Shown in pieces: positions 1 to 61,364 of a DNA stretch of 61,364 nt. A program made the position numbers and the translations under genes. Each line of letters begins with the position of its first letter. The stretch's first letter is position 1. Source of the stretch: Labilibaculum manganireducens (lineage in GTDB: Bacteria > Bacteroidota > Bacteroidia > Bacteroidales > Marinifilaceae); contig NZ_MVDE01000030.1 in NCBI RefSeq assembly GCF_002843385.1, positions 1 through 61,364 of the forward strand. The letters run 5' to 3'. The notes beneath the pieces were generated by a model that had not been told where the DNA came from, searched no databases, and saw nothing but the letters and a program-made list of their open reading frames with translations.

Positions 1-290
1 GCAGTACATCTTCTACAAGCTCTTCAATATTATCGTAAATCTTTCGTTTAGCACCATTATTACCTCTTTCTTTTGGGGAAGGAGCTGGTTTTTTATCGTC
101 TGCAACGGGAGCTGTATATTTACGTTTTTCGGTCTTTTTAGGAAGGTTGATATTCGCAAATCGCTTCAACTTTTGGGCATCTTTATCCTTCTCTAAAAGT
201 ACTGCCTTTAAAGCAGCTAACTCTTTAGCTTGTTCTTCTATGGTTTTAGTCAAAGATGCCAGTACAGCTGTTAATTCTGAAATCTGCCCC
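1..290 (-). pseudogene. IS66-family transposase fragment (N-terminal part, 5'-truncated, runs off window)
   Basis: The minus strand is open from about position 290 to the window edge. It encodes a heptad-like N-terminal segment rich in Leu, Lys and Glu, then a Lys/Pro-rich linker with the motif SPKERGNNGAKRK. That linker resembles the region ahead of the zinc-finger domain in IS66-type TnpC proteins of Bacteroidota. There is no ATG; the frame opens just after an in-frame TAG, and no tnpA or tnpB lies upstream. I therefore read it as the 5'-deleted remnant of an IS66 element whose remainder lies outside the window. The family call rests on this short N-terminal region, with no DDE residues visible. 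Confidence 0.5.
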
Positions 291-358
291 AGCTAAAGCA
301 ATAAATAATTCTGATAATTGTAATTTTTACAATGTACTCTTTCGCCTGTCGGCATCCT

Positions 359-390
359 CTTTCGTGGGAAAGCGAATATTTGTGTATAAT
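359..390 (-). repeat. 32-bp repeat, copy 1 (inverted relative to copy 2 at 3290-3321)
   Basis: Read on the minus strand this begins TATACACAAATATTCGCTTT and continues to AAGAG. It matches 3290-3321 on the plus strand with about 3 mismatches in 32 positions. The two copies face each other across the two-component system, like terminal inverted repeats. Confidence 0.6.
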
Positions 391-393
391 TTG

Positions 394-1041
394 CTAATTG
401 ACTTCGATAATGTGGTTTTTGATGGCATATTTTACCAATTCGGCAGTAGTGTTTAAACCTAATTTACTCATAATATTGTTTTTATGGCAATCAATAGTGC
501 GAACGCTGATGCTGAGTTGGTCTGCTACTTCTTTATTCATGAATCCATCTGCCACCAAACGAAGCACTTCGGTTTCCCGTTTGGTTAATTCCCCGTGATT
601 TTTGTCATCTTTATTGCCGCGCATAAGGCTTCTCATTACAATATTGCTGATCCCCTGATTAAAGTACTCGTTGCCTTTGTTCACTTCTTGAATGGCTTTG
701 TTAAGTTCTTCTCCCGCAATATCTTTTGGCAGATACGCTTTTGCACCGGCATCCATGGCACTTAAAATAAATTCCTTATTGTTGTGCATGGATAGAATGA
801 TGGTTTTTATGCAAGGATGTTTTTTTGCCAGATATTGCGTTAGTTCAATGCCATTCATTCCCGGCATGCTAATGTCAGTAATGATAATTTGGGCAGCCAA
901 TTGATCCATTTGTTCAATCAAATCATTTGCGTTTCCAAATTCTCCAACAACTGTTATGTCTTCGGTGTTGTGCAGTAAGGATTTTAATCCGTCGCGAAAC
1001 AGTTTGTGATCGTCAACCAAAACAACATTAATCTTATTCAT
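394..1041 (-). CDS. NarL/FixJ-family response regulator, 215 aa
   Basis: This is a DNA-binding response regulator. The receiver domain spans about residues 1-120, with acidic pair D10/D11, phospho-acceptor D56 in the sequence ITDISMP, and a conserved Lys in YLPKD. A LuxR-type helix-turn-helix spans about 150-210 (LTKRETEVLRL...NKEVADQLSISVRTIDCHK). It follows the histidine kinase at 1158-2924 on the same strand and is almost certainly its partner. The start codon sits directly behind a repeat element (1042-1161) that fills the gap between the two genes. The target genes cannot be read from the sequence. Confidence 0.93.
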   Translation of the reverse strand: MNKINVVLVDDHKLFRDGLKSLLHNTEDITVVGEFGNANDLIEQMDQLAAQIIITDISMPGMNGIELTQYLAKKHPCIKTIILSMHNNKEFILSAMDAGAKAYLPKDIAGEELNKAIQEVNKGNEYFNQGISNIVMRSLMRGNKDDKNHGELTKRETEVLRLVADGFMNKEVADQLSISVRTIDCHKNNIMSKLGLNTTAELVKYAIKNHIIEVN

Positions 1042-1161
1042 ATGTTTATAATTTTAAGTTTTTGCCATATAGCCTGTCCCGAACTTGTTTCGGGAGAACT
1101 TACCATGCACGGAATAATCATCTCCCTGTGTGTTAAAACACCTTTGGCATGGACGTTTCAT
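1042..1161 (-). repeat. Intercistronic repeat copy R1 (ends at start codon of the response regulator)
   Basis: On the minus strand the element begins ATGAAACGTCCATG and contains CACAGGGAGATGATTAT, GGTAAGTTC, the hairpin TCCCGAA-acaag-TTCGGGA and TATATGGCA. It ends TTAAAATTATAAACAT immediately before the response-regulator ATG. The first ATG overlaps the kinase stop codon as ATGA. Related copies lie at 32524-32708, 43504-43615 and 48097-48289. Confidence 0.8.
1054..1161 (-). CDS. Possible 35-aa leader ORF inside repeat R1
   Basis: An ATG overlapping the kinase TGA (as ATGA) opens a 35-codon frame starting MKRPCQRCF and ending at a TAA 12 nt before the response-regulator ATG. Repeat copy R2 has a 30-codon frame with the same beginning and the shared segment TQGDDY. 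Other copies carry frame changes (R3 and R6 give a 17-codon frame starting MKRPCIKLS) or early stops. Coding function is therefore doubtful; it may only couple translation between the two genes. Confidence 0.2.
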   Translation of the reverse strand: MKRPCQRCFNTQGDDYSVHGKFSRNKFGTGYMAKT

Positions 1162-2924
1162 ATTGATATTTTTACTAATGGAATTTTGCATTGTACCTTT
1201 AAACCATGAGGATATTCTTCCTCAAAAAATACATTTCCGCCCAATATGGAAATGCGTTCCTTAATATTTGATAAGCCGTTGCCGTTTTTAGGAATTCCAT
1301 TCAGAGGCAATCCAATACCATCATCTTTTATTTCGAAAAACAAGGAATCTGCTTTTTGCGCTAAGCAGATGTTGATATTTTTAGCTTGTGCGTGTTTAAT
1401 AATATTATTAGTTGCTTCCTGTGCAATTCGGTAGAGGTAGGTTTCTGCTTTCTTACTGATTTCAGGCAAGTCATCCTGAATCTGCAAATCAGTTTGTAAT
1501 AAGCTGTTTTCTTCAATTCGCTGCAACAGACTGCCAAGAGCATGATTCAATCCAAATTCCCGTAAAACGGCAGGCATTAAATCATTCGACATGCCCCTGA
1601 TCTCTGTCATTAAATCGGAAAACATTTCCTTCGATTCACCCAATACGGCAGCAGCATTTTCAGGAGCTGTATTTTCCAACCGCATTTTTATAGCCAAAAT
1701 TGTTTGAGCCAATCCATCGTGCAGTTCTCTGGCCAGTCTGCTTCGCTCAGCTTCCTGTCCATCTATCATCGATGAAATACTTTGGTCTTTGGCAATTTGA
1801 AGATTCTCCTGCTGTTCTTTTATTTTCTGAGTCATTTGGTTGAAAGCGGCCACCAATTCCATTATTTCGCCATCCGCTTTTATATCAGTAACCTGTTCAT
1901 AAATTCCCGATGAAATTTTCTCGGTTTCGGCCCGTAATTTTCGGATAGGAGCAGTTATGGTATTGGCAATTATGGCAACAACGCCCAACAGCAGCAAACT
2001 TAGAATAATCAGAATATAAAACATAGAGTTTCCGTAATTCCGAATGGGAATCATGGCTTCGTGTTGATCTATTTCAGCAAGAATCACCCAATTTAAATCT
2101 GGCAGATTCATTTTACTGTAAGAGCTTAGCACCTGAACGCCTCGGTAATCTTTAAAAATATCAGAACCAATACTATCCTGAAATGCCATTTTTACACCTC
2201 TGGTTGAGGATTTTAGGGCGTAAATTGAATTTTCCTGAAAGCGGCTCGTACTTCTCAGCAGATGATCTTCGCCTACCAGATAGGCTTCGCCGGATTTACC
2301 CAATCCGTTTAACGGATTTCTATCCAGCATAATGGAATTGATAATCTCTGTATTGATACCAAAAGCCAGAACCACCTTTTGCTCTTGAAAGATGATTGTT
2401 TTACAGATAAGAATTTCTGTTTTTGACTGATCTTTTGGGTTGAGCAGTTCCCGAACCGAAATTTCATTTTTAGGAAGCAGACGGGCAAACAACTGAAGAT
2501 GCTCAGGCTGTAATTTTGTTTGGCTCAGATCACCGGTTTTTGGCTCGATTTGGAAGCCCGAAGAAACGGTATTCGACTGATAGATGTAAATGCTTTTATA
2601 ATTTTGTTTGCCGGTAAGTAAGGAGGCAAAACCAGTTTTAAAAATACGGTGATCACTTATGAGATGGGAGAGATTCAGCTGACTTTTTTCAGGAGGGAGA
2701 CTGAATGTAAGAGTACTGATTGCTTCTGTTTCATGAATGCATTGCTGGAAAAAATCTTCAACGCGTTTTTTCTTTTCAATGCGAACGGAGGTAAGCTGGT
2801 TGAAAGTACGCAGAATAAGAGCATCTTTTGCCTGAGTATAGGCAAATATACCAACAATAAGTATTGATAATAAGTTGAGTACGACAAAGTAGATCAGGAG
2901 CTTGTTAGCTAAAGATTTTCTCAT
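1158..2924 (-). CDS. Membrane sensor histidine kinase, HisKA_3 type (NarX-like), 588 aa
   Basis: An N-terminal membrane segment (about residues 10-30) is followed by an extracytoplasmic Cache-like sensor region of about 270 residues, including GEAYLVGEDHLLRSTSRF and NWVILAEIDQHEA. A second membrane helix (about 300-325) and a HAMP domain follow. The HisKA_3 dimerisation helix carries the phospho-accepting His in RLARELHDG near residue 400. The ATPase domain shows EATNNIIKHAQA (N box), DDGIGL (G1) and NGNGLSNIKERI (G2). The gene precedes its response regulator. The ligand is unknown; Cache domains usually bind small organic molecules. Confidence 0.92.
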   Translation of the reverse strand: MRKSLANKLLIYFVVLNLLSILIVGIFAYTQAKDALILRTFNQLTSVRIEKKKRVEDFFQQCIHETEAISTLTFSLPPEKSQLNLSHLISDHRIFKTGFASLLTGKQNYKSIYIYQSNTVSSGFQIEPKTGDLSQTKLQPEHLQLFARLLPKNEISVRELLNPKDQSKTEILICKTIIFQEQKVVLAFGINTEIINSIMLDRNPLNGLGKSGEAYLVGEDHLLRSTSRFQENSIYALKSSTRGVKMAFQDSIGSDIFKDYRGVQVLSSYSKMNLPDLNWVILAEIDQHEAMIPIRNYGNSMFYILIILSLLLLGVVAIIANTITAPIRKLRAETEKISSGIYEQVTDIKADGEIMELVAAFNQMTQKIKEQQENLQIAKDQSISSMIDGQEAERSRLARELHDGLAQTILAIKMRLENTAPENAAAVLGESKEMFSDLMTEIRGMSNDLMPAVLREFGLNHALGSLLQRIEENSLLQTDLQIQDDLPEISKKAETYLYRIAQEATNNIIKHAQAKNINICLAQKADSLFFEIKDDGIGLPLNGIPKNGNGLSNIKERISILGGNVFFEEEYPHGLKVQCKIPLVKISI

Positions 2925-3280
2925 ACCGGTTTCCCTAAATTAGTGTGTTTGTTGCTGTCAAAGTTATTATTTCTTCTTAAATCAGGCTTTCGAAAACGAT
3001 TGTTTTATTGAGAGAAGTTATTTTTTATAATGAATCCACATTAAGCCGGGGTCAATTGTTACTTGTCTGAAGTATTGCTTTTTGTTCTTTAACCGCGGAA
3101 AGTAATTGTTTTAATTGAACCTGCTGGTAAGCAGCAAGCTTCGGTCAATTTCATGAAGTAATAGAAGCGTGTTAATTTGTTGTTTTTGATCCAGCAGGAA
3201 GGTTTTGCTTTCAGGAAATCCACTCATGACACGAATAATTTTCCACTGAAGTAAGTTGTTATCCACATGGCGACGATTAG

Positions 3281-3488
3281 ATTACTCTTTATACACAAAC
3301 ATTCGCTTTCCCAAGCAAGAGTTTGATTGCTTAAAATGGTAGAATTCACTACTTTAAATTTTGCATGCATTTCAAATTGAATCTTTCCCTTGAAAGGGGT
3401 ACCGTAACGCAGTGAAGATCATGAATGCAATTTTATATATCTTGTTGCCCTTGGTTTTTTCAGCCAACAAGGTATGTATAAAGAGTAG
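3281..3488. repeat. About 207-bp segment bounded by 13-bp inverted repeats
   Basis: TACTCTTTATACA near 3281 is matched in reverse complement (TGTATAAAGAGTA) near 3475. The interior holds 32-bp repeat copy 2 (3290-3321), a CCCTTGAAAGGG palindrome and no ORF. It may be a small non-autonomous mobile element or a chance pairing. Confidence 0.35.
3290..3321 (+). repeat. 32-bp repeat, copy 2
   Basis: This begins TATACACAAACATTCGCTTT and continues CCCAAGCAAGAG. It is the plus-strand partner of the minus-strand copy at 359-390. Confidence 0.6.
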
Positions 3489-3610
3489 CTTTAGGAGAGA
3501 TAGAGTTAGGTGATATGTATTCGATTGTTAGATTTTTCGACCTTTCAAAACTTTTTTACTTTTCAAGACTATTGCGAATCTTTTTTTAATTGAAAAAAAA
3601 TTCGTTACCT

Positions 3611-3640
3611 GTCACCCACCTGGCAGGTAAGCGTTTCTTA
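3611..3640 (+). promoter_or_regulatory. Putative ECF-sigma promoter upstream of locus A fecR
   Basis: GTCACC at 3611-3616 and TTCTTA at 3635-3640 are separated by 18 bp. The same two boxes with exactly 18 bp between them occur upstream of locus B fecR, the stand-alone DsbD-alpha gene and dsbD. It overlaps the palindrome-like CACCTGGCAGGTAAG. Confidence 0.5.
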
Positions 3641-3659
3641 GAATCAAATTGGGGAAATT

Positions 3660-4811
3660 ATGCACACATCAAACAAAAATATTTCAAAACTGATTGTCCG
3701 ATATCTAAGGGGTGAATTGGATGAAAATAAGGAGAAAGAGTTGAATCTCTGGCTTGAAGAACCTAAGAACAAAAAACTCTTTTATGAAATAACCAAAAAA
3801 GAAAGAATCCTTAATAAAAGTGTTGATTACGATGCTTTTGATATGAAAAAGGCCTGGAAAAAACTTGATCGGAAAATTTCTAAAAAGCCAGATTATCGCA
3901 AATGGCTAAGCTATGCAGCAGTAATTGTATTGCCATTGGCAATAGGCTTTTTTATTTTGAATCAGGTTCCTAAGTACGATAACAAAATTGCACAGTTTTA
4001 TGAGATTAAGTCAGGTGAAACCAATGCGAAATTATATTTTGCCAATGGTGATGTTGTCGATTTAAAGGAGGATACTTCAAGTATCATTCGTTCTGCTGAT
4101 AATTTATTGGTGGAAAAAGATAGCGATAAAATGAAGATAAATTCTGATTTAATGGAGGCCGGAAAACGAAATGAGTTGAACCGAATTGTAACGCCGGTTG
4201 GAGGGGAATATGAAATTGAATTGCCAGATGGTACGGTGGTTAAACTGAATGCAGATTCTTATTTGGAGTTTCCATCTAAATTTTCAGGAAAAGAGAGAAG
4301 AGTAGTTGCGAAAGGGGAATTGTACTTCGATGTAGCAAAGAACAAGGATTGGCCGTTTATAGTTGAATCTGAGGGGATGGAACTTAAGGTATTGGGCACG
4401 GAATTTAATGTAAGAGCCTATGCCGACGAGAAAGAGATGATCTCCACTCTGGTTGAGGGAAGTGTTGAAGTAACCAATTCGAGGGGAGAATTAATCAGAT
4501 TGACCCCGGGAAGACAGGCCGTTTTGAATAAATCGGATCAGTCGATGATTGAATGCAAAGCAAACATTGAGGCTGTTACTGCATGGAAAAATGGGAAGTT
4601 TATTTTCGATAACCGGCGTCTTGAAGATATCATGTATGATTTGGCGAGATGGTACGATGTGAAAGTTTTCTTTGCAAATGCGAAAGTGAAAAATGCAAGA
4701 TTTTCGGTTGATGTGCCTCGTTATGGAGAAATAGAATCAATACTAAGTCTGCTGGAAGGAACAGGCGAAACATCTTTTACAACAAACAAAAATGTAATTA
4801 CTGTGAAATAA
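3660..4811 (+). CDS. FecR-family anti-sigma factor, locus A, 383 aa
   Basis: FecR proteins are inner-membrane anti-sigma factors that relay a signal from an STN-containing outer-membrane transporter to an ECF sigma factor. The N-terminal cytoplasmic anti-sigma region (about 1-85) contains YLRGELDENKEKELNLWL. One membrane helix follows (about 88-110, SYAAVIVLPLAIGFFIL). The periplasmic FecR domain carries VTPVGGEYEIELPDGT and KVLGTEFNVRAY, and a C-terminal DUF4974-like region carries FIFDNRRLEDIMYDLARWYDV. It is the only one of the four fecR genes here without an ECF sigma gene directly upstream, so its partner must be elsewhere or shared. Confidence 0.92.
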   Translation: MHTSNKNISKLIVRYLRGELDENKEKELNLWLEEPKNKKLFYEITKKERILNKSVDYDAFDMKKAWKKLDRKISKKPDYRKWLSYAAVIVLPLAIGFFILNQVPKYDNKIAQFYEIKSGETNAKLYFANGDVVDLKEDTSSIIRSADNLLVEKDSDKMKINSDLMEAGKRNELNRIVTPVGGEYEIELPDGTVVKLNADSYLEFPSKFSGKERRVVAKGELYFDVAKNKDWPFIVESEGMELKVLGTEFNVRAYADEKEMISTLVEGSVEVTNSRGELIRLTPGRQAVLNKSDQSMIECKANIEAVTAWKNGKFIFDNRRLEDIMYDLARWYDVKVFFANAKVKNARFSVDVPRYGEIESILSLLEGTGETSFTTNKNVITVK

Positions 4812-4817
4812 AAAAAA

Positions 4818-4837
4818 GGGAGTGCTCTAACACTCCC
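4818..4837 (+). terminator. Hairpin A1 in fecR-susC leader, locus A
   Basis: GGGAGTG and CACTCCC form a 7-bp stem directly after the fecR stop. It could terminate or attenuate transcription between fecR and susC. A hairpin of different sequence occupies the same position in the other three loci. Confidence 0.6.
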
Positions 4838-4856
4838 TAAATGAAAGTTTAACCAT

Positions 4857-4874
4857 GCGCAAGGCAAATTGCGC
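4857..4874 (+). promoter_or_regulatory. Hairpin A2 in susC leader, locus A
   Basis: GCGCAA and TTGCGC form a 6-bp GC-rich stem 26 nt before the susC start. It is the second hairpin of the paired arrangement found at each fecR-susC junction. Confidence 0.45.
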
Positions 4875-4900
4875 TTAATTTTAACCAACAACCCAAATTT

Positions 4901-7900
4901 ATGAAAAAAAATCATTTGTGCGGGCATTACCCAAGTAATGCCTGGAAGAAAACCGTAAGGGTGATGAAATTAACAGCTGTTTTACTCTTTTTAGTGGTGT
5001 TTAGTGTTTCTGCTGAAGGATTTAGTCAGGGATCTAACATTTCCATGAGAATGGAGAATGCGAGTTTGAAGGAAGTGTTTCAGGAGTTAACAAGTCTGTC
5101 AGAATACACATTCGTGTATAGTGAAAAAATGATTTCCGGTATTGAAATAGATTTATTTCATGTGGAGGGAGTAACTTTTGAGGAAGCTTTAAAAGAAAGT
5201 TTGAGAGGAACTGATTTGGAATATTACCTTGAAGGTAAGGTGATTGTAATTCGTAAAAAAGAACCCGCTGTAATTCACAAGGAAGAGCAGGAAAAGAAAA
5301 CAATAAGCGGTCAGGTAACCGACAATGATGGAATACCACTTCCAGGAGTTTCTGTTGTAATTAAAGGAACCAACATTGGGATTGCGACCAACATCGACGG
5401 AGAATATTTTCTGGAGTTGGAAAGTAAGGAGGCAGTTCTCGTTTTTTCATTTGTAGGCATGCTATCTCAGGAGCTTGCCTGCAATGGGCAACAAGTACTG
5501 AATGTTGTGCTTAAGCCAGACTCAGAGCAAATGGCAGAGGTTGTGGTAACAGGACTTCAAACAATTGAGAAAGGACGTGCAACAGGATCGTTTACAATTC
5601 TGAAAAACGAAGATATGGACAATGTTGTATCTGCAGATTTTCGGGAAAAGTTAATTGGAGCCGCTTCGGGTGTTTATATTGATAAGGATAATAATTTAAT
5701 GATTCGTGGACAGGGAACTCTTTTAGGCAATAAAAAACCTCTTATTGTATTGGATGGTATCCCATTGGAAAGTTCTGAGTTAAATCTAAATCCTAATGAT
5801 ATAGATCAGATATCAGTGTTAAAAGATGCTGCTTCAGCTTCAATTTGGGGGGTTCGTGCGGCGAATGGAGTTGTTGTAATTACGACGAAAAGGGGAGCAA
5901 AGAATGATAAATTGGCTGTAAGTTATTCGGGCAGTTACAGTATCGAAGATAAAGTTGATATCGGTGATTATCATAGATTGAATGCTTCTGAATATGCGGA
6001 ACTGGAGTTTGAGAGAAGTTTGGGGAAAGGAATCTTCAGATGGTCGGATACCGATGGCTACAATCAGGTGCAGAAAGTATGGATTGATTATGAGGAGCAG
6101 GGAAGTATTTCATTGGATGAGGCAAGGGCACGAATAGCTGAGATCGGAGCCTTCGATAATGAATCTCAGATTGAAGACTTATTCTATCAGAGAAAAACGG
6201 TGCAGCGCCACAATATCTCATTAACTACCGGAACAGATAAAGTATCTCATTATTTTTCAATTAACTATGACAAAACTGATCAGGAATTGGTGGGAAACTC
6301 TGCTGATAAAATCAATTTTATTGGAAATACAGATTTAAATCTTGCTAAAGGAATCGATCTTCAGATTGGACTGCGTGGAACTTACCAAAAAGGCAATAAT
6401 AATGGTAATGGCAGTGCGTGGGAAATGTTACCCTACCAAAGAATTTTAGATGAAGAAGGGGCATATGTTGATCAGAATCATAGTATTTCCGATGGGTACA
6501 GAGAACTTTTAGCGGCTAACGGATTTCTTGATTGGAGTCAAAACAACCTCCGGAAGGTAAGAATGAATGACAAAACAAAAGAGACAACTAATGTTGCGAC
6601 TAGTTTAAAATTAGATATTGAGTTAATTAAGGGTTTGAAATTCACTAGTTTTGGAAGTTATGAAACCGGAAGGACTGAAGGACGTAACTTGTACGGATCA
6701 GAGCATGACTATGTGAGAGATATGAAGAATAGTTTTACTGAAGTTTCTGATACAAAAACACCAGAAATAGTAGCTTGGCATTTACCTAAAAAAGGTGGAA
6801 TTCTAGACCTTTCTTATGACCTGTTGAAATCTTTTGCCATTAGAAATACATTGCAATATTCTATAAATACAGACAATTTCAGAATAAAGTTTATGGCTGG
6901 GAATGAGCTGTATTCTTTGAAAACAAAATATAGCAGTAATCGTTTGTTTGGTTATGATGATGGAAGCATGGCTCACGAGGCAATTGATCTGGCTTCTCTT
7001 CAGGAAGGCAAATTTAAAGGTTATACCGGAAAACGAAGCTATTTAAGTTATTCTCCGGAATTGGAGGAAACTTTGGAGAAATATGCTTCCTATTTTGGTA
7101 CTGCGAATCTCTCTTATCAGGACAAGTATGATCTGTTTGCAAGTGTGCGTTTAGATCAGACCAATATGTTGGTCAATTCAAGTCAATTTCGAAACAATCC
7201 TTCCTGGTCAGTAGGAGGAAAATGGCATTTGTCACAAGAGGAGTTTTTCCAAAGTGATTGGATCAATGATCTGGCAGTAAAAGTATCATATGGTTTAAGC
7301 GGAAATATAGAGAAATCTACCGGACCTGATATTGTAGGTAAAGTTGATCAATCTTACTCCTTGAGTGGTTTGAATTTTCTTTCAATTACAAATCCTGAAA
7401 ATAAAGAGTTGGGTTGGGAAAAGACAAATATGCTTAATGTTGGCGTGGATTATTCAATTTTGGGAGGAAGAATGTATGGGACTTTTGAGTTCTATGAAAA
7501 AAGATCCAGAGATCTGTTAAGTACCGTTAATAATGATGCAACATCTGGTTGGGGATCAGTATTAAAAAATGCGGCATCTGTATTAAATCGAGGACTCGAT
7601 GTTTCGTTAAATGCACGCTTACTCAACCGAATTTTCTTATGGGATGTGGGAGCCAATTTTTCCTACAATTACAATAAAGTTACAGACATTAACTACACAC
7701 CATCAGCAGGCTCACTTTACTTTCAATCTCCATTAAAAGGAAAAGCAATTTCCTATATCGCAGCCGTTCCATATGCAGGTTTGGATGCTGCCGGTGAGCC
7801 ACAAATCAAAAAGAAGGGGGATGATACAATTCTGCCTTATACTGACTTGAGTAAGCTTACTATTGACGATCATCGATTCATGGGCAGAAGTACTCCTCCT

Positions 7901-8404
7901 GTATTTGGAAGCCTTACCAACACCTTTCGATACAAAGATCTAAGTTTGGGAATCATGATAACCTATAAACTTGGACATAAGGTGAGAATGCCTTCGCCGG
8001 ACAATTCCTTTTTTGATGATTTTAATCCTTCAGAATGGATGTCGGAGAAATATAGATGGACCAAACCTGGAGACGAATTGACCAAATGGGCGCCTAAGCT
8101 GGATGCAAGTCCCGGGTATGCTTCATTTGACAGAGGAAATGTTGTGAAGTACAGCGATTATCTTGTAGACAAAGGAGATATCATCCGATTGAAGAGCATA
8201 AGTTTAGAGTATAAGCTGAATAAATTAATGGAAAAGTTACCAGTAAAAGATGCTTCTATTCGCTTTAATGCAGAGAACCTTTGGTATTGGGCCGCCAACC
8301 GTTACAATCTGGATACTGATTATCTGGATGCATCAGGTTATGGTTCACCGTTTAGTTTGCCCGTCAGAGCTAAGTATACAGTAAGTTTGAAATTGAATCT
8401 GTAA
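4901..8404 (+). CDS. SusC/RagA-type TonB-dependent transporter with STN domain, locus A, 1167 aa
   Basis: This is an outer-membrane barrel that imports substrate with its SusD lipoprotein partner, driven by TonB. A signal peptide ends near VSAEGFSQG. An STN signalling domain follows (about 45-115, ASLKEVFQELTSLSEYTFVY...), then a CarboxypepD_reg-like domain (SGQVTDNDGIPLPGVSVVIK). The plug contains the SusC signature VLKDAASASIWGVRAANGVVV, and the long beta-barrel ends in KYTVSLKLNL. The usual IYGARAANG is IWGVRAANG here. The start is the ATG after a double-hairpin leader, and susD follows after 7 nt. The STN domain implies signalling to the upstream FecR. The substrate cannot be read directly. 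Confidence 0.95.
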   Translation: MKKNHLCGHYPSNAWKKTVRVMKLTAVLLFLVVFSVSAEGFSQGSNISMRMENASLKEVFQELTSLSEYTFVYSEKMISGIEIDLFHVEGVTFEEALKESLRGTDLEYYLEGKVIVIRKKEPAVIHKEEQEKKTISGQVTDNDGIPLPGVSVVIKGTNIGIATNIDGEYFLELESKEAVLVFSFVGMLSQELACNGQQVLNVVLKPDSEQMAEVVVTGLQTIEKGRATGSFTILKNEDMDNVVSADFREKLIGAASGVYIDKDNNLMIRGQGTLLGNKKPLIVLDGIPLESSELNLNPNDIDQISVLKDAASASIWGVRAANGVVVITTKRGAKNDKLAVSYSGSYSIEDKVDIGDYHRLNASEYAELEFERSLGKGIFRWSDTDGYNQVQKVWIDYEEQGSISLDEARARIAEIGAFDNESQIEDLFYQRKTVQRHNISLTTGTDKVSHYFSINYDKTDQELVGNSADKINFIGNTDLNLAKGIDLQIGLRGTYQKGNNNGNGSAWEMLPYQRILDEEGAYVDQNHSISDGYRELLAANGFLDWSQNNLRKVRMNDKTKETTNVATSLKLDIELIKGLKFTSFGSYETGRTEGRNLYGSEHDYVRDMKNSFTEVSDTKTPEIVAWHLPKKGGILDLSYDLLKSFAIRNTLQYSINTDNFRIKFMAGNELYSLKTKYSSNRLFGYDDGSMAHEAIDLASLQEGKFKGYTGKRSYLSYSPELEETLEKYASYFGTANLSYQDKYDLFASVRLDQTNMLVNSSQFRNNPSWSVGGKWHLSQEEFFQSDWINDLAVKVSYGLSGNIEKSTGPDIVGKVDQSYSLSGLNFLSITNPENKELGWEKTNMLNVGVDYSILGGRMYGTFEFYEKRSRDLLSTVNNDATSGWGSVLKNAASVLNRGLDVSLNARLLNRIFLWDVGANFSYNYNKVTDINYTPSAGSLYFQSPLKGKAISYIAAVPYAGLDAAGEPQIKKKGDDTILPYTDLSKLTIDDHRFMGRSTPPVFGSLTNTFRYKDLSLGIMITYKLGHKVRMPSPDNSFFDDFNPSEWMSEKYRWTKPGDELTKWAPKLDASPGYASFDRGNVVKYSDYLVDKGDIIRLKSISLEYKLNKLMEKLPVKDASIRFNAENLWYWAANRYNLDTDYLDASGYGSPFSLPVRAKYTVSLKLNL

Positions 8405-8411
8405 AATTAAA

Positions 8412-9809
8412 ATGTTCGTTATGAGAAATATATATATAATCCTTATTGTCCTGCTTTTTTTCTCCTGTCAGGATTTTGTAAATGAAACACCAAAAGGGAA
8501 TTTGATTCCTAAGACAGTAGACGATATGGGAATGATTTTGGATGCTTTCGATATCTTTGAACCCAATGCAATTGCGTTTGGTCATGGAAATCAGACTTTA
8601 ATGACTGATGACTGCAAGCTTCCTGAAGATGTTGCCTCTTCTGCAAATCCGGCTGTTGTAAACAGTTATACCTGGGCGGAACACTTATTTGATGTTTCGA
8701 AGAATGATGGGAATTGGGAAGGATTCTATCATGTGATTTATTTATGTAACTATATTTTGGAAAAAATAGATGATGCTCCGGAAGGATCAGGCGAGTATTC
8801 AAGAGATTTTGTTAAAGGTTCAGCTTTGTTGAACAGAGCTCATTCTTTTTTCATTTTGGTGAATCTGTATGCTGAACACTATGATGAAAATACGGCTTCA
8901 ACGGCTCTTGGAGTACCTATGCCTTTGGAATCTGATATCAATATCAAATATGGAAGAGTTGCTGTGGATGAAGTCTACGATAGGGTTTTAATAGATATGA
9001 AAGAGGCGGTGAAATTGCTTTCCAATAAATCTGAATATACTTTTCAGGCTACAAAACCAGCAGCTTTGGGGCTGTTGTCCCGTTTCTATTTGTATCAGGG
9101 AGAATATAAAAAGGCCTGGCAATATGCAGATTCGGTTTTGCAAATTGTGCCGGAACTGAAAGACTACAATACGATTGAGCAGTATGAGTCCGGACAACCG
9201 GATTTTGGTCTCGACAACTGGGCTCCTTATTCTGGTTGGGAAAAGCCGGATGTTATTTTTTACAAGGGAAACAGCGATTTATCCAGTAAATATTATTTGT
9301 CAGATGAGTTAATGACCCTCATGGATCCAACATCCGATCTGAGGTATCAAAACTTTGTTACCAATTATAAATACTACTCATTTGTTGAGGATCCCAATGG
9401 TTATCGGTATTCAGATGAATCGGATCTAAATAGGGGGATTTCCCTTGGCGAAGTATACCTGACTGAAGCCGAAGCGAAATTGCGGGATAATAATGTTGAA
9501 GGAGCTCTTACTGCTTTAAATGAGTTGAGAGCAAATAGGTATGCTGCCGGTACACCTGATGTTACCGAAACAAATCCAGATGCACTTTTGCAGATAATAT
9601 TGGATGAACGAAGAAGAGAAACCATCTTTAAAGGACTTCGCTGGTTCGATTTAAAGCGATTAAACAAGGATCCCAAGACAGCGAAAACAATCACACATAC
9701 ATTGTTTGGTGACACACATACCTTGGAGCCTGGAAGCAGGAGATATGTGCTTCCAATTCCACGTAAAGTGATCGAGTTGAATTCTTTGATTGAGCAAAAC
9801 CCGCGGTAA
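8412..9809 (+). CDS. SusD/RagB-type substrate-binding lipoprotein, locus A, 465 aa
   Basis: This is the surface lid and substrate-binding partner of SusC. Its lipoprotein signal ends in LLFFSCQD. The helical TPR-like SusD core includes RAHSFFILVNLYAEHY (the usual R-x-x-x-FxLvnlYa motif). The C-terminal SusD domain includes LTEAEAKLR, LNELRANRY, ILDERRRETIFKGLRWFDLKRL and YVLPIPRKVIE. It starts 7 nt after susC; an in-frame ATG three codons later (8421) is an equally good start. At 465 aa it is on the short side for the family. Confidence 0.95.
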   Translation: MFVMRNIYIILIVLLFFSCQDFVNETPKGNLIPKTVDDMGMILDAFDIFEPNAIAFGHGNQTLMTDDCKLPEDVASSANPAVVNSYTWAEHLFDVSKNDGNWEGFYHVIYLCNYILEKIDDAPEGSGEYSRDFVKGSALLNRAHSFFILVNLYAEHYDENTASTALGVPMPLESDINIKYGRVAVDEVYDRVLIDMKEAVKLLSNKSEYTFQATKPAALGLLSRFYLYQGEYKKAWQYADSVLQIVPELKDYNTIEQYESGQPDFGLDNWAPYSGWEKPDVIFYKGNSDLSSKYYLSDELMTLMDPTSDLRYQNFVTNYKYYSFVEDPNGYRYSDESDLNRGISLGEVYLTEAEAKLRDNNVEGALTALNELRANRYAAGTPDVTETNPDALLQIILDERRRETIFKGLRWFDLKRLNKDPKTAKTITHTLFGDTHTLEPGSRRYVLPIPRKVIELNSLIEQNPR

Positions 9810-9821
9810 ACAGCACTCAAG

Positions 9822-9950
9822 AGGATGTCCGAAAAGTAAAGTTTCATTTGAAAATAATCTTTTGAGCGAAGTTTAAATATCTGTAATTCAGATGTAAATA
9901 TGCTTCAACAAGCTCAGAATAACAATGAGATTGAACTTTTAGGACACCCT
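9822..9950. repeat. Imperfect inverted-repeat element (MITE-like), about 129 bp
   Basis: AGGATGTCCGAAAAGT at 9822-9837 pairs with ACTTTTAGGACACCCT at 9935-9950, matching at 14 of 16 positions. The interior has no coding capacity but contains short palindromes. It sits between susD and the next small gene, and could be a miniature transposable element or a long-loop terminator. Confidence 0.4.
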
Positions 9951-9981
9951 TTTATTTATTGAATTTAAATCATCAACCCAT

Positions 9982-10185
9982 ATGTCAAGCAGTAAAAAAA
10001 CAGCTGTTTTTATACTGCAGGTTGCTGTAACTATCATTTTATCTTCTGTAAATAAATTTGTGTTAGATGAATTTCTTAAAGAAAAATCGTTCATTTTAGA
10101 TGTATCCGTTCATTTATTGATATTTCTAATCTATGTTGACATTTTCAATTTTATCTATCAAAAATTTTGTCAAAAAGAAAACTGA
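9982..10185 (+). CDS. Small hypothetical membrane protein, 67 aa
   Basis: ATG start, two predicted membrane helices (about residues 8-27 and 38-58) and a charged C-terminus. No family is recognised. It lies on the same strand between susD and the thioredoxin gene of locus A, 172 nt after susD, and may simply be carried along in the transcript. The short length leaves room for it being spurious. Confidence 0.4.
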   Translation: MSSSKKTAVFILQVAVTIILSSVNKFVLDEFLKEKSFILDVSVHLLIFLIYVDIFNFIYQKFCQKEN

Positions 10186-10296
10186 ATTGAAATGACGGAT
10201 TTAATCTAACAATCAATATTTAGAATTCTATAAAGAAAATTTAATATAACCTGTAAGGAATAATCTTAACGTAAAACCTTTATTAATTAAGAACCA

Positions 10297-11475
10297 ATGA
10301 AAAATTTATTTGTAATTATTGTTGCAATGTTATTTTGCGGTAATGTATTCTCACAAGGAATAAACTTTGAACACGGCACCTTCACGGAGGCTTTGGCAAA
10401 AGCAAAAGCGGAAAATAAACCAATGTTTATAGATGTTTTTACATCATGGTGTGGCCCATGTAAAAAGTTATCCAAAGAAGTGTTTACTCAAAAAGCAGTA
10501 GGAGATTATTTTAATAAATCATTTGTGAGTTTTAAGTTGCAGACAGATAAAAAGGAAACTGATAATAAAGAAATTGCTGATCGATATCATGTGACAGCCT
10601 ATCCAACACTAATGTGGGTTGATGGCGAAGGGGAATTACTGCATTTGGCGGTAGGTTTTCATGAGGTTGATAAATTATTGACAGAAGCAAAAAAAGTCTT
10701 CGATGAGGATAAGAGAGTAGGTTCAAGTATAACAAAATGGAACAATGGCGATCACTCCTTGTCAGTAGCTATGAACTACTTTGCTTTCGATAAAAACTCT
10801 AAAGGTGAATTTGAGGAATATTTTAAAGGCCTGTCCGAAAAACAAAAGCTGGATAGCTTAACTTTTGAAATGATATCAGATGTGAGATTGGATACAGACG
10901 GTGATGTGTTTGCCTTTGTAGTTCGTCATCGAAAAGACTATCAGAAAGTAGCATATGATTTTAAGATTGGAAGAGCTATTGACCAAGAAATTGATTATGA
11001 ATTGCAGTCGAACTTTGGAACAGAGAAATATAAAGAGATTGTTCTTAAATACAAGCAAATTGGATTCGATGAGTTGGGCTTATTTATGAAAAGAGCAGAA
11101 TGGAAGTATTATTTAAACAAATCTGATTTTTTATCATTTGAGAAATCTGCAGTAGAGTACCTGCAGGAATTTTCAAAACCCAATAACTATTTGCGCAATG
11201 AGTTGGTTTGGGAATTGTATGGTGTTGGAAAAGAAAAGTTTTCGAAGTTCAATAATCCTGATTTAGTACTTGATTGGGCTAATGAATTTAAGAAAAAAAT
11301 GATAGAACCTGATCAATTCTGCTATCCTGAGTTTTATGCTTATGTTATTGCAGGAGATATTAATCGTGCTAAAAAAATTGGAAATGATTACTTAAAATCG
11401 ACAGAAGGGAAAAGTGATTACAGCTCTGTCTCAACAAGAGAATATGTTCAATACTTGTTGAGTGAAATAAAATAG
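10297..11475 (+). CDS. Secreted thioredoxin-fold protein with helical C-terminus, locus A, 392 aa
   Basis: A signal peptide (about 1-19, ending NVFSQ) is followed by a thioredoxin domain with active site WC52GPC55 and the cis-Pro segment AYPTLMWVDGEGEL. About 250 residues of helical, TPR-like sequence follow. It closely resembles the proteins at 25524 and 35184: FEHGT..EALAKAK.EN leads into the active site, and the Cys residues fall at 52 and 55 in all three. It should act in the periplasm as a thiol-disulfide oxidoreductase, probably re-reduced by DsbD. Downstream is a strong terminator. The function of the C-terminal half is unknown. Confidence 0.88.
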   Translation: MKNLFVIIVAMLFCGNVFSQGINFEHGTFTEALAKAKAENKPMFIDVFTSWCGPCKKLSKEVFTQKAVGDYFNKSFVSFKLQTDKKETDNKEIADRYHVTAYPTLMWVDGEGELLHLAVGFHEVDKLLTEAKKVFDEDKRVGSSITKWNNGDHSLSVAMNYFAFDKNSKGEFEEYFKGLSEKQKLDSLTFEMISDVRLDTDGDVFAFVVRHRKDYQKVAYDFKIGRAIDQEIDYELQSNFGTEKYKEIVLKYKQIGFDELGLFMKRAEWKYYLNKSDFLSFEKSAVEYLQEFSKPNNYLRNELVWELYGVGKEKFSKFNNPDLVLDWANEFKKKMIEPDQFCYPEFYAYVIAGDINRAKKIGNDYLKSTEGKSDYSSVSTREYVQYLLSEIK

Positions 11476-11593
11476 TTTTTTTGAAAAACGTTGGGGCATT
11501 TTAGAATAACATAGGGTTAAAATTAGAGTGTCTCAAAACTGTACCTTTTCGATAGGTTTTTAAAAAGCAGGTTTTAAATTTGAATTATTATTT

Positions 11594-11627
11594 GAGCAGC
11601 CACATTTGTGTGGCTGCTCTTTTTTTT
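11594..11627 (+). terminator. Rho-independent terminator of locus A
   Basis: GAGCAGCCACA and TGTGGCTGCTC form a perfect 11-bp stem with a TTTG loop, followed by eight T residues, 119 bp after the thioredoxin stop. Confidence 0.9.
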
Positions 11628-11984
11628 AACCTGCAGCGATATCATATGGAGTTTCATCAATGGGGAGTCTACTCTAAAATAAGCGGTTGAACGACTGAAA
11701 TTTTGGATTAAGATCGGGATTCGTTTTTGGGAAAGTGCAATTTCAAGAAATGAAGCCTTGTTTTATCACTTAAGATATTTATCATTACACAAATGTGCTT
11801 ACTTCTAGGTAAACCACGAGCTTGTTTTTGTGATCAGCAGATTTAAAAAAGAGAATCAGTAGTGCGCAAGAGCGGAGTGCTTATCCCGTTTTAGAATTAT
11901 GCTTACCGCAACTTTTTGCAGTGCTTACCGCAAAAAGTTGCAGTAGTGATTGCAAAAAGTTGCGGTAAGCATGAAATTTAAGGT
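11628..11984. other. Intergenic stretch between convergent thioredoxin and HU-like genes
   Basis: No ORF is supported. The notable content is the perfect 22-bp inverted repeat described separately at 11899-11972. Confidence 0.6.
11899..11972. repeat. Perfect 22-bp inverted repeat with a third internal copy
   Basis: ATGCTTACCGCAACTTTTTG plus CA (11899-11920) is exactly reverse-complemented at 11951-11972. The 30-nt loop contains a further partial copy, GCTTACCGCAAAAAGTTGCA. It lies just 3' of the HU-like gene, which is on the minus strand, so it may terminate that transcript. The repeated GCTTACCGCAA unit also looks like a repeat-expanded hairpin. Confidence 0.8.
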
Positions 11985-12368
11985 CTACAATTTATGATAC
12001 TTTAAATGATCCAGCATACCCTTTAATTTTTTACCGGGAGTAAATATAATCTTCGATTTTTTAATGCAGTTGGCATTTACCTCTTCAGCGGTTTCTTTTC
12101 CCTCGCTGTTGATACTTACCCTGAAGTTTCCTACTTCGCCAAGTTTTACCGATTTACCATCGGCAAGCATAGTTGGAATAACATCAGTCAGGGCATAAAG
12201 TACGGCCCGGATATCGGCACCACTCACGGTACTTATTTTTTCTATGCCTTCAGTTAATTCCTCAATGTCAGCATTTCCACTAATCATGTTGCTTGCATAG
12301 TATTTTTTTTCACCGCCACCTACTACACCTGGTTGGCCTCTTTCAATAACTTTAAAATTTATTGCCAT
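11985..12368 (-). CDS. HU-family (HU-HIG type) DNA-binding protein, 127 aa
   Basis: This is a small nucleoid-type DNA-binding protein. The core contains ADIEELTEGIEKISTVSGADIRAVLYALTDVIPTML and a basic beta-arm region ending IIFTPGKKLKGML, as in the Bacteroidota HU-HIG family. I chose the ATG at 12368 (MAINFKVIERG) because family members begin M-A/S-x-x-x-K-x-x-E-R; 19 further codons are open upstream but look non-coding. A decayed relative is found at 25091-25193. Confidence 0.85.
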   Translation of the reverse strand: MAINFKVIERGQPGVVGGGEKKYYASNMISGNADIEELTEGIEKISTVSGADIRAVLYALTDVIPTMLADGKSVKLGEVGNFRVSINSEGKETAEEVNANCIKKSKIIFTPGKKLKGMLDHLKYHKL

Positions 12369-12425
12369 TTGTTTTTTGAATTTTAATCGTAACTGAATTC
12401 TTTTTGCCGGATTTGCTTCCAGCAC

Positions 12426-12801
12426 AATTAGTTACGATTTTGTTGTATATTTCAGGGCCCACCGGCCTCCTTTTCCAGTCTCACGCTCAAATCAGTCCGG
12501 TTGATGACCAGCCGGTGGGTTGCCTTTTTGTTCCGAAATTAAACTCCTAACGGATTCCATATTTCAAAACGGTTTTAAAATTAAGTCAAATAAATAGGAA
12601 TTTAATCTGTCAAATGTGCCAAGTTTTCCCGATTCAGTCAATTTTAGTTGATTTAACACGTATTTTTTTTGTTGTTAATTAGATGTGAGTACCTATAGCG
12701 GAAGAAGATAATCCTATTCTAAATGTCTTGAAAACAACTGTTTTCTTCTTTCAAAAAAAGTTCTACTTTTGCTTGCACTAACCACTATTTAAAAACCCAA
12801 T
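12426..12801. other. 376-bp divergent intergenic region with GC-rich inverted repeat
   Basis: CCCACCGGC (12458-12466) and GCCGGTGGG (12511-12519) form a 9-bp stem about 45 nt apart, upstream of the HU-like gene. This could be a structured 5' leader on the minus strand. TACTTTTG at 12764-12771 resembles the -7 box of the Bacteroidota primary sigma factor and would serve the ECF sigma gene at 12802, but no good TTTG box is seen upstream of it. Confidence 0.45.
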
Positions 12802-13359
12802 ATGCCCGAACCAAAAGATATACTTACTGAACTGCTGCGTACCGGAAGTCGGAAATCTTATGAGGCATTCTTCAAGAAATATTATCAGGATTTATTTTTG
12901 TGGGCCAATAGCATTCTAAAAGATTCGGAAGCTGCAGAAGACATTGTTCAGGATTTTTTTGTTGATTTTTGGGAAAAGAAACGATTTAAATCAGTTACAA
13001 CAAATCTTCAGGCCTATATTTTCCGATCGGTTCGAAACTTATGTCTGAACTACATAAAGCGCGAACAAAAGCTGATTCATGATATAGATCATTTGGAAAA
13101 AGAAGAAGTTGCTCCTATGGCAAATATCGATACAATTGAAAATTCTCAGCTAATTTATTCTGCCATCAACGAATTGCCGGAAAAATGCAGAGAAGTATTT
13201 ATGCTGTGTTGTGTAAACGGGTATACTTATAATGAAGCGGCGGAAGAACTTGGGGTTACCATAAATACTGTTCGTACTCATATGGTACGTGCTTTTAAAT
13301 TTTTGAGAGAAAAACTCCAATCACCACACCTGTTTTATTTATTGTTTTTTCATAAATAA
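12802..13359 (+). CDS. ECF RNA polymerase sigma factor, locus B, 185 aa
   Basis: A FecI-like sigma-70 factor with region 2 at about 20-90 (FFKKYYQDLFLWANSILKDSEAAEDIVQDFFVDFW, RSVRNLCLNYIKRE). Region 4 lies at about 125-180 (INELPEKCREVFMLCCVNGYTYNEAAEELGVTINTVRTHM). The helix-turn-helix should recognise the -35 box of its target promoters. It stands 302 bp upstream of the locus B fecR and should drive fecR-susC expression when released. It was chosen over shorter frames because the ATG begins a complete region 2. Confidence 0.94.
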   Translation: MPEPKDILTELLRTGSRKSYEAFFKKYYQDLFLWANSILKDSEAAEDIVQDFFVDFWEKKRFKSVTTNLQAYIFRSVRNLCLNYIKREQKLIHDIDHLEKEEVAPMANIDTIENSQLIYSAINELPEKCREVFMLCCVNGYTYNEAAEELGVTINTVRTHMVRAFKFLREKLQSPHLFYLLFFHK

Positions 13360-13661
13360 ACCTTTCTGCACCTTATTTTATACAAGTGACTGTTAAGCAC
13401 TATTTTGTCTGATTTCATTTTTAAATCAAGTTGGCATTCTGTTGAAATTTTCTGCGGACTGTTCAATCAGATATTCTTAATTCATCATTCTTAACGGATA
13501 ATTATAAGTCTATTGCCTTATAAATGGGATTGTTATATCTTGTTTAAAAGCTAATACTCATCAAACGTAAAAAAAAAGTTAATTTTTTTGTCACATCATT
13601 TCAAAACAGATCTGTCTTAAGAGTGTACGCACTTAACTGATACATTGAATTATAATTACAA
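13360..13661. other. Intergenic region between sigma and fecR of locus B
   Basis: AT-rich with no ORF. It carries an ECF-like promoter motif at 13590-13619, suggesting that fecR has its own sigma-dependent promoter rather than relying on readthrough. Confidence 0.5.
13590..13619 (+). promoter_or_regulatory. Putative ECF-sigma promoter upstream of locus B fecR
   Basis: GTCACA at 13590-13595 and GTCTTA at 13614-13619 are separated by exactly 18 bp, after a T-rich run and 42 bp before the fecR start. It matches the arrangement before locus A fecR and both DsbD-type genes. Confidence 0.55.
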
Positions 13662-14849
13662 ATGGAAGAAAAAATGATTGATATTATTTCCAGGTCTCTT
13701 GGGGGACAGCCTACTACCAGCGATGAAAAACAAGAGCTGGAAACGTGGTTGAATGAGAATGGAAATAAGCGCTTTTACGAAGGGTTGGAGATGTTCTCTG
13801 CAAATTCAAAGGAAGCGTTGCGATTACCGCAGGCAAATGTGGAACGGGCATTTGAAAAGTATCTTGGAAAGATGCAGCAATCCAGGACCGCTCTTCGGAT
13901 GAGATTGATTAAGAAGGCAATGCCATATGCAGCCTCAGTTTTATTGATGCTTGGATTGTTTTCTGTAATGATGTATCTGGGCAATTCCGATTCAGGAATC
14001 GCGAAACAAGAACAATGGTTGGCTGCAATTGAGCCTGGATCGCAAAAGGCCGAGCTTATATTAGATGATGGAGAAGTATTGAATTTGGAAGAGAAGAAGG
14101 AGAAAGATGAAATTAAGGAAAAGGATGGTACGGTAATTAGTAATACCGGCTCTGCTTTGGTTTACGATGTTAGTGCAAAAACGGATAACCAAAAGATAAC
14201 TTACAACAGTTTGGTGGTACCAAGAGGGGGAGAGTATCAATTACAATTGGAAGATGGAACCAAAGTTTGGGTGAATTCCGAAACACGGCTGCGTTATCCT
14301 ACCCAGTTTGCCGACAATAAAAGAATGGTGTTGCTGGAAGGAGAAGCTTATTTTGAGGTGAGTAAGGATAAGAACCGTCCGTTTATAGTGAAAACACAGG
14401 GTGTTGATGTACGTGTTTTGGGAACGCATTTTAATATTTCGTCGTATGCCGACGAAGACGCCATACGTACCACACTGGTTGAAGGAAGTGTTTCGGTAAT
14501 GGATAATAAAAATCCTGATGAAAACCTCTTACTCAGTCCCGGACATCAGGCCGTTTTCTCAAAGAAAAGCGGTGATCTGGAAAATAAAAAAGTAAATGTT
14601 GATTTATATACCTCATGGAAAGATGGAAAGTTTGTTTTTCAGGAATCGAGCTTGACTGATATCATGAACCGGGTATCGCGCTGGTACGATGTGAAAGTAT
14701 TCTATCAGAATAAGGAGGCGGGAGATCTAAATTTTACAGGAACATTAAAGAGATATGAGAGCCTGGACCGCTTGCTTGGAATGATTGAAAAAACAAATGA
14801 GGTAAAGTTCTTATTTAAGGATAAAACAATAATTGTTCAAAGAAAATAA
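13662..14849 (+). CDS. FecR-family anti-sigma factor, locus B, 395 aa
   Basis: The N-terminal cytoplasmic anti-sigma region is followed by a membrane helix near 88-108 (AMPYAASVLLMLGLFSVMMYL). The FecR domain carries VVPRGGEYQLQLEDGTKVWVNSE, LLEGEAYFEVSKDKNRPF and RVLGTHFNISSY. The C-terminal DUF4974-like domain carries FVFQESSLTDIMNRVSRWYDV. It should hold the sigma factor at 12802 inactive until the STN domain of the SusC at 15020 signals substrate. About 50 acidic and lysine residues (EEKKEKDEIKEKDG) form a charged linker after the helix. Confidence 0.94.
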   Translation: MEEKMIDIISRSLGGQPTTSDEKQELETWLNENGNKRFYEGLEMFSANSKEALRLPQANVERAFEKYLGKMQQSRTALRMRLIKKAMPYAASVLLMLGLFSVMMYLGNSDSGIAKQEQWLAAIEPGSQKAELILDDGEVLNLEEKKEKDEIKEKDGTVISNTGSALVYDVSAKTDNQKITYNSLVVPRGGEYQLQLEDGTKVWVNSETRLRYPTQFADNKRMVLLEGEAYFEVSKDKNRPFIVKTQGVDVRVLGTHFNISSYADEDAIRTTLVEGSVSVMDNKNPDENLLLSPGHQAVFSKKSGDLENKKVNVDLYTSWKDGKFVFQESSLTDIMNRVSRWYDVKVFYQNKEAGDLNFTGTLKRYESLDRLLGMIEKTNEVKFLFKDKTIIVQRK

Positions 14850-14916
14850 ATGAAATAAAAAGAACCAATGAAAAAATAATCCAGAAAGATTAAACCCCAA
14901 TATATAAGTAGAAAAA

Positions 14917-14940
14917 TCGGGTTTGCGCGAACAAACCCGA
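14917..14940 (+). terminator. Hairpin B1 in fecR-susC leader, locus B
   Basis: TCGGGTTTG and CAAACCCGA form a 9-bp stem with loop CGCGAA, 67 nt after the fecR stop. Like A1, C1 and D1 it could attenuate transcription into susC. No strong U run follows, so it may instead be an RNA-processing or stability hairpin. Confidence 0.55.
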
Positions 14941-14956
14941 AATGATAATAATTACA

Positions 14957-14991
14957 GTATTCATCGGTGAGTGGAATCAATAGATGAATAC
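14957..14991 (+). promoter_or_regulatory. Hairpin B2 in susC leader, locus B
   Basis: GTATTCATC and GATGAATAC form a 9-bp perfect stem with a 17-nt loop, ending 28 nt before the susC start. Confidence 0.5.
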
Positions 14992-15019
14992 AAATGTGTA
15001 ATGTAATCCTAACAAATTT

Positions 15020-18000
15020 ATGAAAAAATCATTTGGAATTCCCTCCTTTTTTGAGAAAAATAGGTGGAGAAAAATTGTAATGCGTATGAAGTTACTTACA
15101 ATGTTTATGCTGGTCGGAGTTTTTCAGCTTACCGCAAGCGTGAAGGGGCAGAATGCAGAGGTGAATATGAATATGCACAATGCCAGTCTTATTGAGTTTT
15201 TCTCAGAAATTAAGAGTCAGACTGATTACGAGTTTCTTTACAATTACGACCTGGTGTTGAGCAAAGAACCCATAAGTCTTGATGCGAATCAGCAGGATTT
15301 AAAAGAGCTCTTGCACGATGTTTTGTATGAACGTGGTTTAGACTATCAGCTGGATGATAATGTAATTATCATTTCGGAAAGAGAGTACGTTGCTCCTGCG
15401 ACAGAACCAGCACCCGCAGTGCAGGGAAAAAAGCAAATTAACGGCAGTGTTATGGAAACAAATGGTATTCCTCTGCCAGGGGTTTCTGTCGTAGTAAAAG
15501 GAACCACGATTGGTGTGATTACCGATATCAACGGGAATTATGTTATTGAAGTTCCTGAGGGAGCTGTTTTAGTTTTTACATTCGTTGGAATGCAAAAAAA
15601 AGAATTTAATGTTACCGCTGGTGTTTCTGAAATAAATGTGGTTTTGCAGGATGATGTTTCGCTGTTGGGTGAAGTAACTGTTGTTTCTACGGGGTATCAA
15701 ACCATAAAGAAAGAAAAAATAACAGGAGCTATTACTTCTGTAAGTTCAAAGGAATTAGAAACGAAAAACGTTGTTAATTTGGCTGAGAATTTAGAAGGTA
15801 CAGTTCCCGGTGTTTTGCGTTACAATGGGAAAACAACAATTCGTGGTATTGGAACTTTAAATGCAAGTGAAGATATTTTGTTGGTAGTTGATGGTTTACC
15901 AATAGAAGGAGACATAGAAGATATTAACCCCTATGATGTTGAAAGTATTACCGTATTAAAGGATGCAGCTGCAACGGCAATTTATGGCGCAAGAGCATCC
16001 AATGGAGTTATTGTGGTTGTAAGCAAAAAAGCAAGAGGAAAAGATCAATTTTCTGTTGAGGTTTCGGCAAATCTGAGTTATTTCGAAAAACCCGATTATA
16101 GTAAATATGGTTATATGACTACTTCGCAGCAGGTTGATTTTGAAAGCAAGTATTACGATTGGTATTTTAATGGTGGGAAATATGGTACGGTTGAAGAAGT
16201 AGTAACTTCTGTTGAAAATTCCATTGAAAATAGTGGTTCTTCAACAACACCATTACAATATGCTTACTACCAGTTGGCTAAAGGTGATATCAACCAAGAG
16301 CAGTTAAATGCCACACTGTCTGACTTAAAAAAGAATGACTTTTATAATGAGTTCAAAAAGCATGCTTTAGAAAATCAAACAATACAACAATACAATATTG
16401 CATTAAGATCTAACAATGATAAATCTGAATCAAATCTGGTAGTAAACTATAGAGGAGATAATTCAGGAATTATCAATGCATACAACAGACAATTAAACAT
16501 TTCTTTCAGAGGTGCTTATAAACCAGTAAAATGGTTGGATTTTAATTATGGAGTAAATATGCTTATTGGGAAAACCCGTTCTCAAAACGACTATAATGCA
16601 AGTACGCCATTTAATGTTCCTTCCTACTACAATCTTTATGATGAAAGTGGTGAAAAAGCATACTATTCACTTAACGATTTTAACATTTACAGTTCTTTCA
16701 ACAATGTATTTGAGTCAACTTCTAAACTACACTCTCTAAAATACAATCACCTTGATGAATTGAATAGAAATTTTAGCAATACAAGTACTCGTAATAACAG
16801 GTATTTTGTACGACTTAACATTAAACCTTTACCAGGCTTAACCATAGAACCTCAATTTCAGTACGAAGATAACCAATCTGATAACAGAACCCTTTCAGAA
16901 TCGGAAAGTTATTTTATGAGGAGATTGCAAAATGCCTGTACTACCCGATCGGGTTTCGGAACAACAGAAGACCCTTATGTATATACAAATTTGTTACCCG
17001 AAGGAGGTCGGTTGCTTACTTCCAATCAAAAATCGCCAAGTTATACATTTCGTACTCAAGTAAATTATACCAAAGAATTCGGAAAGCATGATGTTTCGAT
17101 AATTGCTGGAACAGAGTTTCGTCAGACTCGATCGTATGGAACAAGGGGAGGTCTATTCGGATACAATGATCAATTGCAAGTCCAATCAACTTCTGCAGTC
17201 GATTTTAATGCTTTAAGTAAAATTAGTACTTCATTTTGGAACTTTTTTGCAACACCTGCTTATATGTTCAACGATATTAATGTTTTTGGATTGAGTACTG
17301 ACACAAAGCACCGTTACGCTTCAGGCTATGCCAATTTCACTTATACCTTCGACAAAAGGTACAATGTCTTTGGGTCTGTGCGTAAAGATTATGCCGATTT
17401 GTTTGGAGGAGCTCCAAAATTTAGAGGAAGTCCGCTATGGTCAACAGGTCTTGCCTGGAATATCTCCAACGAGGACTTTATGAAGGATAAAGAGTCGATC
17501 AACTTTTTGAAGTTGAGAGCCAGTTATGGGGTAACCGGGAATATTTCAACGGATTATACAAGCCGATTAACTGCTACCATTGATGGAACACAGCGTCAAA
17601 CCAATTTACCAATAGCTACAATTAAAACTCCGCCTAATTCAAAACTACGTTGGGAAAAAACAGCTACAGTTAATGTTGGTTTAGATCTTAGCATGTTCGA
17701 TTATCGATTGAAGGCAAGTTTGGATTGGTATAGAAAAGAAGGTACCGATTTATTGGCAAGAAAGCGTTTGGATGTAACCCAAGGCTATTCCACTTTAATC
17801 ATCAATAATGGTGATATGTTGAACAAAGGTGTGGAACTAAGCTTGAGTTACGATTGGCTGCGACCAGTTATAAAAGGAGGATTTGAATGGTCTTCAACAT
17901 TAAACCTGAGCAGAAATAAAAATGAGATAACCAAAGTTGATGATATTGCAACAACACCATCAGAACTTGCCGGTAGTGGAACATTCAAAAAGGGATTTCC

Positions 18001-18622
18001 GGTTAATTCGTTGTTTTCTTATCAATACAAGGGGCTCGACGAAGAAGGTTTGCCTCAATACCTATTGTCTGATGGAACATTAACAACTGGCACAGTTCCA
18101 TCTTCGGATATAGACGCTGTTGTATTTTCAGGTACAACAGACCCAAAAGTAAATATTGGATTCAATAATCAAATAGCTTATAAAGGGTTTAGTGTGAATG
18201 TATTTGCGGTATATTACGGAGGACATTATTTCCGAGACAACCCTATAAATGCATATTCTGCACCTGGATATGGACCATTGCCTAATTACCTGTTAAATAG
18301 TTGGACCCCTGAAAATACAGATACCGATATCCCCGGAGCAGGAGAGTATTATCGATCAGAATTGCAATATACTTCATCACAATTGAGAACTGCAGACAGA
18401 TGGGTAAAACATGCTGATTTTATCAAGATTAGAAATATTGTATTTGGTTACGAATTACCTGAAGCAATAACACAAAAAATAAAAGCTAATAGTATTAAAC
18501 TGCGTTTCCAAATAAACAATCCAAAAACTCTTTGGACAAGGGATAATTTACAGGATGATCCTGAAACAGGTAGTTTACCAACAATAACTTCTTACATATT
18601 CGGAGTGAACCTTAATTTTTAA
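15020..18622 (+). CDS. SusC/RagA-type TonB-dependent transporter with STN domain, locus B, 1200 aa
   Basis: Domain order as in locus A. A signal peptide ends near TASVKGQ. The STN domain (about 48-115) contains ASLIEFFSEIKSQTDYEFLYNYD. The carboxypeptidase-regulatory-like domain has NGIPLPGVSVVVKGTTIG, and the plug has the SusC signature VLKDAAATAIYGARASNGVIVV. The barrel ends in TSYIFGVNLNF. It starts at the ATG 28 nt after hairpin B2; susD begins 4 nt after its stop, so the two are translated together. The plug and STN domain make it a signalling transporter for the locus B sigma/FecR pair. Substrate unknown. Confidence 0.95.
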   Translation: MKKSFGIPSFFEKNRWRKIVMRMKLLTMFMLVGVFQLTASVKGQNAEVNMNMHNASLIEFFSEIKSQTDYEFLYNYDLVLSKEPISLDANQQDLKELLHDVLYERGLDYQLDDNVIIISEREYVAPATEPAPAVQGKKQINGSVMETNGIPLPGVSVVVKGTTIGVITDINGNYVIEVPEGAVLVFTFVGMQKKEFNVTAGVSEINVVLQDDVSLLGEVTVVSTGYQTIKKEKITGAITSVSSKELETKNVVNLAENLEGTVPGVLRYNGKTTIRGIGTLNASEDILLVVDGLPIEGDIEDINPYDVESITVLKDAAATAIYGARASNGVIVVVSKKARGKDQFSVEVSANLSYFEKPDYSKYGYMTTSQQVDFESKYYDWYFNGGKYGTVEEVVTSVENSIENSGSSTTPLQYAYYQLAKGDINQEQLNATLSDLKKNDFYNEFKKHALENQTIQQYNIALRSNNDKSESNLVVNYRGDNSGIINAYNRQLNISFRGAYKPVKWLDFNYGVNMLIGKTRSQNDYNASTPFNVPSYYNLYDESGEKAYYSLNDFNIYSSFNNVFESTSKLHSLKYNHLDELNRNFSNTSTRNNRYFVRLNIKPLPGLTIEPQFQYEDNQSDNRTLSESESYFMRRLQNACTTRSGFGTTEDPYVYTNLLPEGGRLLTSNQKSPSYTFRTQVNYTKEFGKHDVSIIAGTEFRQTRSYGTRGGLFGYNDQLQVQSTSAVDFNALSKISTSFWNFFATPAYMFNDINVFGLSTDTKHRYASGYANFTYTFDKRYNVFGSVRKDYADLFGGAPKFRGSPLWSTGLAWNISNEDFMKDKESINFLKLRASYGVTGNISTDYTSRLTATIDGTQRQTNLPIATIKTPPNSKLRWEKTATVNVGLDLSMFDYRLKASLDWYRKEGTDLLARKRLDVTQGYSTLIINNGDMLNKGVELSLSYDWLRPVIKGGFEWSSTLNLSRNKNEITKVDDIATTPSELAGSGTFKKGFPVNSLFSYQYKGLDEEGLPQYLLSDGTLTTGTVPSSDIDAVVFSGTTDPKVNIGFNNQIAYKGFSVNVFAVYYGGHYFRDNPINAYSAPGYGPLPNYLLNSWTPENTDTDIPGAGEYYRSELQYTSSQLRTADRWVKHADFIKIRNIVFGYELPEAITQKIKANSIKLRFQINNPKTLWTRDNLQDDPETGSLPTITSYIFGVNLNF

Positions 18623-18626
18623 ACAG

Positions 18627-20042
18627 ATGAAAAAGAATATATACATTTTGATAATTTTTGCAGCGCTGGGTTTCACAGCCTGCGAAGAATATACCGATAT
18701 AAAGCCAAAAGGTAAAAATTTGCTGGAAACTGCAGATGAATTGGAATATTTATTGAACTACAGTTTTAATAGTGCGTATGCTTTTAATTTAAGAGAGCTA
18801 TATGATTTGGATAATGACATGTATTCGTATGGTTATAAACAAATACCTCCTCTTCTTAACGGGGCTGTAAAAGATCTGAACTATACTCGCTTGACTTACG
18901 ATGTTGATATTGATCGGGCTGCACTTACAAAAACAGATCGTGTTTATGAGGGGATTTACTCGATTATTTGTACACGTTTGAACATGATACTGGAGCAGGC
19001 TCCTAATGTTAGTGATGATCCGGACAAAGTGGAGCAGCTAAAGTCCGAAGCGATTGTGTTGCGAGCATATCTGCATTACATTTTGGTAAATATTTATGCT
19101 AAAGCCTACAATCCATCTACTGCAGAGACGGATGGAGGAATTGTATATATGAATAAAGTTGATTTCGAAAGCATACCTGTAAAAAGTACTGTGGCTGAAG
19201 TGTATCAGAATATGCTTTCAGATATCAATGCAGCACTGGAATCTAATTCGCTTCCTGATCGGCCGATTACAGCCATGCGTGTAGCCAAAGGTTTTGCTTA
19301 TGCTGTAAAAGCAAGAATTTTGCTTTCGATGCGCGACTATGAAAATGCATTGGTAGCAGCAGATTCATCTTTACTTTATAACAATACATTGGAAGATCAC
19401 CGGCTGTTCATAGGAGCCGAAAATCTTATTCGTGTAGGACTGGAGGCAGAGGATAATCTATTCTTTATAACAAGTCAGGATTACAATCCTACACAATGTA
19501 TCATTACTTCGGATATTTTAACGAACTATTATGAGAATGGTAATATAATCAAGCAATTTGTAGGTAGTGATGGCTATCCCATACTAATTGAAGACTATGG
19601 TCCTTATTATAGTGGTATTGAAGGATCGGCATTGTGGTATGCGGCCGATTATCAGCAAAACTCAGCAGGGATGAATACCTCCGATACTTATTTGATAAAA
19701 GCTGAATGTTTGATAAGAACAGGAAAAGTGCCAGCAGGAATGGATGTAATCAATTACATAAGAGAACGACGCATTAATCCGGATACTTATGCTTCTGTTT
19801 ATGCAGCTACTGAGGCCGATGCGATGACTTATCTGAAAAAAGTATCGAGGGTAGAATTTTTATGTACATGGAAAAACTTTGCGAATATTAAGCGTTGGAA
19901 TACAGAAGATGCTTATAAGGAAGATATTAATAGGAATATCAATGGTACAATTTACACATTAACTCCTGATTCGCCATTGTGGATTTTTCCTTTTCCACAA
20001 AGTGCAACAAACTACAATCTTAATTTAACTCAAAATTATTAA
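18627..20042 (+). CDS. SusD/RagB-type lipoprotein, locus B, 471 aa
   Basis: The lipoprotein signal is MKKNIYILIIFAALGFTAC, with the modified Cys after FTA. SusD-type sequence follows: EAIVLRAYLHYILVNIYAKAYNP, IKAECLIRTGK, INYIRERRI and the C-terminal pattern KKVSRVEFLCTWKNFANIKRWN. The usual ERRREL/WFDLRR motif is changed to VEFLCTWKNFANIKRW, so this is a divergent member. Its length is normal for the family. It begins 4 nt after susC. Confidence 0.93.
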   Translation: MKKNIYILIIFAALGFTACEEYTDIKPKGKNLLETADELEYLLNYSFNSAYAFNLRELYDLDNDMYSYGYKQIPPLLNGAVKDLNYTRLTYDVDIDRAALTKTDRVYEGIYSIICTRLNMILEQAPNVSDDPDKVEQLKSEAIVLRAYLHYILVNIYAKAYNPSTAETDGGIVYMNKVDFESIPVKSTVAEVYQNMLSDINAALESNSLPDRPITAMRVAKGFAYAVKARILLSMRDYENALVAADSSLLYNNTLEDHRLFIGAENLIRVGLEAEDNLFFITSQDYNPTQCIITSDILTNYYENGNIIKQFVGSDGYPILIEDYGPYYSGIEGSALWYAADYQQNSAGMNTSDTYLIKAECLIRTGKVPAGMDVINYIRERRINPDTYASVYAATEADAMTYLKKVSRVEFLCTWKNFANIKRWNTEDAYKEDINRNINGTIYTLTPDSPLWIFPFPQSATNYNLNLTQNY

Positions 20043-20052
20043 TGATTTTAAA

Positions 20053-20090
20053 CATGGTGTCTTTTACAGACACCATGCTTTAATTTTTTT
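20053..20090 (+). terminator. Terminator-like hairpin between susD and first TlpA-like gene, locus B
   Basis: CATGGTGTC and GACACCATG form a 9-bp perfect stem with loop TTTTACA, followed by CTTTAATTTTTTT. It lies in the 69-bp gap before the oxidoreductase gene and probably lowers downstream expression relative to susCD. Confidence 0.75.
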
Positions 20091-20111
20091 ATATAAATAC
20101 AAAACACCAAC

Positions 20112-21260
20112 ATGAATTTTAGAAATTTGTTTTTTGTAATGACTTTAACAGGCATTACACTGGCAACCTGTGCTCAGGAAAGAAACAACGGCTATACTCT
20201 TACCGGAGATATTGAAGGGCTTCAAAATGCTAAGGGATATATATACCTGTATGGAGCTGTTCAAAATGGCGAGCAGGTAAATGATTCTTTACCCATAAAT
20301 AACGGACATTTCGTATTTAAAGGATATACGGAAGAACCAGTACGTGCAACAATTTATTTTCAAAGCAAATACCAAGTTAAGGCGAATACCATATTTGAGT
20401 TTTTTTTAGAAAACTCAAACATCAAAATAACAGGATTTTCAGATACAACTCAGCTTCTCTCTCTGAAAGAAGGAAGAGTTACAGGATCACGATTACAGGA
20501 TGAGTTTACTAAATTTAATGAAGATGCCACCAAATTTACCGGCTTTAATAAATGGCAGGAAGAGTATATGGCTGCCATGGCAAAGAAGGATACGGTTACA
20601 ATTGCAGCACTTCAAAATAGGAGTAAGGAATGCTACGTTAAGTACGATAAATTTGTCGAAAACTATAGAAAAAACAATCCTAATAGTTTGGTGTACTTGT
20701 ATGTTCTAAGTGCAGGGCTTAATCCAAGGGACGAGCAGTCGTTAAAGGATTTAAGGGGGAAAATATTGTCAATGGATTCAGACATTCAATCGAGTGTTGC
20801 AGGAAAGAACCTAATCAAGCAGGTTGACTTTTATTTAAGAGGATTTATTGTGGGCAAACAAGTGGGCGATTTTACACAAATAGATAAGGATGAAAAAGTG
20901 GTGAAGTTATCTGATTACAGAGGAAAATACTTGCTGCTTGATTTTTGGGCTTCCTGGTGTGGTCCTTGCCGGGCCGAGAATCCGAATGTACTAAAAGCAT
21001 ACAACAAATATCACGGAAAGGGTTTAGAGATTGTTGCGGTATCCTTGGACACAAAAAGGGAGTCATGGCTTAAAGCCATTGCAAAGGACAATCTTCCATG
21101 GATACAGGTGTCAGACCTTAAAGAAAGAAACGAAGTGGCGAATCAATTCGGGGTTAATTCTATTCCCGATAATTTCTTAATAGATCCAAATGGAATTGTT
21201 ATCGCCCGCTCATTGCGAGGGGAGGAATTACATAAAAAATTGTCCGAAATATTTAAATAA
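20112..21260 (+). CDS. TlpA-like periplasmic thiol-disulfide oxidoreductase with DUF4369 domain, 382 aa
   Basis: The N-terminal signal (MTLTGITLATCAQ) may be a non-ideal lipobox. A DUF4369-type beta domain spans about 28-115 (GYTLTGDIEGLQNAKGYIYLYG, INNGHFVFKGY). A helical middle follows, then an AhpC/TSA-TlpA thioredoxin domain with YLLLDFWASWCGPCRAENP and SIPDNFLIDPNG (cis-Pro). It should reduce disulfides in the periplasm or at the outer membrane. The neighbouring gene at 21288 has the same architecture. It belongs to the susCD transcript of locus B. Confidence 0.92.
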   Translation: MNFRNLFFVMTLTGITLATCAQERNNGYTLTGDIEGLQNAKGYIYLYGAVQNGEQVNDSLPINNGHFVFKGYTEEPVRATIYFQSKYQVKANTIFEFFLENSNIKITGFSDTTQLLSLKEGRVTGSRLQDEFTKFNEDATKFTGFNKWQEEYMAAMAKKDTVTIAALQNRSKECYVKYDKFVENYRKNNPNSLVYLYVLSAGLNPRDEQSLKDLRGKILSMDSDIQSSVAGKNLIKQVDFYLRGFIVGKQVGDFTQIDKDEKVVKLSDYRGKYLLLDFWASWCGPCRAENPNVLKAYNKYHGKGLEIVAVSLDTKRESWLKAIAKDNLPWIQVSDLKERNEVANQFGVNSIPDNFLIDPNGIVIARSLRGEELHKKLSEIFK

Positions 21261-21287
21261 TCTATCTAGCATAAATAGTTTTCAATT

Positions 21288-22472
21288 ATGAATAAATTTC
21301 AAATTTTATTGGCATTTTTCCTTTTGTTTGCCTCTTGCAAAAATACAGGGTCGACAACCGATACAGCTTTTACAGTAAAAGGGGAATTGTCTGAACTCAA
21401 AAAAGATGCGAAAGTGACCCTTTCCTATACAGGAGAGAATGGTGTGAATGTTATCGACACAACCACTTCTCAGCAAGGCAAATTCCTTTTTCGAGGTGTT
21501 GTCACTAATCCGGTTAATGCAAGAATTCATTATGTTTCGGATGAAGAGGTAATCGATCCGTTTTCTAATATGAAGGGGTACAAAATGGATGCAGTAAACT
21601 TTTTGCTTTCAAACGGAACAACAGTCATAAAGGGAAAAAGGTTGAGAAAGAGTGATGTTTCAGGTACTTTAGTTCAGAATGAGTACAATGATTATTTGCA
21701 GTCGATAAAGAGTCTTAACCAGAAAACGGATAGTTTGTACAGAATATTATACCAGAAAGCGGAGTTTGAAAATACTGAAAGTAACGGAAAACTGGAGGTG
21801 AAAGAAAGAATTGCTCAATTAGGAACACAGGTTACGAGTAGTACTGTGAAGTTTATTTCAGAACATCCGGATTCCTATGTTTCTTTATTCTTATTGAATG
21901 ATTTAAGAAATCAAGAACTGGACAACTCAACAGCTGCTGATTATGCAAATTCAATGAGTGATCGGATTAAAGCGATGGAAGATTGGAAAAAATTGAATAA
22001 TAAGTTGGAGGCAGCACAAGCAATTGCAATAGGCAGTAAATATATTGATTTTACTAAAAAGGATATTAATGGGAATAATTTCACCCTAAGTTCGATCAAG
22101 GGGAAATGCGTGATTCTGGATTTCTGGGGAAGTTGGTGTGGTCCATGCAGGGCAAGCCATCCTCACTTAAAGGAGGTGTATGATAAATATGAATCAAAAG
22201 GACTAACAATCGTTGGGATTTGCCATGAAAAAAGCTCTGACATTGCTAAGTGTGAAGAATCCTGGAAGAAGGCTGTAAAAAAGGATGATATGCCTTGGAT
22301 ACAAGTATTGAATAATTACGATAAAGAGACAATAGATCTTGTAAAGTTATATGCGATAGAAGGGTTCCCAACAAAGATACTTCTCAACAAAGAGGGAAAA
22401 ATATTCAGTCGGATAGTAGGTGGAAATCCGGAAATACTGGATAAAAAGATGAAAGAACTAATGGGGGAATAG
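21288..22472 (+). CDS. TlpA-like lipoprotein thiol-disulfide oxidoreductase with DUF4369 domain, 394 aa
   Basis: Lipoprotein signal MNKFQILLAFFLLFASC. The DUF4369-like domain (FTVKGELSELKKDAKVTLSY...) and helical middle are followed by a thioredoxin domain with VILDFWGSWCGPCRASHP and GFPTKILLNKEGKI. It is a tandem paralogue of the gene at 20112, starting 27 nt after it. Two related reductases in one locus suggest different partners or substrates; whether one is an oxidant and one a reductant cannot be told from the motif, since both are CGPC. Confidence 0.93.
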   Translation: MNKFQILLAFFLLFASCKNTGSTTDTAFTVKGELSELKKDAKVTLSYTGENGVNVIDTTTSQQGKFLFRGVVTNPVNARIHYVSDEEVIDPFSNMKGYKMDAVNFLLSNGTTVIKGKRLRKSDVSGTLVQNEYNDYLQSIKSLNQKTDSLYRILYQKAEFENTESNGKLEVKERIAQLGTQVTSSTVKFISEHPDSYVSLFLLNDLRNQELDNSTAADYANSMSDRIKAMEDWKKLNNKLEAAQAIAIGSKYIDFTKKDINGNNFTLSSIKGKCVILDFWGSWCGPCRASHPHLKEVYDKYESKGLTIVGICHEKSSDIAKCEESWKKAVKKDDMPWIQVLNNYDKETIDLVKLYAIEGFPTKILLNKEGKIFSRIVGGNPEILDKKMKELMGE

Positions 22473-22490
22473 GAAACTGGTAAACAGGAT

Positions 22491-22541
22491 GGGGAGAACA
22501 GGATAAATCATTCCTTCTCCCTTATTCCTTCCCTTTTTGTA
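22491..22541 (+). terminator. Possible terminator between TlpA-like gene and propeller gene
   Basis: GGGGAGAA and TTCTCCC can pair across an 18-nt loop, followed by a T/C-rich stretch including CCCTTTTTG. The stem is short, so this is tentative. Confidence 0.35.
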
Positions 22542-22576
22542 ATTTTTAAACATACTTTTTTTAGCAGAACTGAAAA

Positions 22577-23788
22577 ATGAAGAATAATTTTAAACACCTA
22601 GCTAAAGTAAAATTTATCTGTACATACCTGCTCTTATTGATTGGGTTCCCCGCTATGGCTCAACTTGCGCCTGCACAGCTTTTAAATGAAACAAGGACAT
22701 TTGAAGTAACAGCCTGCAATCCTTCGAAGAAACACATCATCGCTGCATGGATGGAAAAAAGGTCTGAAAGAAAAGATAACAGTAATGATGCCGCTGATAT
22801 GCGAGTAGCCTATAAATCGTCAGCAAATAATGGAACGGATTGGACAGAAAAGGGGATTATTGATTTGTCCGGTACGTTTAGTACAGGTAACCCGTATGTA
22901 ACCAGCAACACTAGCGGAGAAGCCTATTTAGTTTGTATGCATATAGGCAAAGATTTTTTCTCCGGCAATATTTCTCTATACGAATTTGATTTCGCAAAAA
23001 AACAATTCAACTTAAAATCTGTTCCCATTAAGAGTGAAGACAAACTTTTAGACAAACCTGCCATTGTTAGTTTTGGTAACGAAATTCATCTTACTTACAT
23101 TTCTTACGACAAAAGATCTATGAATATGTTAAAATACCAGATGTCCGGTGACAAAGGAAAGACATGGACAGAGCCGGTAAATGTTTTTAATGAAAATGCA
23201 ACCCCTTTTTTAGGACCTTCGATAAGCGTAGTGAATAAAAACCAGATCGTGATTTCTGTAGGTTCTTATGGAAACAATGGGATATATTTGGTAAAGAAGA
23301 AAATAAATACTGATACGATTGCCTTTGAAGATCCTGTAATTGTGGCACAAGTTTCCAATAAACTGAGAGATGCAATGACTGAGCTATCGGGTGACGGGAA
23401 AAAGAAATTGCTGCTTACCTGGCAATATCCACATCAAAGAGAGGAAACGTGGATGACATTCAGTACAAATGAAGGAAACTCCTGGGCTTCTCCTCTTTTA
23501 GTAACAGAAAAAGGCAATTTATTATCGGCAGCTTTTGACAAACAAAGCAACATTCACTGTATTTATTCAGACTTTACGGATCAACATTTTTTTGTTAAAT
23601 ATAAATCGCTAAATAGCAGGCGTAAAGTGATAAAAGAGGGATACCTGGTAAACCCGATGCCACTAACTACATTCGATGAATATTTAGGAGCTTTTCAAAA
23701 ATTACTAATTCAAAAGAATAAAATCTATGCATTCTGGATAGATTATCCAAATGAAAGTGCATTATACTTTACAAAATGGAAAATGTAA
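22577..23788 (+). CDS. Secreted Asp-box (BNR) beta-propeller protein, sialidase-like fold, 403 aa
   Basis: A signal peptide ends near FPAMAQ. Three Asp-box-like repeats are visible (SANNGTDWTEKG, SGDKGKTWTEPV, STNEGNSWASPL), which mark sialidase-type beta-propellers. The Arg triad and Tyr/Glu of true sialidases are not apparent, so enzyme activity should not be assumed; it may be a binding protein. It is the last gene of locus B, 104 bp after the second TlpA-like gene. Confidence 0.7.
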   Translation: MKNNFKHLAKVKFICTYLLLLIGFPAMAQLAPAQLLNETRTFEVTACNPSKKHIIAAWMEKRSERKDNSNDAADMRVAYKSSANNGTDWTEKGIIDLSGTFSTGNPYVTSNTSGEAYLVCMHIGKDFFSGNISLYEFDFAKKQFNLKSVPIKSEDKLLDKPAIVSFGNEIHLTYISYDKRSMNMLKYQMSGDKGKTWTEPVNVFNENATPFLGPSISVVNKNQIVISVGSYGNNGIYLVKKKINTDTIAFEDPVIVAQVSNKLRDAMTELSGDGKKKLLLTWQYPHQREETWMTFSTNEGNSWASPLLVTEKGNLLSAAFDKQSNIHCIYSDFTDQHFFVKYKSLNSRRKVIKEGYLVNPMPLTTFDEYLGAFQKLLIQKNKIYAFWIDYPNESALYFTKWKM

Positions 23789-24529
23789 GTTTTGCTATTT
23801 GTATATTCTTTGCACAGCAGATGGTGTAATTCGAAAAAAGAGTAAGTATAATATGGGTGTTATATGGTTTTTTTCACTGATGTCTAACATAAGCTTATTC
23901 GTTTTTATTTTAATGAAGATTTTTTTCTTTAAATGATTTTTTAAGAGTGCTCATATTAGTCGGTACTTGTTAGCTTATCCATTTTAATATAAATTTTATC
24001 GTCTTGCTTCTGTTTGTCCGGGTTTTGGAAAGTTTTTGCGAAAAATCAATTTATATTCTTCTTATTTTCAAATATCTTCATCTGAATTATTCAACATGGT
24101 TATTTGCTGCTTCTGCAATGAGATTTGTTTTTTATCTGTTTGTTTATCCCATAACTTTAATAATGAAAAACTAAGGTTCATTGGATTAGTGGTTTGACTT
24201 GATCTGGATTTGTTTTTTTATGCCCACTGCTTTTCACAGATCAATTGAACTGTTGGAAAGGTTTATTTTCATTATATGTGAATACTGTTTTGTTAGAAGC
24301 TTACTTCAAAAATTGATTTTTTTTACAAAGAGACTTTAAAGCGATATAAATTGTATTGAGATTCATAAATTTGTTAACTATAATCAATCTGATGATTAAT
24401 AATTCAATGTAATTCCGATAAGTAATTAAAATTACTCATTAATTTCTCCCGAAATAGGGATGATTACTAAGTTTTATATATCTATCGGAATTATACCTCT
24501 GAGTAAATTTGTCTGTAAAATGGTATAAC
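23789..24529. other. 741-bp intergenic region, nothing recognised
   Basis: Very AT-rich. Short open frames run into it but none has a convincing start or recognisable sequence. No strong hairpin or repeat seen. Confidence 0.5.
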
Positions 24530-25045
24530 ATGGAAATAAAAAAAGTAACAATTGAGAATATTTCCCAATTGCAGAAAATTGGGCGAGACACATTCGAAGA
24601 AACTTTTTCTTCGGTCAATAGTGAAGAAAATATGAAAGAGTATCTGGACAAAGGATTTTCTGTTGAGAAACTGAAAGCCGAATTGAGTAATGAAAACTCT
24701 GAATTTTATTTTGCGATTCTTAAAGATAGGGTAATCGGATATTTAAAAATCAATTTTGGACAATCTCAAACAGAAATTAAAGATGAGGATACACTTGAAA
24801 TCGAACGAATTTATGTTCTCGAAGAATTTCACGGGAAAAAAATAGGACAGATACTATACGAAAAGGCAATCGAGTTAGCAAAGGAAAAAAAAGTACATTA
24901 CGTATGGTTAGGAGTTTGGGAACAAAATCCGAGAGCAATTCGGTTTTATGAGAAAAACGGATTTATGCAGTTTGACAAACACATTTTTAAATTAGGAAAT
25001 GACGAGCAGACAGACATAATGATGAAATTGCAGATCGAAAAATAA
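24530..25045 (+). CDS. GNAT-family N-acetyltransferase, PaiA (spermidine/spermine acetyltransferase) type, 171 aa
   Basis: The GNAT fold is seen in VIGYLKINFGQSQTE, LEIERIYVLEEFHGKKIGQILYEKAIELA (acetyl-CoA-binding motif A) and VWLGVWEQNPRAIRFYEKNGF (motif B). The spacing and the WLGVWE.N..A..FY motif match the PaiA polyamine acetyltransferases. The ATG at 24530 (MEIKKVTIENIS) is preferred to an upstream TTG seven codons earlier. It is a stand-alone gene with no operon partner. Confidence 0.88.
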   Translation: MEIKKVTIENISQLQKIGRDTFEETFSSVNSEENMKEYLDKGFSVEKLKAELSNENSEFYFAILKDRVIGYLKINFGQSQTEIKDEDTLEIERIYVLEEFHGKKIGQILYEKAIELAKEKKVHYVWLGVWEQNPRAIRFYEKNGFMQFDKHIFKLGNDEQTDIMMKLQIEK

Positions 25046-25090
25046 AAATGCAGTAATTGATAAAGGTTACAATATAATGTCTGCGTGATT

Positions 25091-25193
25091 ATTTTGGGAT
25101 TACATCAGTTAGGGCATCAAGCATGGCACGAATAGCGGTACCACTAATGATGGTGTTTTTTTTTTATGTATTCATTTAATTTTTCAATATCAA
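25091..25193 (-). pseudogene. Decayed fragment of an HU-family DNA-binding protein gene
   Basis: Minus-strand translation gives DIEKLNEYIKK, then after a frameshift in a run of ten A residues, TIISGTAIRAMLDALTDVIP. These match DIEELTEGIEKI and STVSGADIRAVLYALTDVIP of the intact gene at 11985-12368. The frameshift plus loss of both ends marks it as a pseudogene. It lies upstream of the thioredoxin gene at 25524, itself a paralogue of the thioredoxin next to the intact HU gene. Confidence 0.75.
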
Positions 25194-25523
25194 GGTTTTA
25201 CAATTTCTTTGTGGAAATTGAGACAGTTGGTGCCCAGCCAATGAGTTTTCATTTTGTTTCGGAAATTAATTTCAAAAAGTTTTTTTTAAGGAGTTTTAAA
25301 TTAAGTAAACTGGAATGCAATCTGTTTGTTAAACTTGCCCATTTTTTCTGGTTGGAAAGTTTAAAGCCTTTATTATTTGATGTTAATTAGGCCGCAGCTA
25401 TTAGCAATGCATCTAACTATAGTTAATTTAGGTTAAAATTAGATTTTGGTTCACCCAAATCAGGCAATTAAATGTCTATGTTTTATAAAGAAAATTCATT
25501 TAAATCAATAAAATTAAATAAAA
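25194..25523. other. 330-bp AT-rich stretch upstream of thioredoxin gene
   Basis: A 74-codon plus-strand frame across the HU remnant (25166-25390) is low-complexity and runs over the pseudogene, so I do not call it. The region probably also contains the eroded upstream part of the HU remnant and the promoter of the next gene. Confidence 0.4.
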
Positions 25524-26687
25524 ATGAAAAAAGTATTTGGAATAATAGTAGCCTTATTTATTAGCGCTACTTGTTTTGCGCAAGGCATAGCATTTGAACA
25601 TGGCACTTTATCAGAGGCTCTGGCAAAAGCAAAAAAAGAAAATAAGACTGTATTCATGGATTGTTACACCACATGGTGTGGTCCTTGTAAATATTTGGCG
25701 AAAAATATCTTCACGCAAGGTGAAGTTGGAGCTTTCTTTAACAAGAATTTTGTGAGTGTGAAAATGGATATGGAATCGGAAGCAGGAAAACCTTTGATGG
25801 AAAAATATCAGGTATCTGCTTTTCCTACTTTATTGTGGTTGGATGCCGATGGCAATCTGCAGCACAAAATGGTGGGAGCCGGAGATGCAAATACTTTGTT
25901 GGAAACAGCTGGGGTAGCTTTGGATAGAAAAAATAACTGGGCTGCACTAAACAAACAGTTCGAAAAAGGAGACCGCAGTTCCGAATTCATGCAAAAATAC
26001 ATCATGACCTCTGCAAAAGCGGGTATCGATACCAAAGAGGCTGTTGACAGCTATTTTTCAAGTAAAAAAACAGAAGAGCTGATTAATGCAAAAGATGCCG
26101 AGTTAATTGCCAGTACAATTAAAAGCACATCAAATCCTGTTTTTCACTTTGTGTTGAAAAATAAGGCCAGGTTTTATGCTGTAGCCGATAAAGCACAGGT
26201 TGATCAGTTTTTGGAGTATACCATGCTCGGAGAAATGGCACAATTGGTTCGTAAAGGCGATATGGAGGCTCTAAGTCGTAAAAAGAAAGAGATGATTGCG
26301 CTGGACAAAGAAGTTGGAACAAAGATGGTTGCATTTTTTGATATGAATATGCTTCAAAGTGATCCTGATCAGAGAAAATTTTATCAGGCAATGGCTGATT
26401 ATGGAATAAAGTATGATTTCGACAACTACGGGAATTTGAATCAATATGCATGGACTATTGCTGAAGCAAAAGAGGATCTTGATAAAGAATTGGTAAACAA
26501 GGCTGTGAAAATGGCCAAACGCTCTGTTGAATTGAACGCCAATTTTGCGAATATTGATACATATGCCTGCATATTGAATAAAGACGGACAAACAGAAGAG
26601 GCAAAAATTCAGGCTGCAAAATCAATAGAGTTAGCACCCGAAGATCAAAAGAAAGATTTGTGGTCCTTGCAATTTATGAGTAAATAA
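25524..26687 (+). CDS. Secreted thioredoxin-fold protein with TPR-like C-terminus, 387 aa
   Basis: A signal peptide (about 1-19, ending TCFAQ) is followed by a thioredoxin domain with WC52GPC55 and SAFPTLLWLDADGNL. The helical C-terminus ends with a TPR-like pattern (ELNANFANIDTYACILNKDGQTEEAKIQAAKSIELAPEDQ). It is strongly similar to the protein at 10297. Unlike the other thioredoxins here it is not inside a susCD operon; it stands alone, just upstream of the locus C sigma gene and closed by its own terminator. Confidence 0.9.
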   Translation: MKKVFGIIVALFISATCFAQGIAFEHGTLSEALAKAKKENKTVFMDCYTTWCGPCKYLAKNIFTQGEVGAFFNKNFVSVKMDMESEAGKPLMEKYQVSAFPTLLWLDADGNLQHKMVGAGDANTLLETAGVALDRKNNWAALNKQFEKGDRSSEFMQKYIMTSAKAGIDTKEAVDSYFSSKKTEELINAKDAELIASTIKSTSNPVFHFVLKNKARFYAVADKAQVDQFLEYTMLGEMAQLVRKGDMEALSRKKKEMIALDKEVGTKMVAFFDMNMLQSDPDQRKFYQAMADYGIKYDFDNYGNLNQYAWTIAEAKEDLDKELVNKAVKMAKRSVELNANFANIDTYACILNKDGQTEEAKIQAAKSIELAPEDQKKDLWSLQFMSK

Positions 26688-26750
26688 AAAACCTCCCGCA
26701 AAGAGTAATTATTGCACACTTTGTGGGATTGTGTTTCCCAATTTTTAAAC

Positions 26751-26780
26751 AAGCTGCCTTATGGGCAGCTTTTTGTTTTT
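26751..26780 (+). terminator. Rho-independent terminator after thioredoxin gene
   Basis: AAGCTGCC and GGCAGCTT form an 8-bp stem followed by TTTGTTTTT. A second hairpin (TCCCGCAAAG with CTTTGTGGGA) precedes it at about 26693-26728. Confidence 0.85.
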
Positions 26781-26972
26781 ATTATTTCTTCGAATCAAAT
26801 GTTAAAAATCGTTTGTCATTTGCATAAAACGCTTAATCAAAAAAGAGCGTTGAAAATTAAAAAAAACGAAAATTTACTTCACCTATTTTTTAATTTGCGT
26901 GAGTTTATTACTTGAAGTAGTAAATTCGGAGCGTCATTAGGGTGAATTAATTCCAAATAGAGTATTGAAAGA

Positions 26973-27512
26973 TTGGCTAAACTACTCATAAATACAACCA
27001 TTTTAGAAGAACTGTTTAAGGAACACTATAACAGTTTATATTATCATGCCCAAAGTTTTTTAAGCAATCCCGAAGTTGCGAAAGATATCGTGAACGATTG
27101 TTTTGAGGAAGTTTGGAACAAGCGCAATCAATTGGATATTTCTTATTCCTTAAAATCATTCCTATATAGTATGGTTAGGAACAGATCTTTAAATTACCTG
27201 AAACGACAAGAAGTGGAGAAAAAATACATCAGCAGAACTTTACACAGTTCCGGATATGGTGAAGATGAATATCAGGATTATGATTCCGTACTCGATGAAA
27301 TTAGGAAAGCCATTGAGGAATTACCCCCACAAGGCCGAAGCGTATTTAAAAAATGCTTTATCGAAAATTTAAGTTATAAGGAAACTGCCGAAGAATTAAA
27401 TATCTCTGTGAATACCGTAAAAACGCACGTTACCAATTCCCTAAAAAAATTGCGTCACGATCTGGACCGCGATTTATTATTGTTTTTTCTTCATGTTTCG
27501 AAGAAAAAATAA
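26973..27512 (+). CDS. ECF RNA polymerase sigma factor, locus C, 179 aa
   Basis: Region 2 is seen in FKEHYNSLYYHAQSFLSNPEVAKDIVNDCFEEVW and SMVRNRSLNYLKRQE. Region 4 is seen in IEELPPQGRSVFKKCFIENLSYKETAEELNISVNTVKTHV. No ATG is available: the frame opens after a TAG at 26958, and TTG at 26973 is the best start, with ATT at 26964 the alternative. The poor start codon may keep its level low. fecR follows after 91 bp. The acidic linker HSSGYGEDEYQDYDS separates regions 2 and 4. Confidence 0.9.
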   Translation: MAKLLINTTILEELFKEHYNSLYYHAQSFLSNPEVAKDIVNDCFEEVWNKRNQLDISYSLKSFLYSMVRNRSLNYLKRQEVEKKYISRTLHSSGYGEDEYQDYDSVLDEIRKAIEELPPQGRSVFKKCFIENLSYKETAEELNISVNTVKTHVTNSLKKLRHDLDRDLLLFFLHVSKKK

Positions 27513-27603
27513 AAAATAATTCACCCATTTTATTTTTTCCTTGTGTTGTTTTTGTAAGACGAGGATATTCTAAATGTCTCAAATCTGATAATTTACAAGC
27601 AAG

Positions 27604-28785
27604 ATGAAAAAATCATATAATCATGATCAATTGGAGGAGGTTTTTCAAGTACTGAAAAATCCTCAAAAATATGGGTCTGACTTCTTTCAAAAATACGAGA
27701 GCAACCAACAAATGCTCGATTTGTACAATGAGTTGCGGCAATACAAAGAATCCGGACAGAAGTTAGAGCAGATTGATGCTCCAAATATTGGTTTGGAGTG
27801 GCAAAAGCTAACTTATAAGTTGAAAGAGCAGCAAAGAAGAAAAAGAGGCTGGATGATAGCAGCAAGTGTTGCTGTCTTATTATCCTGTGCATTCATTTTT
27901 CAATTTGACAGAATTGTCAACCAAATGGATCAGGACGGAAATCAGCTTGCGCAAATCGAAAAAGGAAACAGCAAAGCTTTATTAATTACATCTGGTGGAA
28001 ATGAGTATCGTTTAGACGAGGGCATCAATAGAATTATCTCCGAAAAGGAAGGGGTGCAAATTCACACCGATTCAAACCATGTAGTTCAGTATTCACGTTT
28101 TGCAGGAGAGAGTAACGAAAACAAATTGGCTGATATGTACAATACTTTGAAAGTGCCTCGCCTGGGAGAATATCAACTGGTTTTATCTGATGGAACAAAG
28201 GTTTGGCTAAATTCAGAATCAGAACTTCGTTATCCTGTGAAGTTTACCGGCGCAACAAGAGAAGTGGAATTGCTTGGTGAAGCATACTTTGATGTTGAAA
28301 AAAATCCCGGCAAACCTTTTTTTGTGAAAACAAAGAGTACAACTACTCGTGTCTTGGGAACAGAGTTTAATGTGAGTGCATATCCCAGCGAGGAACTAAA
28401 TATTACTTTGGTTGAGGGAAGTATTGAGTTAAATTCAAAACAAATCTCAGGTAAGGTACTATTGATACCAGGCGATAATGCCAATTTGAAAATTGGAGGT
28501 GATAAAATTTATGTTTCACAAGTTGATGTGAGAAAATATACTGCATGGAGAGACGGGTATTTCTATTTTGAAAAAGAACGTTTGGAGGATATACTAACAA
28601 AGTTGGAGCGTTGGTACGATTTTAAAGTTTTTTATCAAAATCCGGCGGTGAAAGATTACGCGTTTAGAATGCGGGCTGACCGGAATGAAGATTTTGCAGA
28701 AATTGTCAGCAGGCTGGAGCAAACCGGCAGGATAAGCATGAAATTGAAAGGAAATGTAATTGTAGTTTCCGATGTTAATCGATAA
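27604..28785 (+). CDS. FecR-family anti-sigma factor, locus C, 393 aa
   Basis: The cytoplasmic anti-sigma N-terminus is followed by a membrane helix near 84-101 (WMIAASVAVLLSCAFIF). The FecR domain carries VPRLGEYQLVLSDGTKVWLNSE, LLGEAYFDVEKNPGKPFF and RVLGTEFNVSAY, and the C-terminal region carries FYFEKERLEDILTKLERWYDF. It pairs with the sigma factor at 26973 and the STN domain of the SusC at 28920. Confidence 0.93.
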   Translation: MKKSYNHDQLEEVFQVLKNPQKYGSDFFQKYESNQQMLDLYNELRQYKESGQKLEQIDAPNIGLEWQKLTYKLKEQQRRKRGWMIAASVAVLLSCAFIFQFDRIVNQMDQDGNQLAQIEKGNSKALLITSGGNEYRLDEGINRIISEKEGVQIHTDSNHVVQYSRFAGESNENKLADMYNTLKVPRLGEYQLVLSDGTKVWLNSESELRYPVKFTGATREVELLGEAYFDVEKNPGKPFFVKTKSTTTRVLGTEFNVSAYPSEELNITLVEGSIELNSKQISGKVLLIPGDNANLKIGGDKIYVSQVDVRKYTAWRDGYFYFEKERLEDILTKLERWYDFKVFYQNPAVKDYAFRMRADRNEDFAEIVSRLEQTGRISMKLKGNVIVVSDVNR

Positions 28786-28811
28786 CCCCTAAAAATGATA
28801 TAATGTTGAAG

Positions 28812-28825
28812 TCCCCATCAGGGGA
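28812..28825 (+). other. Small hairpin C0 in fecR-susC leader, locus C
   Basis: TCCCC and GGGGA pair around an ATCA loop. This locus therefore has three consecutive hairpins rather than two. Confidence 0.4.
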
Positions 28826-28840
28826 TTTAGAAGTAAAAAA

Positions 28841-28860
28841 GGGATAGTTGGAGCTATCCC
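28841..28860 (+). terminator. Hairpin C1 in fecR-susC leader, locus C
   Basis: GGGATAG and CTATCCC form a 7-bp stem, preceded by an A run just as A1 is. Positional equivalent of A1, B1 and D1. Confidence 0.55.
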
Positions 28861-28871
28861 TCAAATTAACT

Positions 28872-28893
28872 GTTCATCCTTGGAGGGATGAAC
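28872..28893 (+). promoter_or_regulatory. Hairpin C2 in susC leader, locus C
   Basis: GTTCATCC and GGATGAAC form an 8-bp stem ending 26 nt before the susC start. Confidence 0.5.
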
Positions 28894-28919
28894 TATTGTT
28901 TAATCTTCATCACAAATTT

Positions 28920-31900
28920 ATGAAAAAAAAACTAACCCACCTTATTCCGAATTGGGATAGGGCAAAAACCCGACAGTGGCTTATGAGACTTACTGTATTA
29001 AAAATGATTTTGTTGATGAGTTTACTAACGACCTATGCGCGGGTAAATTCTCAAATGATCATTTCGAATTTAAAATTGGACGAAGTAGAACTCTCAGAGG
29101 CTTTGGAGAGAATTGAAGAATTGACAGATTACGATTTTGTATTCTCTTACGATGATGTAGAAGGTTACCAAGTATCGGTTGATTTGGAATCTGCAACATT
29201 GGAAGAATGTCTGAGTGATCTATTTCAAGAATTACCATTTACTTATACCACAGATGAAGATGTAGTAATTATAAGCTACAGAACACAGCAACCGGTTAAC
29301 GAAGCAGAACAAAAAAAGAAAGAGGTTAAAGGAAAGGTTACCGACGAAAATGGAGTTCCCTTGCCTGGAGTTTCTGTTGTTGTTAAGGGAACTACAAATG
29401 GTACAGCAACTGATGCAAATGGAGATTACCTTATTTCTTTTGAAAATGAAAATGCAGTACTGTTATTTTCATTTGTTGGAATGTTGCAGCAAGAGATCAC
29501 TTATAATGGGCAGACCGATTTAAAAATAGTTTTGAAATTTGATACCGCAAATTTGGATGAGGTTGTTGTTACAGGATATCAAGTGATTGATCGTAGAAAA
29601 CTGACAAGTGCAGTTACTTCTGTTAAAGCAGAAGATATTTTGGTAACAGGAGGGAATACTATTGATAAAATGCTTGAAGGACATATTTCAGGTATGGCTG
29701 TAAGTACAAATTCAGGAGAGGTTGGAGCTGTACCAAAAATACGAATCAGAGGAACTTCTACTTTGATTGGGAATCGTGAACCTTTGTGGGTTATCGATGG
29801 TATTGTTGTTTCTGATCCGGTAAAAATATCTCCGGAAGAGTTGAATGACCCTGATTACGTAAATCGCATTGGAAATGCTATTTCAGGCCTGAATCCACAG
29901 GATATCGCAAGAATCGATGTTTTAAAAGATGCTTCGGCTACAGCTTTGTATGGAACAAAAGCAGCCAATGGTGTAATTGTAATTTCTACTAAAAAGGGTC
30001 ATGCAGGAAAACCTGTTGTTTCCTTTAATACTAATAATAGTTATAAATTACGACCTCGTTATTCGAACCGCAATATTAATTTAATGACTGGCAAGGAAAG
30101 ATTAAATTTTTCCCGTGAACTTTTAAATGATAATTACGGGTATGCAAATAATGTATCCTGGGTAGGTTATGAAGGCGCATTGCGAAGCTTATATGCAGGA
30201 GAAATTGATTATAATGAATTTAACGACAAGGTCTCTTTGTTGAAGAATACAAATACCGACTGGTTTAAAGAATTGACTGAAGACTCATTTTCGTCAGACA
30301 ATACCGTTAGTGTTACAGGTGGAACAGATAATATCCGTTACTATTCTTCTTTTGGATACTCCAACAATAACGATGTTATTAAAGACAATACGAGCAAACG
30401 TTATACAGCTATTCTAAATTTAGATGTGAGATTTTCTCCTGCTTTTTCTACCTCATTTGCTTTTAATGCAAACAAAGGAAAGCGCAGGTATTATCAAGAT
30501 GAAATTTCTCCTGTTAATTATGCATACAATACAAGCCGGCTAATAGCTCCGGAAGACAATTACCTTATTAATGATGGTTTAGGGTATTATAAGTATAATA
30601 TATTAAATGAATTAGCCAACAGTGGCTGTAAACAGGAGAGTAATAATTCTACCTATCGTATCAATATGAATTTTTCTCCTAAAGATTGGTTGTCATTTAA
30701 TGGAATCTTTTCATATACACAATCCAATACTGATATCAATTCTTACTGGGGTGAGTCTACTTTTCATGCATCTGTATTGCGTAGAGCAGAAGTTGGTGAT
30801 AAAATAGATTCAGAGTCCAGTCAATTACCATTTGGAGGTGAATACACAATGAATCAAACCCGGAACAGTTCTTATACTGCACGTTTACAGAGTAATATTA
30901 ATAAATATTGGGGGGATTCAGAACAATATAATATCAATGCTTCTTTTGGTTTTGAAATGAACTCAGACAGGTATAAAGGCTATGAGAATACAACAAGAGG
31001 TTACTACCCGGAGCGGGGAATGCAGTTTGCCATAGTTGATCCAACTTTATATCCGGCCTATGCAAATTGGCAAAGTGCCAATTTACCTGTAGTAAGTGAT
31101 AACCTTTCTAATGTGCTTTCCTTCTATTCGAGTGTTTCCTATAGTTATAAAAATTTGTTTACCGTTAATGGTAATATGCGTTACGATGGGTCAAATAAAT
31201 TTGGAAGCAAAAGTAACGACAATCTTTTGCCAGTATGGTCGGCTTCGTTTTCATACAATCTGAATGAGCATTTGAAAAGTTTTACAGGAGTTTTTGATGA
31301 GTTGCTTTTGAAAAGTTCGTATGGCTATCAGGGAAACATGTTGAGTGGCCAATCACCGGAAATGATCATTTCAAAACAGCCATATGATACACATTACAAT
31401 GAATATGTATCGAAGATTTCTATATTTCCTAACGAGAATTTAAAATGGGAGCGTACGGGTTCCTTTAATTTAGGCTTGGAGTTTTCGATGTTTAACCGCA
31501 GGGTAATGGTAAGCAGCTCTTATTATCATAAAGAAACAAAAGACGCCTATATGCAAAAGAAGATATCCGGGGTGAATGGTTTGAGTTCGACTGTAGTAAA
31601 CGGGGGAGAGATTATTAACTCGGGTTATGATGTTTCAATTACCGCGATACCCGTAAAAACTGAAAATTTTAAATGGTACTTGTCTGCTTCAGGTTCCTAC
31701 ATGGATAATAAAGTAAATACACTTCCTTCTGCAGAACAATACGATTATACAGATTTTTTAAAAGGAACCGCAACGGTAAAAGGGAAATCGGTGAGTTCCT
31801 TTTATTCCTACGATTTTATTGGCTTAAACCCCAACGATGGAGGCCCAATGTTTAACGATTTGGAGGATAAGAAAGAAACTTTGTACGGAATCGACAATTA

Positions 31901-32510
31901 TGATGTGTACATGAAGGTGATGAAATCAAGCGGACGCAGAGAGCCTGTTGTTACAGGAGGTTTTAATACAACATTAGAGTATAAAAATTTGAGACTGAAT
32001 GCCAATTTTGCCTATAGTTTAGGGGCAAAGACCCGTCTTTTTCGTCTGTACAATCAAACAGGATCAGATATTAGGCCAGAGTACAATATCAATCGGGAAA
32101 TGCTTAACAGATGGCAGCACCCGGGTGATGAAAACGTGACAAGTATTCCTGCTGTTATCAATCCTAATTCGGATTCTTATTATGGTTATGCCAGTCATTG
32201 GTCAGGATTCACATCCGGGCAGGTTCCTACTATTGCCAATAGCTTGTGGGAGATGTATGATTATAGTGATTTACGTGTTGTGAGTGCCGATTATTTAAAA
32301 TGTTCAAGTCTGTCTTTAACGTATTCATTCCCGGAATCAACGATTTCACACTGGGCGCTATCCAGATTAGAAACCTCTTTCCTGGTTTCCAATCCATTTA
32401 TTCTTTGTTCCAATAAATTAAAAGGACAAACTCCAACACAAAGTGGATTTACTGATATTCAACTTTCAGAGCGTCCTGCATTTACTTTGAGCCTTAGTGT
32501 ATCATTCTAA
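28920..32510 (+). CDS. SusC/RagA-type TonB-dependent transporter with STN domain, locus C, 1196 aa
   Basis: I start at the ATG at 28920 (MKKKLTHLIPNWD). The frame is open 24 codons further upstream, but that part lies in the hairpin leader. The signal segment ends near TYARVNSQ. The STN domain has VELSEALERIEELTDYDFVFSYDD, the regulatory-like domain has ENGVPLPGVSVVVKGTTNG, and the plug has VLKDASATALYGTKAANGVIVI. The barrel ends RPAFTLSLSVSF. The gap to susD is 198 bp and is filled by two tandem repeat copies (R2, R3). It is a signalling transporter for the locus C sigma/FecR pair. Confidence 0.95.
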   Translation: MKKKLTHLIPNWDRAKTRQWLMRLTVLKMILLMSLLTTYARVNSQMIISNLKLDEVELSEALERIEELTDYDFVFSYDDVEGYQVSVDLESATLEECLSDLFQELPFTYTTDEDVVIISYRTQQPVNEAEQKKKEVKGKVTDENGVPLPGVSVVVKGTTNGTATDANGDYLISFENENAVLLFSFVGMLQQEITYNGQTDLKIVLKFDTANLDEVVVTGYQVIDRRKLTSAVTSVKAEDILVTGGNTIDKMLEGHISGMAVSTNSGEVGAVPKIRIRGTSTLIGNREPLWVIDGIVVSDPVKISPEELNDPDYVNRIGNAISGLNPQDIARIDVLKDASATALYGTKAANGVIVISTKKGHAGKPVVSFNTNNSYKLRPRYSNRNINLMTGKERLNFSRELLNDNYGYANNVSWVGYEGALRSLYAGEIDYNEFNDKVSLLKNTNTDWFKELTEDSFSSDNTVSVTGGTDNIRYYSSFGYSNNNDVIKDNTSKRYTAILNLDVRFSPAFSTSFAFNANKGKRRYYQDEISPVNYAYNTSRLIAPEDNYLINDGLGYYKYNILNELANSGCKQESNNSTYRINMNFSPKDWLSFNGIFSYTQSNTDINSYWGESTFHASVLRRAEVGDKIDSESSQLPFGGEYTMNQTRNSSYTARLQSNINKYWGDSEQYNINASFGFEMNSDRYKGYENTTRGYYPERGMQFAIVDPTLYPAYANWQSANLPVVSDNLSNVLSFYSSVSYSYKNLFTVNGNMRYDGSNKFGSKSNDNLLPVWSASFSYNLNEHLKSFTGVFDELLLKSSYGYQGNMLSGQSPEMIISKQPYDTHYNEYVSKISIFPNENLKWERTGSFNLGLEFSMFNRRVMVSSSYYHKETKDAYMQKKISGVNGLSSTVVNGGEIINSGYDVSITAIPVKTENFKWYLSASGSYMDNKVNTLPSAEQYDYTDFLKGTATVKGKSVSSFYSYDFIGLNPNDGGPMFNDLEDKKETLYGIDNYDVYMKVMKSSGRREPVVTGGFNTTLEYKNLRLNANFAYSLGAKTRLFRLYNQTGSDIRPEYNINREMLNRWQHPGDENVTSIPAVINPNSDSYYGYASHWSGFTSGQVPTIANSLWEMYDYSDLRVVSADYLKCSSLSLTYSFPESTISHWALSRLETSFLVSNPFILCSNKLKGQTPTQSGFTDIQLSERPAFTLSLSVSF

Positions 32511-32523
32511 AAACTTTACGATT

Positions 32524-32620
32524 ATGAAACGTCCATGCCAAAGCGATTTTGACACACAGGGAGATGATTATCTCAGCATGGTAAGTTCCATATGGCAATT
32601 AAAAAACAAATTATAATCAT
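32524..32620 (+). repeat. Intercistronic repeat copy R2
   Basis: Begins ATGAAACGTCCATG, carries ACACAGGGAGATGATTAT and GGTAAGTTCCATATGGCA, and ends TTATAATCAT, directly abutting R3. The TCCCGAA hairpin insert of R1 is absent here. It contains a 30-codon frame beginning MKRPCQSDF. Confidence 0.8.
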
Positions 32621-32708
32621 ATGAAACGTCCATGTATAAAGCTTTCTACACACAGAGAGATGATTATATGGTAAGTTCCATCTGACAAAAACTTAAAATT
32701 ATAAACAG
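32621..32708 (+). repeat. Intercistronic repeat copy R3 (ends at susD start codon, locus C)
   Basis: Begins ATGAAACGTCCATGTATAAA and ends TTAAAATTATAAACAG immediately before the susD ATG at 32709. Nearly identical to R6 (48201-48289) over the first 60 bp. The tail matches that of R1 rather than that of R2. Confidence 0.8.
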
Positions 32709-34250
32709 ATGAAAAAATATTTAATAATATTCCTCCTGTTTGCACTAGCCTCCTGTTCTGATTTTTTAGAGGAATACTCGCAGGATCAGGCATATGTTAC
32801 CGGGTACAACGATCTTGATGAATTGCTGTTGGGCAATGCATACATGAAACGCACCAATGTGCAATCTTATCAGTGGGGAGTTCGGGAAGGTCTTTATTAC
32901 CCTTATATACACTTTATGGCAGATGAAACCGAGCAATATTTAAATGGCAGTACTTATCTCTCTGAAGCCGCTTGTTTTACATTATATGGATATTCTAACT
33001 GGCAGCAAAAAGTAGAACGAAATCCTGATGGGGGCAATAGCTGGGACGATTCAGCAGATTGGAATAATTTATACAGTCATATCAATTCTTTGAATGTTAT
33101 TCTTTCATCTATTACTGATTTTAAAGGGACAACAGATGATGATATTTATAACATTAGCAGAATAAAAGGAGAGAGTTTATTTTTGCGGGCGGCATATTAT
33201 TTTGTGTTGACAAATCTTTTCGGAGAAGCCTACAATCCATCTTCTGCTGAAACTGCATTGGCAGTGCCATTAAAAACTACACCTTATATTGAAGATATTA
33301 CTTATACCCGAAGTACGCTTGCTGCGATGTATCAACTTATTGTTGACGATTTGCTGGAGGCTGAAAAGGCATTGGATGGTGTGGAGCACAAATCACTTTA
33401 TCGAGTTGACGTGAATGGGGTTCGATTACTGTTAAGCCGGGTTTACTTGTATATGCAGGATTATGAGAATGCTAAAATTTATGCTCAAAAAGTATTGGAT
33501 GTAAAAAGTTCTCTTCAGAATTTAAACACATTTTCGGGCGAAGAATTTTTAAATTCATCTTCTCCCGAACTGATTTTTTCCATGGGGGCAACATCAATTC
33601 CAGGAAATATTGCTGCAGGCACCTCTCTTTCTTCCAATAACTTTCAAATCTCTGCAGATTTGTACAATTCCTATGAGTCAGGAGATTTAAGAACAACATA
33701 TTACGTGGTAAAAGAAGGGCAAATTACATATCTAAAAAAGATGACAGGAACCGAATTTGAAACCAAAGATTTATCGGATAATTTTGTTCTCAGAACTTCA
33801 GAGGCTTACTTAAATTTGGCTGAATCTGCCGCTTTCTTGAATGATGACAATACGACAAAACAAGTTCTGAATGAATTAAGAAGCAATCGCTTTGCCAGTA
33901 ATTTGTATGATAATTCAAAAGTAAATAATCTTACGCATGACGAGTTAATTTATTTTATCAGGGATGAACGTCGCAGGGAGTTGTGTCTCGAAGGCCATCG
34001 TTGGTTTGATTTACGTCGATATAATGTTGTGCCGGAGTATCCGAACACCAAAACATTGACAGCATCGTATACATACTTTGAACAGGATCCAAATACTTAT
34101 AAGTATGTTCCTTCGGCAAAAAGATCATTTATTTTAGCTCCTAATGATCCGGCCTATACCTTGCCCATCCCTGAGTATGAAATTGAGTATAATAAGGGAA
34201 TGAAAGATAATGAGAGAGACGCCAGAGATGGTTTTTATGAAAGTTTATAA
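32709..34250 (+). CDS. SusD/RagB-type lipoprotein, locus C, 513 aa
   Basis: Lipoprotein signal MKKYLIIFLLFALASC. SusD core LRAAYYFVLTNLFGEAYNP; C-terminal motifs LNELRSNRF, IRDERRRELCLEGHRWFDLRRY and YTLPIPEYEIEYN. This is a typical full-length SusD. Translation starts exactly at the end of repeat R3. The next gene follows after 11 nt. Confidence 0.95.
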   Translation: MKKYLIIFLLFALASCSDFLEEYSQDQAYVTGYNDLDELLLGNAYMKRTNVQSYQWGVREGLYYPYIHFMADETEQYLNGSTYLSEAACFTLYGYSNWQQKVERNPDGGNSWDDSADWNNLYSHINSLNVILSSITDFKGTTDDDIYNISRIKGESLFLRAAYYFVLTNLFGEAYNPSSAETALAVPLKTTPYIEDITYTRSTLAAMYQLIVDDLLEAEKALDGVEHKSLYRVDVNGVRLLLSRVYLYMQDYENAKIYAQKVLDVKSSLQNLNTFSGEEFLNSSSPELIFSMGATSIPGNIAAGTSLSSNNFQISADLYNSYESGDLRTTYYVVKEGQITYLKKMTGTEFETKDLSDNFVLRTSEAYLNLAESAAFLNDDNTTKQVLNELRSNRFASNLYDNSKVNNLTHDELIYFIRDERRRELCLEGHRWFDLRRYNVVPEYPNTKTLTASYTYFEQDPNTYKYVPSAKRSFILAPNDPAYTLPIPEYEIEYNKGMKDNERDARDGFYESL

Positions 34251-34261
34251 TACGAATTGAT

Positions 34262-35152
34262 ATGAAAAATATATATATAATTTTGTTTTGTCTGATTTTA
34301 TGTAATTCGTCGTGTAGTGAAGACGAAACCTATCTTGAAACAGACTATCCTCAGGAGAATATTTTTGCACCTGCCGAGGGAGCCATGGACGAAGAATCTT
34401 TGCTTAGGAGAGATTTTTTTAATGCAACGGGAGTTTACCTACTTTTTAATGACACCTTAACTACCTATACTGTCACATCTTTGGCCGGAGAATCAGTTGT
34501 TGTGAATGAGATTTTTAACCCCGGGTATGCAATGACCAGTTCGTCATGGGCCGATAAATATGAATATATATATTATGATGATATAGAACTTCAAAAGTCA
34601 GCTGCTGATTTCGTGAAAAACGAAATTTTGACCAAAATCCCAAAGGAAATGTATCCGTTTTCATTTTTACTAACCGATAGCATGTTCGTAAGCAAAAACA
34701 ACTATGGAATGTTTTCAGAACCGGAATTAACAAATTTTTATAGTGGATTGCAAGGAGCTGTTCTTGCACCGGGTGATCTATTTGTTTTAAGCGAAAACGA
34801 ACAAAAAGTTTTGGCTTCGAGCCTGTTAAAAGAGATCATAATTGCACAGGTAGATAAAATCCCCGCAGCAAAGTTTGAAAAGTTTTACAGTTACAGTAAC
34901 GAGTACTACGATATTTTCTCGTGGAATATTCCAGAACCATATCCATCAGTAGGATTATTGATGACCTATGTTTACGCATGGGGAATACCTTTTAATTCTG
35001 CAGAATATGATTTGAAGGCTTATATCGAAGAAGCTTTTGCAATGAGTGAAGAGGAATTCAGAACAAATTATGCTGAATACCCTATTTGCATCGAAAAGAT
35101 GGAAGAGCTGATAAAAGTGTTGGAATCGTACGGAATAGTAGTATATGAATAG
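34262..35152 (+). CDS. Metallopeptidase-like (PF15890-type) lipoprotein lacking its HExxH histidines, 296 aa
   Basis: Lipoprotein signal with modified Cys at 18 (NSSCSED). The layout and C-terminal pattern (EEEFRTNYAEYPICIEKMEELIKVLESYGI) resemble the SusCD-associated putative zinc metallopeptidases of Bacteroidota. Where HExxH is expected, residues 190-194 read K-E-I-I-I, so both zinc-binding His residues are lost while the Glu is kept. It is therefore probably a catalytically dead binding protein. It starts 11 nt after susD and is followed 31 nt later by a thioredoxin gene. The family assignment is my inference from pattern and context, not from a search. Confidence 0.55.
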   Translation: MKNIYIILFCLILCNSSCSEDETYLETDYPQENIFAPAEGAMDEESLLRRDFFNATGVYLLFNDTLTTYTVTSLAGESVVVNEIFNPGYAMTSSSWADKYEYIYYDDIELQKSAADFVKNEILTKIPKEMYPFSFLLTDSMFVSKNNYGMFSEPELTNFYSGLQGAVLAPGDLFVLSENEQKVLASSLLKEIIIAQVDKIPAAKFEKFYSYSNEYYDIFSWNIPEPYPSVGLLMTYVYAWGIPFNSAEYDLKAYIEEAFAMSEEEFRTNYAEYPICIEKMEELIKVLESYGIVVYE

Positions 35153-35183
35153 AAATTTATTTGAAAATTTTAAAAAAGTAATT

Positions 35184-36251
35184 ATGAAAAATATTTTATT
35201 GGTGATTTTGTTGTTTTGTTCATCTCTTCTATTTTCGCAAGAAGGGGTGAAAGTGGAGTCAATCACATTTAAAGAAGCTCTGGTGAAAGCAGAGCAACAA
35301 AAAAAATTAGTTCTTATAGATGGATATACATCATGGTGTGGTCCTTGCAAATGGATGAAAAGGCAGTTTAAATCTGCAGAAGCCGGTCTTTTTTTTAACA
35401 AACATTTTGTTTTTCTGGAATTCGATATGGAAAAAGAAGGAAAAACTTTGGCTGAGAAATACAAAAAGGAAGTTACAGCATATCCAACGTTTTTAATCAT
35501 TCGTCCGGATGGAGAAATCCAGCATAAAGTGGTTGGGGCTGATACGCTATCTATCTTTATAAATATGGTTAAACGAGGTCTTACTAAAGAGACTTCATTG
35601 GATTATTTAGAAAAGAATTACAAACAGGGAAAACTGAGTAAAAAGCAGATACTAGATTATATTAATGCTTTAACAGATGCCTCTTCAAAAAAAGAAGTCG
35701 CAGAAGTGGCAAATCAGCTTTTTGAGAATTTATCTGAAAAGGAAAGAGTAAGCAGTGATTATTTATTATTGTATAGGTGTATTCATTATCGCGATTGGAA
35801 CAGTGACCGTTTTGCTTACTATCTGCGACACTACAAAGAGATTGCTCCTATGATGGATCAAGAAAGTATTGCTTATGTGAGAATGGCTGCATTGTGGTCA
35901 CATTTCATTAATTACTTAACAGGAATGATAACTCCGGAAGAGAATTATGGAGCCGAATTGAAAAATGAAATTCCTTCATTCAGAATCTTGCTTGAAAATG
36001 CAGAAATTCCGGATCGGGATTTTTATTTAGCATTGGGAGATCTTTCTGAGTCGCAGTTTTTGAATGACAAAATTGCTTACGAAAGAGATTTTAACAAAGT
36101 TTTATCGTTCCCTGTTGACGAAGAAGTATACGATGTGCTTATGAGATCCCTGCATTTAGTTTGGGGAGAATCTTCAGAATCAATGAAAATAGAAAACAAA
36201 ACAGGTCGAATGTTGGAAGAAAAATTAAACAGATCTTATGAAAAAAAATAA
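35184..36251 (+). CDS. Secreted thioredoxin-fold protein, locus C, 355 aa
   Basis: I start at 35184 (MKNILLVILLFC), 13 codons inside the longest frame, because this gives a clean signal peptide ending LFSQ. The active site is WC52GPC55, at the same residue numbers as in the paralogues at 10297 and 25524, with TAYPTFLIIRPDGEI as the cis-Pro segment. The C-terminal half is helical. The 3' end overlaps the next gene by 14 nt if that gene uses its first ATG. Confidence 0.9.
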   Translation: MKNILLVILLFCSSLLFSQEGVKVESITFKEALVKAEQQKKLVLIDGYTSWCGPCKWMKRQFKSAEAGLFFNKHFVFLEFDMEKEGKTLAEKYKKEVTAYPTFLIIRPDGEIQHKVVGADTLSIFINMVKRGLTKETSLDYLEKNYKQGKLSKKQILDYINALTDASSKKEVAEVANQLFENLSEKERVSSDYLLLYRCIHYRDWNSDRFAYYLRHYKEIAPMMDQESIAYVRMAALWSHFINYLTGMITPEENYGAELKNEIPSFRILLENAEIPDRDFYLALGDLSESQFLNDKIAYERDFNKVLSFPVDEEVYDVLMRSLHLVWGESSESMKIENKTGRMLEEKLNRSYEKK

Positions 36252-37446
36252 AATGAACAGATTTAGCATTTTAATTTTAGGGATCGTTATACTTTCTTTA
36301 AATGCATGCAAAGACTCAAAGAAGGAATTTGAGATAACAGCAAAAATACCGGGAATGTACAATGGTTTAATTGTTGAATTGATAAATGAGGAGGATGGGA
36401 ATAGTTCTTTGATGGCAATTGATACTGTTGAAAATGAATCTTTTGTTTTGCGGGGAAGCGTGCAGGAACCTGTGGCTGCTAAGTTGGTTATAACTAACCG
36501 GGCGTTGATTCCAGAGGATGCATCATATGAAAAACAATTCGAAACAACAACTTCTTTATGGGTGGAAAATGTTAAAATGCAGTACAAGGCGGCTCATTTG
36601 GATAGTATCCCTCTTTCGTATGTATATCTATCTTCGCCACTTTACAAGGAGGCGAATGTAACTGTTGACGGAGGAAAAGGAGAGGAAATGTTTACAGTAT
36701 TTCGCAATCAGTTACGTCCTTATGAAATTGATTATTCTGAGAAGAGTATGCGATATTATTCGTGGGAGGAAAATAGTGACGTTTCAAAGGAAAATCTGTA
36801 CAATGATTTACACAATGCTCATCAGGCACTTCTTGCAGTTTACAAATCTTTCATCAAGCAAAATGGGAGTTCTGTTTCTCTATTCATAATGAATAAATTT
36901 TTAGATGCAGAATACAGCTTTTCGCAGGAAGATTTAGCCATATGGAGAAAGGTTGCGGGTGCGGTAGAAGGAGATTCGATCCGGGTATCTGAAATTAAAA
37001 AGAAGCTGGATAAAATGGCGCCATATACAACAGGAACGCCTTTTCAGGATATTGATGTTTTAACTGGAAAAGGTGAAAAGTTAAGACTATCTAATTTTAG
37101 GGAAGAGGAAAAGTTTTTATTTGTTGATGTGTGGGCTTCGTGGTGCATGCCGTGCCGTGCAGCAATACCTTCTGTAAAGGGGTTGTATTCCAATTACAAT
37201 AGTAAGGTGGAATTTGTAAGTCTTTCTATTGATAAGGATGAAAAGCAGTGGCGGAAAGCATTGGAAAAAGAGGACATGGAATGGCCGCAATTGCTGCGGG
37301 ATACTGCAACCATGGATCAACTCGAAAAAGCTTATCATTTAATGAGTGTGCCTACTTTTATTTTAGTTGATAAAAGCGGAACAATTCGTCACGTTGGGCA
37401 TGATCCGGAGTCGTTGGATATTATTTTCAGTAAAATAATTAAGTAG
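36238..37446 (+). CDS. TlpA-like lipoprotein thiol-disulfide oxidoreductase with DUF4369 domain, CMPC active site, 402 aa
   Basis: Lipoprotein signal ILILGIVILSLNAC. A DUF4369-like N-terminal domain (EFEITAKIPGMYNGLIVELI...) and helical middle are followed by a thioredoxin domain with FVDVWASWCMPCRAAIP and SVPTFILVDKSGTI. The active-site dipeptide is Met-Pro instead of the Gly-Pro used by all its relatives in this window, which should shift its redox potential. The ATG at 36253, just after the upstream stop codon, is an alternative start. Last gene of locus C. Confidence 0.92.
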   Translation: MKKNKMNRFSILILGIVILSLNACKDSKKEFEITAKIPGMYNGLIVELINEEDGNSSLMAIDTVENESFVLRGSVQEPVAAKLVITNRALIPEDASYEKQFETTTSLWVENVKMQYKAAHLDSIPLSYVYLSSPLYKEANVTVDGGKGEEMFTVFRNQLRPYEIDYSEKSMRYYSWEENSDVSKENLYNDLHNAHQALLAVYKSFIKQNGSSVSLFIMNKFLDAEYSFSQEDLAIWRKVAGAVEGDSIRVSEIKKKLDKMAPYTTGTPFQDIDVLTGKGEKLRLSNFREEEKFLFVDVWASWCMPCRAAIPSVKGLYSNYNSKVEFVSLSIDKDEKQWRKALEKEDMEWPQLLRDTATMDQLEKAYHLMSVPTFILVDKSGTIRHVGHDPESLDIIFSKIIK

Positions 37447-37503
37447 AAAATTAATTAAGAGTTTTTTTTAAAACTTAACTTATTATTAAAATAATACATA
37501 TTG

Positions 37504-37539
37504 AAAAAGAGGATGTGCAGATTGGCTCATCCTCTTTTT
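37504..37539 (+). terminator. Rho-independent terminator of locus C
   Basis: AAAAAGAGGATG and CATCCTCTTTTT form a 12-bp stem with a U-rich 3' side, 58 bp after the last locus C gene. Confidence 0.9.
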
Positions 37540-37658
37540 GTGTAACGCTATTTTAAGAGTAGTCATTGACTACTTTATGGCTAATTGGAAGTATTATTGA
37601 AATTTGTAATCGCATTATTCATATTTTTTACAGATAAGAAAATATTAAAATCAAATAG

Positions 37659-37700
37659 ATAAATCATTATGAGTTTACAGTTCATAATGATTTATTTTTT
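37659..37700. terminator. 14-bp AT-rich hairpin upstream of locus D sigma gene
   Basis: ATAAATCATTATGA and TCATAATGATTTAT form a perfect 14-bp stem with a 9-nt loop, followed by seven T residues. It could be a second, bidirectional terminator or an operator. Confidence 0.6.
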
Positions 37701-37772
37701 TCATAGGATTTTATTTGTAAATAAGGATTGTTTTTTTGTTTTCATCTGATAAAAGGGTGAATTGTTGATTCT

Positions 37773-37803
37773 TTTGTATTTTCCTTAAGCTTTTCTACAT
37801 TTA
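37773..37803 (+). promoter_or_regulatory. Bacteroidota-type primary promoter for locus D sigma gene
   Basis: TTTG at 37773-37776 and TACATTTA at 37796-37803 are separated by 19 bp, matching the TTTG-N19-TAnnTTTG pattern known from Bacteroides. The predicted start would lie only a few nucleotides before the ATG, giving a near-leaderless mRNA. Confidence 0.6.
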
Positions 37804-37813
37804 CAACCTGAAT

Positions 37814-38365
37814 ATGAAAAATCACGAACAAGATATCATCCGAAAGTTTAAAAGTGGGGACGAATCCGGTCTCCGTCTCTTGTTCGATTTGTACTATGTG
37901 CCACTTTGTGCATACGCCCACAAATATTTTGATTCCATCGATCAGGCCGAAGACATTGTACAGGAAGCTTTTATTACATTGTGGGAAAAAAACAGGTTGA
38001 TTAATTTTACCGGTTCCATCAAATCTTACCTTTTCAGTATTGTTCGGAACAATTCTATTAATAAAATTAAGAAAGAGAACCAGTATCGCTTCGAGGAAAT
38101 CGAGAATCAGGCTTATACTATTATCGAAGATAAATTTGAATCTCAGAACATCGAGCAACGGAAAGAGAATCTGTATCAGGAAATCGAGAAATTGCCCGGG
38201 CAATGTAAAAAAGTATTTGAAGCAATTGTTTTCGAGAAGATGAAATACGTTGAGGTTGCAGACGAGTTAAATGTATCTGTAAATACGGTTAAAACTCATT
38301 ATTCAAGAGCCTTAAGGCAATTGCGAAGCAATTTGGATATTCTTATCATGATCATGTTGCCCTAA
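37814..38365 (+). CDS. ECF RNA polymerase sigma factor, locus D, 183 aa
   Basis: Region 2 is seen in LFDLYYVPLCAYAHKYFDSIDQAEDIVQEAFITLWEKNR and SIVRNNSINKIKKE. Region 4 is seen in IEKLPGQCKKVFEAIVFEKMKYVEVADELNVSVNTVKTHYSRALRQL. ATG start with a primary-type promoter directly upstream, so its basal expression should be constitutive and its activity controlled by FecR. Confidence 0.94.
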   Translation: MKNHEQDIIRKFKSGDESGLRLLFDLYYVPLCAYAHKYFDSIDQAEDIVQEAFITLWEKNRLINFTGSIKSYLFSIVRNNSINKIKKENQYRFEEIENQAYTIIEDKFESQNIEQRKENLYQEIEKLPGQCKKVFEAIVFEKMKYVEVADELNVSVNTVKTHYSRALRQLRSNLDILIMIMLP

Positions 38366-38624
38366 AGTATCAAGTTCCAAGTATCAAGTATAAAGTGTAT
38401 TGCTCCGTGCTTTAGCTCGGAGTTTCAGATTTTTGATTGTTTTTAAAGTTCTTTCTAGGATTAGGGGTACTTAACCAGTTGTAATTATCTTTCGACTATT
38501 CAAACCTCTTCCAGACCCGAATTGGCTCTAAATTCTTACCTTCTCTGGAAAATTTATAAAAAAATTAAAAATTCTTGTCACCGATTTTCATCATTTTCAC
38601 TTATAGAGTTAAAAGAACAATAAA
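38366..38624. other. 259-bp intergenic region between sigma and fecR of locus D
   Basis: Contains two direct copies of AAGTATCAAGT at the start, a CTCCG/CGGAG hairpin near 38403-38420, and GTCACC at 38577-38582. The expected second ECF box is imperfect here (CTTATA or CACTTA), so I do not call a promoter. Confidence 0.4.
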
Positions 38625-39812
38625 ATGAGTTTTTCAAAAGAAGATATTATCGGTCTTATTAATTTCTATCATCAGAATACGATTTCAGATGAAGGGATTA
38701 AACATTTAGAGAATTGGTTGGCAGAAAATGAAACGAATGCTGATGAATTTGCAAACTATTTGGCTTTGCTTAAGGAGAGTGGAGCGATAAGCAGTCTTAC
38801 AGAAATAAAGACAGACGTGGCTTGGTCTAGAATAATTGGAGCGGTATCAGCCACTAAAAGGCAGTCGAAAAACAGAAAATTACATTTTTGGTTGCCCTAT
38901 GCAGCTGCAGTAGTCGTGATGTGTGTGGTAGGATATTTAATGGTGTATCAAGTCGAAAAAGATTACAATTTCGATGGCAATTACAATTTTGCTGAAATAT
39001 CGACTATTGGTTCCAAAAAAGCAGTTTTAATATTGAACAACGGCAATGCTATGAATCTGGAAGAGAATCTGGATAGTGTAATTGCTGAAGTTGATGGAAC
39101 TTTGATTCAAAATGATGGATCTAATGCATTAACTTATAAGAAGAGCAGTTCACAGCAAAACAAACTAATCTACAATCAGATTAATATACCCCGTGGAGGA
39201 GAATATTCTTTAACATTGGCCGATGGTACAAAAGTTTGGTTGAACTCTGAATCGTCCTTGAAATATCCGGTTCAGTTTATCGGGGAAATCCGTAAGGTGG
39301 AACTCACCGGGGAAGCCTATTTCGAAGTTGCTCATAATAAGTCGAAACCTTTCATTATTGAATCGCATGGTACCGAGGTGAAAGTGTTGGGAACCAAGTT
39401 TAATGTATCGGCTTACAATGATGAAGAGGATATTACAACAACATTGGTTGAGGGAAGCGTTCAGGTAAGCAGTCTGGGCAATTCTGAATTATTAGAGCCG
39501 GGTTACCAGGCAGTTGTTAAAAGAGGCCGAAGTCAGTTTCAGGTAAATAAGGTGAATGCCGATCTGTATACGTCGTGGATAAACGGGGTGTTTCAATTCA
39601 AGAATCAGTCTTTAGAAGAAATTTGCCATCAATTAAGCAGATGGTACAATGTAGAATTCTTTTTTACTGAGAATCAATATCGGAATTTAAGATTTGCAGG
39701 TGCTGCAAAGAAAGACAAGGAATTGGATTTTACATTGGAGATAATTGAAAAAATGGCAGATGTGAAATTTGCCATAAAGGATAACAAAGTAATCGTTGGA
39801 AAACCTAATTAG
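38625..39812 (+). CDS. FecR-family anti-sigma factor, locus D, 395 aa
   Basis: The cytoplasmic anti-sigma N-terminus (INFYHQNTISDEGIKHLENWL) is followed by a membrane helix near 89-108 (WLPYAAAVVVMCVVGYLMVY). The FecR domain carries IPRGGEYSLTLADGTKVWLNSE, LTGEAYFEVAHNKSKPF and KVLGTKFNVSAY. The C-terminal DUF4974-like segment carries FQFKNQSLEEICHQLSRWYNV. It pairs with the sigma factor at 37814 and the SusC at 39953. Confidence 0.94.
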   Translation: MSFSKEDIIGLINFYHQNTISDEGIKHLENWLAENETNADEFANYLALLKESGAISSLTEIKTDVAWSRIIGAVSATKRQSKNRKLHFWLPYAAAVVVMCVVGYLMVYQVEKDYNFDGNYNFAEISTIGSKKAVLILNNGNAMNLEENLDSVIAEVDGTLIQNDGSNALTYKKSSSQQNKLIYNQINIPRGGEYSLTLADGTKVWLNSESSLKYPVQFIGEIRKVELTGEAYFEVAHNKSKPFIIESHGTEVKVLGTKFNVSAYNDEEDITTTLVEGSVQVSSLGNSELLEPGYQAVVKRGRSQFQVNKVNADLYTSWINGVFQFKNQSLEEICHQLSRWYNVEFFFTENQYRNLRFAGAAKKDKELDFTLEIIEKMADVKFAIKDNKVIVGKPN

Positions 39813-39860
39813 TAAAACTCATTTTGCCGGATAATCACCGGTACTGATGATAGAAAAAGA

Positions 39861-39890
39861 AAACAGGAAATGCGCACACATTCCCTGTTT
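39861..39890 (+). terminator. Hairpin D1 in fecR-susC leader, locus D
   Basis: AAACAGGAAATG and CATTCCCTGTTT pair over 12 positions with one mismatch around loop CGCACA. Positional equivalent of A1, B1 and C1. Confidence 0.55.
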
Positions 39891-39904
39891 AATTTAGAAA
39901 CCAA

Positions 39905-39927
39905 CCATTGAGTTATGAAATCAATGG
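39905..39927 (+). promoter_or_regulatory. Hairpin D2 in susC leader, locus D
   Basis: CCATTGA and TCAATGG form a 7-bp stem ending 25 nt before the susC start. Confidence 0.5.
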
Positions 39928-39952
39928 CAGTATTAATCTAGACCATAAAGTT

Positions 39953-42900
39953 ATGAAAAAAAACTTGAAATGGCGGTGTTTATCACCCGCTGTTCGAAAA
40001 ACCCTGCTGGCTATGAAGCTAAGTTTACTATTAATGTTGGTTTGTACCTTGCAGCTTTCTGCATCGGTATCCCTCGGCCAACAAGTTAGTGTTCAATCCG
40101 GAGAATCTTCTGTGGGAAGTATTCTGGAAGATTTGAATCATCAAACCGGAAACATTTTCATGTATAATAAAGAAGATGTTGATGATCAGATATCCATTGA
40201 ATTGAACATGACCAATGGAAGTTTGGAAGAAGTTTTGGATGAAATCTGCAGGCAAACTCCTTTTAAATATGAGATTATCGATGAGTTTGTTGTAATTACC
40301 AGGAAGGCTCCGGTAACTGAGCCGGCAGTTGAGCAAGAGAAGAAAGAACTCAAAGGCAGGATTACTGATAAGGAAGGAGTTCCGTTGCCCGGAGTTTCGG
40401 TTGTTGTCAAAGGAACCAATACAGGTGTAGCCACCAATATTGATGGTGAGTACGTCATCAATATTGAAGATGAGAATACTGTATTGGTTTTTTCTTTTGT
40501 TGGGATGGTTCCGCAAGAAATTGCTTACAAGGGAAACGCAGACCTGAATGTAGTTTTGAACTATGATACGGCTAACTTGGACGAGGTTGTAGTAACAGGA
40601 TTTCAAACCATTTCTAAGGAGAGGGCAACCGGCTCTTTTGATATTATCAACAAAAAAGCTCTGGATAAGCCAAGCATGAGCTTGGCAACCCGCCTTGTTG
40701 GAACTACAGCAGGGATGAGATCTACTTTGGATAGGGACGGGAATGCAAAATTCGAGATTCGCGGACAAACCAGTTTTGAAACCAGTTCTTCTCCATTAGT
40801 TGTTGTGGATGGTTTCCCTGTAAAGGGGAATTTCAATTCGATCAATCCAAACGAAGTGGAATCGGTTTGTGTGCTTAAGGATGCTGCCGCTACTTCAATT
40901 TGGGGAGCAAGAGCTGCCAATGGGGTAATTGTTGTTACCACAAAGAAAGCCGGCAAAGATACCCCTCTTAGAGTTGAGTTCTCTTCTTTTCTTAAAATAG
41001 GGGCTGAATATGATATGGATTATTCAAACAATAAACCCTCTTCAGCCGAAACCATAGAATATGAACAGTATGCCTTTGATAAATGGGGGGCAAGAATGAT
41101 TGGCGACTCAGACAGTTGGAGTAATTTGTGTACTGCCAGAACTCCTGCTGTAACCTTACTAAGTGAGCATCGATTGGGGAAAATAAGCGATGAAGAATTG
41201 CAGGTAGGATTGAACCAGCTAAAAACCCTTGATAACCGTGGGCAAATACGTAAGTATATCTTGCAGAGACCCATTAGTCAGCAATACAATCTTTCCCTTT
41301 CCGGTTCAACTTCCCGGATGAGTAACCGATTGTCCTTACTTTACAATACCAGCCGACCTGCATTTAAAGGAAATGAATCGAAAGGGTATATGCTCAATTA
41401 TAATGTTTCAGCATCATTGGCCAAGTGGATCGATCTTGATATTAGTTCCATGATTCAGTATCAGGATAATGAGAATGGTGGTTTTAATGGAGGACATATC
41501 ACCAGTTTGGCACCGTATGAAATGTTGGTAAATCCTGATGGAAGTCATACAAATATTAGCAATAATTATTATGCTCCAAATATTGAAAGGCATGTACCAA
41601 CGGGTTCATTTCCCTATACAAACTGGGGATACAATCCAATCGATGAAGTTAACAGTACCAGTAAAACATCAAAAGATTTAAATGCCCGAATTCAGGCAGG
41701 ACTAAGCATTAAACTCTTTGAAGGGCTTAGATATTCCACCAAAATTCAGTACGAGCTTTACAATAACTGGAGAAAAGAGCACTATGGCGAGAATTCATTG
41801 TACGTTAGGTCTATGGTAAACCGAACTTCGTCGTGGGACAGAGAGACGGGTGAAATTGTTGCCAATCTGCCAAAAGGGGATATTTTGAAGCAGGATCGTT
41901 CAGAATCGAAAAATTACAATTTCCGGAATCAATTGGACTTTAGCAGAACATTTAACGAAGTGCATACGCTAAGCTTTTTAGCTGGAACCGAAATTAGTCA
42001 AACAAGAAGATTGGATTTTGATTATTCAACTACTTATGGTTATAACAATGAAACGTTAAACAGTGCTCCATTCCCCAATGGAACGGGGTATCCTAACCGA
42101 ATTTACGATTGGAGCGGATACAGTACCCAGTTTTATTATACAAATGCCTTTTCTGATGGCATTACCCGTTACTTTTCTTACTATGGAAATATGGGGTACT
42201 GCTACAAGAATCGTTACGACATTTCAGCCAGTTACCGTACCGATGCCTCCAATTTTATTAGTGATGATCCCAAATACCGCTATTCTCCGTTTTGGTCCGT
42301 TGGAGCAGGCTGGGTGTTGAGCGAGGAGTCTTTTATGTCGGATGTATCGTGGGTTGACAGACTTTCGGCGCGGGCAACTTTTGGATACAATGGGAATTCT
42401 GACAACTCTACTTCATTTAAACCTTTGGTTAGTGTTGGGAATCGTGATGCAGAGACCGGAGACTTATATGTTTTTATTTCAAGTAAGGGCAATCCTACTT
42501 TACGATGGGAGAAAACAGGAACACTGAACCTGGGTATCGATTATTCCTTATTTAAGGGAAAACTATACGGTAAGGTTGATATGTACAACAAACATGGGAA
42601 AGACATTTTAACTTATGTTAGTATTCCCAGTGTGAATGGATCCAGCCAGCAGAGGATGAATAATGCTGAAATGTTGAATCAAGGAATTGAATTCTCTTTT
42701 GGAACACATCAACAATTGACTAAAGATCTTACATGGAATGGGAATTTAAACTTTTCGTACAATAGAAACAAAGTGAAAAAGTTGTACATCGCTTCGTATA
42801 GCGGTTATGAATTAACCATTGGTTACGAAGTGGAAGGAGAGGATGCCAATTCGCTTTGGGTGTATAAGTATGCAGGCATCCAGAATATGGGTTCAGAGAC

Positions 42901-43492
42901 TTCCCCCAATATGCAACCCGTAATTCATGGTGTTGACGGAGCATTGTATCAAATAGGAGATTCTCGAAGCGAGAATGGGTTGGATTATTTGAAGAATGCG
43001 GGAACCAGAGTGCCTCCTTATACTTTAGGCTTTTCAAATAACTTTTCGTATAAAAACTTTGATTTGTCTTTTGTGTTTACGGGAGCATTTGGACATAAAT
43101 TTCTTCGTTCAGGCTTTAACTACCAAACTTCTTCGGGAAGAAACCTGCCCAATGGTTTCCTTTCTGATGTATTTGCCGATGGCAAGCCATTAAGAAATAC
43201 CGGAAAAATAGAATTGCCTTACGATGAAAATGACTATGATTACTATTACTGGCATAAAAATAACATGGACTATATGGTTGCCAACGCCTGGAATATTCGA
43301 TTGCAGGAGGTTAATTTAACTTATCAGCTGCCAAAAAGGATCATTTCAAACTTAAACCTGAGACGAGTGGTTGCTTATGTGCAGGCAAACAATCTTTTAA
43401 CACTAAAAGGAACAAAAGAGGATCCTGAATTCACCCGGGGAAGTCAGCGCTTACTGCCTTCCTATACATTTGGATTTAAGTTGGATTTTTAA
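39953..43492 (+). CDS. SusC/RagA-type TonB-dependent transporter with STN domain, locus D, 1179 aa
   Basis: I start at the ATG at 39953 (MKKNLKWRCLSPAVRK), where all four susC genes share the pattern A/G-TTATGAAAAA; the frame extends 15 codons upstream from a TTG inside hairpin D2. The signal segment ends near LSASVSLGQ. The STN domain has SSVGSILEDLNHQTGNIFMYNKED, the regulatory-like domain has KEGVPLPGVSVVVKGTNTG, and the plug has VLKDAAATSIWGARAANGVIVV. The barrel ends LPSYTFGFKLDF. IWGARAANG links it most closely to locus A. Confidence 0.95.
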   Translation: MKKNLKWRCLSPAVRKTLLAMKLSLLLMLVCTLQLSASVSLGQQVSVQSGESSVGSILEDLNHQTGNIFMYNKEDVDDQISIELNMTNGSLEEVLDEICRQTPFKYEIIDEFVVITRKAPVTEPAVEQEKKELKGRITDKEGVPLPGVSVVVKGTNTGVATNIDGEYVINIEDENTVLVFSFVGMVPQEIAYKGNADLNVVLNYDTANLDEVVVTGFQTISKERATGSFDIINKKALDKPSMSLATRLVGTTAGMRSTLDRDGNAKFEIRGQTSFETSSSPLVVVDGFPVKGNFNSINPNEVESVCVLKDAAATSIWGARAANGVIVVTTKKAGKDTPLRVEFSSFLKIGAEYDMDYSNNKPSSAETIEYEQYAFDKWGARMIGDSDSWSNLCTARTPAVTLLSEHRLGKISDEELQVGLNQLKTLDNRGQIRKYILQRPISQQYNLSLSGSTSRMSNRLSLLYNTSRPAFKGNESKGYMLNYNVSASLAKWIDLDISSMIQYQDNENGGFNGGHITSLAPYEMLVNPDGSHTNISNNYYAPNIERHVPTGSFPYTNWGYNPIDEVNSTSKTSKDLNARIQAGLSIKLFEGLRYSTKIQYELYNNWRKEHYGENSLYVRSMVNRTSSWDRETGEIVANLPKGDILKQDRSESKNYNFRNQLDFSRTFNEVHTLSFLAGTEISQTRRLDFDYSTTYGYNNETLNSAPFPNGTGYPNRIYDWSGYSTQFYYTNAFSDGITRYFSYYGNMGYCYKNRYDISASYRTDASNFISDDPKYRYSPFWSVGAGWVLSEESFMSDVSWVDRLSARATFGYNGNSDNSTSFKPLVSVGNRDAETGDLYVFISSKGNPTLRWEKTGTLNLGIDYSLFKGKLYGKVDMYNKHGKDILTYVSIPSVNGSSQQRMNNAEMLNQGIEFSFGTHQQLTKDLTWNGNLNFSYNRNKVKKLYIASYSGYELTIGYEVEGEDANSLWVYKYAGIQNMGSETSPNMQPVIHGVDGALYQIGDSRSENGLDYLKNAGTRVPPYTLGFSNNFSYKNFDLSFVFTGAFGHKFLRSGFNYQTSSGRNLPNGFLSDVFADGKPLRNTGKIELPYDENDYDYYYWHKNNMDYMVANAWNIRLQEVNLTYQLPKRIISNLNLRRVVAYVQANNLLTLKGTKEDPEFTRGSQRLLPSYTFGFKLDF

Positions 43493-43503
43493 AAGACAAT
43501 TAG

Positions 43504-43615
43504 TAAACGTACATGGTTAAAGCTTTTATACAGGCAGGGAGATGATGATAGGGGAAGTTCTTCCGAAACAAGTTCGGGGACAGGCTATATGGCTGAAACT
43601 TAAAATTATAAACTT
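43504..43615 (+). repeat. Intercistronic repeat copy R4 (ends at susD start codon, locus D)
   Basis: Diverged copy: AAACGTACATGG, CAGGGAGATGATGATA, GGAAGTTC, hairpin TCCGAA-acaag-TTCGGG, CAGGCTATATGGC and the tail CTTAAAATTATAAACTT just before the ATG at 43616. The initial ATG of the other copies is lost here. Confidence 0.75.
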
Positions 43616-45160
43616 ATGAAACTTAAAAATATATTATTTTGGAAGCTGGGAGTTCTTGTTGGCTCTTTGCTGTTATTTAGTTCGTGTGACGATTATTTAG
43701 ACGAGCAACCTTCAAAAGGTTCGGGAATCCCGATTTCTACCTATGAGCAGTTGAGTGGCATTCTTTCCCACTATTCTTCGTTTAATTCTGAAACAAATAT
43801 GGAATTGATTCTTGCCGGCGACAGCTATGAGGTAAGTACTGAATTGTATCAAGCCAATCCAGGTCAATTTAAGGATGATGTACTGAGTCAAAGTTTGTGG
43901 GAAGTTGAGAACCTTTACAATAGTTATTCAAATCAGGCATTGTGGGAGGGGGAGTTTGGCACGGTTTATAAGGCAAACTTAGTGCTTACCAATGTTGGAA
44001 ACGTATCCGGAACTACGGATCAGAAAGAGGAAATGAAAGCAGAAGCTCATTTGATGCGGGCTTACAGTTACTTTAGTCTTGCAAATACCTATTGTTTACC
44101 TTATAACGACAAAAATAAAAATGAAATGGGGCTTCCCATCAAAAAATCAACTTCGTATGAGGAAGACTTAAGCAGGGTTTCATTGGAAACTACGTATCAA
44201 TTTATTGAAGAAGATATTCAGGAAGCCTTAAAGCTAAAAATGAGTGCAACTGCCAAACGCAACTGGAGAGGGAATGTTGCCGCGGCAAATGGGTTGGCTG
44301 CACGTTTTTACCTGCTGAAAGGCGATTATACAAAAGCAATGACGCATGCAAATACCGCATTAGCTGATTACAGTGAATTGGTTGATTACAATACCGACAT
44401 GAGTTTTGAAAGTTACGAGGTAATAATAAACAGTTCTTCTGACAACTATGAATACATTTCTATAGATTATCCCTATACATGGGATATAAATACAGGTGCC
44501 GATGCATTATTGGTTGCGAACTATAAGGGAAATTATTACGACAGGGGTGTTTATAATGGCGGTGGAGATGGATGGTTTATTCCCAGTGCCAAATTGTTGG
44601 CCCTATACGATCAAACTTACGATTTGCGTTACAAGTATCATATCGTCGAAGATTTCTCCTATGAATATGGCATGGACGATCCGTCTTACAGTTATCCGGG
44701 CTATGTACAATGGTCCTATAAAATAAGTTCAAGTCCATGTTCAGCCGAAATGCTTTTAATTAAAGCCGAATGTTTGGCTCGTTTGGGTAATTTTACCGAA
44801 GCAATGAATGTGGTGAATCAATTGCGTGTAACACGATATAGTACTGAAACACCAGCAAATGTGTTAAATCTTACAGCAGCATCGAAACAAGAAGCCGTTA
44901 AATTGATTTTGGATGAGCGCCAGCGCGAAATGCCTTTTACACAACGTTGGTTCGACATTCGAAGATGCAACAGTAATAGTGATTCATTTGATAATATTGT
45001 TCTGGAAAAGAGATTTTACCCAGTTAATAAATTAGGACCTTTAACAAACGATCCGATTAAGACTTACAGATTGGAGCCGGGTTCGAGACGTTATGCTGTT
45101 CCAATTCCATCAGACGATATTGCAGCGGGCAGAGGGGTTATCAAGCAGAATACTTACTAA
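43616..45160 (+). CDS. SusD/RagB-type lipoprotein, locus D, 514 aa
   Basis: Lipoprotein signal ending LLLFSSC. SusD core AHLMRAYSYFSLANTYCLPYN; C-terminal motifs LIKAECLARLGN, VNQLRVTRY, LILDERQREMPFTQRWFDIRRCN and RRYAVPIPSDDI. Full length for the family. Translation begins exactly at the end of repeat R4, 123 bp after susC. Confidence 0.95.
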   Translation: MKLKNILFWKLGVLVGSLLLFSSCDDYLDEQPSKGSGIPISTYEQLSGILSHYSSFNSETNMELILAGDSYEVSTELYQANPGQFKDDVLSQSLWEVENLYNSYSNQALWEGEFGTVYKANLVLTNVGNVSGTTDQKEEMKAEAHLMRAYSYFSLANTYCLPYNDKNKNEMGLPIKKSTSYEEDLSRVSLETTYQFIEEDIQEALKLKMSATAKRNWRGNVAAANGLAARFYLLKGDYTKAMTHANTALADYSELVDYNTDMSFESYEVIINSSSDNYEYISIDYPYTWDINTGADALLVANYKGNYYDRGVYNGGGDGWFIPSAKLLALYDQTYDLRYKYHIVEDFSYEYGMDDPSYSYPGYVQWSYKISSSPCSAEMLLIKAECLARLGNFTEAMNVVNQLRVTRYSTETPANVLNLTAASKQEAVKLILDERQREMPFTQRWFDIRRCNSNSDSFDNIVLEKRFYPVNKLGPLTNDPIKTYRLEPGSRRYAVPIPSDDIAAGRGVIKQNTY

Positions 45161-45187
45161 TTTGTTTTTGAAATAGAATTGTTTCAT

Positions 45188-45206
45188 AGGGAGGTTTGTC
45201 CTCCCT
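45188..45206 (+). terminator. Hairpin between susD and first TlpA-like gene, locus D
   Basis: AGGGAGG and CCTCCCT form a 7-bp stem with loop TTTGT. As in locus B, a hairpin separates susD from the oxidoreductase genes. There is no clear U run, so it is more likely an attenuating or processing hairpin. Confidence 0.5.
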
Positions 45207-45352
45207 GTGGAATCATTTTGCCTTAACTATACCTGCTTTTATTATCATAAAACAAAATTGTTTGCAATAATGTGCATGCCTGACATGAACAAATACAGAC
45301 GACTTATTTCATATAGTCGATAAAATGATAAAAATTTAAAATACTAAAACAG

Positions 45353-46696
45353 ATGAATCAATTTAAAATAGGATTACTGACAGCAATTGCAGCTGTTATG
45401 TTAGGATGTGTTTCCGAACAATCGAAACCAGTGAGACTTAGAGGACATGTTCCCGATTTGTATTACAAACTAGTTTCTTTTCAGAGTCAGAAAGGAGGCG
45501 GTTTGTACTATTCAAAAGACATAAATGTTAAGGTGAATGAGAAAGGAGATTTCGATACAACATTAGTTCTCGATCAGCCAGGATATTACAAAGCTTTCAG
45601 GAATATGGTATATCTCAGTCCTGGGGATGATCTTGAAATTCAATTTGATTTGGATCACAAAGAACAAACTCAATTTAAGGGAACAGGCTCACAGGCAAGC
45701 AATTATCTTATTCACCAAAACTTATCTTTTTTGGGAAAGAACGGAAAGAATGTGAAGTCTGATTTTTTGCAAACCAAGGCCGTTGTCGATTCTTTGGCAG
45801 ATATCCGGGGTAATGAGTTGAAAGAAATAAAGGGCTTGCCGGCATCTTTTGTAAAGGACGTACAACAGATAATTGTAGCGAAACAAATAGACGCGTATAT
45901 GAATCATTTTTATTTCACCGACTGTATCAATGTATATGATCTTCAGGAGTTTCGGGAGAAATTTGGACAGGGAGTTAAAAGTATCATGCCATCGATAAAT
46001 CCTTTGCTGACTAAATTATTATCTAAGGATGATTTGCTTCATGTGCCGGAGGTTTATTCTGCTGTAGATGATTGTGTTGAGTATGGAGACTTTAAGCTGA
46101 CAGCTTATCCAAAGTGGGACGAGTGTATCTCATTGAATCACTTCGAAAAGATGCTCGACGAAACTCAAGACATCACTCCGGCATTAGTAAAGGAAACCGA
46201 AAACAGGTTGGCATCTTTAAGCAATGAAGAATACAAAAACAGTCTTTCGAAACGAATGAAGCGTTTAAAAAAGTTTGTTAGCGGGGCACCTGTTTTCGAT
46301 TTACAACTAGAGGATGCAAATGGTAAAGATGTAAAACTAAGTGATTTTAAAGGCAAGTTGATCTACATCGATTTTTGGGCTACCTGGTGCGGACCTTGTC
46401 GGGACGAGCTGCCTTTTTATGGTAAGATAATCGAGAAGTTTAAAGGGAAGGATGTTGTGTTTCTTTCCATATCAGTAGATCAGGACAAGGAAAAATGGCA
46501 ATCGTTCATTCAAAAAGAAAATATTGGTTCTGCTCAACTCCTTTCAAAAGATATGGAGGCAATAAGTAAACAGTGGCAAGTAAACGGAATTCCTCGTTTT
46601 GTACTTGTTGGTAAGGATTTCACTTTTGTTGATGCGTTTGCTGATCGTCCGTCATCCGGCGAAGTTATCGAGAATAAAATAAATAGTTCATTATAA
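45353..46696 (+). CDS. TlpA-like lipoprotein thiol-disulfide oxidoreductase, locus D (first of three), 447 aa
   Basis: Lipoprotein signal LLTAIAAVMLGC. The N-terminal beta domain has FDTTLVLDQPGYYKAF and the motif VYLSPGDDLEIQFD. The roughly 170-residue helical middle is followed by a thioredoxin domain with LIYIDFWATWCGPCRDELPF and GIPRFVLVGKDFTFVDAFADRPSS. The genes at 46713 and 48290 share the same layout and the C-terminal DA.A.RPS pattern, so the three are tandem paralogues. They probably act at the periplasmic face of the outer membrane on the substrate of the locus D transporter, or on the transporter itself. Confidence 0.92.
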   Translation: MNQFKIGLLTAIAAVMLGCVSEQSKPVRLRGHVPDLYYKLVSFQSQKGGGLYYSKDINVKVNEKGDFDTTLVLDQPGYYKAFRNMVYLSPGDDLEIQFDLDHKEQTQFKGTGSQASNYLIHQNLSFLGKNGKNVKSDFLQTKAVVDSLADIRGNELKEIKGLPASFVKDVQQIIVAKQIDAYMNHFYFTDCINVYDLQEFREKFGQGVKSIMPSINPLLTKLLSKDDLLHVPEVYSAVDDCVEYGDFKLTAYPKWDECISLNHFEKMLDETQDITPALVKETENRLASLSNEEYKNSLSKRMKRLKKFVSGAPVFDLQLEDANGKDVKLSDFKGKLIYIDFWATWCGPCRDELPFYGKIIEKFKGKDVVFLSISVDQDKEKWQSFIQKENIGSAQLLSKDMEAISKQWQVNGIPRFVLVGKDFTFVDAFADRPSSGEVIENKINSSL

Positions 46697-46712
46697 TTTT
46701 AAATAGGAAAAA

Positions 46713-48059
46713 ATGGGAAGATATATTTTATTACTAGGAGTTTTTTTAAGTTTTTGCGTTCAGGTTTTTTCTGCTGATGTTCATGTACGAGGATATAATT
46801 TTTCTTCCTCGGATGGAAATATTACAATCCAAAAAGAAACTGCCGTTAATGAATTTAATCAAGAAGTAGAAAAAATTGTTCAGATCGATCAGGAAGGATT
46901 CTTTGAGGTGACCCTTCAGATTTCCAAACCTGAATTTTGGTCTGTTGAAGGAGCAAGCCTGTTTCTTGTGCCAGGCGAAAATCTGGATATAACATTTGAT
47001 AAGGGAACACACATTTATTCATTCAAAGGGAAAACAATGGATGAGTGTACTTTCTTATCAGCAAACAGGAATAACATTTATGTAGACCTTTCTTTTCTAG
47101 ATGGAGGGAAAAATGTAAGGGAATCTTTTGAAGAAACTAAAAAAGTAATTGATGCAATTGGCGCTGAAAAATTAAGTGCTCTCACCCAGACAGCGGGTTT
47201 AGATGAAAATTTTGTTAAGATTCAAATAAATTCTATTAAAGCCCATTGGGTGAATAGTTATCTGAACTACTACATGTTCTCAAAGGATTATGAACAAGAT
47301 GGTATGGGGAATGAGTATAAAACAGGATCAGGACGGAAATTTATTGAATCCATACGCGAATTGGTTGAGCCTGTGATTAAAGATGTTGTTGCTGATTCCT
47401 ATATAGATCTGTTCGACATACGTTGGGTTGTGGACAGATGTATGAAGGATGGTTTGACAAGTTTTCCGGAAAAATCAATTTGGGTGGAACTTTATACCGT
47501 TAAGAGTTTTTTGAAAAAGTTTCAAGACGGTGTTTCTTCCGAATTAATTAGTGAGGCTAGGGAAAGGCTTGCGACCCTAACCCGTGAAGATTTTGCTTTG
47601 ATTCTAAAACCTGCCATAGAAAAAGTAGAGATTCTTCAATCTGGTAAGCCTGCTATCGACTTAAGGCTGGAAGATGTTGACGGAAAAGAGGTGAATCTGA
47701 GTGATTATAAAGGGAAGTTGATTTATTTGGATTTCTGGGCCACATGGTGCGGACCTTGTAAAAAGGAGTATCCTTTTTTTATTAAGTTAAAGGAAAAATA
47801 CGAGGACGTGATTTTTATTTCAATTTCTACAGATAGAAAGCGAGAATCTTGGTTAAAGGCAATGCAAAGAAAAGAAAAAACAGATGTTCTTCAATACCAT
47901 GCCAGTAGAGAAAATACCTTATCTCAGTTAATCGAATGGAATATCAGCTTGATTCCCCGGTTTATTCTCATTGATAAAGATTTTAACATTGTAGATGCTT
48001 TTGCTCCCCGTCCTTCTGATGAGGGAATTGAACCATTGCTAAATAAGCTGTTAAATTAA
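46713..48059 (+). CDS. TlpA-like secreted thiol-disulfide oxidoreductase, locus D (second of three), 448 aa
   Basis: This one has a cleavable signal peptide (MGRYILLLGVFLSFCVQVFSA) rather than a lipobox, so it is probably soluble in the periplasm while its two tandem relatives are membrane-anchored. Thioredoxin domain with LIYLDFWATWCGPCKKEYPF and LIPRFILIDKDFNIVDAFAPRPS. It starts 16 nt after its neighbour. Confidence 0.92.
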   Translation: MGRYILLLGVFLSFCVQVFSADVHVRGYNFSSSDGNITIQKETAVNEFNQEVEKIVQIDQEGFFEVTLQISKPEFWSVEGASLFLVPGENLDITFDKGTHIYSFKGKTMDECTFLSANRNNIYVDLSFLDGGKNVRESFEETKKVIDAIGAEKLSALTQTAGLDENFVKIQINSIKAHWVNSYLNYYMFSKDYEQDGMGNEYKTGSGRKFIESIRELVEPVIKDVVADSYIDLFDIRWVVDRCMKDGLTSFPEKSIWVELYTVKSFLKKFQDGVSSELISEARERLATLTREDFALILKPAIEKVEILQSGKPAIDLRLEDVDGKEVNLSDYKGKLIYLDFWATWCGPCKKEYPFFIKLKEKYEDVIFISISTDRKRESWLKAMQRKEKTDVLQYHASRENTLSQLIEWNISLIPRFILIDKDFNIVDAFAPRPSDEGIEPLLNKLLN

Positions 48060-48096
48060 GAATTGCAATATAAATTTGAACAAAGGGGCATATAAT

Positions 48097-48200
48097 ATGA
48101 AACGTCCATGGCAAAGTAATTTTGACTCAGGAGCATGGTAAGTTCTCCCGAAACAAGTTCGGGACAGGCTATATGGCAAATAAAAACAAATAATAAACAT
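48097..48200 (+). repeat. Intercistronic repeat copy R5
   Basis: Begins ATGAAACGTCCATGG, includes the TCCCGAA-acaag-TTCGGGA hairpin and CAGGCTATATGGCA, lacks the GGAGATGATTAT block in full, and ends TAATAAACAT abutting R6. Confidence 0.8.
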
Positions 48201-48289
48201 ATGAAACGTCCATGTATAAAGCTTTCTACACACAGGGAGATGATTATATGGTAAGTTCCATATGGCAAATGAAAACAAATTATAATCAT
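48201..48289 (+). repeat. Intercistronic repeat copy R6 (ends at start codon of third TlpA-like gene)
   Basis: Begins ATGAAACGTCCATGTATAAA, contains CACAGGGAGATGATTATATG and GTAAGTTCCATATGGCA, and ends TTATAATCAT at the ATG at 48290. Nearly identical to R3 in the first 60 bp and to R2 in the tail. Confidence 0.8.
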
Positions 48290-49678
48290 ATGAAAAAAAT
48301 AGCATTGGCAGGCATTGTTGCTATACTAATAGCAGGAGGATGTGCTTTTACAGCTCTAAACTCTTCCCAGGCGATTCACCTAAAAGGGCAACTTTCGGAT
48401 AAAGATGGTAATGAACTTGTATTGAAATACAAAGGCCTGTTGAGTGAAGTGAACACTACGAATGACATTATTCTAAAACTAGATGAAAAGAATAGTTTTG
48501 ATACTGTTGTTACACTTACCACTTCAGGATATTATAATGTTTTTGAAGAATATGGAACCGGGACAAATCTTCTCTATTTAAGTCCCGGAGACGATCTGGA
48601 TATATATTTTAATTTGGAAGATGGTTCTAAAACTACATATAAAGGAACCGGAGCCGAGGCCAACCGCTATTTGGCAGATTTTCAACTGTATTTTTACGGC
48701 AACAAGGCTCATTCATTTTTAAAAGGAGGTAGTGATGCAAAGTCTACATTCAAGTTGACCAAAGAGTTTATTGATTCTTTGGCAGCATCAAAAATTAGTG
48801 AGTTAAATAAAATAAAAAAGGTTTCCGATGAATTTCGAAAGATTGAAAGAGCTAGAATTTTTGCACATTTGGCCAATTCATATCTTCAGTATTTTTACTC
48901 TATAGATGGAATTTACAGCAGGGGGAATATACAGGAAGAACACAAACAATATTTAATGCAAATTAAACCCGAAATAGAAAATATTTCCAAAGAGTTTATG
49001 AATGATTTTTCCATTGAGCATCCCGATGTAAGAGAAGTCGTGAAAAGATGTGCGGTTCAAAATCACCTGTTAAGCGTATCGGCTTCGTCTGATGTTTATG
49101 AGTATGTATCTTTACTATCCATGAAGGATTTGTTGGTAGAGGATCGTTCTCTGGAGGCGGTAAACAGAGCAACAAATATTCTGGCAACATTTAAAAATAA
49201 AGATCTTGCAGATGATTTGGCCACAGCCATTAAAGAAGCAGGCAAACTTCTTAAAGGAAATAAAGCCTTTGATATTGAATTTGTGAATTCCAAAGGAAAA
49301 TTGGATCATTTGAGCGATTACAGAGGAAAAATTATCTATGTTGATTTTTGGGCTACATGGTGTGGTCCGTGCATGTGCGAAAAGCCCTATTTTTCTAAGT
49401 TAAAAGAGAAATACAACCAAGCGGATCTTGTTTTTATTTCTATCTCTATAGATAAGGAGAAAGAGCGATGGGAAAAGTGTATTGCGGAGGAAAAATCCAA
49501 TGCGATAGAATATTTGGCGAAGGATGTAAATAAAGTTGCGGATGATTGGCAGATTAAAAGTATTCCAAGATTCCTGATTATTGATAAGGATTTTAATATT
49601 GTTGATGCAAAAGCCGCGTTGCCGTCTTCCGGAGAGGTAATAGAGTCGGAATTGAAGGGAATAATTTCTGGATCTTGA
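48290..49678 (+). CDS. TlpA-like lipoprotein thiol-disulfide oxidoreductase, locus D (third of three), 462 aa
   Basis: I start at 48290 (MKKIALAGIVAILIAGGC), which gives a proper lipoprotein signal; the 26 codons open upstream are translation of repeat R6. The beta domain has NLLYLSPGDDLDIYFN, and the thioredoxin domain has IIYVDFWATWCGPCMCEKPYF and SIPRFLIIDKDFNIVDAKAALPSSG. An extra Cys two residues after the active site (CGPCMC) is not seen in its relatives and could perturb its redox behaviour. Confidence 0.92.
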   Translation: MKKIALAGIVAILIAGGCAFTALNSSQAIHLKGQLSDKDGNELVLKYKGLLSEVNTTNDIILKLDEKNSFDTVVTLTTSGYYNVFEEYGTGTNLLYLSPGDDLDIYFNLEDGSKTTYKGTGAEANRYLADFQLYFYGNKAHSFLKGGSDAKSTFKLTKEFIDSLAASKISELNKIKKVSDEFRKIERARIFAHLANSYLQYFYSIDGIYSRGNIQEEHKQYLMQIKPEIENISKEFMNDFSIEHPDVREVVKRCAVQNHLLSVSASSDVYEYVSLLSMKDLLVEDRSLEAVNRATNILATFKNKDLADDLATAIKEAGKLLKGNKAFDIEFVNSKGKLDHLSDYRGKIIYVDFWATWCGPCMCEKPYFSKLKEKYNQADLVFISISIDKEKERWEKCIAEEKSNAIEYLAKDVNKVADDWQIKSIPRFLIIDKDFNIVDAKAALPSSGEVIESELKGIISGS

Positions 49679-49770
49679 AATTTCAGATAAATTACTTACA
49701 TAATCTTCTGTTTTTATACGATTCAAATTCCATATATTGAAAATCCTGAAGAAAATTTTTAAAGTTTCTT

Positions 49771-49800
49771 TTCACCCATTTACTGTTTTTAGTTGTCTTT
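49771..49800 (+). promoter_or_regulatory. Putative ECF-sigma promoter of the stand-alone DsbD-alpha gene
   Basis: TTCACC at 49771-49776 and GTCTTT at 49795-49800 are 18 bp apart. The surrounding 45 bp are clearly similar to the region before dsbD at 53071-53100, including TTTTnGTTGTCTTTA followed by TTAAAT. Confidence 0.6.
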
Positions 49801-49854
49801 AGTTTAAATTGAATATAGATTTTTGAATAGAAACAGTAAACCAAAATACAGAAT

Positions 49855-50328
49855 ATGAGCAGAAAAATTACAGGTTTAATAATCATGGTAATGATGGTGA
49901 GCGCAGCATCTTTCGGACAAATTTTAACTCCATCAAAATGGAAGGTAGAATTGTCAAAAAAGGAATTTAAAGTTGGAGAAGTTATTGATATTGTGTTTAA
50001 AGCCACCATTGATAAAACATGGCATTTGTATTCAAACGATTTTGATCCTGAATTGGGGCCAATTTTGATTGAATTTGATTTTGAAGAGGATGCAAGTTAT
50101 GAGAGAATTGGAAATGTGAAGCCAATAAATGCCAAAAAGCATTACGACAAAACATGGGAAGGTGAAGTAAGCTATTTTGAGGACACAGCTGAAATGCGTC
50201 AGCAAATAAAGGTAAAGAGCCTGCCATTAAAAATTGAAGGAACCTTTGACTTCCAAACCTGTTCCGATGTAAGTGGGCAGTGTGTAATGGGAGATGACGA
50301 GTTTGATATTACTTATCCTGTTAACTAA
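49855..50328 (+). CDS. Stand-alone DsbD-alpha (N-terminal disulfide-reductase domain) protein, 157 aa
   Basis: A signal peptide (1-22) is followed by a single immunoglobulin-like DsbD-alpha domain with redox cysteines C136 and C143 (QTCSDVSGQCVMGDD). It aligns without gaps to the first 150 residues of the full DsbD at 53204, with very high identity (KTWHxYSNDFDPELGP, SYERIG.VKPINA). It lacks the membrane and thioredoxin domains, so it must receive electrons from another DsbD and pass them to periplasmic partners. It has its own promoter and terminator. Confidence 0.92.
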   Translation: MSRKITGLIIMVMMVSAASFGQILTPSKWKVELSKKEFKVGEVIDIVFKATIDKTWHLYSNDFDPELGPILIEFDFEEDASYERIGNVKPINAKKHYDKTWEGEVSYFEDTAEMRQQIKVKSLPLKIEGTFDFQTCSDVSGQCVMGDDEFDITYPVN

Positions 50329-50412
50329 AAGTTAACTATTGCCAATTTTTAATCACACCAATACTTTACAGGAGTTTAATTAGTTAGCATATCGATTAAA
50401 TTCTGAATTTAA

Positions 50413-50435
50413 AGCCACCTGTCAGGTGGCTTTTT
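50413..50435 (+). terminator. Rho-independent terminator after DsbD-alpha gene
   Basis: GCCACCTG and CAGGTGGC with flanking A/T pairs, followed by TTTTT. It lies 85 bp after the stop codon. Confidence 0.85.
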
Positions 50436-50439
50436 CGTT

Positions 50440-50522
50440 TGTATATCGTATTGTTGCCTTTTGGGCATCTTCTTTAGCAGACTGTGCGCTCAGGCCAAGC
50501 TTTTGTATTTGCCAATAAGTAA
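50440..50522 (-). pseudogene. Decayed N-terminus of a second toxin-like gene
   Basis: Minus-strand translation gives IQKLGLSAQSAKEDAQKA, matching IEELGRSIRSAQEDARQC near the N-terminus of the 327-aa protein at 51638-52621. The DNA match includes AGCTTGGC, GTCTGCT and GAAGATGC in register. There is no start codon, and the match stops after about 25 codons near the DsbD-alpha terminator. It is preceded, on the minus strand, by the same about 90-bp upstream sequence that precedes the intact gene. Confidence 0.7.
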
Positions 50523-50609
50523 AAAATTACTTAATAGATCCAAATTTATGAAAATCAATATTTCAAAATAAAATATTTAAACAGTAAAATTTATAATTCA
50601 AATAATAAT
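50518..50609 (-). repeat. About 90-bp direct repeat, left copy (upstream region of decayed toxin gene)
   Basis: Shares CAAATTTATGAAAA, CAATATT, AAAATATTTAAACAG and AAAATTTAT in the same order and spacing with 52670-52761, about 80 percent identical by eye. Both copies lie immediately 5' (minus strand) of the intact and decayed forms of the same gene, so they are probably its duplicated promoter region. Confidence 0.75.
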
Positions 50610-50647
50610 ACCAAATCATTTTCTGTTCTGGTTTCGGAAGTTTACAG

Positions 50648-51064
50648 CTATTTTATTCTAAGCTCTGTTTTATTGTGTCTCTCTAAAAGGTTCTTCTCAC
50701 GACTTTTTGTTGCCACCCAGGCCATAAAAAGAAATACGAATACTATAAAAACACCTACAAGTATTGAAGCAAATTTATTCTTTTGCCTACAAAATACATC
50801 ATAGTATTTTTCCTGTCTATTATTACCAAAAAGAAAATAAAAGGTATTGAATAAAATGATAGTCCCTCCTAAAACAATCATAAATACAGGATTAAACTTA
50901 TATATGTGAGATATATAATATTGATACATTCCAACAAGGGATAGAATGAAGAAGATTATAATTAAGGAAAAAAATCCAACCGCAAAAATATTGATCTGCG
51001 GGTCTCTGCTAAACCTTTTATAAACTGATAAAATTGTAAAGTATATGTAACGATAAATTGACAT
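50648..51064 (-). CDS. Hypothetical three-helix membrane protein, candidate immunity protein, 138 aa
   Basis: Membrane helices near residues 27-48, 59-80 and 98-117, with a basic, aromatic loop (FGNNRQEKYYDVFCRQKNK) between the second and third. No family is recognised. Length (138 aa) and topology equal those of the neighbour at 51209-51625, and both have N-x-FY/FF, a basic loop, then a helix, so they may be diverged paralogues. Its position behind a toxin-like gene suggests an immunity role (inference). Confidence 0.6.
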   Translation of the reverse strand: MSIYRYIYFTILSVYKRFSRDPQINIFAVGFFSLIIIFFILSLVGMYQYYISHIYKFNPVFMIVLGGTIILFNTFYFLFGNNRQEKYYDVFCRQKNKFASILVGVFIVFVFLFMAWVATKSREKNLLERHNKTELRIK

Positions 51065-51208
51065 TGGTTATTTTTGTTTTTCTTGTTATTATCTTTAAAT
51101 ATTTATTCTATTTTATATTCTCATTATTAACCAAGATTCCATTTGCAAAATAGATATTCCCACCTTTCAAACCTGTTAAATTGTACGTTTATTATTACTA
51201 GATCATTT
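51065..51208. other. 144-bp gap between the two candidate immunity genes
   Basis: Extremely AT-rich. No hairpin with U run is obvious, so the genes may share a transcript. Confidence 0.4.
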
Positions 51209-51625
51209 TTATCTCTCCAAAAAAGGGAAACTTAATGTGCCATTGAGTATCCCATAAATTATTGGACATACGAACGCAAAAAAAACAGGTGCTAAAAATA
51301 TAATCCAAACAGATATTTTGTATTTTTCCTTATAAAATAGAACTTCTAATTTCTTCAAGTAATCTCCTTGGAGCTTTTTTTTATAAAAAAAACTATTTAC
51401 GACAAGTAAAACGATAGCCAAAGGAACTCCTATAAGATATTTAGCATTGTCATTGTCGCCAAATACCTTAGCATCAATTTTTACAAATAAATTTAGAATT
51501 AAAAATAAAGGCACTAACATAGATGCCTGGAGTAATACCATAAAATTAATAGTATTTGATATAGCAATAGAATCGTCCTTTTTGCTGAAATACTCAAAAA
51601 TTCGAAACACAATCCAATTAAACAT
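51209..51625 (-). CDS. Hypothetical multi-helix membrane protein, candidate immunity protein, 138 aa
   Basis: An amphipathic N-terminus (FRIFEYFSKKDD) is followed by membrane helices near residues 28-47, 63-81 and 105-126, and a basic loop (FFYKKKLQGDYLKKLEV). It starts 12 nt after the stop of the toxin-like gene at 51638, tight enough for co-translation, as is usual for effector-immunity pairs. No family is recognised. Confidence 0.65.
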   Translation of the reverse strand: MFNWIVFRIFEYFSKKDDSIAISNTINFMVLLQASMLVPLFLILNLFVKIDAKVFGDNDNAKYLIGVPLAIVLLVVNSFFYKKKLQGDYLKKLEVLFYKEKYKISVWIIFLAPVFFAFVCPIIYGILNGTLSFPFLER

Positions 51626-51637
51626 GACTTAATATTT

Positions 51638-52621
51638 TTAATAATCCCAATCTAATAAAGGTTTTCCAATTGAAGAATCAATTTGTTCAGACAAAGAAAC
51701 TCCAGTTAATAATTCGGCACTAAAATCAGCGATGAACCAAACTCCTGCTATTGGTGCTCCCCATCCTGTAAATGCAATCCCTGTCATTATTACATTTATT
51801 CCATCAGATGCCTTAACCTCTGAATTATACAAAATATCTCCAGCGACAATTACACCTCCAACTACACCTAATTTTCTACTAAATCCTTTTGCCGTACCAT
51901 AGAATTTTGGCAATTTAGCATTTTGAATCCCCGCAAGCTTACTATTAACAGCTACTTGCCTAATATATTCTTTAGCTACCGATTTAATCCCGCCGTTGAT
52001 AAGATTTCCACTTCCAACTATTTTCCCCGAATAATCTAAAGTGCTATTAATCCAATCGCAAGAAAAATCTCCTAAAGATAAATCATCTCCCTTCATAGAA
52101 AAATTCGATCCAGAAAATCCCCAGGAAGATTCCATTGTTGACTCATCCAAAGCCTCAACACTTAATGATCCATCTTCCAACAAAATAAGACAGCTACCTT
52201 CCGGCAAATGATTAGCAAGTGCTTTTAAATTTGTAGGATTGGCAAGATAATTGGAAAATTGGTATTCCATTCTGCCATTTAAATCTACAGTAGCATGTAA
52301 TTCCAAAATCATTTCAGGTGCTTCTATTATCATCGGTTTTACCGGAGGATAATGATGGATGGCAACGCGGATACTTACACCTCGATCGGAAACACTTGTT
52401 TCGCTGCTGTAATTGATTGGTTGGATGGGAAAACCCATCACTCGATCGATGTTTAGATAGGAATGCATATGGTGAACATACTGCTGCATTTTATAATCGA
52501 GCTCCGATTGAAACACATTTCGTGGGTTTACATCTGGGCTTGTACACTGCCTTGCATCTTCCTGAGCAGACCGTATGCTCCTGCCAAGCTCCTCTATCGT
52601 ATTGTAAAGTTTGTTATCCAT
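51638..52621 (-). CDS. Toxin-like protein with glycine-rich hydrophobic C-terminus, candidate pore-forming effector, 327 aa
   Basis: No signal peptide. The N-terminal 200 residues are polar and unrecognised (MDNKLYNTIEELGRSIRSAQ...). The C-terminal 115 residues resemble the ends of polymorphic toxins: AKGFSRKLGVVGGVIVAGDILYN, then two Gly/Ala-rich hydrophobic segments (VIMTGIAFTGWGAPIAGVWFIADF). This and the two downstream membrane proteins suggest a pore-forming or membrane-acting effector with immunity proteins. No PAAR, Rhs or LXG marker is present, so the delivery route is unknown; the conserved N-terminus could be a loading domain. The module is on the opposite strand from everything around it. 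Confidence 0.55.
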   Translation of the reverse strand: MDNKLYNTIEELGRSIRSAQEDARQCTSPDVNPRNVFQSELDYKMQQYVHHMHSYLNIDRVMGFPIQPINYSSETSVSDRGVSIRVAIHHYPPVKPMIIEAPEMILELHATVDLNGRMEYQFSNYLANPTNLKALANHLPEGSCLILLEDGSLSVEALDESTMESSWGFSGSNFSMKGDDLSLGDFSCDWINSTLDYSGKIVGSGNLINGGIKSVAKEYIRQVAVNSKLAGIQNAKLPKFYGTAKGFSRKLGVVGGVIVAGDILYNSEVKASDGINVIMTGIAFTGWGAPIAGVWFIADFSAELLTGVSLSEQIDSSIGKPLLDWDY

Positions 52622-52669
52622 TAGTTTAAAAATGTTTACAGTAAACCATCTACTCTTCTTACTATCTTA

Positions 52670-52761
52670 AGTAGAAAACTATTTAATAGTTTTCAAATTT
52701 ATGAAAAACAATATTACTAAACAAAATATTTAAACAGGAAAATTTATTATTTCATATAATT
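52670..52761 (-). repeat. About 90-bp direct repeat, right copy (upstream region of intact toxin-like gene)
   Basis: See left copy at 50518-50609. It ends about 50 bp before the toxin-like start codon. Confidence 0.75.
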
Positions 52762-53070
52762 GGTAAAACAGAGATGATCATTTTAAGATTGGGAAGAAAT
52801 TAGTTTCACAAGCACAACGCAGGCATATTTAATTAAAACGAACCAAAACACACCTTTTAGTTGCAATTCGATAAAAAATATCATTGAAAACGAGAGTTTT
52901 TAGTGAATCGCAATTTTTATCTAATCTAGATTGAAAGCATTTTTGATTTGTATAGATTATCAGACTAATTACATTGAATTAAATAAACAAAATAATTACA
53001 AAGATGATAATCCAATGTCTTGTAAAAGCTTAGTAATTAACAAATATTAGCAAATTTTTTTATTCTGTCT

Positions 53071-53100
53071 TTCACCCTATTGTGTATTTTGGTTGTCTTT
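53071..53100 (+). promoter_or_regulatory. Putative ECF-sigma promoter of dsbD
   Basis: TTCACC at 53071-53076 and GTCTTT at 53095-53100, 18 bp apart, in a context closely matching the stand-alone DsbD-alpha gene. The start codon is 103 bp downstream. Confidence 0.6.
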
Positions 53101-53203
53101 ACATTAAATACAGAATTAAAAGACGAATCAAATAAACTAAAGCAACTCAATTACATTGGGTAATACTTCTGTGGGAGGATCCAATTAATAAAAAGATTAA
53201 AAA

Positions 53204-55207
53204 ATGAAATTGAAATTTACATTTCTTGCCATTCTAGTGGTAATGTTTAGCGGATTTTCATTTGGACAAGTTTTACAACCTGCCAAGTGGAAAGTTGAGT
53301 TTTCGAATAAAGAGGTTAAGGCAGGTGATCAGCTGGATGTTGTTTTTAAGGCTGCGATTGATAAAACCTGGCATGTGTATTCAAACGATTTCGACCCTGA
53401 GTTGGGGCCGGTATTAATTAAATTTGATTTTACAGAAAATTCCAGTTACGAAAGAATTGGTGAAGTAAAACCAATAAATGCTCATAAGCACCACGATGAA
53501 ATATGGGGTGGTGAAGTAAGCTATTTCGAAAATGAAGCTGAGATGCGCCAAAGTATTTTGGTGAAGGAATTGCCCTTGCATGTAAAAGGAACATTCGAAT
53601 ACCAGACTTGTTCCGATGCTACCGGACAATGTGTAATGGGGGATGATAATTTTGATTTGCAGGTTAAAGGCGGAGCTGTTGCAGTTGCACAAAAAGCAAA
53701 AGATGAAGCACCGGCACCGGTAAAAGAATCAAAAGATAAGAAAGGACTTTGGGCAGTATTTATTTTTGCCTTTTTAGGTGGTTTAGCCGCAATTTTTACT
53801 CCCTGTGTTTTCCCTATGATTCCCATGACGGTTAGTTTTTTTATGCACAGCAGTGAAAATAAAGCAAAAGGCAGAATGCAGGCTTTCTTTTATGGGTTTT
53901 CTATTATTGCGATATATACTTTTATTGGTACTTTACTTGCCGTTGTTATGGGGCCGGGTTTTGCCAACTTCCTTTCAACACATTGGGTTCCTAATGTTTT
54001 CTTCTTCTTAATTTTCATGGTGTTTGCGGCATCCTTCTTTGGAATGTTCGAAATTACCATGCCAAGCTGGATGGTGAATAAGTCCGTATCAAACGAAGAT
54101 AAAGGCGGATTATTGGGTGCTTTCTTTATGGCATTTACTTTGGTTTTGGTTTCGTTCTCATGCACAGGACCTATTGTGGGTGCCATTTTAGTTGCCTCGG
54201 CAGGAGGAGAAGTATTAATGCCAATTGTTGGAATGTTAGGATTTTCAATAGCATTTGCGATGCCGTTTACATTGTTTGCCATTTTTCCGGGATGGCTGAA
54301 TAAAATGCCGAAGTCAGGTGGATGGTTAAATTCAGTAAAAGTGGTTTTGGGATTTATTGAGCTGGCTTTAGGTCTTAAATTCTTAAGCATTGCTGATCAA
54401 ACTTATCATTGGGGAATTTTAGATCGTGAAATTTACCTTGCCGTTTGGATAGTTGTATTTGCATTATTGGGATTGTATTTGTTAGGAAAACTCAAATTCT
54501 CCCACGATAGTGAGTTGAAATTTGTTAGTGTTCCTCGTCTTTTGATGGCGGTTGCGACCTTCTCATTTGTAGTTTATATGATCCCTGGAATGTTTGGAGC
54601 TCCTTTAAAAGCTCTTTCAGGATATATTCCACCACAAGCAACACAGGATTTTGATATCAATCAGATTGTACGAAATAATGCGGGCAATGGTAGTGCAGTT
54701 CATCAGGAAGCCCATACTGCTATGTATTCAGACTTTTTACATTTGCCTCATGGCTTAAACGGATATTTCGATTACAAGGAAGGAATGGCTGCTGCTAAAA
54801 AGCAAAACAAACCAGTATTTATGGATTTCACAGGTCACGGTTGTGTTAACTGCCGGGAAATGGAAGCCAATGTATGGTCAGATCCACAAGTGTTGAAGCG
54901 TTTGCGCGAAGACTATGTGGTAATTGCAATGTATGTTGATGATAAAACAGAATTGCCTAAAGAAGAATGGATTGTTTCCAGTTATGATGGTAAAAAGAAG
55001 AAGACTTTAGGAAAGAAAAATGCCGATTTCCAAATTTCAAATTATAATATTAATGCTCAGCCTTACTATTGTTTGCTTAATTCGGATGGTAAAGATATTG
55101 CTTCACCAAGAGCCTATGATTTGGATGCAGGTAAATTTGTTGAATTCCTTGATGAAGGAATTCAAAACTTCAAGCAAAAAAAAACAGTAGCAGTAAGAGT
55201 TAACTAA
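53204..55207 (+). CDS. dsbD: Thiol:disulfide interchange protein DsbD, 667 aa
   Basis: DsbD moves electrons from cytoplasmic thioredoxin across the inner membrane to periplasmic thiol reductases. All three modules are present. After a signal peptide (1-22), the alpha domain has C136/C143 (QTCSDATGQCVMGDD). The eight-helix beta domain has the redox Cys pair in FTPCVFPMIP and FSCTGPIVGAIL. The C-terminal gamma thioredoxin domain has FTGHGCVNCREMEANVW and NAQPYYCLL. It is the natural electron source for the nine thioredoxin-fold proteins of the window. Gene length is typical for the Bacteroidota form. Confidence 0.96.
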   Translation: MKLKFTFLAILVVMFSGFSFGQVLQPAKWKVEFSNKEVKAGDQLDVVFKAAIDKTWHVYSNDFDPELGPVLIKFDFTENSSYERIGEVKPINAHKHHDEIWGGEVSYFENEAEMRQSILVKELPLHVKGTFEYQTCSDATGQCVMGDDNFDLQVKGGAVAVAQKAKDEAPAPVKESKDKKGLWAVFIFAFLGGLAAIFTPCVFPMIPMTVSFFMHSSENKAKGRMQAFFYGFSIIAIYTFIGTLLAVVMGPGFANFLSTHWVPNVFFFLIFMVFAASFFGMFEITMPSWMVNKSVSNEDKGGLLGAFFMAFTLVLVSFSCTGPIVGAILVASAGGEVLMPIVGMLGFSIAFAMPFTLFAIFPGWLNKMPKSGGWLNSVKVVLGFIELALGLKFLSIADQTYHWGILDREIYLAVWIVVFALLGLYLLGKLKFSHDSELKFVSVPRLLMAVATFSFVVYMIPGMFGAPLKALSGYIPPQATQDFDINQIVRNNAGNGSAVHQEAHTAMYSDFLHLPHGLNGYFDYKEGMAAAKKQNKPVFMDFTGHGCVNCREMEANVWSDPQVLKRLREDYVVIAMYVDDKTELPKEEWIVSSYDGKKKKTLGKKNADFQISNYNINAQPYYCLLNSDGKDIASPRAYDLDAGKFVEFLDEGIQNFKQKKTVAVRVN

Positions 55208-55655
55208 ATTAAAAGAGAAATTATTTTGTTTTAGCAAGACGGCAGGAAGATATTTAAGAAGAACATTAGTTAGTAAGTTAGTAGTTCGTGAGTTTTCATG
55301 TGTAAAGTATGAAAACGTGGTTAGTAGGGAAGATGTAGATGGCAGGGCCGGCAATCCCTGTCATCTCATCATCAAACCTGAATATTTTTTTAGCGACTAA
55401 AACAAAATCAAGATAAACAACAACAAACTTTAGTTAGTGGTGAAAAGGGCAGGGACGTCAAGTTATTTACCCCAATATCTGATCTGAAAAACTCCCTGCT
55501 CTTTTTTTTCGAAATTTAATTTTATGCTATGAAGACCACCATCGGTTCCCAATTGAACATCACAAGTTTTAATCAATTAGGAATTAATGGCAACCTGAGA
55601 ACACTTTTCTCTCGGATTTTTTAATGAGAAGGAATTATAAAGTAAAATTTAACGT
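55208..55655. other. 448-bp intergenic region with a series of hairpins
   Basis: Three hairpins follow one another. GTTTTCAT/ATGAAAAC is at 55292-55316. GATGGCAGGG/CCCTGTCATC, a 10-bp stem with one G-U pair, is at 55338-55365. The terminator is at 55446-55509. No ORF. A small structured RNA between dsbD and the M16 peptidase gene is possible. Confidence 0.5.
55446..55509 (+). terminator. Long-loop terminator between dsbD and M16 peptidase gene
   Basis: AGGGCAGGGA (55446-55455) pairs with TCCCTGCTCT (55493-55502), followed by a run of T. The 37-nt loop is unusually long. Confidence 0.7.
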
Positions 55656-58457
55656 ATGAATAAGATTGTATTATTACTCTTTGCGAGTGTTTTTTTATGC
55701 TCTGCTTTGGTCTCTAAAGCTCAGTATACAACAACGATTCCATTGAATTCAAAGGTGAAGCACGGTAAGTTGTCAAATGGATTGACTTACTATATATTGC
55801 ATAATGAGGAGCCAAAAGACCGTGCCAGTTTTTATTTTGTACAAAACGTGGGAGGGATTCTTGAAGAAGATTCTCAAAATGGTTTGGCTCACTTTCTGGA
55901 GCACATGGCGTTTAATGGTTTGGAAAATTTTCCAGGTAAGAACATGCTTGATTATTTGGAAAAAAATGGTATTCTTTTTGGGCGTGACATTAATGCCTAT
56001 ACTGCTCAGGATCAAACTGTTTATAATATCAGTAATATCCCTACAGGGAATGAAGGATTGATGGATTCGGCTTTATTGGTTTTGCATGACTGGTCTGGTG
56101 GATTATTGCTGGAAGGCAAAGAAATTGAGTCGGAGCGTGGTGTTATTCATGAAGAGTGGCGTACCAGAAGAAATGTTCGTAAGCGTTTGGGAGATCAAAC
56201 ATCATCGGTGATGTATAATAATTCTAAGTATGCAGTACGTGATGTGATCGGTTCTTTGGATGTGATTGATCATTTTGAACATTCAGCACTTCGTGAATAT
56301 TACGACAAGTGGTATCGTCCGGATTTACAGGCTGTAGTTATTGTTGGAGATGTTGATGCAGAAGATATTGAGAAGAAAGTAAAGGATTTATTTTCAAAAA
56401 TTCCAATGAAAAAAAATGCTGCAGAGCGCACTTATACTAAGGTTGAGGATTCAAAAGAAGTTGGTTATGTTGCCGCTAAAGACAAGGAAGCTAAAAATCT
56501 TAGTATTATGTGGCTATTCCGCCGCGATTTGAATGCTGTTAAGAATGAAACCACTCAAAGAAACGATTTGGCCAAGGGTATGTTCAACCAGATGCTTGCT
56601 GCCCGTATCTCTGAAAAAACCAAGAAATTGGAATGTTCGGCTATAGGTATAGAGTTTGGAGGATATGAATTAGCGCGCACCAAAGGTGCTGACTATATTT
56701 ATGTTGCACCAAAATCAGGTAAAGAACTGGAAGCTTTCACTGAAGCATTAACAGAGTTGGAACGTGTTAAGCGTTATGGTTTTACTGCTTCGGAACTAGA
56801 GAGGACTAAAGTGCAATATATGAGATCATATGAGTCATATGCTGCGAATTACAGCAAAATTACCAATGATAAGTGGGCAGAGCAATTAGGAGACCTGTTC
56901 TTAAAAGCAGAGCCATTTCCTTCGTTGGAGTGGGAAATGGAATTTGCAGCTAAAACGATTCCAGCCATCACACTCGAAGAGGTGAATGCGTTTGTAAAGT
57001 CTTATTCTAACGTTGATAATTCAGCATTAATATTACAAGGTCCTGATAACGAAACACAAGTTTACCCAACTAAAGAAGAACTGCTGGCTGTTGCAGCTAA
57101 AGTGAAATCTTCGAATGTGGAAGCTTATATTGATGAAGCAGGCAATCAGCCTCTTGTTGCTAAGAAGTTAAAGCCGGTTAAGATTTTAAGTCAGTTCGGA
57201 GTTGAGGGAACTGATGCTAAAGGTTATGTTCTTGAGAACGGAGCAAAAGTAGTTATTCTTCCTACTGAATACAGTAAGGATGAAATTTCAATGTCTTCTT
57301 TCAGTTTTGGAGGAACATCATTAATTGCTGATAAAGATCTTGCTTCCGCTGATATGGCAGCAAGTATTGTTGAAATGTCAGGTGTTGGGGAGTTTGATGC
57401 AACTCAGTTACAGAAAAAATTAGCCGGTAAAATTGTTGGTTTGAGTGCAAGTTTAGGAGAATTGACAGAAGGATTTTCAGGTTCTGCTTCTCCTCAGGAT
57501 TTTGAGACTTTACTACAATTGCTTTACCTGAATTTTGAAGCACCTCGTTTCGAAGAAGCTCCTTTTAGTGCACAGATGGCACGTATGAGAGATTATGTTG
57601 CAAACATAAAAGTGGACAATAATAAAGCACTTCAGGATACCATAGCTTTAGTATCGACAAATTATTCTCCGCGCACCTTACTTTTTGGCGAGAATTTTAT
57701 TAATAAGATTGACTTTAACAGAGCTTCTGAAATTTATAAAGAGCGTTTTTCCAATGCAAGCGATTTTACGTTCATTTTTGTTGGTAATATTAACGAGAAG
57801 GAACATTTACCAATGATTCGAAAGTATATTGGTAACATCAGTTCTACGAACAAAAAAGAAGCATATTTAGATCATAAAGTGGGGCCTGCCAAAGGAATAA
57901 CAAGCAGAATTTTTGATCGTGAAATGGCTGTGCCTAAAACAACTGTTTCTTACTCCTTGCAAGGCGATTTCGATTATACTTTAAAGAACAGAATGATGCT
58001 TAGTGTAGTATCTCAGCTTCTGTCTAAAAGATATATGGTAACTATTCGTGAAGAAGAAGGTGGCTCTTATGGCGTTGGAGTTAGTCCTTCATCATCTAAA
58101 TTACCAACACCGGAATTTTCATTGAACATCAGTTTCGATTGTAATCCTGAAAAGCGTGACCGTTTGGTTGAAATTGTTAAGGAGGAAATAGTTAAGATTC
58201 AAAATGAGGCTTGCGATGCTGTTGATTTAAATGAGATTAAGAACAATTTTATTAAAAGCAGAGAAGAAGCTGAATTGGAAAACTCTTTCTGGATGAGCAG
58301 TATTCAAAAGAACCTGATGCTGGGGTCGGAACTAACGTCTAAAGAAGATTACATAAAAATGATTGAAAATATCGATGCAGACTCGATTCAGAAATTTGCA
58401 AAAGAAATATTTAAAAACGTGAATACTGTTGAAGTTATCATGAATCCTAAAAAGTAG
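55656..58457 (+). CDS. M16-family (insulinase/PqqL-like) zinc metallopeptidase, 933 aa
   Basis: A periplasmic peptidase that cleaves peptides inside a clam-shell chamber. A signal peptide (about 1-22, ending VSKAQ) is followed by an active M16 domain with the inverted zinc motif HFLEH (GLAHFLEHMAFNG). The third ligand is probably in IESERGVIHEEW. A second, inactive M16 half carries RMMLSVVSQLLSKRY and EEGGSYGVGVSPS. It could degrade peptides imported through the SusCD systems. Single gene with terminators on both sides. Confidence 0.94.
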   Translation: MNKIVLLLFASVFLCSALVSKAQYTTTIPLNSKVKHGKLSNGLTYYILHNEEPKDRASFYFVQNVGGILEEDSQNGLAHFLEHMAFNGLENFPGKNMLDYLEKNGILFGRDINAYTAQDQTVYNISNIPTGNEGLMDSALLVLHDWSGGLLLEGKEIESERGVIHEEWRTRRNVRKRLGDQTSSVMYNNSKYAVRDVIGSLDVIDHFEHSALREYYDKWYRPDLQAVVIVGDVDAEDIEKKVKDLFSKIPMKKNAAERTYTKVEDSKEVGYVAAKDKEAKNLSIMWLFRRDLNAVKNETTQRNDLAKGMFNQMLAARISEKTKKLECSAIGIEFGGYELARTKGADYIYVAPKSGKELEAFTEALTELERVKRYGFTASELERTKVQYMRSYESYAANYSKITNDKWAEQLGDLFLKAEPFPSLEWEMEFAAKTIPAITLEEVNAFVKSYSNVDNSALILQGPDNETQVYPTKEELLAVAAKVKSSNVEAYIDEAGNQPLVAKKLKPVKILSQFGVEGTDAKGYVLENGAKVVILPTEYSKDEISMSSFSFGGTSLIADKDLASADMAASIVEMSGVGEFDATQLQKKLAGKIVGLSASLGELTEGFSGSASPQDFETLLQLLYLNFEAPRFEEAPFSAQMARMRDYVANIKVDNNKALQDTIALVSTNYSPRTLLFGENFINKIDFNRASEIYKERFSNASDFTFIFVGNINEKEHLPMIRKYIGNISSTNKKEAYLDHKVGPAKGITSRIFDREMAVPKTTVSYSLQGDFDYTLKNRMMLSVVSQLLSKRYMVTIREEEGGSYGVGVSPSSSKLPTPEFSLNISFDCNPEKRDRLVEIVKEEIVKIQNEACDAVDLNEIKNNFIKSREEAELENSFWMSSIQKNLMLGSELTSKEDYIKMIENIDADSIQKFAKEIFKNVNTVEVIMNPKK

Positions 58458-58492
58458 TACAACAAAATCATTAGTCTGTTTTGATTTAGTTA

Positions 58493-58535
58493 GGGCCGGT
58501 TGGTTATAGTAGGCTTGCCGGTCCGCTCTTTTGTC
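58493..58535 (+). terminator. Terminator after M16 peptidase gene
   Basis: GGGCCGG pairs with CCGGTCC (one G-U pair) around an 18-nt loop, followed by GCTCTTTTG. Confidence 0.55.
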
Positions 58536-58604
58536 TGAAACTATTAACCAACCACTAGTAAATTATCGAAAAGCATACAGTTTGTTTTTCTTGAAAAATC
58601 AGTA

Positions 58605-59885
58605 ATGAAGGAACTTTACCTGCAAAAACTAAAAGAAGAATTTGTTCCGGCACTTGGGTGTACAGAACCAGTCGCAGTTGCTTATGCTGCTGCAAAAGCA
58701 AGGGAAATTTTGAATCAATTTCCAGATCGGATTGAATTTCACGTAAGTGGAAATATTTTTAAGAATGGAATGGGAGTTGGAATTCCAGGTTCGGGTATGG
58801 TTGGCTTAACGATTGCAGGGGCTTTGGGTGCTTTGGGAGGAAATCCTATGGCTGGATTAGAAGTTCTGGATGGAATTAGTCCTGACATTGTTGAATTGGC
58901 GCAAACCTTTGTGAGTCAAGGAAAAGTTCAGGTAGATGTAAAATATGGTGTGGCTAAACTGTATATAGAATGCATCTGCTTTAAGGGTGAAAATACAGGC
59001 CGTGTTGTGATTCAGGATCGACATACCAATGTTGTTTTAGTTGAACGTAATGGCCATGTTATTTATCGAAACGCTCCTGAATCAGGAACCGGTGCTGTCG
59101 TTAGTATGAAAGACTGGAACTTCCGTAGTATTTATGAATTTATTACTACTGTTGACATAGCGGATATCGCTTTCATTGAAAAGGGAGTAAAGCTTAATAA
59201 GTCTATTGCAGAGGAAGGTTTAAAGGGGAATTACGGACTTCAGGTGGGTAAATCCATGATGATTAATATCCGGAAAGGAATTCTTAAAGAGGATTTAATG
59301 AACCGATCCATAATGCTTACAGCAGCCGCTTCAGATGCAAGAATGGCTGGAAGCGCAATGCCTGTAATGTCTAATTGTGGCAGCGGAAACCAGGGAATAA
59401 GCGTTACTTTGCCTGTGGTGGTTGCTGCAGAAGAATTTAAAGTGAGTAATGAAACATTACTAAGAGCATTGGCTTTGGCATTGTTAGTTACTATTTATAT
59501 GAAATCTTTCGTTGGTCAACTATCTGCACTTTGCGGCGTTTTATTGTCTACTGCCGGGGCAGGATGCGGAATTACTTATATTATGGGAGGCGATTTCAAA
59601 CAAATGGGGATGACATTACAGAATATGACAGGGGGTGTAACCGGTATGATTTGCGATGGAGCAAAGTACGGTTGTTCTCATAAGATTGCTGCAAGTGTAA
59701 GTGCTGCAATTCAATCCTCATTATTGGCTATGAATCACAATTGTTTAAATGGAATGAATGGTATTATTGATGATGATGTGGAAGCTACTATTCGGAATAT
59801 TGGTCGTTTGGCAAATGAGGGAATGGAAGTAACCGACGAGGTTATTCTTAAGACCATGTTGGAAAAGATGAAGAAAGTTTCTTAA
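58605..59885 (+). CDS. L-cysteine desulfidase / serine dehydratase-like protein (UPF0597, CyuA/YhaM family), 426 aa
   Basis: Members of this family are Fe-S enzymes that break L-cysteine into pyruvate, ammonia and sulfide. Diagnostic sequence is present: PALGCTEPVAVAYAAA near the start (C19), SGNIFKNGMGVGIPG, MSNCGSGNQGI, ALCGVLLSTAGAGCG and GMICDGAKYGCSHKI. The conserved cysteines are suited to binding a cluster. It has no signal peptide, so it is cytoplasmic. trxB follows after 21 bp. L-serine may be an alternative substrate. Confidence 0.9.
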   Translation: MKELYLQKLKEEFVPALGCTEPVAVAYAAAKAREILNQFPDRIEFHVSGNIFKNGMGVGIPGSGMVGLTIAGALGALGGNPMAGLEVLDGISPDIVELAQTFVSQGKVQVDVKYGVAKLYIECICFKGENTGRVVIQDRHTNVVLVERNGHVIYRNAPESGTGAVVSMKDWNFRSIYEFITTVDIADIAFIEKGVKLNKSIAEEGLKGNYGLQVGKSMMINIRKGILKEDLMNRSIMLTAAASDARMAGSAMPVMSNCGSGNQGISVTLPVVVAAEEFKVSNETLLRALALALLVTIYMKSFVGQLSALCGVLLSTAGAGCGITYIMGGDFKQMGMTLQNMTGGVTGMICDGAKYGCSHKIAASVSAAIQSSLLAMNHNCLNGMNGIIDDDVEATIRNIGRLANEGMEVTDEVILKTMLEKMKKVS

Positions 59886-59906
59886 GAATATAGAAAGAAG
59901 AAAAAG

Positions 59907-60860
59907 ATGGAAAGTATAGAGAATATTGAAAGAGTAAAGTGTTTGATAATTGGTTCGGGACCAGCAGGGTATACTGCCGGAATTTACGCATCAAGAGCAA
60001 ATTTAAATCCTGTTGTTTATGAAGGTTTGCAACCAGGCGGACAATTAACTACAACTACTGAAATTGACAATTTCCCGGGATATCCTGAAGGAGTTACAGG
60101 AAATGTTATGATGGGTGAACTAAAGAAACAAGCCGAACGATTTGGCTGCGATTGCCGTTGGGGTATCGTAACCGAAGTAAATTTGAACGAAAGGCCGTTT
60201 AAATTAAAAGTAGATGGGAATAAAGATATTGAAGCAGATTCGGTAATTATTGCAACCGGAGCTACGGCAAAATATTTGGGTTTAGAGAGTGAAGAAAAAT
60301 ATAGAGGTTCGGGTGTTTCGGCGTGTGCTACCTGCGATGGTTTTTTCTACAGAGGAAAAGATGTTGCTGTTGTAGGTGGTGGCGATACTGCCTGCGAAGA
60401 AGCTTCATACTTAGCTGGTTTGTGTAATAAGGTTTACTTAATAGTTCGTAAGGATTTTTTAAGAGCATCGAAAGCAATGCAGGAAAGAGTTCTTAGAACA
60501 AAGAATATTGAAATTTTGTGGGAACACAATACAGTAGAGTTAACTGGTGAGAATGGGGTAGAAGGCTGTACATTAATTAGTAAAGTAGGCACTCCAATGG
60601 AGAAAGAAGTAAAGATTGCTATTGATGGGTTCTTTTTGGCAATTGGTCATCATCCCAATTCAGATGTATTCTCTCATTATATTGATACCGATGAACAAGG
60701 TTATATCCTGACTCAGGCCGGCACCCCAATGACAAATATTAAAGGCGTTTTTGCTTGTGGCGATGTTCAGGATCCAAATTACCGGCAAGCAATAACATCA
60801 GCGGCATCAGGATGTCAGGCTGCCATAGAAGCAGAACGTTATCTTGCAGAAATGAATTAA
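59907..60860 (+). CDS. trxB: Thioredoxin-disulfide reductase, 317 aa
   Basis: An NADPH-dependent flavoenzyme that reduces cytoplasmic thioredoxin. FAD-binding GSGPAGYTAGIYASRA, redox centre ACATCDGFFYRG, NADPH-binding VGGGDTACEEA, and C-terminal FAD motif GVFACGDVQDPNYRQAITSAASG. Length and domain order are normal. It starts 21 bp after the cysteine desulfidase gene, so the two are probably co-transcribed. Thioredoxin reduced here is the electron donor for DsbD. Confidence 0.97.
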   Translation: MESIENIERVKCLIIGSGPAGYTAGIYASRANLNPVVYEGLQPGGQLTTTTEIDNFPGYPEGVTGNVMMGELKKQAERFGCDCRWGIVTEVNLNERPFKLKVDGNKDIEADSVIIATGATAKYLGLESEEKYRGSGVSACATCDGFFYRGKDVAVVGGGDTACEEASYLAGLCNKVYLIVRKDFLRASKAMQERVLRTKNIEILWEHNTVELTGENGVEGCTLISKVGTPMEKEVKIAIDGFFLAIGHHPNSDVFSHYIDTDEQGYILTQAGTPMTNIKGVFACGDVQDPNYRQAITSAASGCQAAIEAERYLAEMN

Positions 60861-60934
60861 TAAAATACAGCCAAACGCACCTTGGGGGCTGAATAAATAA
60901 CTTCCATTATTTATGGTGCAAATTTCAGTAAAGA

Positions 60935-60998
60935 AGGCAATCCCGTATATTTCAGACATGTATTCGTTTTAAGCCAACGGTTGGGATTGCCTCTTTTT
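60935..60998 (+). terminator. Long-loop terminator after trxB
   Basis: AGGCAATCCC (60935-60944) pairs with GGGATTGCCT (60983-60992), followed by CTTTTTCG. The 38-nt loop is similar in size to that of the terminator after dsbD. Confidence 0.75.
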
Positions 60999-61028
60999 CG
61001 TAAACAATAAAAATTAAGAAAATTCATT

Positions 61029-61060
61029 CGCCCATCAAATATTTGTTTGATGGGCGTTTT
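61029..61060 (+). terminator. Perfect 11-bp terminator hairpin upstream of group II intron
   Basis: CGCCCATCAAA and TTTGATGGGCG around loop TATTTG (61029-61056), followed by TTTT. Confidence 0.85.
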
Positions 61061-61104
61061 AGTATGTCGGGTATGGTAATATGCTATCAAGATGAAATGT
61101 TCTT

Positions 61105-61364
61105 GAGTTCGCCCAGTTGACAGGAAGAACTAGCAATTGGCAAGGGTGTTGGGGGCGACCCCAAATCTGAAGGAAGCCATCAGCAAAGTCATCGTTCTAA
61201 CGAACAGAAACTTGATATAAGGCTTATTAGTGTGGGTAACCGAGCTATGGATTGGGAAAACCCAAAAGTCAACCGTAACCACTAAGAGTAAATCAAGTAG
61301 GACGTGACGAAAGTACGTTATCTTATCCCGAGAGATCTCATAACCTGTTGTCCAAAACAACAAA
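61105..61364 (+). mobile_element. Group II intron, 5' part (domain I), truncated by window edge
   Basis: The sequence from about 61105 (GAGTTCGCCCAGTTGACAGG) has the look of domain I of a bacterial group II intron ribozyme: GGGTGTTGGGGGCGACCCC, AATCTGAAGGAAGCC, TCTAACGAACAGAAACTTG, ATATAAGGCT, and GGACGTGACGAAAGTACG near the end. These match, in order, segments I recall from Bacteroidota group II introns. A reverse transcriptase/maturase gene is expected beyond the window. The exact 5' splice site is not certain, and no ORF in this part is coding. Confidence 0.75.

Follow-up and report, generated by a model that had tools for sequence, protein, structure and literature searches.

A repeat ending at ATGAA start codons in Labilibaculum is best described as a PATE-like element

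We describe a short repeat in a marine bacterium of the genus Labilibaculum (Bacteroidota) that is best described as a start-codon element similar to the palindrome-associated transposable elements (PATEs) of Haloquadratum, with a mechanism that we infer. Its units are approximately 90-125 bp long and are probably copies of a miniature, non-autonomous mobile element. The element would move as single-stranded DNA of the antisense strand, with a Y1 (HUH) transposase acting in trans. We analyzed a stretch of 61,364 nt (hereafter the window), in which a preliminary description had noted six copies, each halting at the next start codon. All six could be read at the places given there, with one start moved from 43504 to 43502, and all six end at the next ATGAA. 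The unit on the minus strand (1042..1161) is long, contains an optional internal hairpin and lies between a histidine kinase gene (1158-2924) and a response regulator gene (394-1041); the TGA stop codon of the kinase falls within the left ATGAA of the unit. The other five are on the plus strand and include the two tandem pairs reported initially. The short units 32524..32620 and 32621..32708, the second with guide C (CATCTG) and right end CAGATG, separate a SusC-like gene (28848-32510) from a SusD gene (32709-34250). The other pair lies between two thioredoxin/redoxin-like genes and is composed of a long unit with a deletion inside its left half (48097..48200) and a short unit (48201..48289), which precedes the thioredoxin/redoxin-like gene at 48290-49678. 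The remaining unit (43502..43615), between a SusC-like gene (39908-43492) and a SusD gene (43616-45160), is a decayed long unit with AGTAA instead of ATGAA at its left end. Pfam agrees with the downstream genes originally named, namely a response regulator, two SusD and a thioredoxin/redoxin-like gene. No unit matched an Rfam covariance model at gathering score, and the sole match in the window is a group II intron (61149-61321).

The organization of a unit can be followed in 48201..48289 (plus strand). It starts with the left-end ATGAA (48201..48205), which is TTCAT in antisense. The left stem (48205..48257), corresponding to co-variation helices 1 and 2 and placed on the window by eye, is formed by the arms AAC/GTT (48205-48207 with 48255-48257) and CCAT/ATGG (48210-48213 with 48248-48251), and encloses a variable part plus the conserved CACACAGGGAGATGATTAT. 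Then come the internal guide CATATG (48259..48264), which is of the form CAT-N-TG and which co-variation shows to be complementary to the right end, and an A/T-rich linker (48265..48286), which becomes the leader immediately 5' of the new start codon. The unit closes with the right end CATATGAA (48287..48294; CA-N'-ATGAA), whose ATGAA opens the downstream gene. The optional internal hairpin of long units is CCCGAAACAAGTTCGGG, which looks REP-like. Among 86 distinct units, 8 pairs changed on both sides, versus 1.9 after shuffling. One co-varying stem lies beside the left end, and the right end forms a hairpin only via the guide; some units fold weakly as DNA (z -0.29 and 0.52). CGTC is present in the left arm of Labilibaculum units, and other taxa have CGAG, TGCC, TACC or CATC instead. 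The AAC/GTT arms might suggest integron attC sites, a reading that we rejected because these arms vary in sequence from taxon to taxon.

The abundance of the repeat is far beyond chance. The genome hosting the window contains at least 98 distinct unit ends, and the six units of the window are part of a set of approximately 100. The pattern ATGAAACGTCCATG with up to two mismatches occurs in 154 places (78 of them exact), versus 51 for the reversed control, and BLAST of two different units against their own genome returned 59 and 67 matches. Of 20 further left-end matches, one (L225) does not fit the search expression, and L215, L218, L222 and L224 appear damaged or diverged. No match was detected in viral contigs with one exact pattern, or in plasmids and phages with one unit each. 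Twenty-six of the 98 ends lead directly into another unit, and 57 of the remaining 72 terminal ends open an ORF of at least 60 aa, while 15 open none. The initial proposal of insertion at the ATGAA of translation starts is supported by the empty orthologous sites described below. The 15 ends without an ORF are in part what the preliminary description had listed as refuting it. The target is the pentanucleotide ATGAA (TTCAT in antisense), rather than translation starts as such. ATGAA begins 22 of the 36 chosen ORFs in the window, where 50 further sites are noncoding. Start codons are over-represented relative to available noncoding ATGAA sites, with 57 of 72 terminal ends versus 22 of the 22 + 50 sites available in the window. 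The genes downstream of the units, which from their translations we take to be fabD, ispD, lpxB, proB, susD and others, look functionally unrelated.

We compared 16 orthologous sites in five congener genomes, with 75 of the 77 loci scored. After correction of the calls by eye, 54 loci are empty and 21 are filled, and 9 of the 16 sites filled in the genome of the window are empty in all five congeners. Some filled loci hold diverged units that were recognized by eye and not reported by nhmmer. Filled sites consist of native leader, ATGAA, element, ATGAA and gene, and empty sites join the native leader directly to ATGAA and the gene, as expected from the insertion model of the preliminary description; the comparison with unit-free orthologous operons places the insertion boundary exactly at ATGAA. 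The left flank is identical to that of an empty congener in at least 24 of 25 positions at 10 sites. Since only the five bases ATGAA are common to both unit ends, insertion restores the start codon and tandem units share one ATGAA. At 6 sites, the base preceding the right ATGAA is that of the element and the native base is retained on the left. This difference rules out a target duplication longer than 5 bp; a 5-bp target duplication and an ATGAA borne by the element cannot be told apart. Of the 51 automatically called empty loci, 49 have ATGAA as the target and two, both in congener G004, have ATGAT and ATGAG. Site C54:13619 has an older unit-like stretch upstream in G002, G007 and G004 and is empty by eye.

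The internal guide, CAT-N-TG, is conserved in such a way that it can base-pair with the right end, CA-N'-ATG. The two are complementary in 81 of 89 units of the window's genome (14 of 14 with non-A guides) and in 82 of 93 units of the congeners G004 and G006 (25 of 31 with non-A guides), and none of 100,000 permutations reached either total. The same unit architecture with different stem sequences is also found in other Bacteroidota classes; of 16 such loci inspected by eye, 14 have a guide complementary to their right end. Which base precedes the left ATGAA depends on the guide: T is present in 62 of 69 guide-A units versus 7 of 32 guide-C/G units. A Watson-Crick rule for this base was rejected, as guide A alone obeys it and guides C and G do not.

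A conventional MITE, for which a DDE transposase supplied in trans would create a sequence-specific 5-bp target duplication, would account for the direct ATGAA at both ends of almost all units and for the precise insertion. We consider it unlikely, given that terminal inverted repeats do not extend by eye beyond approximately 6 bases, that the duplication would be ATGAA every time, and that the co-variation of guide and right end and the guide-dependent left flank base would be left unexplained. An invariant duplicated sequence is unusual for a target duplication. Slightly less credible is that the units are regulatory leaders acting as RNA (riboswitch- or attenuator-like), which recombination would have spread and which would have been retained since their stem hides the start codon. 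Units do point the same way as the gene and most sit at a start codon, their guide pairs with CA-N'-ATG, start codon included, and the predicted unpaired probability of the start codon has a mean of 0.29 at the 16 filled sites and ranges from 0.01 to 0.86 at empty sites. However, the downstream genes appear unrelated in function, the 15 terminal copies without a gene and the nine insertions missing from all congeners do not fit such a leader, and ordinary recombination cannot run on five bases of homology. It is improbable that the units are retro-element-like RNAs copied by the reverse transcriptase of a group II intron, to which the D1-D4 match at the end of the window and the pairing of the internal guide with a flank, resembling EBS/IBS, might point: the units have no Rfam match at gathering score, are much too short for an intron, and have a guide whose partner is the right end, not the variable left flank. 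That the repeat is an ordinary conserved leader inherited with its genes, which sharing among orthologues would have indicated, is hardly tenable, as just two of the 16 sites, C40:25836 (four loci) and C30:1039 (three loci), are filled in all congeners scored, against the nine that are empty in all, and the same unit precedes unrelated genes.

We return to the PATE-like mobile element and its relatives. PATEs are related to IS605-type transposons; they are short, non-coding and without terminal inverted repeats, have near-terminal palindromes and a short fixed targeting oligonucleotide, cause no target duplication, and occur in many copies with strain-specific insertions (PMC3119063). The Labilibaculum element is likewise non-coding, free of inverted terminal repeats and mobile, with a near-terminal palindrome and a fixed target. 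It differs in having one main stem where PATEs have two, in its extended co-varying guide and exact head-to-tail arrays, and in its target, the ATGAA of start codons. Searching 32 Y1 loci of this genus by HMM or motif gave no IS605-type transposon with matching ends, as known for PATEs. The insertion sequences IS608 and ISDra2 of the IS200/IS605 family also have a fixed short target (TTAC and TTGAT, here TTCAT in antisense) and a guide that is located 5' of the hairpin and base-pairs to the cleavage site, and they favor one base following the target, at approximately 70% for IS608 (TTAC/C) and 90% for ISDra2 (TTGAT/G) (PMC5934647). The Labilibaculum units similarly lie beside a fixed pentanucleotide with no variable target duplication; co-variation indicates pairing of the guide with the putative cleavage site at the right end, and at the left end the flank base follows the guide for guide A only. 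Unlike these transposons, the element has no tnpA or tnpB, its units being too short to encode a Y1 (HUH) TnpA, its guide pairing reaches three bases into the element, and, in place of the subterminal hairpins that the family has at each end, it seems to use one stem for both. REP/RAYT (TnpAREP) systems share with it short structured repeats that Y1 enzymes presumably mobilize in trans, and CGTC-tagged REPs are likewise without a dedicated transposase; REPs are, however, 20-40 bp palindromes mostly downstream of genes (PMC8266576; PMC3733652), whereas the element is 90-125 bp long, with an exact insertion boundary, upstream at start codons. A GTAG- or CGTC-tagged palindrome of 20-40 bp beside RAYT genes, as in REP/RAYT, is not what the element presents. 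Titles and abstract openings of the open-licence papers retrieved contained no description of such a start-codon element, and the portions of the literature consulted gave none of a substrate for orphan subclass 1.2 Y1 proteins.

In antisense, a unit reads 5'-TTCAT/linker-guide-hairpin-TTCAT/flank. An IS200/IS605 or REP end is laid out in this way: TTCAT would be the target, the guide lies 5' of the hairpin foot and would pair across the cleavage site, and one base is favored directly after the target. Copies would accumulate at start codons because TTCAT is how the most frequent gene start of the window reads in antisense, insertion after TTCAT would keep the reading frame, and selection would purge insertions inside genes. 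Mobile DNA normally harms its target site. Here target and element end coincide with ATGAA, and insertion at a start codon is therefore frame-perfect and probably near harmless. The element can substitute the 5' leader of dozens of genes, with many unrelated genes gaining one leader, and the claim that it supplies a new initiation region holds as far as the new leader is visible in the sequence. Bacteroidota depend little on Shine-Dalgarno sequences, and filled and empty orthologues offer natural before/after pairs for measuring the control of translation by the leader.

A broader and more doubtful reading, which we put forward only tentatively, is a class of elements throughout the phylum Bacteroidota, each with its own guide pairing across the insertion site and moved in trans by orphan subclass 1.2 Y1 proteins. 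If so, each insertion, its target being ATGAA in antisense, would swap the leader and leave the protein untouched, and one translation-initiation region would have spread over unrelated genes. If the guide model is true, the element would be a natural and very small insertion system directed by base pairing, and a possible substrate of those proteins. Orphan subclass-1.2-like Y1 proteins are present in 20 of 20 element-bearing and 0 of 14 element-free genomes given within the family (E <= 1e-25), a link that is confounded by relatedness. Across the phylum the association fails (4 of 6 element-bearing genomes versus 155 of 388, p 0.23), and at E <= 1e-15 no such protein was detected in genomes G174 and G456, which both have the element. 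A comparison of 28 Y1 proteins gave no group of more than 60% identity that is shared by all congeners. Among the copies read there is no autonomous version of greater length and no transposase inside or linked to a unit, and none of the 32 Y1 loci examined (the genus has 49 Y1 matches) carries unit ends. One unit lies approximately 0.9 kb away from the Y1 gene in locus L330. Four of the five Y1 genes in the genome of the window (L125-L128) sit among other short hairpins or repeats, and the fifth (L129) is RAYT-like and flanked by its own, different repeats.

The six units of the window were read directly at the places assigned to them in the preliminary description, each unit finishing at the ATGAA that follows it. 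The window comprises the whole of contig C30 of G000, a genome of 5.32 Mb in which BLAST returned 59 and 67 matches from two different units as queries, and ATGAAACGTCCATG, with at most two mismatches, occurs 154 times versus 51 for the reversed pattern. Among the fetched G000 loci, nhmmer (E <= 1e-3) identified 98 distinct unit ends that terminate in NTGAA, a lower bound because only part of the copies was fetched; 11 matches without a usable 3' end (some redundant, L110 and L222 included) were omitted. The right-end pattern CATNTGRCAN{8,26}CANATGAA matches 57 times in G000 and, in the other genomes of Labilibaculum (Marinifilaceae), 4 (G001), 87 (G002), 97 (G003), 35 (G004), 7 (G005), 58 (G006), 38 (G007) and 36 (G008) times, with 0-2 control matches per genome over all nine. 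The identical right end occurs also in L. filiforme 59.16B, L. euxinus A4, Labilibaculum sp. K2S and two metagenome-derived genomes. In the L. filiforme-like G003, arrays of three to four units with ~95-97 bp spacing (C2:83176-83406, C2:341023-341344 and C10:17737-18033) have private variants common to the listed right ends, a sequence pattern that suggests local tandem amplification in addition to new insertion.

We compared filled and empty orthologous sites by searching the genus with the first 66-80 residues of 16 proteins encoded downstream of units. This gave 77 loci from G002, G003, G004, G006 and G007 (G001, G005 and G008 were left out), of which two had no usable start; the 75 scored loci comprise 54 empty and 21 filled, three automatic calls having been changed by eye. 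Nine of the 16 sites filled in G000 are empty in each of the five congeners (C2:96521, C9:122464, C51:17763, C2:260709, C63:314, C29:22754, C54:13619, C11:114723 and C51:9852), five are mixed, and two (C40:25836 and C30:1039) are filled in every congener scored. In G002, a copy lies about 70 bp upstream of the empty C9:122464 position. The proposal that the element inserts at ATGAA was borne out, as orthologous loci without a copy read from the leader directly into ATGAA and the gene: at C2:96521, all five congeners have ...AAATAATTTAATCTT-ATGAATGACTT, and G000 has ...AAATAATTTAGTCTT-ATGAA-element-ATGAATGACTT. At ten sites at least 24 of the 25 bases left of ATGAA are identical to an empty congener; the remaining six sites either have less similar leaders or lack an empty congener. 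At six sites, the native base is kept at the left end and the element's base precedes the gene ATGAA, so the boundary is exact and ATGAA alone is common to both ends. We are nearly certain that the element is mobile and inserts exactly at ATGAA.

Upstream of the empty C54:13619 site, orthologues in G002, G006 and G007 share a conserved GTGAAACGAGCCATG-like stretch (in G006, GTAAAATGAGCCATG), which looks like the decayed remnant of an older unit whose right boundary is now off any start codon. At 1158-1161 of the window, the stop codon of the histidine kinase lies inside the left ATGAA of a unit, so that before insertion the kinase gene probably shared an ATGA overlap with the response regulator gene; the three fetched orthologues are all filled.

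From the left, each unit consists of ATGAA, a stem, an optional internal hairpin (CCCGAAACAAGTTCGGG), the guide motif CAT-N-TG (or TAT-N-TG in units with the hairpin), an A/T-rich linker of about 20-27 bases and the right end CA-N'-ATGAA. The Labilibaculum stem has arms AAC/GTT and CCAT/ATGG, enclosing a variable part and the conserved CACACAGGG-GATGATTAT. Of 89 parsed G000 units, 81 have complementary N and N', among them all 14 in which N is C or G (18 of 112 matches had no end, and five of 94 parsed units no readable guide). The same holds for 82 of the 93 matches that the right-end pattern gave in G004 and G006 (25/31 where N is not A), counted by hand and including perhaps one or two chance matches. 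Neither total was reached in any of 100,000 permutations. Among 86 distinct units, pair counts gave eight pairs with changes on both sides versus 1.9 in shuffles, in an alignment fitted to the model's structure and hence biased in its favour. In distant Bacteroidota, inspection by eye revealed matching left-stem arms of other sequence (AATGCCC/GGGCATT, AATACCC/GGGTATT, AACATCC/GGATGTT and AACGCCC/GGGCGTT) and guide/right-end complementarity in 14 of the 16 distant loci read (exceptions, L385 and L392).

The claim that every unit ends at a start codon stands for most terminal units only. Apart from the 26 of 98 G000 ends that run directly into another unit, an ORF of 60 aa or more begins at 57 of the remaining 72 (at 55 of them, one of 100 aa or more), and 15 open only shorter frames. 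Within the window, ATGAA starts 22 of 36 chosen ORFs, and noncoding DNA holds 54 non-start ATGAA, four of them inside the elements themselves; were the 22 + 50 sites used at random, 31% of units would fall at starts, versus 79% seen. We tentatively read this excess as target sequence plus selection, possibly with a further preference as well. T precedes the left ATGAA of 51/58 guide-A versus 0/9 guide-G units of G000 not flagged as following another unit, an imperfect flag that missed at least four guide-A units and one guide-G unit in these counts. With congener units added, the counts are 62/69 for guide A versus 7/32 for guides C and G, and T precedes 12/22 ATGAA starts in the window. Simple complementarity as the rule for the left-flank base fails for guides C and G.

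Of 56 genomes in the family, 24 (all nine Labilibaculum and, with 1-10 copies each, 15 others) have matches to the covariance model R1, as do 7 of 395 sampled across the phylum, G000 included; these are lower bounds because filters were strict and only 61 (family) and 8 (phylum) candidates were scored per genome. Viral contigs, searched with one exact pattern, gave no match, nor did plasmids or phages.

On the antisense strand, where ATGAA reads TTCAT, the layout is TTCAT / linker - guide - stem - TTCAT / flank. According to PMC5934647, IS608 inserts 3' of TTAC, keeps this target in the left flank and recognises it by means of a complementary guide 5' of the hairpin foot; the base favoured after the target is C for IS608, and G after TTGAT for ISDra2. 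Because the element's layout matches theirs as described there, single-strand transposition resembling IS200/IS605 is, by analogy, a reasonably probable explanation, whose chemistry we infer. Of five antisense DNA strands folded, L379 shows exactly the two hairpins of this layout (z -3.57), L381 (z -3.30) and L035 (z -2.56) fold better than shuffles, and L378 (z 0.52) and a window unit (z -0.29) no better. The nearest known kind is PATE, the palindrome-associated transposable element of Haloquadratum (PMC3119063). Set against it, the start-codon target, the single main stem, a co-varying guide that crosses the point of insertion and the exact head-to-tail arrays are new, and no published description of such an element was found in the literature searched.

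A candidate mobiliser in trans is a Y1 (HUH) transposase. Y1_Tnp genes number five in G000, 2-10 per Labilibaculum genome and 49 in the genus, and none of 32 Y1 loci examined has unit ends. Four G000 proteins come near the signature of subclass 1.2 (DHIH, DHVH, DHLH or NHVH; WQ; Y..NQ..HH), which, according to PMC6006769, generally lacks IS ends, has low copy number and is found mostly in Bacteroidetes and Cyanobacteria. A profile from six aligned subclass-1.2-like Y1 proteins (A3) matched, at E <= 1e-25, 20/20 element-bearing versus 0/14 element-free genomes in a comparison covering 20 of the 24 and 14 of the 32 such genomes of the family (7/7 versus 0/5 by genus); two of these element-free genomes score near 1e-20. 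Over the phylum sample, A3 matches 160 of 395 genomes and only four of the six other element-bearing ones; G174 and G456 bear the element, yet lack a match. Given these phylum counts, the association is a lead and not a result. We regard it as unlikely that the named Y1 proteins mobilise the element. In G001, TTCATATGG-linker-CATATGAA, resembling the element's right end, stands directly before a Y1 gene start (L331), where no full unit was reported. The five G000 Y1 genes (L129, L125-L128) lie amid other small hairpins and repeats, such as GAGCTTGCAGCTCG, CCTGAAAGGGC and GGTGCAGAGCACC, apparently other REP-like families.

Elsewhere in the window, an inverted repeat at 11899-11972 (ATGCTTACCGCAAC...; 35 nt, 86% complementary, 4-nt loop) is composed of smaller repeats and is unrelated to the unit. 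Between 20894 and 49410, the CxxC region is common to several thioredoxin-like reading frames as DNA repeats (families D3, six copies, and D4, three copies). Of several SusC-SusD sets, two SusC and two SusD were confirmed by Pfam, and the others were recognised on reading the sequence. At the extreme contig end, 61149-61321 matches group II intron D1-D4 (Rfam RF02001, 125 bits), and the contig may break within a repeated intron.
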